From Lichenifustis flavocetrariae (GTDB lineage Bacteria; Pseudomonadota; Alphaproteobacteria; Rhizobiales; Beijerinckiaceae), in the NCBI RefSeq assembly GCF_026130545.1, contig NZ_JAMOIM010000039.1:1-46650 (forward strand): a stretch of DNA of 46,650 nt. The letters are read 5' to 3'. The translations under genes and the position numbers were made by a program. The notes under the pieces are model-generated. The model saw only the letters and a list, made by a program, of their open reading frames with translations, was not told where the DNA came from and did no database searches. Of the stretch, positions 1 through 46,650 are shown one piece after another (position 1 is the stretch's first letter; the number at the start of each line of letters is the position of its first letter).

Positions 1-374
1 TGGCGGCAACATCGATCACAGCCCCCATCTACAAAGTAAAGACGCAGCAGGGAATCCCTCAAAAATCCTCGTCGCGATTCAAAAATTTATCGACGCTTCC
101 TAAGGGCGAGCCAAGATGCGAGAGCGTTGGAGGTCTGCATGTTCATGTTATGTTCCTTTGTTGAGTTGCGTTGTGTTGAGGAAGTTTGGGATCCGGTCGG
201 CGCAGCGCGCGTCGGCTGGGTTGTTGGTGGAAAGGTCAAGAAGGGGGGAGAAAAAGGCGTCTGACCGTGAAACGGACACTTGCTTCATGAGGATCGACGT
301 TGGGATCACTCTGGATCAGCGTTGGGCCAGCACGCGGATTGAGCCCGCTCCACCCTGCCCTTCTGCTGCAACCG
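1..374. other. Stretch without a supported gene
   Basis: No convincing gene is visible. On the minus strand a 19-codon ORF at 146-87 (begins MNMQTSNALA, ends RKRR) follows a purine-rich AAAGGAA about 8 nt upstream and could be a leader peptide or the stump of a lost gene. A G6 run at 236-245 resembles the G6 run in the leaders at 1774 and 2813 but lacks the flanking inverted arms. The ORFs of 90-100 codons here show no protein-like composition. Confidence 0.3.
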
Positions 375-716
375 TCAGACCAGCAGGTCGTCCACGGGCT
401 GCAGGCGGGCCATGTCGGTCGTGATGGCCGCTTCGACCATCGCGAGCGTGTTGTCGCCGAGATCGTTCGTGCGCAGCCACGCCGCAACGAGCGTCTTGGC
501 CCGCAGGTCATCGATCTGGCCTGCTGGCAGGGCAGCTAGCAGAAGCGAGGTCGCGATCAGGCTGAGCTGAACCTGGAGTTTCTCGGTCGGGTCGGTCACC
601 GCGGTCCCCCGGCCGTCGTAGCGGTCGAGGTCAGCGAGCCAGCGCGGCCAGAGCGTTTCGGTCAGGGCGCGTGCCTCATCGGGCAAACGCAGGTTTGCAT
701 CATTGATTATGGTCAT
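375..716 (-). CDS. Hypothetical protein, 113 aa
   Basis: Not recognised. The product (starts MTIINDANLRLPDEAR) is a soluble, mostly alpha-helical, Leu/Ala-rich protein with acidic stretches and no signal peptide or membrane segment. The minus strand is the only frame with protein-like composition here. No strong ribosome binding site precedes the ATG. Upstream lies an unusual intergenic region with two perfect inverted repeats. It is in the same orientation as the two unrecognised genes at 1003 and 2050 and may belong to the same accessory group, but it lacks their shared leader. Confidence 0.5.
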   Translation of the reverse strand: MTIINDANLRLPDEARALTETLWPRWLADLDRYDGRGTAVTDPTEKLQVQLSLIATSLLLAALPAGQIDDLRAKTLVAAWLRTNDLGDNTLAMVEAAITTDMARLQPVDDLLV

Positions 717-773
717 GGTGGGTCTCTGCCCCGCGGGGACAATCGCGCCAACTTGGTTGATCTCGGCTGCGCC

Positions 774-806
774 AGCTTCAGAACGGGGGCAAAAAACTCT
801 GAAGCT
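774..806. repeat. Inverted repeat, 9-bp arms
   Basis: AGCTTCAGA (774-782) and its perfect reverse complement TCTGAAGCT (798-806) enclose 15 nt containing G5 and A6 runs. It lies about 60 bp upstream of the minus-strand gene starting at 716, so it may be an operator or a leader hairpin. A separate 10-bp palindrome CCCCGCGGGG lies at 729-738, closer to that start. Confidence 0.5.
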
Positions 807-847
807 TCATAAAGGCGGGACGCCTTCTCTTTCCTGTGTGTTCGGAC

Positions 848-888
848 CTGACAGCGCGAGGGACAAAGGTCCTTGGTCGCGCTGTCAG
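848..888. repeat. Inverted repeat, 12-bp arms
   Basis: CTGACAGCGCGA (848-859) pairs perfectly with TCGCGCTGTCAG (877-888) around a 17-nt centre that can itself pair GGAC with GTCC. It lies between the stop of the 1003-1740 gene and the start of the 375-716 gene. No T-run follows on either strand, so it is not a classical intrinsic terminator. A regulatory or recombination role is possible. Confidence 0.55.
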
Positions 889-1002
889 AGGTGCAGGCTC
901 AGCCTGCCAAGCTGCCGGGTGAGATCCGGCTGTTCCGTCAGTCGTCCGCAACGTCGGCCACCTGACTCATGCGCGGCCTGGCTGCCGACGGTCAGATCGC
1001 GC

Positions 1003-1740
1003 TCAGCCTGCGTTCGATCCGCTCGGCGATGCCTTTGCCGCCGTGGCGACGACATTCTCCACCACCCGGATCAGTCGACGCAGGTCGTGCTGCGGATCGA
1101 CCAGGTGAAGATCTTCCACGGGTCCCCCGCCGGCCAGAGGATCGTTGGTGGCGCGGCAGAGTCTTTCCGGGGACGTCACGCTCAGCGTGCAGCAGTCTTC
1201 GCCGGAGCGGGTGCGCACATAGTGGTGCAACGCCGTGCCTTTGATGGCGCGCGTCACGCCGGCATGGAACTGGCGCACCGTCAGGCCGGGTGGCAGCGCC
1301 ACCGTGAGGACGTCAGCCGCGATCGTCACGGGGCTGTACGGTGCGAGCGGCGTGTCGCTTGGGATCGGCTCCAGGGTCCAGTCGTCCCATCCCGATGTGG
1401 CGCGGCCGAACCCACCTGTGTCTTCGAGATAGGTCTCGCCGTAGCGCACTGCGTTGATGGCGCGCAGGTGAGCGACCGGATGGGCAGCGATCATCTCGGA
1501 GATCACGCGCACCGGATGGTGCAGTCGGGCGCCGATCCGATCTGTGCCGGTGCAGCGCATGATCCCGAGAAAGGCGCTGCCGTGTGGCTGCTCATCGCGT
1601 CCGGCAGCGAAGACGGGCGGCGGCTTGCGGTCGAGCGCGGTGCCTCCGAACTGCGGCCAGCGATGGGCGTCGAGAAGCGCGAGGCGCTGCTCACGGACCC
1701 GCTGAGCGCCTGGCGAGAGCCTACGATTGGTGTCGGTCAT
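1003..1740 (-). CDS. Hypothetical protein, 245 aa, NRxLSP N-terminus
   Basis: Not recognised. The protein starts MTDTNRRLSPGAQRV, followed by a basic helical stretch. It has no signal peptide, membrane helix or familiar catalytic motif. The ATG at 1740 follows AAGGA about 10 nt upstream. The leader and the first ten codons closely match those of the next gene upstream (start 2784), although the remainder of the two proteins does not look related by eye. The lengths are almost equal (245 and 244 aa). The shared 5' module suggests co-regulation or descent from a common cassette; function unknown. Confidence 0.6.
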   Translation of the reverse strand: MTDTNRRLSPGAQRVREQRLALLDAHRWPQFGGTALDRKPPPVFAAGRDEQPHGSAFLGIMRCTGTDRIGARLHHPVRVISEMIAAHPVAHLRAINAVRYGETYLEDTGGFGRATSGWDDWTLEPIPSDTPLAPYSPVTIAADVLTVALPPGLTVRQFHAGVTRAIKGTALHHYVRTRSGEDCCTLSVTSPERLCRATNDPLAGGGPVEDLHLVDPQHDLRRLIRVVENVVATAAKASPSGSNAG

Positions 1741-1830
1741 CTGAGTGTCATCCTTGATGGTTGAAGGTTGAAAGGGGGGAAATCAAATCGAAATCCCAAA
1801 AGAACTGAGTGACTTGGGAGAAATGCCAAT
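1741..1830 (-). promoter_or_regulatory. Conserved leader with GGGA...TCCC pseudo-palindrome (copy 1)
   Basis: Upstream of the ATG at 1740 an imperfect palindrome spans 1777-1797: outer arms GGGAAATC and GAAATCCC enclose AAATC. It abuts a G6 run (1774-1779). The same arrangement recurs at 2813-2837 upstream of the next gene, and similarity continues through the ribosome binding site into the coding sequence. It is probably an operator, promoter or structured leader. The rest of the gap to 2049 holds no gene I can support. Confidence 0.55.
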
Positions 1831-2049
1831 CACCGCCGCTGCAGCAGTGACGCGGACCGTGCCATCCGCCTTCGCTTTGGCGCGAAGGCGCGACCGGGCG
1901 TCCGCCGGTGAGACGCACCGGTGGGCCGCGAGATGGCAGGTTGTGCCGAGACATGGTCCGGGTTGCGAGCAGCCGCCCACGATCTCCTGGAGCAAGATCT
2001 CTCCCACTCCAGGACCGGCAGGGGCTCGGTTACAGGTGCGTAGGACGCC

Positions 2050-2784
2050 TTATGTCCCGCTTGGAGGTGCGTTGACGCCTTGCAGCCACAGGTGCCGAAG
2101 GCTGCCATCGGCCAAGTCGTGCGCCAGAGCCGAGGTGGTGATCGCCGTTAGGATCGGGCGACCCGGGCGGGCATCAAGGCGGAAGTACCGGTGCCCGGTC
2201 AGCTTCGCGAGTTGGGTGACGAGCCGATACGCGACATCAGGGTCCGTCATCCAGTCCCGGTGCTGCTCCAGCACGGCATGGGCTAGCGACGCGACATCCG
2301 GCATGGTGTCGAAGTCCATCTCATCCGGGCTATCCCGCAGGACGAACTCGCTCGACACGGACTGATGGATCGCAACCGCGAAGCCCCAGGCCGCCGGTCC
2401 TGTGACCGCGTGCAAGCCAACACGCGACAAGACCACTTTCGAGGATCTGCCCCAAGGGTAGAGACCTTCCCGAAGGCAGATGTCGTACCAGGCCTCGACC
2501 GCCCTCCCCAATGCGATGCGCATCTCGGGCGTCGCACATTCCAACTTGCCGACCAGCGTGCCGACATCAAGGTGCCAGCGGTGCACCATCGACTGAAGCA
2601 GGCTGCTCGATCGAAGTCTGCGACGGAACAACTCTCCGAAGATCATCGCCTCTGTCGAAGAAGATCCCGCCAAGGCGGTCGCGATGACTTCGATCTCGTC
2701 AGGTGTGAAGAGTTGACGGATCCCCGCCAGGAGGTCGTTGTTCAGTGCAGGCGTTGGCGAGAGCGTACGATTATTGTCGGCCAT
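2050..2784 (-). CDS. Hypothetical protein, 244 aa, NRxLSP N-terminus
   Basis: Not recognised. The open frame extends upstream to 2958, but the start is placed at 2784 because AAGGAT lies about 10 nt before it and the first residues (MADNNRTLSP) match the start of the neighbouring gene at 1740. The product is mainly helical and soluble, with a Leu-rich segment around residues 40-70. It has no membrane helix or known catalytic motif. The 1003 and 2050 genes lie in tandem on the minus strand, about 310 bp apart, each with its own copy of the same leader, so they are separately transcribed but probably regulated alike. Confidence 0.6.
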   Translation of the reverse strand: MADNNRTLSPTPALNNDLLAGIRQLFTPDEIEVIATALAGSSSTEAMIFGELFRRRLRSSSLLQSMVHRWHLDVGTLVGKLECATPEMRIALGRAVEAWYDICLREGLYPWGRSSKVVLSRVGLHAVTGPAAWGFAVAIHQSVSSEFVLRDSPDEMDFDTMPDVASLAHAVLEQHRDWMTDPDVAYRLVTQLAKLTGHRYFRLDARPGRPILTAITTSALAHDLADGSLRHLWLQGVNAPPSGT

Positions 2785-2845
2785 GACGTGATATCCTTGT
2801 TGAACTTGAGAAGGGGGGAAATCAAAATTGAAATCCCAAATCGAT
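2785..2845 (-). promoter_or_regulatory. Conserved leader with GGGA...TCCC pseudo-palindrome (copy 2)
   Basis: The second copy of the leader motif: a G6 run (2813-2818), then arms GGGAAATC and GAAATCCC around AAAATT (2816-2837). It differs from copy 1 by one inserted base in the centre and one substitution. It sits about 30 nt upstream of the ATG at 2784, as copy 1 does from its gene. Confidence 0.55.
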
Positions 2846-3504
2846 CCCAAGCTGTTGGGGAGATCTCGCGACAGATCCGGCTGACGTCTCTGCAGCTCAT
2901 TCCGGGCAGCCCGACGTCGCGACACACGTGCGAGGCTGCACGGCTTCCGGACCGGCATGTCTCACCGATTGAGGCGACTGACGGCCGCTACCGGCCAGAT
3001 TCGAGTGTTGGCTCGTGATCGTCACTGACCGCGGCCAGAGATCGTCAGCCGAGTTCGGGTGACACCTGCCGACACGACGATGCCGGGGAGGTCTGCTTCA
3101 GCTGAAGCTGATTGGCCGCGAACGGGCGAGCTTGGCCGAAAGGGGAATAGCTGCTTTCCGACGCGATAAGCACCACAGCTTGGGACATTGGCGAGGCCTA
3201 GGTTTCGTCTGACGATGCACGCCGAGTCTGATGGCGGCGAGACCGAAGTCGACATCAATGCACAAGAGTGCGCGGTAAAAGGCGCTCTTTGGAGGAGGCC
3301 CGCGGCGGATGTCGGCCGCCAACCCCTTCCGTTGCCACCGACGCACCGCTCGAAATTGGTGAGCAGATCGCGTGGGAACCGGTTCGCCCAGATCGATAAT
3401 GCGAAGCAGATGCTCAAATTTGCTAGCACCTGCCTCCAATAATTACGGCGGCGACCAGTCGAAGAGACCTTAGATGTGCGCGAACGAGTCCATACCGTCT
3501 GCCG
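2846..3504. other. Stretch without a supported gene
   Basis: Several ORFs of 80-135 codons occur on both strands (3022-3442) but none shows a recognisable motif, and opposite-strand frames are equally open. This may be decayed coding DNA. I see no tRNA, IS end or terminator. Confidence 0.3.
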
Positions 3505-4014
3505 TCACTCCCACCCAAGGAAATGGCGTTTGCCGACCGGCACGCCCTTGTGACGCAGCAGGTCGTAAGCCGTGGTGAGATGGAAGAAGAAGTTCGGCAC
3601 GGCAAATTCGAGCATGTAGGCTTGCCCGGTGAGGGTCCGAACATTGCCGTCGCCCGTGGGCAGCGCCACGCTGGCGTCGGCACCGCCGTCGATGGCTTCG
3701 GGCGGGACGGCTCGCAGGAAGGCCACCGTCGCCTCGATTCTCCGCGACAGGTCCGCGAAGCTCGCCTCATCGTCCAGCATGCTGACGTCCGCCACGCCGG
3801 CCACCCGGATCGCGGCGCGCTTGGCGGTGTCGCTGGCGCGCTGAACCTGCTGCCTCATAGTCATCATGTCGTCGAACAGTAGGGCGTCCAGGAACTGCGC
3901 CTCATCGATCGACTGCTCTTCGGCATGGAGCCGGGCACGTTCGAGAACGCCTGCAAGGTTGTGGAAGCCGTGGATCATCACGGCCATGCTTGCCTCATGG
4001 AGCGTCAACGGCAT
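3505..4014 (-). CDS. DUF1993 family protein
   Basis: A cytoplasmic helical protein of the DUF1993 family (about 170 aa; function unknown, DinB-like helical bundle by family knowledge). The ATG at 4014 (MPLTLHEASM) is preferred over the one at 4053, because 4053 would overlap the upstream gene and family members start at this point. Typical features are the acidic DEAQFLDALLFDDM segment, the QVQRASDTAK helix and the C-terminal FFFHLTTAYDLLRHKGVPVGK, which closely matches the usual family ending. It follows the FAD oxidoreductase with 35 nt between, so it is probably the last gene of the operon that also includes the MAPEG protein. Confidence 0.85.
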   Translation of the reverse strand: MPLTLHEASMAVMIHGFHNLAGVLERARLHAEEQSIDEAQFLDALLFDDMMTMRQQVQRASDTAKRAAIRVAGVADVSMLDDEASFADLSRRIEATVAFLRAVPPEAIDGGADASVALPTGDGNVRTLTGQAYMLEFAVPNFFFHLTTAYDLLRHKGVPVGKRHFLGWE

Positions 4015-4049
4015 CGGTTTGTCCTTCAAAATGGGAGCGTGGCTCGTAA

Positions 4050-5435
4050 TCACCGGTGTGCGCTGAGGGCGCTTCCGAAGAGCATGTTCAGACCCTCCGC
4101 CATGGTTGGATGCGCCAGGATGCCGTCGCGCAGGGCGGTGTAGGGCAGGCCACCCAGCATCGCCATCTGCACCACGGCCAGCACCTCTCCGGCCTGGGCG
4201 CCGAGCATCGTGAAGCCGAGGATCTTGTCGCTGTCCGCCGCGATGACGGCCTTCATCAGCCCCACCCGCTTCGACAGGGTGCGGGCGCGGGGGATCACGT
4301 CGACCGGCAGCCGTGCCACGCGATAAGCTTGTCCGGACCGTTCGGCCTCGCGCTCGCTCAGGCCGATGCGGGCGAACTCTGGGTCGATGAAGAGGCAGGA
4401 TGGGATCAGGCGTCCCTTCGTGGTCCGGTCGCCGCCCGTGATGCCGCTCTTGGCGACGCGGTAGTCGTCGAGCGAAACGTGGGTGAACATGGGGCTGCCC
4501 GCGACCTCGCCCAGCGCCCAGACGCCGGGCGCCGACGTGCGCAGTCGCTCGTCGGCTTTGATGAAGCCGCGCTCGTCGAGGTCCACGCCCGCGATCTCCA
4601 GGCCGATGTCGCGCGTCATGGGCTCGCGGCCCGCGGCGACCAGAAGGTGCGAACCCGACAGGCGCCGGCCATCGGCCAGCACCGCCGCGATGTGGTCGCC
4701 GGAGCGTCCCTCGACCGAGGCGATCTCTTCACCCATGGCGACCTCGATGCCATCGGCGACGAAGAGGTCCTGGATGGCCGCTGCCACGTCGTCATCCTCG
4801 CGCGCCGCAAGCCGTGGCCCTCGCTCGATCAGCGTGACCGCGCTGCCCAGGCGCCGGAACGCCTGCGCCATTTCGAGGCCCACGTAGCCGCCGCCGACAA
4901 CGATCAGATGGGCGGGGAGGACATCGAGCTTCAGCGCCTCCACGTGGGTGAGAGGCCCGGCGTCGCGCAGTCCGGCGACGGGCGGGATCGCGGCGCGGGT
5001 GCCGAGGTTCAGGTAGATGCGCTCACCCGTGAGACGCCGCGGTCCTCCTGCCGACTGGACCTCGATCACCCGGGCGGCCACGAAGCGGCCCCAGCCGATC
5101 ACCAGTTCGAACCCGCTCGCCGCGAAGGCGCGCCGATTGAAGTCGACCATGTCCGCGACGACCTCGGCCGTGCGGGCGGCGACACGGTGCATGTTTACAG
5201 GGACGTCGCCGCCTTTGGCGCCGAAGGAGCCGGCATGGCGGACCGTCTCGGCCACCTCGGCGCTGCGCACCAGAGCCTTGGTGGGAATGCAGGCGATGTT
5301 GATGCAAGAGCCGCCGATCATGCCGGCCTCGATGACGGCGACCCGCTTGCCAGCCTTCGCCTGGTCCATCGCCAGCGTCTTACCGGCCTTGCCGCCCCCG
5401 AGGACGAGGATGTCGTAGGCGTCGATCTCGGTCAT
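4050..5435 (-). CDS. FAD-dependent pyridine nucleotide-disulfide oxidoreductase
   Basis: A flavoprotein of the dihydrolipoamide dehydrogenase/mercuric reductase superfamily, 461 aa. The sequence shows the FAD-binding GGGKAGKT near residue 13, the redox-active disulfide CINIAC near residue 44, a central NAD(P) Rossmann motif VGGGYVGLE, and a C-terminal dimerisation domain with the HPTMAEG active-site histidine segment. The N-terminal heavy-metal domain of MerA and any 2-oxoacid dehydrogenase neighbours are absent, so the substrate is unknown. GGAGGG precedes the ATG. It lies between MAPEG and DUF1993 genes under a probable AraC regulator, suggesting a redox or electrophile stress role (inference). 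Confidence 0.88.
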   Translation of the reverse strand: MTEIDAYDILVLGGGKAGKTLAMDQAKAGKRVAVIEAGMIGGSCINIACIPTKALVRSAEVAETVRHAGSFGAKGGDVPVNMHRVAARTAEVVADMVDFNRRAFAASGFELVIGWGRFVAARVIEVQSAGGPRRLTGERIYLNLGTRAAIPPVAGLRDAGPLTHVEALKLDVLPAHLIVVGGGYVGLEMAQAFRRLGSAVTLIERGPRLAAREDDDVAAAIQDLFVADGIEVAMGEEIASVEGRSGDHIAAVLADGRRLSGSHLLVAAGREPMTRDIGLEIAGVDLDERGFIKADERLRTSAPGVWALGEVAGSPMFTHVSLDDYRVAKSGITGGDRTTKGRLIPSCLFIDPEFARIGLSEREAERSGQAYRVARLPVDVIPRARTLSKRVGLMKAVIAADSDKILGFTMLGAQAGEVLAVVQMAMLGGLPYTALRDGILAHPTMAEGLNMLFGSALSAHR

Positions 5436-5481
5436 GTGATCCCTCCTTCGCTTGTGAACGTCGCGGGATCGCGATCACCGC

Positions 5482-5895
5482 TCAAAGCCCGTGTACGAGA
5501 AGCGCAATGCCGATCACCACGGTGGAACAGGCGCCCGCCAGGAAGGCCAAGGTCCTCACGAAGGGGATGCCGGCGGCATAGATGACGTAATGGATCAATC
5601 GGGCAACGACATAGGTCCAGGCGGCGGCCGCCATCACCGGGGTGCTGAGCCCAACCATAGCCGCGATCAGGACGAGCGGCGCGAAGACGGTCAGGTTTTC
5701 GACGGCGTTGGCGTGAGCCCGCCTCGCCCGGTCCATCAATGGCGCATCGACCGAATAGCCAGGACCGGGATTGCCGATCGGGGCGAGGATGCCGAAGGTG
5801 GCCATTCGCCCGCAGACGTAGGGGACCCACATCAGCGCGGTTGCCGTGGTGATGAGCACCTGGGCGTGAAGCTCGCTTGTGTAGGGCACGGGCAA
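5482..5895 (-). CDS. MAPEG family membrane protein
   Basis: An integral membrane protein of 137 aa with four hydrophobic segments (about residues 10-30, 65-85, 88-105 and 112-135), matching the MAPEG family (membrane-associated proteins of eicosanoid and glutathione metabolism). The segments RARRAHANAVENLTVFAP and ARLIHYVIYAAGIPFVRTL fit the conserved glutathione-binding helices. The start is TTG at 5895 or GTG at 5889; neither has a strong ribosome binding site. It probably shares a transcript with the FAD oxidoreductase 46 nt downstream. Bacterial MAPEG proteins are poorly characterised; glutathione transferase or peroxidase activity is inferred from the family. Confidence 0.85.
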   Translation of the reverse strand: MPVPYTSELHAQVLITTATALMWVPYVCGRMATFGILAPIGNPGPGYSVDAPLMDRARRAHANAVENLTVFAPLVLIAAMVGLSTPVMAAAAWTYVVARLIHYVIYAAGIPFVRTLAFLAGACSTVVIGIALLVHGL

Positions 5896-5981
5896 GATCT
5901 TTCGTCAGGAAGTGGGAAGAGCGGAGAGGCTCGGACGCCGACGACGTTCGTTGCCGTCCGGACCTAAAAGGAGGGACGGCA

Positions 5982-6902
5982 TCACCCCTGGTGATGTCTG
6001 CGCCAGGCGCCCGGACTGATGCCGACCTCCCGCGTGAACGACTTGGTGAAGTGGCTTTGGTCCCCGAAGCCGCAGGCCAACGCGACCTCGGCCAAGCCCA
6101 GTCGCGAGTCGACCAGCAGGTCCTTGGCCCGGTTCAGCCGTCGCAGCTGCAACCACTGATAAGGGGGCATGCCCACGGCGCCCGCGAAGGCGCGAGCGAA
6201 ATACTGCACGGACAGGCCGCAGAGGTCTGCAAGCTCGCTCAACGTGACTTCCGCCCCGAGGCGCGCGTCCATGGCGGCCTTGACCATTCGTTCCTGGCGC
6301 AGCGTCAGGATCGGACGCTTGCCGTTCGACCGAGGGGCCAACGCGCCGTAGGCGCGACACATGTGCACGGAAAGCGCCCACGACACGTGGTCCACGAAAA
6401 GCACATCCGCGTCCTTCGGCTCGGCCAAGGAGGGCAGCAGGCTTTGGCCGAGCGCGAGCACGACCGGATCGAAGAGGCTCCCTCCCGTTGGCGCACGAAG
6501 GCCGCCGGCCGGGCGGGCGCCGACGTCACGCGCGACCGTGTCTATGGCGGCTTGTGGCAGGTAGAATTGCAGGCAGCGAAACGAGGTCTGGAGATCTGCG
6601 ATCGTGCTCTTTTCGAGGTCGTAGACGCTCACGCTGCCGGCGATCATCGGCTCCATCGACACCCGGCGACCGGCGACCCAGAGGCGACCGGCATAGGGCT
6701 GCAACTGGACGGCGACCGCGAAGGCCTCCTCGGGGATGATTGGGGACGTGATGCCGAGCCCGTCGTGGGCACAGCGCAATTCGGTCACCGCGATCGGCGC
6801 CTTCTTCAAGGCACGCGTCACCAGCGTCGGCGATGCATCGAGGTGGAACGCCTCGGAGATGCGCCGGCCGTAGAAGCCCGGCTCCGGTGCCTGGTGGGTC
6901 AT
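5982..6902 (-). CDS. AraC family transcriptional regulator
   Basis: A regulator of 306 aa with an N-terminal sensing domain (about residues 1-200, no clear cupin HxH motif) and a C-terminal double helix-turn-helix (about 205-300). The second HTH carries the typical LAEVALACGFGDQSHFTKSF. It stands at the head of the minus-strand group (MAPEG, oxidoreductase, DUF1993), 86 nt from the next gene, and diverges from the plus-strand NmrA/SDR/efflux run across 468 bp. It may control both. The inducer is unknown. Confidence 0.9.
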   Translation of the reverse strand: MTHQAPEPGFYGRRISEAFHLDASPTLVTRALKKAPIAVTELRCAHDGLGITSPIIPEEAFAVAVQLQPYAGRLWVAGRRVSMEPMIAGSVSVYDLEKSTIADLQTSFRCLQFYLPQAAIDTVARDVGARPAGGLRAPTGGSLFDPVVLALGQSLLPSLAEPKDADVLFVDHVSWALSVHMCRAYGALAPRSNGKRPILTLRQERMVKAAMDARLGAEVTLSELADLCGLSVQYFARAFAGAVGMPPYQWLQLRRLNRAKDLLVDSRLGLAEVALACGFGDQSHFTKSFTREVGISPGAWRRHHQG

Positions 6903-7370
6903 GGGGGAAGATGCCCCAAGGCCAGCAGCCGGTTCTCGCGTCGAGAGTCAGACCACGCTTCCGGCAGGAGCGGGACAAGCTTCCGGAACGCCAAACGCCA
7001 ATCCGCCATGCTGTCCCTTCCGCAGGCCGGAGTGTGTCGGCCCCGCTTGCCCCGACGGCATCGGCGGCCGGAGCCTCTGGCTGGAAATTCGCACATGCGG
7101 GTTTGCCTGGGAAGCGCAAGATCAGACAAACGACATACGTGATCGGCAAAGACCTCCCTTGCAGAAATCCGCCATCCTTGCATACGTTCCGAATGTAACT
7201 TGTTTTCGAGCAAGAACATCTTCTGTAATCGACAGATATAAATCCTGCTGCGTACGCCGTTTCTCGAAATAACAAACACGGCGCGCAATTATCTAAAGAG
7301 CCGGCACCGACGTCTCAGGCGTCCGGCCGCTCCTACCGATGCGGATACCGCGCATCCCGGAGGTGAACGA
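6903..7370. promoter_or_regulatory. Divergent promoter region
   Basis: A 468-bp non-coding gap between the AraC regulator and the plus-strand run. The portion 7180-7300 is clearly AT-richer than its surroundings and contains a short hairpin CTTG-TTTTCGAG-CAAG at about 7198-7213. This is the likely site of both promoters and of AraC binding, but I cannot assign -10/-35 boxes with confidence. Confidence 0.45.
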
Positions 7371-7883
7371 TTGACCCTGTCCCAAGTCTTCATTGCGGGT
7401 CACACGCTCATCAGCATCGCGGCCATCATCGTCGGCGTGTTCGCTTTGAGGGACGTCTTCCGGGCGCAGGCCTCGTCCACGTCGCTGACGGCCTTCATCG
7501 TCCTGGCGATCGCGACCAGCGCCACCGGCTTCATCCTGCCGCTCCACGGCGTCAGTCCCGGCGTCGTGATTTCCATCGTGGCCCTGATCATCCTGGCCGC
7601 CGTGCTTCTTTCACGGGGTCGGCTCGACGAATCGCGGTGGGCGCGATGGGTCTACGTCGGGGGATTGGTCGCGAGCGAGTACCTGCTGATCTTCGTCGGG
7701 GTTGTCCAGGCGTTCGTCAAAATCCCGCCGCTTACGGCCCTGGCCCCGACGCAGTCGGAACCGCCCTTCACCGTCGCCCAGGGCATCGTTCTCGTCGCCT
7801 TCGTGCTGATCGGGGTCCTTGCCCTCCGGGCTTTCCGACCGGAGGGCGCGTCCTTCCCTTCCGCACGGAGGACCCGGGCATGA
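7371..7883 (+). CDS. Four-helix integral membrane protein
   Basis: A membrane protein of 170 aa with hydrophobic segments at about residues 5-26, 38-58, 62-82 and 92-113, plus one near 135-155. The loops are short and no catalytic motif is visible. The start is TTG at 7371, chosen because GGAGG lies 7 nt upstream. Its stop overlaps the next start (ATGA at 7880-7883), so it is translationally coupled to the NmrA-like gene and heads the plus-strand run. Function not recognised; a DoxX-like or small permease role cannot be shown. Confidence 0.8.
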   Translation: MTLSQVFIAGHTLISIAAIIVGVFALRDVFRAQASSTSLTAFIVLAIATSATGFILPLHGVSPGVVISIVALIILAAVLLSRGRLDESRWARWVYVGGLVASEYLLIFVGVVQAFVKIPPLTALAPTQSEPPFTVAQGIVLVAFVLIGVLALRAFRPEGASFPSARRTRA

Positions 7884-8758
7884 GCAAGAAAGTCCTGATC
7901 AGCGGCGCCACCGGCGACACGGGCCGGGCCGCCGTAAGGGAAGGCCTCGCCCTGGGGCTCGACGTGCGGGCCATGGTGCACAACAGGGATGCCAGGGCTG
8001 AAGCCCTAGAAGCGGCCGGCGCCGAGGTAGTGACCGGTGATCTCCTGGAGATCGACTTGATACGGGCGGCGATGGACGGCGTCGAGGCGGCCTACTTCGT
8101 CTGGCCAGTCCAGCCCGGGCTTCTCAACGCCACCGTCAACTTCGCCCAGGCCGCGAAGGAAGCTGGCGTACCGACGATCGTGAACCTCTCCCAACGTTCG
8201 GCGAGGCGCGAGTCAAAGAGCCATTCCTGCCGCGACAGCTTCATCGCCGAGCAGGTCTTCAACTGGTCGGGCCTCGCGGTCATCCACCTGCGGCCGACCT
8301 ACTTCCTGGAGTGGCTGCTTTATCCTTGGCAACTGCCCCACCTGCAAAAGGGAGTCCTGCGCATGCCGGTCGGCAAGGGACGACATTCGCCCATCGCTGC
8401 GCACGACCAGGGCCGCGCGATCGCCGCGATCCTGAAGGCGCCCGAGGCGCATGTCGGCAAGACCATCCCGCTGTCCGGTCCCGTCGAGATGGACCACGAA
8501 CAGATGGCGGCGGAACTGTCTGAGGCCCTCGGACGCAAGATCGTCTTCCAGGATCTGCCGATCGACGAATACTGCGCCTCGCTGGAGACGATGGGGGTCC
8601 CGGCCTACATCGTGCAGCACCTCAGTGGCGCGATGGAAGATTACCAGAACGGGGTGATGTCCGGCGCCGACGACAACGTCGAGCGCCTGACCGGCCGCGG
8701 ATCGATGACGGTGGGTGAGTTCGCCCGCGCGCACGCAGCCACACTGAACGGGTTTTGA
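7880..8758 (+). CDS. NmrA-like NAD(P)-binding protein
   Basis: An atypical short-chain dehydrogenase of the NmrA/NAD(P)H quinone reductase type, 292 aa. The N-terminal nucleotide-binding motif ISGATGDTG (about residues 7-15) follows the first strand, and the later NLSQRS, LRPTYFLEWLL and GADDNVERLTGRGSMTVGEF segments fit the family. The classical YxxxK catalytic pair is absent, as expected for NmrA proteins. The ATG at 7880 overlaps the preceding stop by four bases; the longer open frame upstream is a shadow of the membrane protein gene. Role: redox sensing or reduction of a small molecule (family inference). Confidence 0.88.
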   Translation: MSKKVLISGATGDTGRAAVREGLALGLDVRAMVHNRDARAEALEAAGAEVVTGDLLEIDLIRAAMDGVEAAYFVWPVQPGLLNATVNFAQAAKEAGVPTIVNLSQRSARRESKSHSCRDSFIAEQVFNWSGLAVIHLRPTYFLEWLLYPWQLPHLQKGVLRMPVGKGRHSPIAAHDQGRAIAAILKAPEAHVGKTIPLSGPVEMDHEQMAAELSEALGRKIVFQDLPIDEYCASLETMGVPAYIVQHLSGAMEDYQNGVMSGADDNVERLTGRGSMTVGEFARAHAATLNGF

Positions 8759-8803
8759 GGCGAGCGAAGCTCGATCCGACGAGAACGACTGGGAGGAGAT
8801 GAC

Positions 8804-9550
8804 ATGGACATCAACGGTTGCGTGGCTCTCGTCACGGGTGCCCCCGGCGGGATCGGGCGCGCCTTCGTCGCCGAACTCCTGAAGCGCGGCGCCGCCAAGA
8901 TCTACGTCGGCGCCCGCGACACCGCCTCCTTGGCCGACCTGATGAAGGACGACGACAAGCGCCTCGTCCCGATGGCGCTCGACGTGACGGACGCCGCCAT
9001 GGTGGCGCGCGCCGCGACCGAGGCACCGGACGTGACGCTGCTCATCAACAACGCCGGCTACGCGTCCTTCCAGGGCGCGATCGCGGCGCACGACATGGCC
9101 GCCGCCCGCCGCGAGATGGACGTCAACTACTTCGGCCCTCTGGCCCTCACCCGCGCCTTCCGCCCGGTCCTGGCGGCGGGAGGGGGCGGAGCCGTGGTCA
9201 ACATGCTGTCGATGGCCGCGCTGGTCAGCCTGCCCGTGACCGGGACCTATTCGGCCTCGAAGGCGGCGTTCCTGTCGGTGACGCGCAGCATACGGGCCGA
9301 ACTTGCGGCGCAAGGCACCGCCGTAGTCGGCGTGCTGGCCGTCCAGACGGAGAGCGCGATCGGCGCCCGGCTTCCGCCGCCGCGCATGATGCCCGCCGAG
9401 GTGGTCGCCGATGTCCTCGATGCGGTTCAGACAGGCCTCAGCGAGGAGATCGTCGCCGGCGCCCAGACCAAGGCGGCCTATCAGGCCTTCACGGCCGACC
9501 CGAAGGGCTTCCAGGCGAAGATGTCGACCCGGCTTCCGCAGGCCACCTGA
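8804..9550 (+). CDS. SDR family oxidoreductase
   Basis: A classical short-chain dehydrogenase/reductase of 248 aa. It shows TGAPGGIG (residues 11-18), the NNAG motif (82-85), the catalytic serine near 136 (NMLSMAA), and Y149-x3-K153 (YSASK). The region after residue 195 is short and basic, so substrate specificity cannot be guessed. GGAGGAG lies 6-12 nt before the ATG. It follows the NmrA gene by 45 nt in the plus-strand run. Confidence 0.9.
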
Positions 9551-9644
9551 CAGGCTGCTTGCGCAATGGATCCGGCTGGCTGCTGTCACGCCGCAGCCGG
9601 GTCGGCTTCGATCCACACTTCGCCTGACCTCAGCAGGAGACCAC

Positions 9645-10392
9645 ATGGGCAAGCTCGATGGGAAAGTCGCCGTCGTCACAGGCGGGACCGGGGGCATCGG
9701 CCTCGCCACCGCCCAGGCCTTCGTGCGCGACGGCGCCTTCGTCTTCGTCATCGGGCGTCGGCAGGCCGAACTCGACGAGGCCATCGCCCTGATCGGTCCG
9801 AACACCAAAGGGGTACAGGGCGACGTCGCCCGACAAGGTGATCTCGACCGGCTCTACGGCGCCGTGAGCGCAAAGAAGAGATATGTCGATATCGTCTTCG
9901 CTAATGCCGGGATCGGGCGGCTGGCCCCGCTCGGCGCCCTGACGGACCAGCACATCGACGAGCTGTTCGACATCAACGTCAAGGGCGTGATCCACACCGT
10001 CCAGAAGGCTTTGCCCCACCTCCGTCCGGGCCTCGATCATCTTGAACGCCTCGATCGTCGGATCGAAGGGCTTCGCGAACTGGAGCGTCTACAGCGCGAC
10101 GCAGGCGGCCGTGAGGTCGTTCGCCAGGACCTGGGCCGCCGACCTCAAGGGCCGCGGCATCCGCGTGAACGCGATCAGTCCCGGCGTGATCGAGACGCCC
10201 GGCTACGGCACGGTCGGCATGTCGGCCGCCGACCTCGAGGGCTACTTCGGTTTCACGAATACGATGACGCCCCTTGAACGGAACGGCGCCGCCGAAGACG
10301 TCGCGAGCGTCGTGACGTTCCTGGCCTCGGACGAAAGCAGGTTCATGACCGGCTCCGAGGTCTTCGTCGATGGCGGCTTCGCGCAGATCTGA
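9645..10392 (+). pseudogene. SDR oxidoreductase, frameshifted and lacking the catalytic lysine
   Basis: The first 129 codons encode a normal SDR N-terminus ([12 protein letters not shown]). The frame is then lost at about 10032, where one extra C in GGGCCTCG shifts translation. Removing that base restores [17 protein letters not shown] and continues to the typical C-terminus at 10392 (FLASDESRFMTGSEVFVDGG), giving 248 aa. Independently, the YxxxK motif reads YSATQ, so the catalytic lysine is replaced by glutamine. Two defects in one gene favour true inactivation, although a base-calling error could explain the first. AGGAG precedes the ATG. Confidence 0.82.
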
Positions 10393-10418
10393 ACCCACTA
10401 TGCAGCCACGGAGCGCAC

Positions 10419-10955
10419 ATGGATTTCCTTGAGACGATCGCCAAGCGTAACGAAACCTTCGTCCAGCACGGCTTCTCCGCAAACCTGAAGATCATCCCGA
10501 CGACCAAGACGATCATCGTTGGTTGCCTGGACCCTCGGGTCGATCCCATGGACGTCCTCGGGCTTGAACCCGACGAGGCGGCGATCATCCGCAACATCGG
10601 CGGGCGCATCAATCCAGCCGTGATCGAGGCCCTGATCCTTCTGCCGGCCGTCGCCAAGGCGGTCGGCCAGAACATGGGTCCCGGCTGGAACCTCGTCATC
10701 CTGCACCACACCGATTGCGGGATCATCGGGTGCTACAAGCACGCTCCCGATCAGCTGGCGAAGCACCTGGGGGTCACGCGACCGCAGCTCGACTGCATGG
10801 AGGTCACCGACCCCTACAAGGCCGTCGCCCAAGATGTCGCCGCGTGGAAGGCGAATCCTGAAGTCCCGGGCGGGTTCATGATCTCGGGCGTCGTCTACGA
10901 TGTGGCCACGGGGCGGATCCAGGTCGTCGTTCCACCGACGCAGCTTCGGGATTGA
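10419..10955 (+). CDS. Beta-class carbonic anhydrase-like protein
   Basis: A cytoplasmic zinc enzyme of the beta-carbonic anhydrase family, 178 aa, expected to interconvert CO2 and bicarbonate. The metal site is visible as C36-x-D38-x-R40 (GCLDPR) and H97-x2-C100 (HHTDCG). It is smaller than the long bacterial enzymes and resembles the compact group. It starts 26 nt after the broken SDR. Why it sits in a redox/efflux run is unclear. Confidence 0.87.
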   Translation: MDFLETIAKRNETFVQHGFSANLKIIPTTKTIIVGCLDPRVDPMDVLGLEPDEAAIIRNIGGRINPAVIEALILLPAVAKAVGQNMGPGWNLVILHHTDCGIIGCYKHAPDQLAKHLGVTRPQLDCMEVTDPYKAVAQDVAAWKANPEVPGGFMISGVVYDVATGRIQVVVPPTQLRD

Positions 10956-11057
10956 GCTACCGCGCTCCCTGTATCCGCCGCCTGCGGACGCCTTCAAACG
11001 TCCATTTCCCCCCCGCCAAAGCGCATCTGCGAGCGCTGCGACAGGACGAGGTCTCCC

Positions 11058-12281
11058 ATGAGCAACGCCTTCTCCAAGCCCGGACTCGATGGGATCGTAC
11101 GCCCCGTCGCATTGAAGATGGGCAAGAAGCTGCTGGTCGGCTCTCTCATGGCGATGGCCGTCCTCGCGGGACCTGATCTGGCCTTGGCCGGCGAAAGGGC
11201 AGCCACGGCTCCCGCTCCCCTTCCCACCGTCGTCGTCAGCAACCCGGTTCAGGGCACCGTCGATTCGCGCCTGCAGTTTCTCGGCCAGTTCTCCGCGGTC
11301 GACCGTGTCGACCTCCGCCCGCAGGTCGGCGGCACGCTGACCGAGATCAATTTCAAGGACGGCGACCTCGTCAAGAAGGGCGACCTGCTCTTCGTGATCG
11401 ATCCGACACCTTACCAGATCGCCCTCGACGAAGCGAAGGCCCAACTCGCCAACGCCCGGGCCAATCTCGACCTCGCCAACCGCCAGTTCGTGCGCGCCGA
11501 TTCGCTGAAGCAGAGCGGTTACGGCACCATCGAGGTTGCCGACCAGCGCGCCGCCCAGCAACTGACCGGTCAGGCCGCTGTGCAGCAGGCTGATGCGCGC
11601 GTTCGCGACGCGCAATTCGACCTCGACCACACGCGCATCACGGCGCCCTTCACCGGCCGCATCGGGTCCCATCAGGTCTCAGTCGGCAGCCTGATCTCCG
11701 GCAGCCGCACCGGCACCAGCGCCACCACGCTTCTCGCAACGATCGTGTCGTTGGACACGATTTATCTCAACTTCGACATGAGCGAAGCCGACTACCTCGC
11801 GTTCAAGCGCGAGCGCGCCAGCCAGACCGGTCCCCTGGCCGACAAGGTGAAGATCGCCCTCACCGGCGACGCGGAATTCGACCGTCGCGGCAAGCTCGAC
11901 TTCATCGACAATCAGCTCGACCGCTCGAGCGGCACGATCCACGCTCGCGCCACCGTGCCGAACGCCGACCATTTCCTCACGCCGGGCACCTTCGGCCGCG
12001 TCAGGCTGATCTATGCGCCGGCAGCGCAGGCGATGCTCTTGCCGGATGCGGCCGTCCTGCCCGACCAGTCGACGCATCTCGTCATGACGGTCGACGCGGA
12101 CGGCGTGGTGACGCCCAAGACCGTCGAGATCGGCGGGTTGCGCAACGGGCTTCGCGTGATCCGCTCAGGGCTCGCGCCCGACGACAAGGTCATCACCGAC
12201 GGTGTGGCCACGGTCCGCCCCGGGATGAAGGTCGCGCCGCACGAAGTGCCAATCAACGTCGCCGACCAGACAAAGGGCTGA
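11058..12281 (+). CDS. RND efflux periplasmic adaptor (membrane fusion protein)
   Basis: The periplasmic adaptor of a tripartite RND pump, 407 aa. The N-terminus has an n-region with lysines/arginines, a hydrophobic stretch (about 25-40) and an ALAG-type signal peptidase I site. There is no lipobox cysteine, unlike AcrA or MexA. Next come the first lipoyl half (VGGTLTEINFKDGDLVKKGD), a helical hairpin (about 115-175), the second lipoyl half (ITAPFTGRIG) and the beta-barrel and membrane-proximal domains. The ATG at 11058 has GAGG upstream; an alternative start at 11118 would remove the first 20 residues. The pump gene follows 3 nt after the stop. Confidence 0.93.
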   Translation: MSNAFSKPGLDGIVRPVALKMGKKLLVGSLMAMAVLAGPDLALAGERAATAPAPLPTVVVSNPVQGTVDSRLQFLGQFSAVDRVDLRPQVGGTLTEINFKDGDLVKKGDLLFVIDPTPYQIALDEAKAQLANARANLDLANRQFVRADSLKQSGYGTIEVADQRAAQQLTGQAAVQQADARVRDAQFDLDHTRITAPFTGRIGSHQVSVGSLISGSRTGTSATTLLATIVSLDTIYLNFDMSEADYLAFKRERASQTGPLADKVKIALTGDAEFDRRGKLDFIDNQLDRSSGTIHARATVPNADHFLTPGTFGRVRLIYAPAAQAMLLPDAAVLPDQSTHLVMTVDADGVVTPKTVEIGGLRNGLRVIRSGLAPDDKVITDGVATVRPGMKVAPHEVPINVADQTKG

Positions 12282-12284
12282 GCG

Positions 12285-15200
12285 ATGAAACTCTCGCATT
12301 TCTTCATCGACCATCCACGCTTCGCGACGGTCATCAACATCTTCATCATGCTCTTCGGCCTGGCCGCGATGAGCCTGCTGCCGGTGGCACAATATCCTGA
12401 CATCGTGCCGCCGACGATCCAGATCTCGACGGCCTATCCCGGCGCCTCCGCCCAGGTGGTCGCCCGGACCGTGGCGACCCCGCTCGAACAGGCCATCAAC
12501 GGCGTCGAGGGCATGGACTACATCTCCAGCCAATCAACGGGAAACGGGGCGCTCACCATCACGGTGATCTTCAAGATCGGCTCCAATCCCAACGCCGACC
12601 TGCTGCTGACCCAGACGCGCGTGCAGAACACGCTGTCGCGCCTGCCGCAGGAGGTCCAGGCCCAGGGCGTGCAGGTCAAGAAAACGATCGAGGCCCTGCT
12701 GCTCGGCCTGCACTTCTACTCGCCAAAGGGCACCCGCAGCGTCGAGTACATGTCTAACTACATGCTGAAGGTGCGCGACCAGATCGCCCGCCTGCCCGGC
12801 GTGTCCGACTTCCAGGTCTTCGGGGAGCGGCAATATGCCATGCGTATTTGGATCGACCCTGACAAGTCGGCGGCCGACAACATCAGCGCCCAGGAGATCC
12901 TCGCCGCGCTGCGCGCCCAGAACGCGCAGGTATCGGCCGGCGTGCTCAACCAGCCGCCGATCAAGACCGACGCGGCCTACCAGATTAACGTCGAGGCGCT
13001 CGGCCGCCTGAGCACGCCCGAAGAGTTCGGCAACATCATCGTCAAGTCGGACAGCCAGGGGCGCGTCACCAGGATCCACGACATCGGCCATGTCGAGCTC
13101 GGGTCGCAGGACTACGGCTCGATCGGCTATGCCGATGCCTATCCTTCGGCGCCCTGGTTCGCCATCGCCACGCCCGGCGCCAATGTCGTGCAGGTCGAGA
13201 ACGCGATCTGGGACAAGATGGCCGAGCTGAAGCGGACCTCGTTCCCCTCAGACATGGACTACATCAAGATCTACGACCCCACGACCTTCGTCAGTCAGTC
13301 CATCCACGAGGTCATCGAGACGATCTTCATCGCCATCGCACTGGTGGTCGGTGTCGTGTTCATCTTCCTGCAGACTTGGCGCGCGACGCTCATCCCGGTG
13401 ATCGCGATCCCGATCTCGCTGCTGGGCACGTTCGTCATCCTCGCCCTGCTCGGCATCTCGATCAACAACCTGTCGATGTTCGGGCTGATCCTGGCAGTCG
13501 GCATCGTGGTCGACGACGCCATCGTCGTGGTGGAGAACGTCGAGCGCAACATGGCCAGGGGCATGTCGCCACGGGAGGCGGCGCACAGGACGATGGACGA
13601 GGTCTCGTCCGCGCTCATCGCCATCGCGCTGACGCTCTGCGCGGTCTTCGTGCCCTGCGCCTTCATCAGCGGCATCTCGGGCCTGTTCTTCACCCAATTC
13701 GCGGCCACCATCTCGGCCTCGACGATCATCTCGGTGATCGTCTCGCTGACCCTCAGCCCGGCGTTGTGCGCGGTGCTGCTCAAGCCGCATCACGACCGTG
13801 CCAAGGCGCGGGGTCTCGCCCGCATCCCCCAGGCCCTGTTCGGCGGCTTCAATGCCGGCTTCGAGTGGCTGTCGCACAAATACGGCTGGATGACCTCGCA
13901 CCTGATCCGGGCGAGCGCGGTGATGATCGTCGCCTATGTCGGCCTGATCGGGCTGACGGGCTTCCAAATGTCCCGCATGCCGAACGGCTTCATCCCCGAG
14001 CAGGACATCGGCTATCAGGGCGTCATCGCCATCCTGCCGCCAGGCTCGAGCCTGGCGCGCACCGATGCCGTGGTGCGCGAGGTGAACGACATCGTCCTGA
14101 AAGTGCCGGGCGTCGAGCACAACTCGCCCGTGGCCGGCTTCGACGTCACGACCTCGACGATTGCCCCCAATGTGGGGACGGTCTTCTATTCGCTGCCCTC
14201 GCTCTATGACAAGCACATCCCGGGCGTCACTGCGGCCACGATGCTGCCGCGGGTCCGCGCGGCCCTGGCGAACGTGAAGGGCGCCTATGTGATCGTGATC
14301 AATCCGCCGCCCGTGCAGGGTCTGGGATCGGCCGGCGGCTTCAAGCTGATGGTCGAGGACCGGGGCGATCACTCGCCGCAGGAGCTCGCCGACGCCACCA
14401 ACAAACTCGTGACGGCGGCCAACAAGGACCCCACCTTTCAGGCCGTCTTCACGCTGTTCAACGCCGGCGCGCCCTCGCTCTACGCCGACATCGATCGTGA
14501 GAAGGCAGAGAAGGTGGGCCTGACGCCGAGCGACGTCTTCTCGACGATGCAGCTCTATCTCGGCTCACAATATGTGAACGACTTCAACTATCTCGGCCGC
14601 ACCTACCAGGTGCTGGTCCAGGCTGACGAGCAGTTCCGCAAGACCAAGGACGATATCGCTCGGCTGAAGGTGCGCAACAAGGACGGCGAGATGGTGCCGC
14701 TCGGCTCGGTCGTGAGCTTCCGCGACAACACCACGCCGTTCCGCCAGCCCCGCTACAACCTCTACCCAGCCGCCGACGTCCTCGGGAGCGCGGGACCGGG
14801 CGTCGCCTCCGGCACGGCTATGGCGCGGATGGAGGAACTGGCCAAGCAGGTTCTGCCGCCCGGCTTCGACATCGACTGGACCGAGCTGTCTCACCAGCAA
14901 AAGCAACAGGGCATTCCGACGGTGGTCATCTTCGCCGCCTCCGCCCTGTTCGTCTTCCTGGTGTTGGCTGCGCAGTACGAGAGCTGGAAGCTGCCGCTGG
15001 CGATCGTCCTTATCGTGCCGATGTGCCTGCTGGCCTCCGCCTTTGGACTCAGTTTCAGGGGAATGCCGATCGATATCCTCGCGCAGATCGGCTTCGTGGT
15101 CCTGGTCGGGCTGGCGGCAAAGAACTCGATCTTGATCGTGGAATTCGCCAAGCAGCGCCAGGACGACGGCGAGACCCCGCAGCACGCCGCGTCCGAAGCC

Positions 15201-15461
15201 GCCCGCATCCGCCTTCGCCCGATCCTGATGACGTCCTTCGCCTTCATCCTCGGTGTCTTCCCGCTCGTCGTGGCGACCGGAGCAGGCGCGGAGATGCGGC
15301 AATCCATCGGGACAGCGGTGTTTTCAGGGATGCTCGGCGTCACCCTGTTCGGCCTCATCTTCACCCCGACCTTCTACACGATCGTCAGCCGGCACGCTGA
15401 ACGCAAGAAGGCGGCCGACGCCGCGCCGCACGCCGCGCTGAGCCCCGTCGGAAATCCTTAA
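12285..15461 (+). CDS. RND multidrug efflux transporter, HAE1 type
   Basis: The inner-membrane proton antiporter of the pump, 1058 aa, full length for AcrB/MexB/MexF relatives. There are twelve membrane segments and two large periplasmic loops. The proton-relay aspartate pair is present in VGIVVDDAIVVVE (near residue 407) and the partner lysine in GLAAKNSILIVEF. Members export hydrophobic drugs, dyes and solvents. No outer-membrane factor gene follows; a TolC-like protein must be supplied from elsewhere. The arrangement of efflux genes behind oxidoreductases under an AraC regulator suggests induction by electrophiles or reactive metabolites (inference). Confidence 0.95.
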   Translation: MKLSHFFIDHPRFATVINIFIMLFGLAAMSLLPVAQYPDIVPPTIQISTAYPGASAQVVARTVATPLEQAINGVEGMDYISSQSTGNGALTITVIFKIGSNPNADLLLTQTRVQNTLSRLPQEVQAQGVQVKKTIEALLLGLHFYSPKGTRSVEYMSNYMLKVRDQIARLPGVSDFQVFGERQYAMRIWIDPDKSAADNISAQEILAALRAQNAQVSAGVLNQPPIKTDAAYQINVEALGRLSTPEEFGNIIVKSDSQGRVTRIHDIGHVELGSQDYGSIGYADAYPSAPWFAIATPGANVVQVENAIWDKMAELKRTSFPSDMDYIKIYDPTTFVSQSIHEVIETIFIAIALVVGVVFIFLQTWRATLIPVIAIPISLLGTFVILALLGISINNLSMFGLILAVGIVVDDAIVVVENVERNMARGMSPREAAHRTMDEVSSALIAIALTLCAVFVPCAFISGISGLFFTQFAATISASTIISVIVSLTLSPALCAVLLKPHHDRAKARGLARIPQALFGGFNAGFEWLSHKYGWMTSHLIRASAVMIVAYVGLIGLTGFQMSRMPNGFIPEQDIGYQGVIAILPPGSSLARTDAVVREVNDIVLKVPGVEHNSPVAGFDVTTSTIAPNVGTVFYSLPSLYDKHIPGVTAATMLPRVRAALANVKGAYVIVINPPPVQGLGSAGGFKLMVEDRGDHSPQELADATNKLVTAANKDPTFQAVFTLFNAGAPSLYADIDREKAEKVGLTPSDVFSTMQLYLGSQYVNDFNYLGRTYQVLVQADEQFRKTKDDIARLKVRNKDGEMVPLGSVVSFRDNTTPFRQPRYNLYPAADVLGSAGPGVASGTAMARMEELAKQVLPPGFDIDWTELSHQQKQQGIPTVVIFAASALFVFLVLAAQYESWKLPLAIVLIVPMCLLASAFGLSFRGMPIDILAQIGFVVLVGLAAKNSILIVEFAKQRQDDGETPQHAASEAARIRLRPILMTSFAFILGVFPLVVATGAGAEMRQSIGTAVFSGMLGVTLFGLIFTPTFYTIVSRHAERKKAADAAPHAALSPVGNP

Positions 15462-15780
15462 CCGCTTCGCGACGGAGACGAAGCGCCAGCTCGACGTCCT
15501 CGATCAGCGCCTCGCGCAAAACAGGTTCATCGCTGGCCGCGGGTACAGCGTCGCCGACATGGCGATCTTCCCATGGTACGGCGCGCTCGTCCTCCCACCG
15601 AAGGGTCCGCTTCCAACCTTCCTGTCGAGGACGAATTCTTACACGTTGTAAGGGGGCAGGCCCTGGCCGCGCGATCAGCGGCGCGGCCACATGGTCAGCC
15701 GCATCTGGGGCGACGACTCCTCGCAGCAGTTGCGCGAGCGGCATTCCGACCGACTGCTCTACGACGTGATCTGGCCGTAA
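15462..15780 (+). pseudogene. Glutathione S-transferase C-terminal remnant (YghU-like)
   Basis: Immediately after the RND stop, the plus strand encodes RFATETKRQLDVLDQRLA, then FIAGRGYSVADMAIFPWYG. This is the C-terminal helical domain of a YghU-type glutathione transferase. After about 15590 the frame changes: EFLHVVRGQALAARSA appears in the next frame, and RRGHMVSRIWGDDSSQQLRERH returns in the first, where a stop also intervenes at 15648-15650. The whole N-terminal thioredoxin-fold domain is missing, so the copy is truncated at the RND gene boundary and has at least two frameshifts. The junction at about 15460 probably marks a deletion or insertion endpoint. Confidence 0.8.
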
Positions 15781-16071
15781 GGAGAATGGCCGCTCTCCGG
15801 TGCGGAAATCACGAAGCTGCCATTCAACAGCAGCTGTGCTGGCTCTCTGGAAGGCCCGTCATATCAGGAAGTTGAGTTGCTGCGATCGAGCCATCGGGGG
15901 GTAGAGGGAGGGACCGTCCGCCGACCTAAAAAACATCAACGATAACAGACACAAAGGGCAATCAACGATTGGTCATGTGTAACACCGCCGTGTGACACCG
16001 CGCAAGCCATCTCAGAGGCAATAACAAGGATTGCCTATAAGATCCTTGAAGGTCGATTCGGCGGATGAAGT
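15781..16071. other. Non-coding gap
   Basis: About 290 bp with no supportable gene between the GST remnant and the end of the KfrA-like gene. It is AT-richer than average around 15920-16050 (runs such as CCTAAAAAACATCAACG), which marks it as a likely junction or regulatory spacer. No IS end or tRNA is evident. Confidence 0.35.
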
Positions 16072-16089
16072 GTCCGCCCTCAGGCGGAC
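16072..16089 (-). terminator. Hairpin at the end of the KfrA-like gene
   Basis: GTCCGCC (16072-16078) and GGCGGAC (16083-16089) form a perfect 7-bp stem with a CTCA loop. The stem overlaps the stop codon of the restored KfrA-like frame. No T-run follows, so its strength as an intrinsic terminator is uncertain. Confidence 0.45.
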
Positions 16090-17065
16090 TTGCCCTTCGA
16101 GGAGATTGGCTGGCCGATCATGGAGAACTTGGCCCTCTCAAAGGCGTCCTCGTCGTCGTCGGGATCGTCGGGCGCGCGTCTGGCCAATGCCCGGAGCGAC
16201 GGACGGCGGGGCTTCTCGGGTGCGATGGCCGGCGCGGCTTCGGACGGCGCGTTGACTCCTTTTCGCTGCCTGATAGCGGCGATACGGCTGATTCAACCGT
16301 CGTGACCGCTTGGGAAATTGCAGGGCTCTTCTCCGGCTGCTCCGGGCTTCGATTCGGGCCCTCGACAGGGGCCGGCTCGTCTAGCGTGGCCTCCACATCC
16401 TTCGCGAGCACCTTGTACAGGCCCTCCCCCACTTGTTCGAAGAGCTTTCCCTTTTTTGCGCGACCCTCCATCTTGTCGCCGAGGACGGCGGCTGACCAGG
16501 TCCTGTTCTTGCTCCACTCCTCGGCTTCCCGATGGTCCTCAGGTTTGAGCAAGAGGTAAGCGATGTCGGGTTTCAGGTGCTGGGACCCCATTCGATCGGC
16601 AACCTTACGCAGGAGGCCCTCCCAGAACGCTATCGCCGCCCCCCGGCGCCCGGGAACAGCATTCGTTTCTTCGCCATCGCTTTCCGTTTCGTTGCCCGCG
16701 ATACCGAGACGCTCCTCCAGGGCTTTGACCCTCGCCATCGCCGCGACGTAGGCCATCTTCACGGCGTCGAACTTCTCGACCAGTTCGTCATGCTCGTTGA
16801 GCTTGAAGTTGCGTCCCTGGTCGCGTCCGTGGGACCAGATTTGGGCGGCTACTTTCGAAAGGCTGTCCAGCATAGCTGGTGGAACGTCGTCCTTGGTCGG
16901 ACGCGGCCGAAAGCCCCTCGAAAGGGACCACCCCTTGAACATCGGGCCGACGTCGCTGAACGATCCGCCTTTGCTCAATTCGGTTTGCAAGGCGCGAACG
17001 GTGGGGTTCCTGCCGTCCGCGAGAATCTCATCGGCGATCCTGAACAGTTCGGCTTGGTCGACCAT
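16080..17065 (-). pseudogene. KfrA-like plasmid DNA-binding protein, C-terminal frameshift
   Basis: The N-terminus (DQAELFRIADEILADGRNPT, then KGGSFSDVGP) matches the KfrA N-terminal DNA-binding domain found in plasmid regulators, followed by a helical, probably coiled-coil middle (KMAYVAAMARVKALEERLG). The start at 17065 is preferred because GGAGG lies 6 nt upstream. Read straight through, the protein becomes Arg/Pro-rich after SPLSGSEKE and stops at 16118. Shifting one base at about 16255-16265 (a CCTTTT run) restores an acidic tail, RRAPDDPDDDEDAFERAKF, ending GKSA at 16080. So the gene carries a one-base indel, real or technical. Confidence 0.72.
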
Positions 17066-17243
17066 GGCGCCCTCCATGGAAGATCCTGGCAGCGCACCGT
17101 AAGCAACCCGTGAATGCACAAGCACGGCGGGGGCGAATTGTAACATCACGTTACCTGTTACCATTGTGCCGACGATGTTCGGCTCACCACAATGGTTGCG
17201 CGACCACACTCGCGACGGCGCGGTGCCGCAGAAAGGAGTTCAG

Positions 17244-17519
17244 ATGAAGCTGGAACGGGGACAGATGGCCGTGGTCACGGGCGCCTCCGGCGGCCTGGGC
17301 GAACAGTTCTCCCGACAACTCGCCGGAGGCGGCCTGAACCTGATCCTGGTCGCCCGGTCGGTGGACAAGCTTGAGGCACTGGCCGTCGAGCTGCGGGCGG
17401 CCCACAGGATCGGCGTCGAGGTCGCGCCTGCCGAGATGAACAAGGCGGCCTGCGTCAAGATGGTGGGTGGATACGCGCTCACCCCATTCGAAATCCGCTC
17501 AAGGCTGGGGAACGCGTAG
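17244..17519 (+). pseudogene. Truncated SDR, N-terminal stump
   Basis: AAAGGAG precedes the ATG at 17244 and the first 65 codons or so encode a normal SDR N-terminus (VVTGASGGLGEQFSRQLAGG, LILVARSVDKLEALA). Homology stops near 17450, after EVAPAEMNKAA. The remaining sequence to the stop at 17519 is unrelated and there is no NNAG or YxxxK motif. A deletion has removed about three quarters of the gene and joined it to the 3' side of the amidase. Confidence 0.75.
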
Positions 17520-17530
17520 CGCTCCCCAGC
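17504..17530. terminator. Convergent hairpin between SDR stump and amidase
   Basis: GCTGGGGA (17504-17511) pairs with TCCCCAGC (17523-17530), and an inner CGC/GCG pair continues the stem around a 3-nt loop. It lies between two converging genes and overlaps the stop of the SDR stump, as expected for a bidirectional terminator, but no T-run is present. Confidence 0.55.
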
Positions 17531-17543
17531 AGGCTCCCTCCTG

Positions 17544-18953
17544 TCAGAGACTTGGGTGCAATCCGCGAACGGGGCTCACATTCTCCAGCACCGATGCCGC
17601 ATGCAGGATCGTGGTCTCTGCCTGCCATCTGCCCACCAGTTGCACGTTGATCGGCAGCCCCTCGCGGCTCGTCCCGAAGCGCATCGACAGCCCGGGGAGG
17701 CCGGTGACGTTCAGGGGCACGGTCGCGCCCTGGAGGTAGGTCAGGTCGATCGTTTGGCCGTTGACGACCAGTTCGGTGATGCCGTGCTTGTGCGCCGGCA
17801 CCGGCAGTACCGGGGTCAGGAGCACGTCGAAGTCCCGGAAGTACGCCGCGTAGCCGTCCCGGAGCCGCTCCGCCGCCTGCTCGGCCGCGACGTAGTCCTC
17901 CATGGACGTATCCGGCAGCGACAACATCGTCCTGGCCATCTTGTAGATTTCGTCGTCGGGACGGCCTGCGATCGCTTCCCGAAAAGCGGGCTTCATCTCC
18001 ATGACGTGGAGTTTGTTGAACACGTCGAGGGCGAAGTCGCGCTCCAGAGCCGGGATGCGCACTTCTTCGACATGGTGGCCCTCGCCCTTGAGGGCCTCGG
18101 CCGCCGCCTGCACCGTCGCCGCGACCTCGGTATCGATGGGGCCGAAGCCCGGCCCGACCATCCAGCCGACGCGAAGCTTGCGGTCCGGCGCGGCGCCGAT
18201 GCCGGCGTCGAATGGGACGGTGCTGGTCGCGAAGGCGTCCAGGCCGTCGGGGCCGGCCAGCTGCGAGAAGGCGAGCGCGAGGTCGCGGATGCTGCGCGCC
18301 ATCGGGCCGACGTGCCAGAAGCGGCGGGGCGCGCGCGGCCAGATGCCGGTCATCGGCACACGCCCGTGGGTGGCCTTCAGCGATACGATGCCAGTCTGGG
18401 CGGCCGGACCGCGCACCGAGATGGCGAGGTCGGTGCCGAGGCCCAGCGGCGACATCCCCGCCGCGATGGCCGCCGACTCGCCGCCGCTGGAGCCACCCGG
18501 CGTCCGGTCGAGATCCCAGGGGTTGTTCGAGCGGCCGGAGAGCAGGTTGTCGCTCTCGATCCAATAGGAGAACTCGGGAAGGTTGGTCTTGGCGAGCAGG
18601 ATGCCGCCCGCCTTCTTCAGTCGAGCGACGCTGGTCGCGTCGACGTCGGGTGTCCGGCCCTTGAAGATGGGCGAGCCGCGCTGGGTCATCACTCCGGCGG
18701 TGTCGATGGAGTCCTTCACGGTGAAAGGCACGCCGTGCAGGGGCCCGAGATCCAAACCCGCCATGACCGTCGCCTCGGCTTTCCTCGCGGCGGCCATCGC
18801 GTCCTCCGCGACCGTGACGATGGCGTTGATCCTCGGATCGACGGCCTCGATGCGGTCAAGGTGCGCCCGCACGACCTCGACGGGCGAGATCTGCTTGGTC
18901 CGGATCAGCGCGGCCAGTCCGGTCGCGTCGAAGAAGATGATGTTCTGGATCAT
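17544..18953 (-). CDS. Amidase signature family protein
   Basis: A 469-aa enzyme of the amidase signature family, which hydrolyses C-N amide bonds with a Ser-cisSer-Lys triad. The lysine is K80 (FTVKDSIDT), the cis-serine S155 (TPGGSSGGES) and the nucleophile S179. The usual GGS before the nucleophile is replaced by AIS (TDLAISVRGPA), changing the oxyanion-hole glycines, so activity may be altered or lost. The gene diverges from the TetR regulator at 19062, with two matching palindromes between them. The substrate is not predictable. Confidence 0.9.
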   Translation of the reverse strand: MIQNIIFFDATGLAALIRTKQISPVEVVRAHLDRIEAVDPRINAIVTVAEDAMAAARKAEATVMAGLDLGPLHGVPFTVKDSIDTAGVMTQRGSPIFKGRTPDVDATSVARLKKAGGILLAKTNLPEFSYWIESDNLLSGRSNNPWDLDRTPGGSSGGESAAIAAGMSPLGLGTDLAISVRGPAAQTGIVSLKATHGRVPMTGIWPRAPRRFWHVGPMARSIRDLALAFSQLAGPDGLDAFATSTVPFDAGIGAAPDRKLRVGWMVGPGFGPIDTEVAATVQAAAEALKGEGHHVEEVRIPALERDFALDVFNKLHVMEMKPAFREAIAGRPDDEIYKMARTMLSLPDTSMEDYVAAEQAAERLRDGYAAYFRDFDVLLTPVLPVPAHKHGITELVVNGQTIDLTYLQGATVPLNVTGLPGLSMRFGTSREGLPINVQLVGRWQAETTILHAASVLENVSPVRGLHPSL

Positions 18954-18961
18954 GTCATTTC

Positions 18962-18977
18962 CCTACCTATCGTTAGG
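18962..18977. promoter_or_regulatory. Probable TetR operator, amidase side
   Basis: CCTACCTATCGTTAGG is an imperfect 16-bp palindrome just upstream of the amidase start at 18953. A near-identical site in inverted orientation lies at 19021-19036. Such paired palindromes between a TetR gene and its divergent target are the usual operators of the family. Confidence 0.65.
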
Positions 18978-19020
18978 CAGGGTGAAAGTTAGGGCTGGAT
19001 TTCGGTCTCGTCAACCCCTA

Positions 19021-19036
19021 ACTAACGATTGGTAGG
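19021..19036. promoter_or_regulatory. Probable TetR operator, regulator side
   Basis: ACTAACGATTGGTAGG; its reverse complement differs from the 18962 site at two of 16 positions. It is 26 bp upstream of the GTG start of the TetR gene, so binding would repress the regulator itself. Confidence 0.65.
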
Positions 19037-19061
19037 TTTAAGGCGCTCGTTGGAGGCTGGG

Positions 19062-19625
19062 GTGAGTACCAATGCGAAGGAGGCGATCCTGGCCGCCGCC
19101 AGGAAGACCGCGCAGGCACACGGATACGGCGGACTGAGCTACCGCGATCTCGCCGCCGAGGTCGGCATCAAGGCGGCGAGCATCTACCACCACTTCGCCA
19201 GCAAGGCGGACCTCGGCGCGGCGGTCGCGCGGCGCTACTGGGAAGACACGGCGGCCGAGCTTGATGCGATGCTGGCCGAGATCTCCGACCCGGTCCGCTG
19301 CCTGCATCGTTACCCGGACATCTTCCGCCGGTCGCTTGAGGACGGGAACAGGCTATGTTTGTGCAGCTTCATGTCGGCCGAGTACGCCGACCTGCCGGAG
19401 GTCGTGCAGCGGGAGGCCCAGCACTTCGCCGAGGTCAACATCGCGTGGCTCGGGAAAGTGCTGGTCCTGGCGGGAATGGCAGAGCCCGAGGGCAGCGAGG
19501 CGCGGGCACGGGCCATCTTTGCCGCGGTGTCCGGCGCCCAGCTCTACGCCAGGAGCCGTTCGGACGTTTCGCAATTCGATGCCCTCATCGAGAGCTACCG
19601 GACTTCGGGCCTCCTGCCGGCCTAA
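19062..19625 (+). CDS. TetR family repressor
   Basis: A dimeric ligand-responsive repressor, 187 aa from the GTG at 19062 (GGAGG 5 nt upstream). The upstream TTG at 19029 is less likely because it lies inside the operator. The N-terminal HTH reads LSYRDLAAEVGIKAASIYHHF (about residues 26-46), typical of the TetR family. The C-terminal domain contains two cysteines close together (LCLCSF), which could be redox-sensitive (inference). Divergent from the amidase and probably controlling it and itself through the paired sites. Confidence 0.9.
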   Translation: MSTNAKEAILAAARKTAQAHGYGGLSYRDLAAEVGIKAASIYHHFASKADLGAAVARRYWEDTAAELDAMLAEISDPVRCLHRYPDIFRRSLEDGNRLCLCSFMSAEYADLPEVVQREAQHFAEVNIAWLGKVLVLAGMAEPEGSEARARAIFAAVSGAQLYARSRSDVSQFDALIESYRTSGLLPA

Positions 19626-20048
19626 GCGGAGGCGCTATTTGCCCCAATAACGAATTCGCCTCGGCATGTTGTCGAGCGTGCCACCGTCACCTCATGGATC
19701 AGCGCCCATCCAGCGTCTCAGAATTCCCTGACGCCGTTTATTGTACGGCGGTTCGAAATCTCCCTCGACGGCAGATGGGGTCTCCCTGAACACGAGCACC
19801 GGCCATTGCGGCCTCTTTGACTGGCTGACTTGACTGGAGATCGGCTGCGCCTTGATCACCTGCCGCAACGGCGCCCGCCGACCTTCTTCCCCTGCGTTCC
19901 GCATTCCTCGCGAGGCAAGAAGCCCGTCCGGCACCGTCCTCCGCTGCCGCTGCGGTCCTAACGGATGCGGCGACGATCGCCCCCGGTTCCTGGATCGCCA
20001 TCGAGGCCGCAATGGACGCGGGCTCAAGCGAAAACGGGAGATCACCAA

Positions 20049-20369
20049 ATGACGACCATTGGTACCTTCAAGGCTCAAGGCAGCGAGTTCACCGGCGAGA
20101 TCGCCACCCTCACGATCCGGGCCACCAACGTCCGTATCGCTCCCGTGCAGCGCGCGACCCATACGGGACCCAGCCACCGGGTATATGCCGGCCAAGCCGA
20201 AGTCGGGGCAGCGTGGTCCCGGCGGTCGAAGGAAGGTCGCCCGAACCTTTCGGTCCTGCTCGACGATCCGAGCCTGATCGCCCCGGTCTACGCCAGCCTT
20301 CTGGCCGACGAGGACGGTCGGAGCCACAACCTGCTGTGGTCCCGTGGCAACCGATCAAAGGCCGACTGA
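20049..20369 (+). CDS. DUF736 family protein, copy 1
   Basis: A 106-aa protein of the DUF736 family, common on plasmids and conjugative elements of alphaproteobacteria; function unknown. It begins MTTIGTFKAQGSEFTGEIAT and contains SHRVYAGQAEVGAAWSRR, the LSVLLDDPSLIAP core and a basic LLWSRGNRSKAD ending. There is no membrane segment or signal, so it is probably a small cytoplasmic beta-rich protein. The start is fixed by agreement with the other two copies. It is intact, like copy 3; copy 2 is frameshifted. Confidence 0.88.
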   Translation: MTTIGTFKAQGSEFTGEIATLTIRATNVRIAPVQRATHTGPSHRVYAGQAEVGAAWSRRSKEGRPNLSVLLDDPSLIAPVYASLLADEDGRSHNLLWSRGNRSKAD

Positions 20370-20375
20370 ACGAAC

Positions 20376-20408
20376 GCCGGCGCCCCGGCATTCAGCCAAG
20401 GCGCCGGC
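20376..20408 (+). terminator. Hairpin after DUF736 copy 1
   Basis: GCCGGCGCC (20376-20384) and GGCGCCGGC (20400-20408) form a perfect 9-bp stem 7 nt after the stop. Hairpins with GGCGCC arms and a CAAGGC element near the 3' arm follow all three DUF736 genes. There is no T-run. Confidence 0.6.
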
Positions 20409-20489
20409 AAGCGGCATTGAGGCACGACCGTTCGGCATGAATCGCGGATCATGCGGAGGTAACGGGTGCACGGGTCACGGCATCAACCA

Positions 20490-20864
20490 TCACGCGGCGG
20501 CGAGTTGCCAATTCTGGTCGCGGCGGCGACGCAATTCCAGTTCGACGCCGGGCGGCGGGGCAGCGGCGGGTGAGGGCGGCGGATCGTCGTCTCCGTCGTC
20601 CCGGTGTGGTGCACGGCGCCACCGCATCTTCGACGTGAACCGGGGCTTGGAACCGAGGCCTTGTCCGCTTGCGAATGGCAGTGCCGATGGGCCGCGCGAC
20701 GAGTCCAACGCCCGCAGCGCGGCCAGCACCGTGCCGATGCCGACGATCGCGCCGCTGTCGAGCTGGCGCATCGCTGGCAGGTTCGGCACGGCATGGGCGT
20801 CGGAGGCCCAGGCCGCGAGGACGGCTCGCTTGTCGGCGTCGCTCAGGACCCTGCTATGAAGCAC
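20490..20864 (-). CDS. Conserved hypothetical protein, 124 aa
   Basis: It starts MLHSRVLSDADKRAVLAAWA, a helical acidic N-terminus (about residues 1-50) containing a LRQLDSG-like MRQLDSGAIVGIGTVLAALR segment. A low-complexity, charged and proline-rich C-terminal half follows. I recall similar short proteins in Methylobacterium-type genomes but cannot name the family. No catalytic motif is visible. It converges with DUF736 copy 1. Confidence 0.6.
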   Translation of the reverse strand: MLHSRVLSDADKRAVLAAWASDAHAVPNLPAMRQLDSGAIVGIGTVLAALRALDSSRGPSALPFASGQGLGSKPRFTSKMRWRRAPHRDDGDDDPPPSPAAAPPPGVELELRRRRDQNWQLAAA

Positions 20865-20978
20865 GTCGTACGGGCGGCGATTTGGGAGGGCAGAAAAACG
20901 GCTTCAAGGGGTCCACGAAAAATTTTTGCCCTTTTCACCGTTGGGATCGAAGCTCGAAACGCGACGCGGGTTGGCGCC

Positions 20979-21017
20979 GACGTTACCCGCCGCGTCGACG
21001 TCGTGCCGCACTGGGCA
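20979..21017 (+). repeat. Short repeated coding-like segment (copy A)
   Basis: A 39-bp segment that translates as DVTRRVDVVPHWA. A second segment at 43047-43085 translates as DAFGRIEVVPHWA, and the DNA is nearly identical over the last 24 bp. Copy A is the end of an open frame that stops at 21050. It may be a relic of a duplicated gene or a shared regulatory element; both copies lie downstream of a DUF736 unit. Confidence 0.45.
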
Positions 21018-21046
21018 AGCGTGAGTTTCGGCCCCAGATCGCGGAG

Positions 21047-22189
21047 ATGACAAGCTTCACCACGATGACGCGCGAAGCCGCGCTCGAACGGCTTGCGGCC
21101 GTCATCCCGCACGTCGGCCGGGCCTACGCGTCCGGCCGCAACACCGATGTCGGACCGGACCGGGAACCGACCACGACCGCCCTGTCGCCCTTCCTTCGGC
21201 GCCGGCTGCTGCTGGAGGAGGAAGTCGTGTCGGCTGCCCTGGACGAGCACGGCCCGGAGGCCGCCGGCAAGTTCATCGAGGAGGTCTTCTGGCGCTCATA
21301 CTTCAAAGGCCACCTCGAAACGCGACCCGCGATCTGGACGCGTTACGCTGCCCTGGTCGCCGAGGGGAAGGACCGGATCGCCTCGCAATCCGGTCTGCGC
21401 CGGGTCTACGAGAGCGGCGTGGCCGGGAGCACCGGGATCGACGGATTCGACGACTGGGCACGCGAACTGTCGGAGACCGGGTGGTTGCACAATCACGCCC
21501 GGATGTGGTTCGCCTCCATCTGGATCTTCACCCTGCGACTGCCGTGGGCGCTCGGCGCTGATTTCTTCCTTCGCCACCTCGTCGACGGCGATCCGGCCAG
21601 CAACACCCTGTCCTGGCGATGGGTCGCCGGATTGCACACGCGTGGCAAGGTCTACGCCGCCCGCGCGGACAACATCCGGCGGTACACCGACGGCCGCTTT
21701 TCGCCCCAGGGATTGAACGAGTCGCCGGAGGCGATCGAGGAAGGCGATCCCCCGGAGTTGAAGCCGCTGCCCAGGCCAGATCCGATTCCGAACGGTGAGA
21801 TCGCGCTCTTGCTGCACCTCGATGACCTGTATCCGGAGAGCCTGCCCCTCGGCGAGGCCAAGGTCGTGCGGATCGGTTGCCTCCTTGCCCACCCGCCCGA
21901 TGCCGTGGTGCACGTCCGTCGCGCCGACGAGCAAGCGATGGCTGACGCCCTGGAGCGCGCGAAGGCGTATTTCGGCTGCGATGCCGGGCCGGCCACGGAG
22001 GGGTGGGCCGGCGACCTGCCGATCGTCACGCCGTGGGCGCCCGTGGGCCCGTCCGCGTCGGCCCTCCCGTCCGATAGTTCGCGGATAAGGCGCCGTTGGG
22101 ACGATCTCACCTGGCCGCGAGCCACCAGGGGGTACTTCCAGGTCAAGACGGCCATCCCGTCGATCTTGCGGGATCGCTTGGTTCGCTGA
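21047..22189 (+). CDS. Photolyase/cryptochrome-like FAD-binding domain protein without antenna domain
   Basis: A 380-aa protein matching the helical FAD-binding half of the photolyase/cryptochrome family. Recognisable elements are ALSPFLRRRLLLEEEVV, EEVFWRSYFKGHLE, GIDGFDDWARELSETGWLHN, HARMWFAS and FFLRHLVDGDPASNTLSWRW. These correspond to the flavin and substrate pocket of photolyases. The usual N-terminal alpha/beta antenna domain (about 130-200 residues) is missing. A C-terminal extension (about 250-380) is unlike classical photolyases. Start at 21047: the longer open frame upstream is low-quality shadow sequence. Light-driven repair or blue-light sensing is inferred. Confidence 0.82.
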   Translation: MTSFTTMTREAALERLAAVIPHVGRAYASGRNTDVGPDREPTTTALSPFLRRRLLLEEEVVSAALDEHGPEAAGKFIEEVFWRSYFKGHLETRPAIWTRYAALVAEGKDRIASQSGLRRVYESGVAGSTGIDGFDDWARELSETGWLHNHARMWFASIWIFTLRLPWALGADFFLRHLVDGDPASNTLSWRWVAGLHTRGKVYAARADNIRRYTDGRFSPQGLNESPEAIEEGDPPELKPLPRPDPIPNGEIALLLHLDDLYPESLPLGEAKVVRIGCLLAHPPDAVVHVRRADEQAMADALERAKAYFGCDAGPATEGWAGDLPIVTPWAPVGPSASALPSDSSRIRRRWDDLTWPRATRGYFQVKTAIPSILRDRLVR

Positions 22190-22223
22190 CCTGAGCGGCT
22201 TCCCTCCGTGCGGAGAAAGACGC

Positions 22224-22562
22224 TCAGGTCCCGCCATCCTCGATGGTTCGGTACCACTCGGCATAGGGCGTCGTGCGGGCCATGTGGCGGTTCAGGTCGG
22301 GGGCGCCGTCGTCCCACCAGACCGGGCCACGTTCGCCCAGGGCGATCTTGGCATCGTCGACGGCGGCGGCCGCCAAGGCGTCTCGATCACCGCTTCGTCG
22401 AGCAACACCGACCGCTCGCCTGGCCCGCATCAGTTCGGCGGTGAGCTTGGCGCGTTCAACGTCTGGTAGCGCCGGATTCGTGCAACGCCACAGCCTGCCC
22501 CGGACTACGAAATACCTGCCGTCCGGAGTGACCGGGTATTGCTCAGGCACGCAGCGGCTCAT
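22224..22562 (-). CDS. Conserved hypothetical protein, 112 aa
   Basis: It starts MSRCVPEQYPVTPDGRYFVV, followed by GRLWRCTNPALPD, a helical ERAKLTAELMRARRAVG segment, and ends with WWDDGAPDLNRHMARTTPYA. I recall this architecture (PVTPDGRYFVVRGRLWR with a DGAPDLNRH ending) from many alphaproteobacterial genomes as an unnamed conserved protein, often near DNA repair genes. No catalytic residues can be assigned. It lies 49 nt downstream of the UmuD-like gene in the same direction, so co-transcription is likely. Confidence 0.75.
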   Translation of the reverse strand: MSRCVPEQYPVTPDGRYFVVRGRLWRCTNPALPDVERAKLTAELMRARRAVGVARRSGDRDALAAAAVDDAKIALGERGPVWWDDGAPDLNRHMARTTPYAEWYRTIEDGGT

Positions 22563-22611
22563 TCGGTGAGATCGCGTGCCGCAGTCGCGGCGCGAGGGTA
22601 AGCGTCACGAA

Positions 22612-23151
22612 TCAGAACTTCCGGATGGATGCGCTCACCACGCCCCAGACCTCGAAGTCCGATCCTTCTTTGATTTCGATGTTCTTGAACAAGCGGTTTT
22701 CGGCCTGGAGCCAAACCCGTCCGCCCTTCGTCCTGTACCGCTTGATCGTGAACTCGCCGTCGAGCAGCGCAAGCACGATGGAGCCTTCCGCCGGCGCCCG
22801 GGACCGGTCCACCACGGCGATGTCACCGGGGAAGAGCCCGACGCCCGTCATGCTTTCGCCCGCGATCCGCACCGCGAACGTTGCGGCCGCGTTCGTGACC
22901 AGCAGCTCGTTGAAATCGAGCGGCCGGTCCAGGTGGTCGTCGGCCGGCGATGGGAAGCCACACTCGGCCTGCGACGCCATGAGGGGCACTGTCGCCGCCG
23001 TGCGGGACTCGACGTCCAGGAAAATGTTGATGTCGCCGGCGCGCAGCGTCCGCTCTGCAAGGCGCTTGGCCAGCGACGCAACTGGCAGCGGCAATCTCAC
23101 GACTTTGGTTGCCTCGCCGGGAGGCCTTCCCATTCTCGCCATCGCTGCCAT
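22612..23151 (-). CDS. UmuD-like S24 family peptidase
   Basis: A LexA/UmuD-type self-cleaving protein, 179 aa. The cleavage site is visible at C64-G65 in AECGFPSPA, the nucleophile at S100 (AGESMTGVG) and the general-base lysine at K137 (GEFTIKRY). The N-terminus is longer than in E. coli UmuD and includes a helical KVVRLPLPVASLAKRLAE segment. AGGAAAG precedes the ATG at 23151. No umuC polymerase gene is adjacent and I found no alphaproteobacterial SOS box (GTTC-N7-GTTC) upstream. With the photolyase-like gene nearby it suggests a DNA damage locus. Confidence 0.88.
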   Translation of the reverse strand: MAAMARMGRPPGEATKVVRLPLPVASLAKRLAERTLRAGDINIFLDVESRTAATVPLMASQAECGFPSPADDHLDRPLDFNELLVTNAAATFAVRIAGESMTGVGLFPGDIAVVDRSRAPAEGSIVLALLDGEFTIKRYRTKGGRVWLQAENRLFKNIEIKEGSDFEVWGVVSASIRKF

Positions 23152-23286
23152 GCTTTCCTGACTTCCTGTTACGGAAACTCTGGCAGCTCAAGTTGGGTCC
23201 GGCAAGCGATAACGTTCGCAGCGACCCTGACGGCGGGGAGGCGTCCCTACGGCCCTATGTGGGGAGAGCGGGCCGCCTCCCCGCCG

Positions 23287-24222
23287 TCAGATCGATCGAT
23301 TGCTCCGGGGCGGGTCGCTTCCCGGACGGTCAGCCGCCGTATTCGCTTTCAGGTGGACGACCAGCGCATCGATGAAGACCCGGACCTTGGCCGAGAGGCT
23401 GCGATGGCTCGGGTAGAGCGCGTGGACATCGACCGACTCCGGTTCAAGCGTGGGAAGCACCCGGACCAATTCACTCCTGGCGACGGCGGGGGCGGCGAGG
23501 AAATCCGGAAGGCGCGCGATGCCGCCACCACCGACCAGCACGACGAGCATGGCGGCGGGTTCAGGCACGACCATGACAGGCTGGAACTCGACGGCCGCCT
23601 CCTTGCCCTCGCCGGTGTGGAAACACCACCTCGTTGCCTTGTCGGCCCGGTCCAGGAGGTCGTGGCCGCTCAGGTCGTCCACCGAAGCGGGGACGCCCCG
23701 GGCCGCCAGGTAGGCCGGGCTCGCGCAGGTCCACAGCTGCATCGTGGCTAGGCGGCGGGAGATCAGTCCGGATTCGGCGAGTGTGCCGATCCGCACGACG
23801 AGATCGACATCCTCGGCCAGCACGTCGATCGTGCGGTTGTCGATGCTGAGCACGACGCGGACGTCGGGATACCGCGCGCGGAAGCCGGGCAGCATCGGCG
23901 CCAGCAGCCCCACGGCGAAGGTGAATGGCGCGTTGACCCGCAGCGTGCCACGCGGCTTGCCCGCGAAGCTGCCGAGGGCGTTCCCTGCCTCGTCGACGTC
24001 GTTCAGGATGCGGAGGGCGTGGGGATGCAGGAGGGCGCCGGCGTCGGTCAGTCGAAGGTGCCGGGTCGATCGCTCGACCAGGACCGCGCCCACCGCCGCT
24101 TCCAGCCTCGCCAGCGACCGACTGATCGACGACTTCGGCGCATCGAGGGCGCGCGCCGCCGCCGACACGCTTCGCAGCTCGACGATGCGGACGAAGGCGC
24201 GGAGGTCGACGAGATCCATCAT
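23287..24222 (-). CDS. LysR family transcriptional regulator
   Basis: A regulator of 311 aa from the ATG at 24222 (MMDLVDLRAFVRIVE). The frame is open to 24258 but that start would place the perfect inverted repeat at 24231 inside the gene. The N-terminal winged HTH (SVSAAARALDAPKSSISRSLARLE) and the effector domain starting near residue 90 (GTLRVNAPFTFA) match the GcvA-like subgroup. It diverges from the NmrA-like gene at 24348 and probably regulates it. Confidence 0.92.
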   Translation of the reverse strand: MMDLVDLRAFVRIVELRSVSAAARALDAPKSSISRSLARLEAAVGAVLVERSTRHLRLTDAGALLHPHALRILNDVDEAGNALGSFAGKPRGTLRVNAPFTFAVGLLAPMLPGFRARYPDVRVVLSIDNRTIDVLAEDVDLVVRIGTLAESGLISRRLATMQLWTCASPAYLAARGVPASVDDLSGHDLLDRADKATRWCFHTGEGKEAAVEFQPVMVVPEPAAMLVVLVGGGGIARLPDFLAAPAVARSELVRVLPTLEPESVDVHALYPSHRSLSAKVRVFIDALVVHLKANTAADRPGSDPPRSNRSI

Positions 24223-24230
24223 TCGTCCAT

Positions 24231-24248
24231 CGTTCCAGACGTGGAACG
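24231..24248. promoter_or_regulatory. Probable LysR binding site
   Basis: CGTTCCA (24231-24237) and TGGAACG (24242-24248) form a perfect inverted repeat with a 4-bp centre, 9 bp upstream of the LysR start and about 100 bp upstream of the divergent NmrA-like gene. Such a site is where autorepression by a LysR protein would be expected. Confidence 0.6.
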
Positions 24249-24347
24249 CGCTGTCCAATCGGAGGTGGCTATTCTCCGCATGGGAACGACCTATCTCCTC
24301 GGCATGCCGAATTACCGTGCCGCCGTGTCGGCTCGAAAGGAAAACTG

Positions 24348-25232
24348 ATGACCATTCTGCTGGCGGGGGCGACGGGCGCCCTCGGAGGTCGGATAGCGCG
24401 AGAGTTGCGCCTTCGCCATGTCGACGTGAAGGCGATCGTCCGGCGAGGCACGACGCCCAACAAGATCGCGCGATTGGAGGCCCTGGGCGTGACCGTCGTG
24501 GAACTCGATCCCGACGACGGTTCGCAGGTGACGGCGGCCTGTCGCGGCGCGTCCTGCGTGGTCTCGGCCCTGAACGGCCTGCGTCCCGTGATCATCGACA
24601 CTCAGGAGGTGTTGCTCCAGTCGGCGGTCGCCGCCGGCGTGCCACGCTTCATCCCCTCGGACTTCTCCCTCGACTTCACGAAGACGCCACCTGGCAGCAA
24701 CCGCAACCTCGACCTTCGCCGCGACTTCCACAAGCTGCTCGACGCGGCGCCGATCAAGGGCACCTCCATTCTGAACGGTGGCTTCATGGAGCTGCTGGCG
24801 GGCCAGGCGCCGTTCCTCCTCTTCAAGCCCAAACGCGTGCTCTACTTCGGGGACGTCGACCAGCGGCTCGACTTCACGACCATGGACGACGTCGCCGCCT
24901 TCACGGCCGAGGCGGCACTCGATCCCACGACGCCGAGGGTCCTCCGCATCGCCGGTGACCAGGTCAGCGCGCGTGACTTGGCCGCTATCGCCGGCAAGGT
25001 CACGGGCAAGCCGTTTAAGACGTTGCGCGCCGGGAACCTTGGAGCGCTCGCTGCGGTGATACGGATTCTGCGGGCAGTCGCGCCGGGCCGGCGGTCGGTT
25101 TTCCCGCCGTGGCAGGGCATGCAGTACATGCACAACATGTTCACCGGACAAGGGAAGCTCGCACCCCTCGACAACGGTCGCTATCCGGGGCTGCGCTGGA
25201 CGTCGGTCGCTGAGGTGCTTGCCACTCGCTGA
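24348..25232 (+). CDS. NmrA/isoflavone reductase-like NAD(P)-binding protein
   Basis: An atypical SDR of 294 aa. The first strand and glycine motif (LLAGATGALGGRIA, about residues 4-17) bind NAD(P); R32-R33 downstream (IVRRGTT) suggest NADP preference. The FIPSDFSLDFTK segment and a lysine-free active site fit the isoflavone reductase-like group. GGAAAACTG precedes the ATG. It is a single gene divergent from LysR; probable role: reduction of an aromatic or electrophilic compound (inference). Confidence 0.88.
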   Translation: MTILLAGATGALGGRIARELRLRHVDVKAIVRRGTTPNKIARLEALGVTVVELDPDDGSQVTAACRGASCVVSALNGLRPVIIDTQEVLLQSAVAAGVPRFIPSDFSLDFTKTPPGSNRNLDLRRDFHKLLDAAPIKGTSILNGGFMELLAGQAPFLLFKPKRVLYFGDVDQRLDFTTMDDVAAFTAEAALDPTTPRVLRIAGDQVSARDLAAIAGKVTGKPFKTLRAGNLGALAAVIRILRAVAPGRRSVFPPWQGMQYMHNMFTGQGKLAPLDNGRYPGLRWTSVAEVLATR

Positions 25233-25540
25233 GCGGGAACGCCGCTTGAACGATTGGTCCGTGTCACCGGCGCCTCCTCCCCTTTAGGCTATCCCCACGC
25301 CTCGCGGCCCCTTCGACTGGCTGACCTGACCGGAGGGCGGCTTCGCCTCGATCGCCTGCCGCAACGGCGTCGGCCGAGCTTCTTCCCCTGCATCCCGCAT
25401 TCCTCGCGAGGCAAGAAGCCCGCCTTTGCCGTCCTCCGCTGACGCTGCGGTCCGAACGGATGCGGCGTCGATCGCCCCCGGTACCTGGATCGCCATCGAG
25501 GCCGCGATGGACGCGGGCTCGATCGAAACGGGAGATCGAC

Positions 25541-25863
25541 ATGACGACCATCGGGACCTTCAAGGCCAACGGCAACGAGTTCACCGGCGAGATCGCCACC
25601 CTCGGGTTCCAGGCGAAGCAGGTCCGCATCGTCCCGGCGAGCCGCCCAGGCTCGGACAGCGCGTCCAGCCACCGGGTTTACCTCGGCCCATCCGAGTCGG
25701 GGCCGCGTGGTCCAAGAAGTCGAGCGAAGGCAAGCCGTACCTATCGTTGCTCCTCGACGCACCGACGCTCATCGCGCCGTTCTACGCCAACCTGCTTCCC
25801 GGGGAGAACGGAGCCGAGCACGTCCTCGTCTGGTCGCGCGGCAGCCGGCGAAAGGCAGACTGA
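25541..25863 (+). pseudogene. DUF736 family protein, copy 2, frameshifted
   Basis: It starts MTTIGTFKANGNEFTGEIAT like the other copies, but one base is missing at about 25696/25697 (GAGTCGGG where GAGGTCGGG is expected). The product would then run on to 26029 as unrelated sequence. The next frame continues correctly with VGAAWSKKSSEGKPYLSLLL and ends SRGSRRKAD at 25863, so the restored protein is 107 aa. Nothing else is wrong with it, so either a very recent mutation or a sequencing error explains it. Confidence 0.82.
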
Positions 25864-25870
25864 CATCGCA

Positions 25871-25899
25871 GGCGCCGCTGCCCACAAGGCCGGGGCGCC
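25871..25899 (+). terminator. Hairpin after DUF736 copy 2
   Basis: GGCGCC (25871-25876) pairs with GGCGCC (25894-25899), with a CAAGGC element near the 3' arm, in the same position as the hairpins following copies 1 and 3. The stem is shorter (6 bp). Confidence 0.45.
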
Positions 25900-25940
25900 G
25901 AATGTCGGCCAGTGCGCTGCCGGGATGGTAAGCTCGTTCC

Positions 25941-26660
25941 ATGCGAGTCGGTGCCTTCCAGCGATTTTCGATCTTCGACGATCCCGGCCGGGCGATCGAG
26001 GGGATCGCGCGCGATTGCTCGCTCGCTGACGAGAGGGGGGTCGATCTTGCGCTCTTCCCCGAAGCCTACCTACAAGGGCACGCCTACGATGAGGGCCTGA
26101 TCGAGCGACGTGCCGTGACCCTCGATGGCCCCGTGGTGGGAGGTATGCTCCGACGTTTGTCGGGCGTCAAAGCCGTCGTGATCGTCGGCCTGTTCGAGCG
26201 GCGCGGATCGCATATCCTCAATAGCGCCGTCGTGATCGAGGGCGGTCGCATCGTCGGCGTCTATGCCAAGGCCTTTCCCATTGAGGACGGGTGCGTGCCT
26301 GGAACGGACTTCCCGGTCTGGACGCGTTCCAATTGGACATTCGGCATCAACATCTGCAACGACCTGAACCACCCTTGCGCCGCCGAACGGCTCACGACCC
26401 AGGGTGCACGACTGATCCGCGCCCCGATCAACATGACCCTCCGCGCGAAGAAGGCGGACCGGTGGCGTGTCCCCACCCTGGACAACCTCAAAGACACCGC
26501 GCGGCGATCACGGTGCTGGCTCATCGCGGCCGACGTGGCCGGTCCCGGGTTGGACGGTTGGTTCAGCTATGGCTGCACGGCCATCATCTCGCCGGACGGG
26601 ACTGTCGTGGGCCGTTCCGCCGAGCTGGTCGAGGACATGGTCATCTTCGACCTGCCCTGA
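25941..26660 (+). CDS. Carbon-nitrogen hydrolase (nitrilase superfamily)
   Basis: A cytoplasmic amidohydrolase of 239 aa with the Glu-Lys-Cys triad of the nitrilase superfamily: E41 (LFPEAYLQGHA), K109 (YAKAFPIE) and C138 (GINICNDLNHP). It is shorter than typical nitrilases and resembles the omega-amidase and carbamoylputrescine branch. The substrate is not predictable. It converges with a second nitrilase superfamily gene on the other strand, overlapping its 3' end. Confidence 0.87.
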   Translation: MRVGAFQRFSIFDDPGRAIEGIARDCSLADERGVDLALFPEAYLQGHAYDEGLIERRAVTLDGPVVGGMLRRLSGVKAVVIVGLFERRGSHILNSAVVIEGGRIVGVYAKAFPIEDGCVPGTDFPVWTRSNWTFGINICNDLNHPCAAERLTTQGARLIRAPINMTLRAKKADRWRVPTLDNLKDTARRSRCWLIAADVAGPGLDGWFSYGCTAIISPDGTVVGRSAELVEDMVIFDLP

Positions 26661-27527
26661 GACCATCAGGCCCGGTAGCACCGCCCCGGACCCGGCCGCC
26701 CTGGAATGACGGACCATTTCGAAGAAGCGGTCCTGTTCCGGATCGTCGGCAAGCGCGTTGAGCACGAAGTCCGTTTCGTTAAGCATGGCCTTCCGGCCGG
26801 CATGGCCGCTCCGCTCGACCCAGAAGCTCGGAAAATCCTGGGTCGGACGGCAGGAATTTGAGACACTCACGGCGAACTGGTTCAGCCACGCGTAGCCCTG
26901 CATCAGGGACGGGATAGTGTGGGCGTGGTTCCTTTGCCGGTGCGCATCGTCGGCCACGCAGGAATGAAGGACCAATTCGACCTGACCGGCATAGGCGGAC
27001 CACAGCTCGGGGAACGCCCAATCGAGGCAGATCAGGAAGCCGCAGCGAACCCCGTCGATCTCGACAACGAGTTGCCGGTCCCCAGGGCGGAAGGCGCGAA
27101 GATCGTTCGCGGAACAGCGGCGCTTGTCATAGCGGCCGGCGATCCGGCCGTCCCTGTCGACGACCGTCAGCGCGTTCGTCGGCCGAATGTCGGGGCCGCC
27201 ACGATGGACGGATCCCAACACCACCCAGATCCGATCCTGACGGGCTTGCTCGCGCACGGCGTCCCAGGCCCGCTCAAGCGCGACCCAGTCGAAGCGGGAC
27301 CAATCGGGCCAGTTCGCCGGCCCGTAGCCCGACAGCGCGCATTCCGGGAAGTGCGCGACGTCGGCCCCTGCGGCAGCGGCTCGGCGGATGAGATCCAGCA
27401 CGTGGCCCAGGTTCCGGTCGATGGCGTGCAGGACCGGCAACTGGCAGGTCGCCACCGTCAGGCGGGACGGGGCAGCGGTGCCGGACGGGGGAACGTCCCA
27501 CGTGTAGCCACCCGTCCATTTCGCCAT
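26508..27527 (-). CDS. Carbon-nitrogen hydrolase (nitrilase superfamily), second copy
   Basis: 339 aa from the ATG at 27527 (GGAGG upstream); the longer open frame to 27722 overlaps the GNAT gene. The catalytic triad is E62 (HFPECALSGYG), K135 (YDKRRCSAND) and C167 (GFLICLDWAFPE). The sequence is family-like to about 26700 (FFEMVRHSRAAG). The last 50 codons run antisense to the end of the converging hydrolase and look unlike a nitrilase, so the natural C-terminus is probably lost or altered. It lies 20 nt after the GNAT gene in a four-gene minus-strand operon. Confidence 0.82.
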   Translation of the reverse strand: MAKWTGGYTWDVPPSGTAAPSRLTVATCQLPVLHAIDRNLGHVLDLIRRAAAAGADVAHFPECALSGYGPANWPDWSRFDWVALERAWDAVREQARQDRIWVVLGSVHRGGPDIRPTNALTVVDRDGRIAGRYDKRRCSANDLRAFRPGDRQLVVEIDGVRCGFLICLDWAFPELWSAYAGQVELVLHSCVADDAHRQRNHAHTIPSLMQGYAWLNQFAVSVSNSCRPTQDFPSFWVERSGHAGRKAMLNETDFVLNALADDPEQDRFFEMVRHSRAAGSGAVLPGLMVSGQVEDDHVLDQLGGTAHDSPVRRDDGRAAIAEPTVQPGTGHVGRDEPAP

Positions 27528-27547
27528 AAGCGTTCCTCCGATTGGCG

Positions 27548-28060
27548 TCAGGCTGACGTCCTGAAACGACTCTCGCCATCGTTGCGAAGATCCTTCAGGA
27601 GCAGCATCGACAGCGACGCGAACCCTTCCGAGTCGAAGAAAGCCAAGGCGCCGACGTTCGCGGCCCAACTGTCCAGCACGATCCGTTGCATCCCCGCCCC
27701 GTGCGCGGACGCCTCGGCGCACCGGAGCAGCGTCGAGGCGACGCCATGGCGGCGGAGGTCGGCGGCGACCACGATGTGATGGACGTAGACGCGCCGGCGA
27801 ACCGGGCTGAACGGCGTGCCGGCCTTCTCCTGTTTCTCGAACCAGACGTATCCGCCGGGCCGGCCCAGCGACTCCGCCAGCCAGATCCCATGATTCGCCT
27901 TCTCCAGCCGGCCAGCGAAGAAGGCCCTGACTTCTCCTTCGTCGACATCCGACCTGAAATGCTCGGGTTCGAGGCTCGCGTGAAGCGCCTGGACCTCACG
28001 GTTCAAGATCAGGATGGAATCGAGGTCCGTCGCGGTCGCCTGACGGACATGGATGTTCAC
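27548..28060 (-). CDS. GNAT family N-acetyltransferase
   Basis: An acetyl-CoA-dependent N-acyltransferase of 170 aa. The GNAT core is visible as VYVHHIVVAADLRRHGVAS (strand 4 plus the R/Q-x-x-G-x-A acetyl-CoA loop, about residues 92-112) and LDSWAANVGALAFFDSEGF near the C-terminus. The start is GTG at 28060 with AGGAG upstream. The substrate is unknown. Middle gene of the operon 29822 to 26508 (hydrolase, nucleotidyltransferase, GNAT, nitrilase). Confidence 0.9.
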   Translation of the reverse strand: MNIHVRQATATDLDSILILNREVQALHASLEPEHFRSDVDEGEVRAFFAGRLEKANHGIWLAESLGRPGGYVWFEKQEKAGTPFSPVRRRVYVHHIVVAADLRRHGVASTLLRCAEASAHGAGMQRIVLDSWAANVGALAFFDSEGFASLSMLLLKDLRNDGESRFRTSA

Positions 28061-28119
28061 GACACATCTCCTGGGTTCGAGCGGAACGGTCCGGCGTCTT
28101 GGCGGTCATCACCGGTAGC

Positions 28120-28809
28120 CTATGGCGCCACGATGCGCTCGCCTGCCGCCACGCGAAAGCCTTGAGCTTCGCGGCAACGTTCGCAGGGTACGCACGGCTT
28201 AAACCCCGAAGCGGCAAGGAAGTGAGCCTTTTCCCGCGTGAGTGCTTGGGCCTGCCGGCATGCTTCCCCAAAGGCTGCGGGATGCCGGGCCCGTCGATGT
28301 TCGGCCCAGGCGACCTCAATGCCGTCGACGGCGCCGTGAGCCAGCAAGGCTGCATGGTCGCGTGCGTGCTTGGCCGGAACGACCTCGTCCAGCCCGAGGT
28401 CGAGCAGCAGCCCCTTGAGGCGCGCGACAAGATCGGCGGGAGAAACGACGTAAAGGCCGTCCCGCAACGATTCGAGAGGCCGGCTCCGTCGCAACTGCCC
28501 ACCGATGGCCCCGAAGATGTCGACGCGCAGCCTGGTCTCAGGCTCGACCAGTTGCAACAGCATGCGGCCGGGCTTCGCGTCCAGGTGCACGTGGCTGACC
28601 AACAGTCCGGCGGCGAGGCAGCTGGGAAGGGCGCCGGCTCCAGCCACGATGAGGTCGAGGTCGTTGAGCGGACGCGGCATGTGCGAGATCGAGGCGAGAT
28701 GCGCCGCCACCGCGACTCCGCCCGTGATCGCGAAATCGCGCAGCCCGTTGCCTTGCATCATATCCAGGGTGGCTTGGACGCGAGCGGCATCGGACGAAGA
28801 CAGCCCCAT
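28120..28809 (-). CDS. Nucleotidyltransferase-like protein (AbiEii-type fold)
   Basis: A 229-aa protein of the nucleotidyltransferase superfamily. Active-site features: FAITGGVAVAAHL (Gly loop), NDLDLIVAG (first acidic pair) and LRVDIFGA (third acidic residue). This pattern matches AbiEii-like and minimal nucleotidyltransferases, which modify proteins, RNA or small molecules such as aminoglycosides. A C-terminal CxxC (CVPCERC) could bind a metal. The start at 28809 (MGLSSSDAAR) is 5 nt after the hydrolase stop, and translational coupling is likely; the longer frame to 28896 overlaps that gene. No paired antitoxin-like gene is seen. Confidence 0.75.
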   Translation of the reverse strand: MGLSSSDAARVQATLDMMQGNGLRDFAITGGVAVAAHLASISHMPRPLNDLDLIVAGAGALPSCLAAGLLVSHVHLDAKPGRMLLQLVEPETRLRVDIFGAIGGQLRRSRPLESLRDGLYVVSPADLVARLKGLLLDLGLDEVVPAKHARDHAALLAHGAVDGIEVAWAEHRRARHPAAFGEACRQAQALTREKAHFLAASGFKPCVPCERCREAQGFRVAAGERIVAP

Positions 28810-28814
28810 CCCGC

Positions 28815-29822
28815 TCACAGGCCGAACAGCTTCGCGGCAGCCTTTGCGACGGCGTCGTGGACCGCGCCACGGTCGACGCCGGGCGCGTCGCGACAAAGCT
28901 CCGGCGCGTCCAAGCGACCGGTGTCTGTCGCCTCAGGCAGGAAGATCAGGTGGCCCGCCCGAGCGTCGACGATGTCGAGCGACGAGGAACGCAGCCCCTC
29001 GCCCAACCAGACTGCGCCGACCTCGACCGGCGCGTCATCATCGGCCCCGCCCGTCATCATGTGGATCGGCGCCGTGATCTGCCCGAGGCTCGCGTCCGTG
29101 AACGCCCGCACGGGAGGCGCTGGCGCCAGCAACAGACCGGCTCGGATGCGACGGTCGAGGTAGGGGTCGGATTGACGCTCCCAGGACGACCGGAACACCG
29201 CGCTGCCTGCCATAAGTTCGGGAATGCGATCGCCAACCGCAGGGAACGCCCGGGGACCCTGTGGGGAGCCGGCCTTTCCGATCCAGGCCTGGAAACACGC
29301 CATGTCGGTGAGGCCGCCGAGGATCGACAAGGCAGTGTGACCTCCGAGAGAGAAGCCAGCGACAAAAATGCGTCCCGCATCGACGTGCGGCGCGAAAGCC
29401 TCGTCCTCCACGACGTGGTCCAGGAGGACCGAAAGGTCCCGCGCCCGTTCCCACCAGCACAGGAAGCCTGCCGGTCTGAAGGGTTCGACCAAGGTATTGC
29501 CGTGGTGGTTGGGCGCGAGCGCCACGACGCCACGTCGCGCCAGCCGATGTCCCAGCCAATCCATCTGGAGCGCCGATCCGCCGGTCCCATGCGAAATCAG
29601 CACCGCGGGCCAGGGTTCACCGGATGCACGAGGCGGTGCCCGCTCGACAACGGCGCCACGGCGGAACCACGCGGCGTCCGCCTCTCGGCTCGCAGGCAAC
29701 ACCGCCGTCGCCTCGTTCTCCACGGGGTACCAGGCCGCCCAGGAAATGGGACGTGGCCCCGCTCCGTCCCAATCGAGCCGCGCGGCATCCCCTATCATGC
29801 CGCTCCGAAAGCCGACCCTCAT
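28815..29822 (-). CDS. Alpha/beta hydrolase (dienelactone/PAF-acetylhydrolase-like)
   Basis: A 335-aa alpha/beta hydrolase. The oxyanion segment VLISHGTGGSALQMDWLGHRL, the nucleophile elbow GFSLGGHTA (Ser near residue 156) and the ARAGHLIFLPE segment near residue 290 with the probable catalytic histidine fit the family of platelet-activating factor acetylhydrolase and dienelactone hydrolase relatives. There is no signal peptide. It is the first gene of the minus-strand operon. The role is probably ester or amide cleavage of a xenobiotic (inference). Confidence 0.88.
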   Translation of the reverse strand: MRVGFRSGMIGDAARLDWDGAGPRPISWAAWYPVENEATAVLPASREADAAWFRRGAVVERAPPRASGEPWPAVLISHGTGGSALQMDWLGHRLARRGVVALAPNHHGNTLVEPFRPAGFLCWWERARDLSVLLDHVVEDEAFAPHVDAGRIFVAGFSLGGHTALSILGGLTDMACFQAWIGKAGSPQGPRAFPAVGDRIPELMAGSAVFRSSWERQSDPYLDRRIRAGLLLAPAPPVRAFTDASLGQITAPIHMMTGGADDDAPVEVGAVWLGEGLRSSSLDIVDARAGHLIFLPEATDTGRLDAPELCRDAPGVDRGAVHDAVAKAAAKLFGL

Positions 29823-30088
29823 GGCAGATTCGCCCAGTGATCACGCGCATATCTTGCTCGGTGCGATGCCGGAAGTCACGGCGGAGGTAATGCTGCTCCC
29901 CGGCACACGGCATGTCTGGATCGTCATGCGGGCGCCCGAAGATGGAGGTGCCCAGGTGCGGAGCGCTGTCATAGAAAGCACTTGATCGGCTTCCGTCGTC
30001 AGCGAACCGGACTGCGGGCTTTCGGCCATCGCCTATCAGGAAATCGGACAGGACCCTTGTTCGACTTCGAAGACGTCTTCTGGCCAGC

Positions 30089-31012
30089 ATGACGGCCGCG
30101 AACCCGGAGAGCAAGATGGAGTGGCACGACCGCAAGGATGCAATCCTCCGCCGAACAGCCCAGCATCCTGTCCTAAGACTTGGCGAGGGCGACGAGGCCG
30201 AAGTCTACGCGCTCGATCAGGACCGCATCATCCGGTTCTTCAAGCGTCACGTCGATCCGACCTACATCGCCAAACGTGGCGCCTTCTACGCCGGTCTCGA
30301 CGCCTCTACCGTAGCATTCGCGATTCCTTCGATCATCGAACACGGCATTGATGGCGATGTCTGCTACTCGATCGAGCGGAGAATCCCGGGATCGAGTTTG
30401 GTCGACCTGCTGGCTCGACTGAAGGGCGAAGCGCGCGAGGATGCGCTCACAGCCTACGCCGGAGCCGTGACGGCTATCCGCCGGATCGGATACAATGGGC
30501 ATGTCGGGTACGGCGAGGTCATGGCCGACCCACCAATCCGGAGCGACACCTGGAAGACCTGCGTCCTGACGAAGGCCGAAACCTGCCTCAGGGAAAGTCG
30601 AATCCGACTTCGTGACGGCATCGTCGAGCCAGAGCGCGCGTTGAGGATCCTGGAGCGTATGCTTGCTTACCATGGACCCGTGGAGCGCCACTTGGTTCAC
30701 GGTGACTTCTACTCCGCGAACGTCATCGTTGAGGCTGAAGGCACGGTCACGGGGGTAATCGACTTCGGTCCCCTGACGCTCGTCGGCGATTGGCGCCTCG
30801 ATGCTGCCAGCGCCCTGCTTTACCTGACCGGCATGGACGGGATCACGGAAGAGGACAAGAAGGTGGTCCACTCTTGTCTGACGGCCATCGGGCTTCGTGA
30901 GCAGGACGTGGCGCTCTATCGCTTGTTTTACGCCTTCTTGTTCCTGGACACGAAAAAGGCGGCCCTCCTCGATTGGTGCAGGGGTACGATCGAGACCGCC
31001 TGCTCAGCCTAG
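30089..31012 (+). CDS. Aminoglycoside phosphotransferase family kinase
   Basis: A 307-aa protein of the APH/choline kinase fold. The catalytic loop is VHGDFYSANVIV (HGD plus Asn, about residues 207-218) and the metal-binding motif VIDFGPL (about 230). The ATP-binding N-lobe contains FFKRHV. Many members are not resistance enzymes but kinases of small metabolites, so the substrate is open. A perfect 12-bp palindrome GAAGACGTCTTC lies at 30069-30080, just 8 bp before the ATG, and could act as an operator or a leader hairpin. Confidence 0.85.
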   Translation: MTAANPESKMEWHDRKDAILRRTAQHPVLRLGEGDEAEVYALDQDRIIRFFKRHVDPTYIAKRGAFYAGLDASTVAFAIPSIIEHGIDGDVCYSIERRIPGSSLVDLLARLKGEAREDALTAYAGAVTAIRRIGYNGHVGYGEVMADPPIRSDTWKTCVLTKAETCLRESRIRLRDGIVEPERALRILERMLAYHGPVERHLVHGDFYSANVIVEAEGTVTGVIDFGPLTLVGDWRLDAASALLYLTGMDGITEEDKKVVHSCLTAIGLREQDVALYRLFYAFLFLDTKKAALLDWCRGTIETACSA

Positions 31013-31069
31013 GCGGCTTCATTCGAAGGCGAATGTGCGACTGTCGAACCAAAGTGACGGACCGCTGGC

Positions 31070-31638
31070 ATGAGCCCTGACCGACGCCGATCTATCGAGG
31101 TCGTAGAATACGATCCAGCTTGGCCAATCCTGTTCGAGGAGGTCCATGCGCGGCTGGAGCAACTGCTGTCGGGCTTGGTCGCCGAGATCCATCACATCGG
31201 CAGCACTGCCGTACCTGGTCTTAGCGCCAAGCCGAAGATCGATGTCGACATCCTCCTTCGGCGGCCTGCCGATATCCCGGAGGCCATCGAGAGGATGCAG
31301 GCAACGCGGGACTACACGTTCCATGGCGACAGGCATCAGGATGACATGTGGGTGTTCACCACCGGCCGAGGTTCGTACGGCCAGCGGCTTTACCTATGCG
31401 CGCCCGAGCATCCGACCCATCTGCGCCGGATCCTCTTTCGCGACTACTTGCGCCGCTATCCAGAGGCCGCTGCGACCTACGCTGCCTTGAAACACAGGCT
31501 GCACTTGAGGCCATCGATGACTGGAATCACTACACGGGAAGCAAGGGACCGTTCGTCGCCGAAATCGTGCGGCGAGCGATGATCGAGGGCTCCCTTGCGG
31601 TCGGCCTTCCGGCTCGCTCCCCATCCGAACCCGTTTAA
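31070..31638 (+). pseudogene. GrpB family protein, frameshifted
   Basis: GrpB-family (UPF0157-like) nucleotidyltransferase fold. The sequence starts with VVEYDPAWPILFEE and contains VAEIHHIGSTAVPGLSAKPKIDVD, the hallmark of the family. At 31501 one base is missing (CTGCACTTGAG where CTG-GCA-CTT is expected). The original frame stops at 31582, while the next frame continues correctly with YTGSKGPFVAEIVRRAM and ends at 31638. The restored protein is about 189 aa. Function unknown, though the fold resembles aminoglycoside and tRNA nucleotidyltransferases. Confidence 0.8.
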
Positions 31639-32040
31639 AGACCGACTGTAAACGTGGAATTGCATGTTCTCCAGCACGCCTCGTCCAGCGCGCCGGCAGC
31701 AGACCGCCAGCCTCTTACGCGTCCAGCCTGCGCACCGAAGGTAGCAGGAGCCCATCCAAGAGGGCCGCACGCCATGCCGACGCTCCGGGTACTCCGTCTC
31801 GCGAAAATGGCCCGTGTCAAATCGGTGTCATTGTCGCCCTGATCGGTCTGTTCGGCTTCTTCTTCCTGCAACTGCCTCATTGAGTGAACGGGCTCACTCG
31901 CCAATCGCAGGAAGTCGACCCTGCCCACCCGACTACGCTCGGCGACCGGCCGTCATCATCGGGCAACTGTAAGTCGGGCAGCTTGGTCGATCTTGACGTC
32001 GAGGGATCCACGCTGTTCCTTGACGATGGATGGAGGCGCG
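31639..32040. other. Gap, possible small membrane remnant
   Basis: Contains no supportable complete gene. Around 31821-31883 one plus frame reads IGVIVALIGLFGFFFLQLPH before a stop: a short hydrophobic tail that looks like the end of a small membrane protein whose start I cannot find. Confidence 0.3.
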
Positions 32041-32838
32041 ATGAAGCTCGACGATGTCGCAAGGGCATGGGAGGCGAACGCCGAGACATGGACGCGTCAT
32101 GCCCGGCGTGGGCTCGACGTCTATCGCGACGCGCTGAACACGCCCACCTTCTTGGCCTTGCTGCCGCCCGTCGACGGTCTCGTCGGCCTCGACATCGGCT
32201 GCGGCGAGGGTTCCAACACCCGGCAGCTCGCCCGGCGCGGCGCCTGCATGCGTGCCGTCGACATCGCACCGACCTTCATCCGCCACGCGCAAGAGACTGA
32301 AGCCGCCGATCCGCTCGGCATCACGTTCACGCTCGGCGATGGTCTATCGCTGCCGTTCAAGGACGGCGGCTTCGACTTCGCCACGGCCTTCATGTCGCTG
32401 ATGGACATGCCGGACCCTGGTCAAGCTCTGCGGGAAGCGGCACGTGTTCTGCGCCCCGGCGGCTTCCTCCAGTTCTCCATTCTGCACCCCTGCTTCATGC
32501 CGCCCCACCGCAAGGTGTTGCGGGACGACGAGGGAAGGGTGCGCGGCGTCGAACTCGGAGGATATTTCGACCGCATCGACGGCCGGGAGGATACTTGGTG
32601 GTTCTCCACCTTGCCCAAGGCTGAACGGGATGAGGTTGAACCCTTCCGGACGCCGCGCTTCCACCGCACATTGTCCGAGTGGATCGCCATGATCGTCGGG
32701 ACCGGCTTGGTGATCGAAGCGATGGGCGAACCCCGGGCCGACCCCGAGCTGGCCCGGACCGTGCCGATCGTGGCCGACACGGCGGTCGTGCCCCTGTTCC
32801 TGCACGTGCGGGCGCGCAAGCCACCAGCATCGCTCTGA
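32041..32838 (+). CDS. Class I SAM-dependent methyltransferase
   Basis: A 265-aa methyltransferase. The SAM-binding motif I is LDIGCGEGSNTRQLA (about residues 49-63), followed by motif II AVDIAPTFIRHA and the DMPDPGQALREAARVLRPGG segment common to UbiE-like enzymes. ATG at 32041, with GGAGGCGCG upstream; longer open frame to 31993 is not needed. The substrate is unknown. First gene of a tight plus-strand run of five (methyltransferase, VOC protein, P-loop kinase, beta-lactamase-like, hydrolase-GNAT). Confidence 0.9.
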   Translation: MKLDDVARAWEANAETWTRHARRGLDVYRDALNTPTFLALLPPVDGLVGLDIGCGEGSNTRQLARRGACMRAVDIAPTFIRHAQETEAADPLGITFTLGDGLSLPFKDGGFDFATAFMSLMDMPDPGQALREAARVLRPGGFLQFSILHPCFMPPHRKVLRDDEGRVRGVELGGYFDRIDGREDTWWFSTLPKAERDEVEPFRTPRFHRTLSEWIAMIVGTGLVIEAMGEPRADPELARTVPIVADTAVVPLFLHVRARKPPASL

Positions 32839-33608
32839 CGAGCCTCGACCACGTCCTACTCGCCATGCCGCCGGGACGGGAGGCCGAGGCCCGCACCTTC
32901 TACGCCGGCCTGCTCGGCTTGGCCGAAGTTGCCAAGCCTCTCAACCTCGCGGCCCGGGGAGGCTGCTGGTTCGTCGGCGGCGCCGCGAAGCTTCACCTCG
33001 GCGTCGACTGCGACTTCGTCCCGGCGCGGAAGGCTCATCCCGCCCTGCTGATCCCGAACCTTGCGGAACTGGTGAGCCGGCTCGAAGCGGCCGGGTACCT
33101 TTGCCGGGCAGACGAGCCGCTCGACGGCTACGACCGGCGCTACGTGGACGACCCGTTCGGGAACCGGATCGAGCTGATGCAGGTCGCGGCGCGCGCCTCG
33201 GGCGCGGCGGCAGATTCGACCGACGACGTGGTGACGATCAAGGCGGGTGAGTTGCGCCTCCTGGATGCAGGCACACGGGCTTCGGCCCAGGAGGTGGCAA
33301 CCCTGCTGCACGACGACTTCGTCGAGTTCGGCAGCTCCGGCCGGGTCTTCGATAAGCCGGCGACGGTATCGAGCCTTGCGGCCGAAGAGAGCAGCGTCGG
33401 GACGATCGTGCGAGAGGCCGGGGATTTCACGTTCCGACGCCTCGGCCCCGATGCGGTGCTGGTGACCTATCGGGTTTCTAGACATAGGCCGGACGCGGCC
33501 GACAAGAAAAGTCTTCGCAGTTCGCTCTGGATCCGGGCGGAAGCCGGGTGGCGCCTGCTGTTCCATCAAGGAACAACCAGCGCCGAGCGGTCCATTGAGG
33601 AATCATGA
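32835..33608 (+). CDS. VOC (glyoxalase-like) domain fused to a DUF4440/SnoaL-like domain
   Basis: 257 aa. Residues 1-115 are a VOC domain (TSLDHVLLAMPPGREAEART, AARGGCWFVGGAAKLHLGV, YVDDPFGNRIELMQ). Residues 130-257 are a cystatin/NTF2-like fold of the DUF4440 type (AQEVATLLHDDFVEFGSSGR, LVTYRV, SSLWIRAEAGWRLLFHQGT). No ATG lies near the expected start; CTG at 32835 overlaps the methyltransferase stop by four bases (CTGA), as ATGA would, and is the likely start. Both domains are known singly; fusions of the two are uncommon to me. Possibly small-molecule detoxification. Confidence 0.8.
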   Translation: MTSLDHVLLAMPPGREAEARTFYAGLLGLAEVAKPLNLAARGGCWFVGGAAKLHLGVDCDFVPARKAHPALLIPNLAELVSRLEAAGYLCRADEPLDGYDRRYVDDPFGNRIELMQVAARASGAAADSTDDVVTIKAGELRLLDAGTRASAQEVATLLHDDFVEFGSSGRVFDKPATVSSLAAEESSVGTIVREAGDFTFRRLGPDAVLVTYRVSRHRPDAADKKSLRSSLWIRAEAGWRLLFHQGTTSAERSIEES

Positions 33609-34132
33609 TGGCCAGGATCGTGATCATCGGCAACGCGGGTGGCGGCAAGTCGACCCTCGCTCGCAGGCTCGGGGCCGAGCGTGGGATACTACACGTGGAG
33701 GTCGATCGGTTCCTCTGGCATGACGGCTGGGTCCCCACGCCGACCGGTGTCTACGACCGGCTGCACGACGACGTCATCCAGCAAGACGCTTGGGTTGTGG
33801 ACGGCCTCGGCCGCCAGGCGTCGATCCCACGCCGTCTGGCCCGTGCGACGGAGGTCATCCTGGTCGACATGCCGCTCTGGATGCACTTTTGGCTCGCCGC
33901 CGAGCGACAGATCGCTTGGGCCAATGGAACGCTCGAACATGCGCCCGGCGGCATCACGCAGGCGCCCCCGACCGAAGCGCTTTTCCGAACCATCTGGGAG
34001 GTGGATCGGGATTGGATGCCCGGCATCAGGACGCTTTGCACCGACATCGAGAGGAAAGGCACGGCCGTGCAGCGCATCGGAAGCGTCGAGGATCTGGATC
34101 GGTTCGCAAAGACGATAGGCGCACGCGCATGA
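33608..34132 (+). CDS. P-loop adenylate kinase-like protein
   Basis: A 174-aa nucleotide-binding protein. Walker A is GNAGGGKST (about residues 8-16). The fold resembles adenylate kinase/FlaR-type topology modulation proteins, with VEVDRFLWHDGW and VVDGL as substrate and Walker B-like segments. Two consecutive ATGs (33605, 33608) overlap the preceding stop. Role unknown; a small-molecule or nucleotide kinase is inferred. Confidence 0.85.
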   Translation: MARIVIIGNAGGGKSTLARRLGAERGILHVEVDRFLWHDGWVPTPTGVYDRLHDDVIQQDAWVVDGLGRQASIPRRLARATEVILVDMPLWMHFWLAAERQIAWANGTLEHAPGGITQAPPTEALFRTIWEVDRDWMPGIRTLCTDIERKGTAVQRIGSVEDLDRFAKTIGARA

Positions 34133-34154
34133 CCCGCACGGCGACTCTGCTGCG

Positions 34155-35473
34155 ATGATCCAAGACCCGCCCCCTTCGATCCTCCCCGACACGGGCATTG
34201 CGACCCTGCTTGCCAGGCGGATCGACGTCCATCATCTCAGTCGTGGCATGGTGGTCGGCGTGACCGACGTCGCCGGCCACCGCTTCATCGCGCAAGGGCA
34301 CTCCGACGCGTCGATGACCAACCCCGTCGACGCCAGCACGCTGTTCGAGATCGGCTCGATCACCAAGGTGTTCACCGCGCTCGTCCTCGCCGACATGGCC
34401 GACAAGGGCGAAGTGCGCCTGGACGAGCCGGTGCAAGACCTGCTGCCGAACGGCGTTCGCGTCCCGGCGCGCAACGGCCGGCCCATCACGCTGCTCGATC
34501 TTGCCAGCCATCGTTCAGGCCTGCCGCGCATGCCGGCGAACTTCGGGTTGGCTGAATGGACCGATCCCGAACGACCCTACACGCCCGACCTGCTCTACGC
34601 TTTCCTCGCGGATCACGAACTCGCGCGAACGCCGGGCGACGTGAATGTTTATTCGAACCTAGGTTATGGCCTCCTGGGTCACGCGCTTTCCCGCCGAGCC
34701 GACATCCCGTACGAAGCGCTGGTCCGTTCCCGGTTCCTCGACCCGCTGGCGATGCACCGGACCGTGATCGAGGTGCCGCAACATCTCGCGTCCGCGGTCG
34801 CCACGGGTCACGATGATGCGCTCGACGCCGTGCCTGCCTGGCGCTTCGGCGCGATGGAAGGGGCCGGCGCATTCCGGTCGAGCGCCGCCGACATGCTGCT
34901 GTTCGTCGACGCCCTGCGGACCCCCTCCACGTCCCCGCTGGCGACCGCCATCGCGACCCTGAAAACACCGCTGAAGGAGGGCGGCCTGGGCTACCGGACG
35001 GACCATCCGGACGGGAGCCTGCTGCTCTCGCATACCGGCGGCACCGGCGGGTTCCGGTCGTACCTGGGTTGCCTGCCGGCGTGGGACCGTGGCGTCATCG
35101 TGCTCAGCAACGCCTTGACGGAGATCACGGCCGATCTCGGGCTCCACATCCTCGATCCCCGCTTTCGGCTGATGTGGCACCGCACGGCGGTTCCGGTCGA
35201 TCCCGCGCAATTCCTCCGACTGACCGGACGATACCGCCTGACGCCGACCCAGATCTTCGACGTGACCGCCGACGATCAAGGGCTTCTGGTCAAGCTGGGC
35301 GAGCAGAATACCTGTCGTGTGTTCCCGATCGTGTGTTCCCGACCTCCAACTGGAGCTTCTTCTACAAATGCGTGGGCGCGCAGCTGACGTTCGAGCCTGG
35401 CGAAGACGGCCGCGCCGCCAGTCTGATCCTGCACCAGAACAGCCATGATCAGATCGCCGAGCGGATCGCGTGA
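34155..35473 (+). pseudogene. Serine beta-lactamase-like hydrolase, frameshifted by a tandem duplication
   Basis: Resembles class C beta-lactamase and related esterases/peptidases: S68-x2-K71 (FEIGSITKVF), Y166-x-N168 (NVYSNLGYG) and the HTG triad segment LLSHTGGTGG. No signal peptide, so the true beta-lactamase role is unlikely; D-aminopeptidase or esterase is more likely. The frame is lost at 35316-35343 because a 14-bp segment is duplicated in tandem. Without one copy the protein continues RVFPTSNWSFFYKCVGAQ to 35473. As it stands it ends at 35387 with an altered tail of about 20 residues; the catalytic domain is intact. Confidence 0.85.
35316..35343 (+). repeat. 14-bp tandem duplication
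   Basis: CGTGTGTTCCCGAT is followed directly by CGTGTGTTCCCGAC; the two copies differ in the last base only. Fourteen is not a multiple of three, so the duplication shifts the reading frame of the enclosing gene. Confidence 0.85.
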
Positions 35474-36703
35474 GCGACTGGGTCGCGCCCATGGGCCTCT
35501 CCATCCACCAATCTGCATCCCCGTCCGGCGATACCGTCTACTGGCCCGAACGCCTTCCGCCGCGCGGAGGCAGGGTTTGCTTGCACGGCAGTGACGGCGG
35601 GTTTTCGGGGTGGAACGACGTGAGCTGCTTGTTGCTGGCCGCCAACTTGCTGGCCGCCAACGGTTTCGTGGCGCTGGCGCACAGCTACAACCGGCCACGC
35701 CAGTCCGGCCGGGCGCCCGGCATCGATAGCGCGCTTCTCGACGGCACCGAAGCCGCGCTCGCCTTCCTGAAGCAGGAGCTTGCCGGCCATCGGTGCGGTG
35801 TCGGGTTGTTCGGCTACTCCAGGGGCGCGGAGCATGCACTACTCGCTGCGCAGCTCATGGCAGAAGATGGCAGCGACGCCACCCCAAGCGCCGTGGCAGT
35901 TCACTCGCCGCAGGATGCCATCTGGCCGGCCTTCATCCTGTCGGACTTCGAGACCGGCAGGGACTGGGATGGCGACCGGCATCTCCCCGCGTGGACATGG
36001 CGCGGCAACGCCGACCGTACGATGCCCGGAACGCTTTGGCGAGGCACCACGTCCCTATCCCGTACTGATCACGCAGGGAACCGAGGACGAGGTCTGGAAT
36101 GCTGATTACGCCCGCCAGCTGGCCGACCGCATGGCTGCGGCTGGAACGCAAGTGGAAGCGCATTTCTTCGGCGGCGAGATTCACGCCTTTCGTCCAGACG
36201 CGCGCAATCGGGAATGGCAACTCACCGTCGATTTCTTCAGCCGGCATCTGGCTCCTCGATTGATCGGCATGCGTCCGGCTCTCGAAAACGACAAGCCTTA
36301 TCTCGTCTGGCTGGAAGAGGCCTGCATGCGGGAGTACGCGGTCGCCCTGTGGGGCGAGTGGCCGCCGGAACTCGGCGTGCGCACCACAGTCGCGGGATGC
36401 CGCATCATCATGGTCGACGGCAAAACCGCAGGCTGCGTCACCACGGAGGCGCTCGTCGATCATTTATGGCTCGACGAGCTGTTCATCGCGCCGACGTTTC
36501 AGCGGCTGGGTGTCGGTTCGCATATCCTAAAGCAGGTCGTCAGCGAGGCTAAGCGCGTTTCCCTCCCGCTCAGACTGAGCGTGCTGACCACCAATCCAGC
36601 CATCGCCTTCTACCTCCGGCACGGCTTACGCGTCCGCGAGCGGACGGCAGAGAGAATTTATCTCACCTCCGAGCTGCCGGTTCGACGACCGACGTCCCGG
36701 TGA
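35470..36703 (+). pseudogene. Alpha/beta hydrolase-GNAT fusion, frameshifted
   Basis: The N-terminal part (GTG at 35470 overlapping the preceding stop) is a dienelactone hydrolase-like domain: VCLHGSDGGFSGW and the nucleophile elbow FGYSRGAEHALL near residue 117. One extra G at about 36028 shifts the frame. The following frame completes the hydrolase (PVLITQGTEDEVWNADYA, GGEIHAFRPDARN) and runs straight into a GNAT domain (MRPALENDKPYLVWLEEACM ... LFIAPTFQRLGVGSHILK), ending at 36703. The restored protein would be 410 aa with two enzyme domains. The GNAT part alone could initiate at the ATG near 36268. Confidence 0.78.
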
Positions 36704-36828
36704 CCTGCCCGGCCGCCGTTTCGCCGGCACGGCCGGCGGACGAGGCTCAAAGGGGACGACGTCAGCTCGGTCGCTGAAGTGGAACAGGCTCCCGTCCATT
36801 GATGCTGGCAACGGCTAGGTGTCCTGCC

Positions 36829-37369
36829 TCATTGCAGATTGGTGTGGCGGCGCCACATGGCGGCCTGCGCGTCCGGCCCCGATCCAAGACGAAGTGCCAA
36901 GGCGTCGAACATCACGAGGCAGGCCTGCTCGAACACCGAGCCGCCGAACTGGACGGACGCGTCCATCGGCACGGTCAGGAGCAAATCCGAAGTCCGAGCC
37001 AACAGGCTTTCCGGCTTGTGCGTGACGACGACCAAGGTCGCGCCTTCGGCCTCGGCGGTGGTGGCGAAGGAGGTGCTCACCGGCGTCTTGCCGGACCCGC
37101 AAACAAGCACCAGCGTATCGCCTTGCCGGATGGCTGGTGCCGTGACCTCACCTACGACATGCACCGGCGTAGCCGGCGTGCATGAGTCGCACCGCCGCCA
37201 TCTGCGCGATCAGACCGGACCTGCCCTGGCCTGAGAAGAACAGACGGCCGTCTTTGGCCTCAAAGGCTTTGGCCAAGTGCTCGAACTGCGAAGGATCGAC
37301 CTGCGCCAACAAGGCGCTCAGTTCCCTCTCAACCACCGCCCAGGGTGCAGCCATGGTTTCTTCGCGCAT
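36829..37369 (-). pseudogene. hxlB: 6-phospho-3-hexuloisomerase-like SIS protein, frameshifted
   Basis: The N-terminus (FFSGQGRSGLIAQMAAVRLMHAGYA) and C-terminal half (MHVVGEVTAPAIRQGDTLVL, SGKTPVSTSFATTAEAEGAT, FGGSVFEQACLVMFDAL) together match 6-phospho-3-hexuloisomerase, the second enzyme of the ribulose monophosphate formaldehyde pathway. One extra G at about 37165 (GCCGGTGCAT for GCCGTGCAT) splits the frame into two. The restored length is 179 aa, as in the family. The hexulose-phosphate synthase partner is absent, so even intact it would be an orphan. Start at 37369 taken by fit to the family. Confidence 0.8.
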
Positions 37370-37445
37370 CGCCCGCTGACCTTTTCTATCGCGCGAAAGA
37401 CTTGCAGACTCGGCATCCTGTGTCACCGGCTTGCCAGGAGAAACA

Positions 37446-38222
37446 ATGAGCTTCGGTCGCATCGCAGTCCTGGCGGACATTCACGGCAATCTGCCGGCCC
37501 TGGAGGCCGTCTTGGCTGAAGTTGATGCCGCCCGGGTCGACGTCGTGGTCCTGAACGGCGACCTCGCGGATGGCCCGTTCCCGACCGGGACGCTCGAACG
37601 GCTTGAGGCGCTCGGGGATCGCGCGATCTGGCTGCGCGGCAACGGCGACCGGTGGCTGGCCGAGGCGCGAGCGGGCCGCTACCACCATGCCGACGTGGCC
37701 ACCGATGCGATGATTCAGTGGGCGGCACGAGCGATCTCGGAGGCACAAGCGGAACGCCTCGGTGCATTGCCGCTCTCCTGCACGTTTGCCGTTGCCGGAT
37801 TGGGAACGGTCGGGATATGCCACGCGACGGGCCGCAACGACGACGAAATGTTCCTCGTGGACAGCAGCCTCGACCATGCGTTGGCGGCCTTCGCCGCATT
37901 GGAGGGCGACACGGTCGTCCTCGGTCATTGCCACATGCCCTTCGACCGCCTCTTTAACCGACGCCGCTTCATCAACGCAGGATCGGTCGGGATGCCTTAC
38001 GGACACATGGGTGCGTCCTGGCTCCTGCTCGGTGCCGAGGTCGTCCTGAAACGGACGCCCTACGACGTGGAGCGCGCCATTGAGCGCATGCTCGTGAGCG
38101 GCATGCCTGGCGTGGAGGATTTCGTCGAAAGCTACGTGAAGGCGACTCCGAGCGATGCGGAGGCGCTGACAGACTACCGCGAGATCTTGCAGCGCCAGCA
38201 GCAGGCGCAGGACTTCGGTTGA
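37446..38222 (+). CDS. Metallophosphoesterase
   Basis: A calcineurin-like phosphoesterase of 258 aa. The metal-binding motifs are in order: LADIHGN (about residues 9-15), LNGDLAD (about 36-42), LRGNGDRW (about 65-72) and GHCHMP (about 163-168). It resembles YfcE/MJ0936 diesterases and the protein phosphatase-like group. AGGAG lies upstream of the ATG at 37446. Divergent from the hexuloisomerase gene, with 76 bp between starts. Substrate unknown. Confidence 0.9.
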   Translation: MSFGRIAVLADIHGNLPALEAVLAEVDAARVDVVVLNGDLADGPFPTGTLERLEALGDRAIWLRGNGDRWLAEARAGRYHHADVATDAMIQWAARAISEAQAERLGALPLSCTFAVAGLGTVGICHATGRNDDEMFLVDSSLDHALAAFAALEGDTVVLGHCHMPFDRLFNRRRFINAGSVGMPYGHMGASWLLLGAEVVLKRTPYDVERAIERMLVSGMPGVEDFVESYVKATPSDAEALTDYREILQRQQQAQDFG

Positions 38223-38359
38223 AACTCCACCGTCGTGAGCCCGGTCAAGGTGCCGGATTGAAGGCTGCTGCCATCTCCCGGACACGGTAGGTCACCTGCC
38301 AGCCGCCGCCACCTTCAGCATCATGGGCGAGGAACATTCCAGGTACGGTGCCTGAACAT

Positions 38360-38775
38360 TCAAGCCGATGCCTTGCGGGCTGCGAAGGCCATGTGAACTC
38401 CGACGGCGGCGAACACGACCAGACCGCCGGCGATGGTACCGCTGCCGAGCGTCTCGGCGAAGACCAGCCACACCCACAGGGGCGCGAGCGGCGCATCGAG
38501 GGCGCCGATGAGCGCGGTCTCGACCGGGGGCAGAAGGCGGGCTCCCAAAGTGAACAGTGCCAGGCCGGCTGCCGAGTTGACGAGGCCGAACGACACCAGG
38601 AGCAACAGGTCGGTGCCGCCGATCGCCAGAGGGTGTCCGAGCGGCCAGCACGCCAGTCCGCTCAACAAGGCCGACAGGGCCGCCGCCGCGAGGGCCGAAA
38701 CGCCGCCGAAGCGGCGCGCCAGCACCATCATGCCGGCCACGGCGACCGTCATCCCGAGCGCGAGGGCGTCACCGA
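38360..38775 (-). pseudogene. EamA/DMT family transporter, truncated
   Basis: About 130-137 codons encode four or five hydrophobic helices of the second EamA repeat (GDALALGMTVAVAGMMVLAR, SALLSGLACWPLG, LLLLVSFGLVNSAAGLALF, PLWVWLVFAETLGSGTIAG). The first EamA repeat is missing. Homology ends abruptly at about 38775, where a fragment of a response regulator begins on the opposite strand. So this is the 3' half of a broken drug/metabolite transporter gene. Confidence 0.75.
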
Positions 38776-38880
38776 ATACTCCGCAACGGCCACCTCGAAC
38801 CCGGCATGCAGGTGGTCACCAAGCCGCTCGCGATGGAAACGCCGGCGCGACGGATCAAGGGGATGATCACCGAGTGGTGA
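38773..38880 (+). pseudogene. Receiver-domain C-terminal fragment
   Basis: The plus strand reads RILRNGHLEPGMQVVTKPLA, then METPARRIKGMITEW and a stop at 38880. LxPGMxVxTKP-A is the last strand and helix of a two-component receiver domain, with the conserved K-P pair. No upstream part exists. It abuts the truncated EamA gene, so this is a rearrangement junction. It is not part of the neighbouring kinase, which is on the other strand. Confidence 0.7.
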
Positions 38881-38917
38881 GCCGTCGCATAGGGGCGATC
38901 CTAAGTGACCTCGGAGC

Positions 38918-40624
38918 CTAGGCAGTCCGAGTAGGCTTCGCACGACTGCCTTCCGCCGCCTTTTGGAGCACGCGGGACAGGTCCTCGATCGAATAGGGCT
39001 TGTGCAGCAGTTCAAAGCCGTGGCTGCCGTCCTGGGCCAGGACCTGACTGTACCCCGACGTTAGCACGACCGGCAAGTCCGGGTGCAAGCGCCTTACTTT
39101 CTGGCCAAGCTCGATCCCGTTCATGCCCGGCATCATCACGTCGGAGAACATGATGTCGAATGCGTCTGCGGTCAGTTCCAGCACGGAGAGGGCTTGCGCG
39201 GCGTCGCACGCAAGCGTCGTTCGGTACCCGAGTTCCTGGAGGGCCTGGACCGAGAACGCGCCGACATCCGCGTTGTCCTCCACCAGCAACACGGACGTGC
39301 CATGGCCGGCGACCAGAGGCGCGGGCACCGGTGCCGCATCCGTTTCGACGGCGGGCTCTTTCACGCTCGGAAGATAGAGCGTGAACGTCGTGCCCCGGCC
39401 GACCTCGCTCTCCACCGCGACCGACCCACCCGATTGCTTCGCGAACCCGAACACCTGCGAGAGGCCGAGGCCGGTCCCCTGGCCGACCGACTTCGTCGTG
39501 AAGAACGGTTCGAAGATCCTCTCCAGGTCGCCCGAGGCGATTCCCGATCCGGTATCGGAGACGGAGACGGCGACGAAGGCACCCCAAACCTCCGGGTGCG
39601 CGCGCGCGGCCGGTATGCGCGACGCCGGTTCGACGATGATCGTCAGTCGTCCTTCGCCGTCCATGGCGTCGCGAGCGTTGACGGCGAGGTTGATGAGCGA
39701 CGTGTCGAATTGACTTGGATCGGCGTTGATGAAGCAGGCCGCATCCGGCAGACGCTTGTCGATCGCGATGCGGGATCCCGTGAGGGGGGCGACCATGTCG
39801 GCTACCGTGTGCACGGAATTAAGAACGCCGAACACCTCGGGCTTGAGCGATTGCCGGCGCGCGAAGGCGAGAAGCTGACTGGTCAGCTTGGACGCGCGGG
39901 TTGTAGTGTCCGAGATCGCCTCGACGTAACGTCGGCGCCGCTCCTCGGCCAGATCCGGCCGTTTCAGCAGGTCCACCGACGACCGGATCACGGTCAGCAG
40001 GTTGTTGAAGTCATGCGCGACGCCACCCGTGAGTTGGCCGATCGCCTCCATCTTCTGGGATTGCCGAAGGCTCTCCTCGACCCGTTCCCGCTCGGCCATC
40101 TCATCGCGCAGCGCGCTGTTCGCGGCCGCCAGGGCCTTCGTCCGTTCCACCACCCGCGCTTCCAGCGCCTCCGCGGCGTGGGATTGGGCCCTCAGAAAGA
40201 CGCGAACCTCGTATTGGCGGATCCGCGACCGTACGGCTGCCGAAACCATGCTCGTCAGGTTCAGCGCCTGCACCGGCCGCTCAAGCAACGAGACATTGCG
40301 CAATGTCCGAACCGTCGCCTGGCGCCACGCCAGGAGAGGCGGCCGCGCCTGACGGCTCGTCAGCATCACGAAGGGCAGATCCGACCAGGGCGGTTGTCCC
40401 TCGACCCACGCGATCAGGGGCGAGAGATCCTTGCCGACCAGGGCCTCCTCGGCGACGAACACTGCCGCCGCGCCGACCTGGATCCTCGCGACCAAGTCGA
40501 CCAGATCGCGGCAGATCTCGACGGACATGCCGGCACGGCGAAGGACCTCGGCCGAGGCCGGACCGTCACGGCCGATCGGGGCGAGGATGAGGACGCGACT
40601 GGTTGCTTCCTCAAGCGCCGTCAA
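38918..40624 (-). CDS. Hybrid histidine kinase with N-terminal pseudo-receiver
   Basis: A 568-aa cytoplasmic hybrid kinase. Residues 1-125 look like a receiver fold lacking clear acidic phosphoacceptors. A coiled coil follows (about 145-195), then the HisKA dimerisation domain with H204 (GGVAHDFNN), the HATPase domain with N316 (NLAVNARDA), DTGSGIA (358-363) and GQGTGLGLS (381-389), and a C-terminal receiver with phosphoacceptor D495 (MFSDVMMPG). There is no transmembrane segment. The ATG at 40624 overlaps the end of the KaiC-like gene by 14 nt, so the two are co-translated and are probably functional partners. Confidence 0.93.
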   Translation of the reverse strand: MTALEEATSRVLILAPIGRDGPASAEVLRRAGMSVEICRDLVDLVARIQVGAAAVFVAEEALVGKDLSPLIAWVEGQPPWSDLPFVMLTSRQARPPLLAWRQATVRTLRNVSLLERPVQALNLTSMVSAAVRSRIRQYEVRVFLRAQSHAAEALEARVVERTKALAAANSALRDEMAERERVEESLRQSQKMEAIGQLTGGVAHDFNNLLTVIRSSVDLLKRPDLAEERRRRYVEAISDTTTRASKLTSQLLAFARRQSLKPEVFGVLNSVHTVADMVAPLTGSRIAIDKRLPDAACFINADPSQFDTSLINLAVNARDAMDGEGRLTIIVEPASRIPAARAHPEVWGAFVAVSVSDTGSGIASGDLERIFEPFFTTKSVGQGTGLGLSQVFGFAKQSGGSVAVESEVGRGTTFTLYLPSVKEPAVETDAAPVPAPLVAGHGTSVLLVEDNADVGAFSVQALQELGYRTTLACDAAQALSVLELTADAFDIMFSDVMMPGMNGIELGQKVRRLHPDLPVVLTSGYSQVLAQDGSHGFELLHKPYSIEDLSRVLQKAAEGSRAKPTRTA

Positions 40625-42137
40625 CCGACCCCTCCTTCATCAGCGGCTTGCTGTCCCCCGTGTATCGAGGCGTGCCCGAGAAGATGCCGCTGAAATCGGT
40701 GAGGGGCGGCCCGAGGGTCACGCCTTGCGAGGTCAGCTGGAACTCGCGGATGCTGTGTTCGTGGCTGCCGCTCCGCTTCTTGACGACCGAGAGCATTCGC
40801 CTCACGTTGCCGGCATATTCGAAGTACCGCACCATCAAAACGGCGTCGCTCAGGTAGCTGATGTCGAGCGGGGTCTCCATGGGCCCGACGAGCCCGTGCT
40901 GCGCGAGCACCAGGATCGTCAGCACCCCCCTCTGGCCGAGATAGGTCAGAAGCTCATGCATCTGGAGGATCAGGAATCGACCATCCGGCATGGCGTTCAG
41001 GTAGCCGTTGAGGCTGTCGATCACGACGAGCCGGGCGCCGTTGACCTCGACGCTGCGTCGTACCGTGGCGGCGAACTCGCCCGGCGACAGCTCGGCGGGA
41101 TCAATCTGCTGGTAGCGGATGCGGCCGTTCTCCATGGCCGCCCGCAAGGGAAGCCCGAGGGTTCGGGCTCGGGCTTCCAGGGTTCCCCGCCCTTCATCGA
41201 AGGCGAAGAAGGCACAGGTCTCCCCGCGCTCGGCTGCCGCGATCGCGTAGGTCAGCGCGACCGAGGACTTGCCGACGCCGGCAGCTCCGATCAGGAGTGC
41301 GTTCGTCCCCCGCTCCAGGCCGCCGCCCAGCATCCTGTCCAGGTCCGCGTTGCCGCTCGGAACGAATCCGGTGTCGAACGAAGCGTGGTGCTCGGCAGCG
41401 ACGAGGCGGGGATAGATCTCCAGGCCGCCCCGCTTGATGGTGAAATCGTGGTAGCCGCCCCGGAACTGAATGCCCCGCATCTTGACGACGCGGAGCCGCC
41501 GACGCTCCGCCCCGTACTCGATCGCGATCTGTTCGAGCAGCACGACGCCATGGGCTATCGAGTGAAGCTGGATGTCGGTTTCATGCGAGGAAAGGTCATC
41601 GAGGACGATCAGGGTGCATGACCGGCTCGAAATGAAATGTTTCAACGCGAGGACCTGACGCCGGTAACGCAGGTGGCTCTGCGCCAGGAGACGCAATTCC
41701 GAAAGGCTGTCGAAGACGACCCGGGACGGGTTCGACGCGTCTATCCTGTCGAAGACCAGCTTCGTCGTTTCGCTGAGTTCTATTTCTGCCGGATGGAACA
41801 CCGTGAGTTCCTGCTCGGGGTCCAGGGTGACTTCCCTCGGGACCAGCTCGAAAACCTCGATCCCGTCCAGGGACCATCCGTGCCGCTTGGCGACGAGGGT
41901 CAGTTCCGCGAGCGTCTCGGACAGGGCGATGTAGAGGACGCGTTCGCCTTGCCGAACGCCTTCGAGGAGGAATTGCAAGGCGATGGTCGTCTTGCCCGAG
42001 CCGGGGCTGCCTTCGTAGAGGTACATGCGGTTCGGGTCTAGGCCGCCGCCTAGAATGTCGTTCAGGCCCTCGCTGCCCGTCGAAATGCGCGGTACTTCCT
42101 CGTCGGAGTCCTGGTTTGTCTCCGGCTTGTCGATCAT
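40611..42137 (-). CDS. KaiC-like double RecA-domain ATPase
   Basis: A 508-aa KaiC-family protein with two RecA-like domains: Walker A at 43-50 (GSPGSGKT) and 284-291 (GAAGVGKS), Walker B at VVFDSL (140-145) and VVIDSL (371-376). The tandem catalytic glutamates of KaiC are S73-E74 and D314-E315, so each domain keeps one. At the CII phosphorylation site the segment reads DISYLSD: S427 matches Ser431 of cyanobacterial KaiC, but Thr432 is a tyrosine. No kaiA or kaiB is nearby. The role is probably light, redox or stress signalling with the hybrid kinase rather than a clock (inference). Confidence 0.93.
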   Translation of the reverse strand: MIDKPETNQDSDEEVPRISTGSEGLNDILGGGLDPNRMYLYEGSPGSGKTTIALQFLLEGVRQGERVLYIALSETLAELTLVAKRHGWSLDGIEVFELVPREVTLDPEQELTVFHPAEIELSETTKLVFDRIDASNPSRVVFDSLSELRLLAQSHLRYRRQVLALKHFISSRSCTLIVLDDLSSHETDIQLHSIAHGVVLLEQIAIEYGAERRRLRVVKMRGIQFRGGYHDFTIKRGGLEIYPRLVAAEHHASFDTGFVPSGNADLDRMLGGGLERGTNALLIGAAGVGKSSVALTYAIAAAERGETCAFFAFDEGRGTLEARARTLGLPLRAAMENGRIRYQQIDPAELSPGEFAATVRRSVEVNGARLVVIDSLNGYLNAMPDGRFLILQMHELLTYLGQRGVLTILVLAQHGLVGPMETPLDISYLSDAVLMVRYFEYAGNVRRMLSVVKKRSGSHEHSIREFQLTSQGVTLGPPLTDFSGIFSGTPRYTGDSKPLMKEGSVDGA

Positions 42138-42183
42138 GGCCTCATTCCTGTCGCGGGCTTGCCACTCCCAGGTGCAGGGGAAT

Positions 42184-42198
42184 GTGATCGTTGATCAC
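42184..42198. promoter_or_regulatory. Palindrome upstream of the KaiC-like gene
   Basis: GTGATC-GTT-GATCAC is a perfect inverted repeat 46 bp upstream of the KaiC-like ATG (42137). A transcription factor operator is likely. I looked for, but did not find, an EcfG-type GGAAC...GTT promoter. Confidence 0.5.
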
Positions 42199-42632
42199 GC
42201 CAGCCGTTCTGACCGCGTCAGGACAAGACGTTATGGCGGCAGTGGGTTCGTGTCTACGGGCCAGGATCCGGTGGGTATGTGGCCGATTCGGCAACGGAAG
42301 TACCTCGCCAAGACGGCGCGCGACGCGACGTGGCGGTTCGCTGGACGGACGGTCGCCTCTCTTCACCTCCCTCCTGAGCAGGCGCCCGAGCGGCCTCTTC
42401 GACTGGCTGACCTGACCGGAGGACGGCTTCGCCTCGATCTCCTGCCGCAACGGTGCCGGCCTGCCTTCATCCCCTGCGGCAGGGCCACATTCCTCGCAAG
42501 GCAAGAAGCTTGTCCAGCGACGTCCTCCGCTGGCACTGCGGTCCTGACAGATGCGGCGTCGATCGCCTCCGGCACTTGCATCGCCATCGAGACCGCGATG
42601 GACGCGGGCCCAAGCGGAAGCAGGAGATCGAC

Positions 42633-42953
42633 ATGAGCGTCATCGGCACCTTCAAGTCCAACGGCAACGATTTCACCGGCGAGATCGCCACCCTCACCAT
42701 ACGGGCAAGGGACGTCCGGATCGTCCCCGCCAAGCGGACCGCGGAAAACGGGCCGAGCCACCAAGTCTACGCCGGTCAAGCCGAGATCGGCGCGGCCTGG
42801 AGCAAGAGGTCCAAGGAGGGTCGGAACTACCTGTCGGTTCTCCTCGATGACCCGAGCATGATGGCGCCGTTCTACGCCAGCTTGGTGTCGAACGATGAGG
42901 ATAAGGACCACAGCCTTCTCTGGTCGCGGGGCACCCGACGCGACCGGGATTGA
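42633..42953 (+). CDS. DUF736 family protein, copy 3
   Basis: 106 aa, intact. It starts MSVIGTFKSNGNDFTGEIAT and includes SHQVYAGQAEIGAAWSKRS, LSVLLDDPSMMAP and the basic SLLWSRGTRRDRD ending. AGGAG lies about 8 nt upstream. Role unknown (see copy 1). It faces away from the KaiC operon, separated by the leader and about 250 bp of spacer. Confidence 0.88.
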   Translation: MSVIGTFKSNGNDFTGEIATLTIRARDVRIVPAKRTAENGPSHQVYAGQAEIGAAWSKRSKEGRNYLSVLLDDPSMMAPFYASLVSNDEDKDHSLLWSRGTRRDRD

Positions 42954-42960
42954 CGGTAGT

Positions 42961-42989
42961 ACGGCGCCTCGTCCAAGGCGGGGCGCCGT
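42961..42989 (+). terminator. Hairpin after DUF736 copy 3
   Basis: ACGGCGCC (42961-42968) pairs with GGCGCCGT (42982-42989), starting 8 nt after the stop. CAAGGC lies near the 3' arm as in the other copies. Confidence 0.6.
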
Positions 42990-43046
42990 CGAGCGATCGC
43001 CGGCCAAGTGGAGGCCCGGCACCGAGACCTACTTAATTTGCCCATC

Positions 43047-43085
43047 GACGCCTTCGGCCGCATCGAAGTCGTGCCGCACTGGGCA
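43047..43085 (+). repeat. Short repeated coding-like segment (copy B)
   Basis: Translates as DAFGRIEVVPHWA; see copy A at 20979-21017. Located 58 bp after the DUF736 copy 3 hairpin, just before the 3' end of the converging SDR gene. Confidence 0.45.
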
Positions 43086-43107
43086 CGCAAGTCACCGGGA
43101 CGGACCC

Positions 43108-43866
43108 TCAGGATCGCCCGACCTTGCTCAGTTGCCCGAGCATCGTCTCCGGTGCGACGCGACTGGCAATCTTCAGGATGTTGCTCGGGCCAGGGCGGAT
43201 CTCGGTCTTGCCATCCTCGATGGCGGCGATGGATCGCCGGACGAGGACATCGACCGGCATACCCTTCTCGCCCTTCATCCGGTCCTTGAACTCCGTCGAG
43301 AAGAGAGGCGTCTCGGTCAGGGGCGGCGCAAGCTCGACCACGGTGACGTTCGTGCCTTCGAGCTGGACCCGCAGACACCGCGTGTAGGCACGCAGCCCCG
43401 CCTTGGCCGCCGAGTAGATCGGCGAGATCGGGAACGGCACGAACGCCAGCCCCGACGAGACGTTGACGATCAGCGCGTCCGGCCGGGACAGGAGATGGGG
43501 CAGGAACCGCTGCACCATCCGGATCGGGCCGTTGAGGTCGATGTCGATCTCGCGCGTGACGTCGTCGAGCGGACGCTCCTCCGCGAGCTTCACGATCCGC
43601 ATGATGCCGGCGTTGTTGATGAGCGTATCGAGTTCGGGGAACCGAGCGATCAACGTGTCGTGCAGCGCGTGGATATCTTCTGCTGCGCTCGCGTCGCTCC
43701 GGAAGGCCTGAAGCCCGGGGAAGCGCCGCTTCGCGGCCTCAAGCGCCCCATCGTGCCGCCCGGTGACGATCACGACGTTGCTTCGCGCGATCAACTGGCC
43801 GGCGAGTTCGAGGCCGATGCCGCTGCTTCCTCCCGTGATCAGAATGGTCCTTGCCGTAAGCTTCAT
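43108..43866 (-). CDS. SDR family oxidoreductase (DltE-like)
   Basis: A 252-aa classical SDR: TGGSSGIG (about residues 11-18), NNAGIMRI (87-94), the serine in NVSSGLAF and YSAAK (catalytic Tyr and Lys). The PPLTETPLFSTEF segment after the active site and overall length match DltE-like SDRs. It diverges from the HxlR regulator at 43973, which is the common arrangement for HxlR-controlled oxidoreductases. Confidence 0.92.
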   Translation of the reverse strand: MKLTARTILITGGSSGIGLELAGQLIARSNVVIVTGRHDGALEAAKRRFPGLQAFRSDASAAEDIHALHDTLIARFPELDTLINNAGIMRIVKLAEERPLDDVTREIDIDLNGPIRMVQRFLPHLLSRPDALIVNVSSGLAFVPFPISPIYSAAKAGLRAYTRCLRVQLEGTNVTVVELAPPLTETPLFSTEFKDRMKGEKGMPVDVLVRRSIAAIEDGKTEIRPGPSNILKIASRVAPETMLGQLSKVGRS

Positions 43867-43920
43867 CGTCCCGTTTCCCTAGCCTGTGTACGAAGCAAAG
43901 GGTGGGCGCTATGCTCTCCG

Positions 43921-43948
43921 ATGGAAAGAAGGCACTTAATCCTTCCAT
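43921..43948. promoter_or_regulatory. Probable HxlR operator
   Basis: ATGGAAAG (43921-43928) and CCTTCCAT (43941-43948) form an inverted repeat with one mismatch in each 8-bp arm and a 12-bp centre. It lies between the divergent SDR (start 43866) and HxlR (start 43973) genes, about 25 bp upstream of the latter. Confidence 0.5.
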
Positions 43949-43972
43949 ACGCACCCCGAGGAGACCATCATA

Positions 43973-44401
43973 ATGTCGATCGCCGCGAAGTTCACCGACG
44001 AGCAGATCGCGGCCGCAAAGCGGTACGCGGGCATGACCCCGCCGAGCGCGATCGATCCCCGCATCGAGGCGCTCGTCACCGACCTGATCGGCCGGGTAGC
44101 CGACAAGTGGACGATGCTGATTTTGGAGGTGCTGGCGGAGAAGGGCACGCTTCGCTTCAGCCGCCTTGCCGAGGCGATCGGCAACATCAGCCAGAAGATG
44201 CTGACGCAAACCCTGCGGACGATGCAGCGTGACGGGCTGATCGAGCGAACCGTGTACCCTGTCGTCCCACCGAAGGTGGAGTACAAGCTCACGGAACTCG
44301 GCTTCACGCTCGGCGCGGCCTTCTGCGGCGTATGGGTATGGGCGGCCGAAAACCTCGCGCGGGTCGAGCAAGCACGATCGGCTTTCGACCTGGGGGATTA
44401 A
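43973..44401 (+). CDS. HxlR family transcriptional regulator
   Basis: A 142-aa winged-helix regulator. The HxlR domain (about residues 30-120) is clear: VADKWTMLILEVLAEKGTLR, FSRLAEAIGNISQKMLTQTL, QRDGLIERTVYPVVPPKVEY. No cysteine lies near the HTH, so electrophile sensing by thiol, as in HypR or YodB, is not supported. GAGGAG precedes the start. It probably regulates the divergent SDR. Confidence 0.93.
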   Translation: MSIAAKFTDEQIAAAKRYAGMTPPSAIDPRIEALVTDLIGRVADKWTMLILEVLAEKGTLRFSRLAEAIGNISQKMLTQTLRTMQRDGLIERTVYPVVPPKVEYKLTELGFTLGAAFCGVWVWAAENLARVEQARSAFDLGD

Positions 44402-44471
44402 AACCGGTCGTTTGTGGTCGCCTGCTGCAACAGCGCCGGCCGACCGCTAAAACACCGGGAGGCCCAATCTT

Positions 44472-45362
44472 CTAGGCTGCGGCCCGAACTTTGGCCATCG
44501 CCGCCTTGATGTCGCGCGCCGGCGGCATGCCGAACAGGCGTCCGTACTCGCGCGTGAACTGTGGAACGCTCTCATACCCGACGTCGTAGGCGGCATCGCT
44601 AATGCCCGCGCCTTCGGCAAGGAGAAGTCGGCGGGCTTCGATCAGCCGGAGTTGCTTCTGGAACTGCAAGGGCGTCAGCGACGTGGCTGCCCGGAAGTGC
44701 ACATGGAACGAGGACGGGCTCATCCCGGCAGCCTCGGCGAGATGCTCCACCCGCAATGGCCTCGCGTACTCGGACCGTATGACGGAGACGGCTCTCCCTA
44801 TCCGATGCGCATGGCTGTCGGCAACGCCGAGGGCCCGGATGGCCCCGCCATGCCGGCCCGACAACAGCCAGAAGTGAAGCTCGCGCACCAGTTGGTCTTG
44901 CAGCACGGCCAGGGCATCCGGACGGTCAAGTAGACGCAGGAGGCGCAGCGCCGCGTCCGAGACCTCCGTCTCGGTGGGATCGACCTGGACCGGGGTTCCC
45001 ATGCCATAGGGGGCGGAGCCCATTTCCATGACCAGCCCCTCGATGACGGAGAGGTCGAGATTGACGACGAGCGAGACGTAGGGTGCGGGGACCGACGCCC
45101 GCGTGACCTGGCTGACGGTCGGCACGTCGGCGGCGATCAGCAGGGATTCTCCCGCGCCGAAGTCGAAGGTCTTACCGCCCATGGTCACCCGCTTGCTGCC
45201 CTGGAGCACCAGCGCGACCAACGGCTTCGAGATCGCGTAGGTCAGCGCGGTCGGCATGTTCTCCCGAAGGACCGTCAATCCGGCGATGGGCGTGGGTGCC
45301 ACGCCGCCGCGACAGTGCAGGTCGGCGTGACGGCGAGCGGTTTCGAGCAGCGCGTCTATCAT
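44472..45362 (-). CDS. AraC family regulator with AraC_N domain
   Basis: A 296-aa regulator with the AraC_N (PF06719-type) cupin-like domain in front (PLVALVLQGSKRVTMGGKTF, GESLLIAADVPTVSQV) and a C-terminal double HTH (RPLRVEHLAEAAGMSPSSFH, GISDAAYDVGYESVPQFTRE). This group usually controls an adjacent oxidoreductase. It is divergent from the SDR at 45590 with two inverted repeats in the gap. Confidence 0.93.
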   Translation of the reverse strand: MIDALLETARRHADLHCRGGVAPTPIAGLTVLRENMPTALTYAISKPLVALVLQGSKRVTMGGKTFDFGAGESLLIAADVPTVSQVTRASVPAPYVSLVVNLDLSVIEGLVMEMGSAPYGMGTPVQVDPTETEVSDAALRLLRLLDRPDALAVLQDQLVRELHFWLLSGRHGGAIRALGVADSHAHRIGRAVSVIRSEYARPLRVEHLAEAAGMSPSSFHVHFRAATSLTPLQFQKQLRLIEARRLLLAEGAGISDAAYDVGYESVPQFTREYGRLFGMPPARDIKAAMAKVRAAA

Positions 45363-45374
45363 CCGGGCATCATA

Positions 45375-45390
45375 CCCACAGGCATGTGGG
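45375..45390. promoter_or_regulatory. Inverted repeat, AraC side
   Basis: CCCACA-GGCA-TGTGGG, perfect 6-bp arms, 13 bp upstream of the AraC start. It shares the CCACA half-site with the repeat at 45433, suggesting that the same regulator binds both. Confidence 0.5.
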
Positions 45391-45432
45391 AGGCCATCCC
45401 ATGACGTGTTTTAAGCAAGATCGGTAACGGCT

Positions 45433-45450
45433 CCACATCAAATTATGTGG
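45433..45450. promoter_or_regulatory. Inverted repeat, SDR side
   Basis: CCACAT-CAAATT-ATGTGG, perfect 6-bp arms around an AT-rich centre, about 140 bp upstream of the SDR start. Confidence 0.5.
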
Positions 45451-45589
45451 CGTCCCCGCTCCGTCGTTGCGCCAAGGATGCAGCGCGGCGCGGAGGATCG
45501 AGCAAGAAAGAACGAGCATCAAGCAACACGGAAGTCCCATGTTGTCCGATGGTGAGGTCATCGCAACACGCACACCAGAGGGAACTTCG

Positions 45590-46345
45590 ATGACCACTAT
45601 CTCGCTCGTCACCGGCGGCAGCCGCGGCCTCGGCCGCAACACCGCCGTCAGCATTGCCCGCCACGGCGGCGACGTCATCCTGACCTATCGCGGCGGCGCA
45701 GAGCAGGCGAAGGCCGTCGTCTCGGAGATCGAGGCGCTCGACCGGCGTGCCGTTGCTTTGCCGCTCGACGTGACCGACGTCTCGACCTTCGCGGCCTTCG
45801 TCGAAAGTGTCCGCGCGGACTTGACGAAGAACTGGAACCGCGAGAGCTTCGACCACCTCGTCAACAACGCCGGCCAAGGGGAGATGGCGAGCTTCGCGGA
45901 TACGACCGAGGCGCAATTCGACGCGCTTTTCGACACGCACGTGAAGGGCGTGTTCTTCCTGACCCAGGCGCTTCTGCCCGTCCTGGCGGACGGCGGCCGC
46001 ATCGTGAACCTCTCCTCCGGGCTGACCCGAGTCTCGTTCCCCGGCTTCTCCGCCTACTCGGCCGCCAAGGGCGCCGTCGAGATCCTGACCCTGTACATGG
46101 CCAAGGAATTCGGTAGCCGGGGCATCACGGCCAACACGGTGGCGCCCGGCGCGATCGAGACCGACTTCCTGGGCGGCGCCGTCCGCGACATGCCCGACCT
46201 CAACAAGCAGTTCGCCGGGATGACCGCCCTCGGCCGCGTCGGCATGCCCGACGACATCGGTCCGATGATCGCCAGCCTGTTGGGCACGGACAATCGTTGG
46301 GTCACGGGTCAGCGCATCGAGGTGTCGGGCGGCCAGGTCATCTGA
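45590..46345 (+). CDS. SDR family oxidoreductase
   Basis: A 251-aa classical SDR with TGGSRGLG (about residues 8-15), NNAGQGEM, the NLSSGLTR serine and YSAAK. The C-terminal TGQRIEVSGGQVI ending is typical of FabG-like SDRs. The start is ATG at 45590 with AGAGGGAAC upstream; the longer frame to 45467 crosses the intergenic region. Probable target of the AraC regulator. Confidence 0.93.
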   Translation: MTTISLVTGGSRGLGRNTAVSIARHGGDVILTYRGGAEQAKAVVSEIEALDRRAVALPLDVTDVSTFAAFVESVRADLTKNWNRESFDHLVNNAGQGEMASFADTTEAQFDALFDTHVKGVFFLTQALLPVLADGGRIVNLSSGLTRVSFPGFSAYSAAKGAVEILTLYMAKEFGSRGITANTVAPGAIETDFLGGAVRDMPDLNKQFAGMTALGRVGMPDDIGPMIASLLGTDNRWVTGQRIEVSGGQVI

Positions 46346-46354
46346 TCGGCTCGA

Positions 46355-46419
46355 ACAGCGCCTCGGAAAGGCGAAGCTGTCTCACCGGTCGAGCGACCGG
46401 CTGTGTCCGACCTTCGGAC
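46355..46419. terminator. Three consecutive hairpins between converging genes
   Basis: ACAGC/GCTGT (46355-46380), CCGGTCG/CGACCGG (46385-46400) and GTCCGA/TCGGAC (46405-46419) follow one another between the SDR stop and the end of the LysR gene. Probably a bidirectional transcription stop. Confidence 0.5.
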
Positions 46420-46441
46420 GGCTGCGCGTTCGGCCGTAGAG

Positions 46442-46650
46442 TCACGCACCCCTTTGGGCGAGCAGCCAACGGCGGACGCTTTCCGTGGGCTTCGGCTGGC
46501 GCGGCTTACGGATGGTGATCACGTAGGAGGCGAGTCCGCCGCGCATGGTGGCGGCGAAGGCTTGGACCAGCCACCTCGACCTGAGATCCTCCTCCACCAG
46601 GAAGCGGCTTGCCACCGCCAAGCCCTGGCCGGCGGCTGCCGTGTCGATCG
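46442..46650 (-). CDS. LysR family regulator, C-terminal part (gene continues beyond window)
   Basis: The minus strand encodes IDTAAAGQGLAVASRFLVEE, then DLRSRWLVQAFAATMRGGL and a basic tail, stopping at 46442. This is the end of a LysR effector-binding domain of the GcvA type (GQGLAVASRFLV is the usual last-strand motif). The 5' part lies outside the window. Confidence 0.75.
   Translation of the reverse strand, partial: IDTAAAGQGLAVASRFLVEEDLRSRWLVQAFAATMRGGLASYVITIRKPRQPKPTESVRRWLLAQRGA

What the first reader, a model, noticed from the sequence alone, without database searches (positions are those of the whole stretch)
19808..42989. Three copies of a DUF736 transcription unit with a conserved 240-nt leader and 3' hairpin
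Units at 19808-20408, 25304-25899 and 42390-42989 share a leader of 237-243 nt, the DUF736 gene and a GGCGCC hairpin with a CAAGGC element. Indels in the leader break any frame through it, so the conservation is at the nucleic acid level. The spacers between copies hold unrelated genes and there is no transposase. The leader could be a cis-acting RNA, a promoter with a complex operator, or a site used by a mobile element to spread. DUF736 function is unknown, so this may be an undescribed self-regulating RNA-protein system.
Basis: partly seen in the sequence, partly recalled or inferred. Interest (0 to 1): 0.82.

Follow-up and report, generated by a model that had tools for sequence, protein, structure and literature searches.

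The report
Single-strand start signals in conjugative plasmids
The repeated 240-base leader is a conserved giant hairpin that forms on the DNA strand which, where we could check, enters a new cell first when bacteria pass on plasmids; it probably lets the plasmid's early protective genes switch on at once, before its second DNA strand is made.

Summary
In detail: three units (leader, DUF736, 3' hairpin) lie at the stated places, although the second DUF736 is frameshifted. The leader is not a local duplication. It precedes DUF736 in 79 of 80 loci drawn by DUF736 protein similarity, mostly named Alphaproteobacteria, and matches 496 plasmid records. It folds into one ~220-nt branched hairpin with strong covariation. 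G-T versus A-C changes show that the selected structure is on the strand complementary to the mRNA, so it is not an mRNA leader. The same kind of hairpin precedes other genes of conjugative elements: ArdC (anti-restriction), DUF2493 and small unknowns. In 8 of 8 Ti-type plasmids with a nick-like site, all 19 hairpins (E<=0.05) lie on the transferred strand, 4-12 kb into the leading region, with genes running towards oriT. Best reading: a single-stranded-DNA start signal for early expression in the recipient, working like Frpo of the F plasmid. It shows no match in the F leading region and lacks TTGACA/TATAAT boxes, so I do not file it as Frpo. Expression was not tested; an antisense RNA or a primer site remain possible. 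The window copies are kept hairpins outside any visible transfer region. DUF736 function stays unknown, but it is placed among plasmid establishment genes.

The parts
19808..20023 (-). Unit 1: giant branched hairpin; the structured strand is the - strand, the template of DUF736
   Evidence: R1 core match 19832-19987, 150.2 bits; 66 of 72 consensus pairs kept
20049..20369 (+). Unit 1: DUF736 gene, intact (106 aa)
   Evidence: PF05284 E 2e-27; ATG and TGA read; dN 0.245, dS 1.02 against unit 3
20376..20408 (+). Unit 1: 3' terminator-like GC hairpin
   Evidence: fold and comparison with other DUF736 genes; coordinates read
25304..25518 (-). Unit 2: hairpin, structured on the - strand
   Evidence: R1 core 25328-25482, 150.5 bits; 69 of 72 pairs kept
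25541..25863 (+). Unit 2: DUF736, frameshifted pseudogene
   Evidence: two Pfam pieces in different frames; alignment; ends read
25871..25899 (+). Unit 2: 3' terminator-like hairpin
42390..42609 (-). Unit 3: hairpin, structured on the - strand
   Evidence: R1 core 42414-42573, 145.2 bits; 64 of 73 pairs kept, though its own folding z-score is weak (-0.90)
42633..42953 (+). Unit 3: DUF736 gene, intact (106 aa)
   Evidence: PF05284 E 2.7e-30; AF2 model, best mean pLDDT 81.5, all beta
42961..42989 (+). Unit 3: 3' terminator-like hairpin

Best explanation
The leader is the double-stranded form of a single-stranded-DNA signal. When a conjugative element enters a recipient as one strand (T-strand), the ~220-nt leader of that strand folds into a long branched hairpin: an outer stem, a three-way junction with a small side hairpin, and an apical stem TTTCTTG/GGGGAAGAAA with an almost invariant CGCGAGGAA bulge. 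The folded strand is the template of the downstream gene; in the window the hairpin base lies about 25 nt before the start codon. The hairpin is proposed to start transcription (and perhaps a primer RNA) on the incoming strand, so that establishment genes such as ardC, DUF736 and the DUF2493 gene are expressed before the second strand is made. Shown by sequence: structure, covariation, folded strand, gene set, and, for Ti-type plasmids, leading-region place and direction towards oriT. Inferred: that it folds in vivo, that a polymerase uses it, early timing, and a protective role of DUF736. In the window the units lie outside any visible transfer region; they are probably inherited from such elements.
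For: Covariation: 57 leaders, 73 pairs, 86.5% of cells paired (shuffles 77.7), 312 cells with both sides changed (shuffles 96.8, sd 7.8), slid controls far lower. Folded strand: in 64 sister pairs of at least 60% identity (67 formed from 134 leaders), WC to G-T changes 147 against WC to A-C 69 on strand-neutral pairs (p 1.2e-7; per sister pair 38 against 11, p 1.4e-4), slid control 473 against 532; 235 against 118 on the union of both strands' folds. Folded strand more stable in 62 of 64 leaders. Place: 8 of 8 MOBQ plasmids carry one nic-like site in the traC-traA gap on the - strand, resembling RSF1010 TAAGTGCG/CCCTCCC (PMC4814116); 19 of 19 hairpins (E<=0.05) are on that strand, 4.2-11.6 kb into the leading side. 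Other genes: 98 hit entries precede DUF736 60, DUF2493 14, ArdC 8, one 57-aa gene, 15 unassigned. 79 of 80 DUF736 loci, 94 of 94 hits on the opposite strand. Known parallels: Frpo, ArdC needed in the recipient.
Against: No expression data. No sigma-70 boxes: 0 found in one leader; best 12-base match over 134 trimmed leaders averages 6.44, below mononucleotide shuffles 6.93. Folding z-scores are not specific: DUF736 leaders range from -6.87 to -0.36 among 131 intergenic regions; unit 3 has z -0.90. Raw cell counts for the strand weaken when sequences are thinned (18 sequences: 37 against 24; helix-extension positions 40 against 33). Only the Q-type nick site was looked for, and its pattern was taken from the first three of the eight plasmids. 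Synonymous variation is lower in DUF736 codons 1-20 (0.50 against 0.87 bits), which leaves room for another signal there. Not every ArdC or DUF2493 gene has a model hit (L101, L099). The 80-locus sample was drawn with DUF736 proteins that themselves lie behind leaders. One genome (G021) has leaders facing opposite ways.
Confidence: 0.6

Rival explanations
1. Antisense structured RNA: the strand complementary to the mRNA is transcribed from near the start codon, and the folded RNA represses or times the gene.
For: The folded strand is the non-mRNA strand, and G-U tolerance is typical of RNA. Synonymous variation is reduced at the start of DUF736.
Against: The same kind of hairpin precedes unrelated genes (DUF736, ArdC, DUF2493), each of which would need an antisense promoter at its start. 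It does not explain why the hairpins of Ti-type plasmids all lie on the T-strand side of the nick. No Rfam family matches the leaders searched.
Confidence: 0.12
2. Single-strand initiation site: the hairpin is used on the T-strand to prime second-strand DNA synthesis (ssi or sso type), with gene expression a side effect or absent.
For: T-strand placement and structure fit equally. Frpo itself was named for both transcription and primer RNA (title in the reference lists). No sigma-70 boxes.
Against: A near-constant place just before start codons (63-101 nt from the model hit to the DUF736 domain) and several copies per element, most before a gene, point to expression.
Confidence: 0.15
3. Cis-acting mRNA leader with which DUF736 regulates itself.
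For: Position before DUF736 and covariation.
Against: Wrong strand; the same kind of hairpin precedes ArdC and DUF2493 genes; the DUF736 paralogue next to traF has no hit at E<=0.1 in the six annotated loci that carry it (L055, L057, L099, L101, L102, L107).
Confidence: 0.04
4. Recombination or insertion site (attC-like hairpin or MITE) by which gene units move.
For: Compact units scattered in one genome without transposase beside them; attC sites are also folded single strands (recalled).
Against: The hairpin sits upstream of the same genes in the same orientation across the phylum sample, and the window copies are old (dS about 1), so conserved limits need no mobility.
Confidence: 0.04

Closest known systems
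Frpo / ssi single-stranded promoters of F and ColIb-P9
   Same: Structured on the incoming strand, in the leading region, several copies, directly upstream of anti-restriction and establishment genes (passages; gene map of F).
   Different: No model match at E<=10 in 23 kb of the F leading region, no TTGACA/TATAAT boxes, consensus about 72% GC, branched three-way junction with an almost invariant apical bulge; found in Alphaproteobacteria and a few other genomes of the phylum; downstream set is DUF736, ArdC, DUF2493.
DUF736 family (PF05284)
   Same: Window genes match it over the curated cut-off.
   Different: Function unknown; no solved relative by sequence at E<=0.1 or by fold at E<=0.001. 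New here: the hairpin and the leading-region placing.
ArdC anti-restriction protein
   Same: Most ardC genes seen in these elements carry the same kind of hairpin (7 of 9 at E<=0.1); ArdC binds ssDNA and is needed in recipients for R388 transfer (passages).
   Different: The own genome of the window has no ArdC match.
ICEMlSym(R7A)-like elements of Mesorhizobium
   Same: DUF736 genes (msi110) reported on all such elements, often in duplicate (one passage).
   Different: The passage read says nothing of a leader or hairpin.

Membership tests
Frpo/ssi single-stranded promoters | lies in the leading region of a conjugative element | tested here: met
   8 of 8 MOBQ plasmids: hairpins 4.2-11.6 kb from a nic-like site on the leading side. 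The window copies themselves: no transfer gene among the 30 ORFs scanned.
Frpo/ssi single-stranded promoters | stem-loop forms on the transferred strand, which is the template of the gene | tested here: met
   strand test and strand of the nic-like site
Frpo/ssi single-stranded promoters | stem rebuilds -35 TTGACA and -10 TATAAT boxes | tested here: not met
   (linear scans)
Frpo/ssi single-stranded promoters | sequence similarity to known Frpo/ssi | tested here: not met
   no R1 match in the F leading region at E<=10; Frpo sequences themselves were not aligned
Frpo/ssi single-stranded promoters | transcription from ssDNA early in the recipient | not testable with these tools
   needs mating experiments
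cis-regulatory mRNA leader | structure conserved on the mRNA strand | tested here: not met
known Rfam family | gathering-score match | tested here: not met
   window 0 matches; leaders in 5 other loci unmatched
DUF736 (PF05284) | score over the curated cut-off | tested here: met

The most novel reading that the evidence does not exclude
A pan-alphaproteobacterial class of single-stranded-DNA start signals that works by shape, a three-way junction with an almost invariant CGCGAGGAA bulge, and not by sigma-70 promoter boxes. It would be read by a different factor from Frpo and would control a regulon of establishment genes (ardC, DUF736, DUF2493 and unknowns), marking DUF736 as an anti-defence or establishment protein.
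Probability: 0.35. Interest if true: 0.9.

Novelty: new variant of a known kind. Interest (0 to 1): 0.78.

Why it matters
Single-stranded promoters are known from enterobacterial plasmids; the 2024 survey whose passages I read searched by similarity to five known sequences and, for new candidates, by TTGACA/TATAAT boxes, which would be expected to miss this element. If true, rhizobial, agrobacterial, sphingomonad and rhodobacterial plasmids have their own version, it can be used as a marker to find unknown establishment and anti-defence genes, it gives DUF736 (named in only 2 papers of the held library) a testable role, and it may show the direction of transfer of elements whose oriT is unknown.

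Tried and rejected
Rejected: mRNA leader (wrong strand). Known Rfam family (the five weak matches lie in the 3' hairpin or in the gene, not in the leader). The 3' hairpin as part of the system. Sigma-70 promoter in the leader. Recent duplicates (dS about 1).

Led nowhere: DUF736 fold search (best PDB E 0.24; one uncultured phage protein at 6e-5); defence and NCBI family libraries; viral contigs (5 stretches, none confirmed); a covariation test on ArdC leaders alone (10 sequences, poor alignment); intergenic folding z-scores as a detector.

Rows dropped before counts: from 98 hit entries, 30 weak or other-gene hits were excluded by hand and 4 more fell as duplicates or N, leaving 64; thinned to 57 for A4. 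For some searches, 5 of the 79 leaders were left out (L164, L165, L168, L180, L183); for L146 and L169 another copy in the locus was used; 3 of 67 sister pairs under 60% identity were not counted. The 98 entries include repeats of one site (L024 and L054), and the genes behind them were assigned by blastp to 14 reference proteins, the tally being made by eye. The slid control printed used all 67 pairs; one search repeats it with the same filter as the test.
Full report
OBSERVATION. The three units are real. Leader lengths to the ATG are 241, 237 and 243 nt. Unit 2 has a frameshifted DUF736; units 1 and 3 are intact and evolve under purifying selection (dN 0.245, dS 1.02). The copies are therefore old. 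The own genome (7.5 Mb, 180 contigs; the window is contig C113) holds 9 DUF736 matches, two of them pieces of unit 2, and 11 leader matches with the covariance model. Two of these lie on contig C97 near ParB, toprim and DUF2493 genes and a T4SS coupling protein. The window itself shows no transfer gene among the 30 ORFs scanned with Pfam.

CONSERVATION. By DNA the leader was found in 17 of 60 relatives (own genome included) and in 496 plasmid records of 72,556, 325 of them typed conjugative. A covariance model R1 was built from 22 leaders of the non-mRNA strand. R1 found 25 of 385 genomes of the class and 38 of 398 of the phylum, the own genome included in each. In the phylum sample 54 of 398 genomes had DUF736. 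Leaving the own genome out, 70 R1 hits were listed; 54 lie 63-101 nt before a DUF736 match on the opposite strand, none lies next to DUF736 on the same strand. Of the other 16, 11 start within 40 kb of a DUF736 leader; each of these has at least one such neighbour in its own orientation, and G021 also has one facing the other way. Five genomes with hits are outside the class (G455, G538, G608, G756, G776). The leader was not used in that draw, but the query proteins were taken from loci with leaders, so the sample leans towards this kind of DUF736.

STRUCTURE. Fifty-seven leaders (A4) fold into 73 consensus pairs: outer stem, three-way junction with a small side hairpin, and an apical stem with a bulge. 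Covariation: 49 pairs with changes on both sides (shuffles 33.9), 312 such cells (96.8, sd 7.8), score 0.270 (0.145); sliding the partner by 1-3 columns gives 0.05-0.09. Nine columns in a row at the apex, the first paired and eight unpaired, read CGCGAGGAA; each is at least 93% conserved. The apex TTTCTTG..CGCGAGGAA..GGGGAAGAAA recurs before ardC and other genes in some genomes; the ardC leaders of the Ti-type plasmids match only the junction part.

WHICH STRAND. Under equal mutation of the two strands, a Watson-Crick pair decays to G-T or A-C equally often; G-T is tolerated only on the strand that folds. From 134 leaders 67 sister pairs were formed, 64 of at least 60% identity. In these I counted 147 WC to G-T against 69 WC to A-C changes on pairs chosen without wobble (binomial p 1.2e-7; taking each sister pair as one unit, 38 against 11, p 1.4e-4), and 473 against 532 at slid control positions. 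On the union of both strands' folds it was 235 against 118. The folded strand is thus the strand complementary to the mRNA. Folding energy agrees (62 of 64 leaders, with DNA and with RNA parameters), but part of this is composition: corrected for shuffles the difference favours that strand in 47 of 64 (DNA) and 51 of 64 (RNA). Simple cell counts on thinned sets are weaker (for 18 sequences 37 against 24 at core pairs and 40 against 33 at helix extensions). The window leaders keep 66/72, 69/72 and 64/73 pairs, yet unit 3 alone folds little better than its shuffles (z -0.90, 36 of 200 as good).

GENES AND PLACE. In most of the annotated plasmid loci the leader lies between ParB, toprim, DUF2493 or ArdC genes and the transfer genes. 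Of 98 hit entries 60 precede DUF736, 14 DUF2493, 8 ArdC, 1 a 57-aa gene, and 15 were unassigned. Among nine annotated ArdC-type genes, L098, L103, L104, L105, L222, L223 and L224 have a hit at E<=0.1; L101 has none, and L053 has one only (E 0.066). For annotated DUF2493 genes, L055, L056 and L102 have a hit, L099 and L101 none. DUF2493 leaders form their own alignment of the same design (24 sequences, 81 pairs, folding score -175 on the template strand, -157 on the coding strand). The second DUF736 paralogue, next to traF, has no hit at E<=0.1 in L055, L057, L099, L101, L102 and L107.

DIRECTION OF TRANSFER. RSF1010 is cut at TAAGTGCG/CCCTCCC (PMC4814116, table passage); that the Ti oriT shares identity with RSF1010 is the title of Cook and Farrand 1992, seen in a reference list. 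In pAtC58, p42a and pSR5 I saw a TATAATTGCG|CCC-like site between traC and traA, and took the pattern from them. Five more MOBQ plasmids were then fetched (pT173a, pRle248a, pSfreGR64b, pRlX4, R. lusitanum p_2): 8 of 8 have exactly one such site in the stretch held, always on the - strand and in the traC-traA gap (for pSR5, whose traA is not annotated, just beyond traC). By likeness to RSF1010 the transferred 5' end then leads towards traC, DUF736 and ardC. All 19 hairpins at E<=0.05 lie on this strand, 4,186-11,603 bases from the site. So the folding strand is the T-strand, and the genes run towards oriT, as do those of the F leading region (genes; place of the F oriT recalled). For the MOBP-type elements I did not look for the nick.

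MECHANISM. This is the layout of Frpo/ssi promoters: folded ssDNA in the leading region that RNA polymerase uses before second-strand synthesis (passages of PMC9849209, and PMC11541004). PMC11541004 reports that leading-region anti-defence genes lie on the T-strand and that it searched with five known sequences and, for new candidates, TTGACA/TATAAT boxes; its text has no word beginning with rhizobi. ArdC is needed in the recipient, not the donor, for R388 transfer to Pseudomonas putida and binds ssDNA (passages of PMC7213743). I infer that the hairpin starts early transcription of establishment genes. The leaders lack sigma-70 boxes and R1 has no match in the F leading region, so the reader of the signal is open, and I say 'works like Frpo', not 'is Frpo'.

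WHAT IS NOT SHOWN. No expression, no in vivo folding, no protein partner. An antisense RNA is the main rival on the same strand; reduced synonymous variation in DUF736 codons 1-20 (0.50 against 0.87 bits, 9 and 47 sites) would fit an extra signal there, but a later threonine site (codon 38) is uniform too. DUF736 is predicted all-beta (mean pLDDT of the best model 81.5, but the five models range from 38.8 to 81.5) with no PDB match at E<=0.001.

IN PRINT. Searches of the held library: DUF736 (2 papers); DUF736 with other DUFs (0); leading region with single-stranded promoter (9); anti-defence with leading region (21, 15 listed); Frpo with Agrobacterium, Rhizobium, leading region (10); ArdC with leading region or Alphaproteobacteria (17, 12 listed); single-stranded DNA promoter or conjugation with alphaproteobacterial names since 2023 (3,654, of which 8 were listed, none apt). 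I saw listings, and passages of the papers named; I did not see this element described in them. Most subscription papers are not held.

Noticed in passing
window 25541-25863: DUF736 of unit 2 is frameshifted while its hairpin keeps 69 of 72 pairs, the best of the three.
   Followed up: partly
window 20978-21020 and 43046-43088: A 43-nt direct repeat (81%) lies downstream of units 1 and 3; no copy was reported behind unit 2.
   Followed up: no
window 40611-42137 (-): KaiC-type ATPase gene upstream of unit 3.
   Followed up: no
L027 680-837 and 1561-1725: Two leaders facing opposite ways in one genome (G021), the only exception I noticed to the common orientation.
   Followed up: no
L098 9020-9130 and 26753-26845: Rfam sRNA families ar15 and Atu_Ti1 on plasmid p42a; ar15 lies between the helicase and ParB genes of the leading region.
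   Followed up: no
L105 22622-26608: CBASS defence genes on the Nitrobacter plasmid, some 6 kb beyond DUF736.
   Followed up: no
L054 12024-12180 and L089 16092-16236: Hairpins without an intact DUF736 behind them: a cut-short DUF736 on the Lichenihabitans plasmid, a Mu-type transposase frame in G436.
   Followed up: partly
L098 13790-14377, L103 10885-11472, L105 13718-14305: A similar-sized (~195 aa) unknown gene before ardC in several leading regions (homology not tested); the upstream regions in L103 and L105 fold strongly on the template strand (z -4.82, -4.41); no Pfam match for the L098 and L103 proteins.
   Followed up: partly
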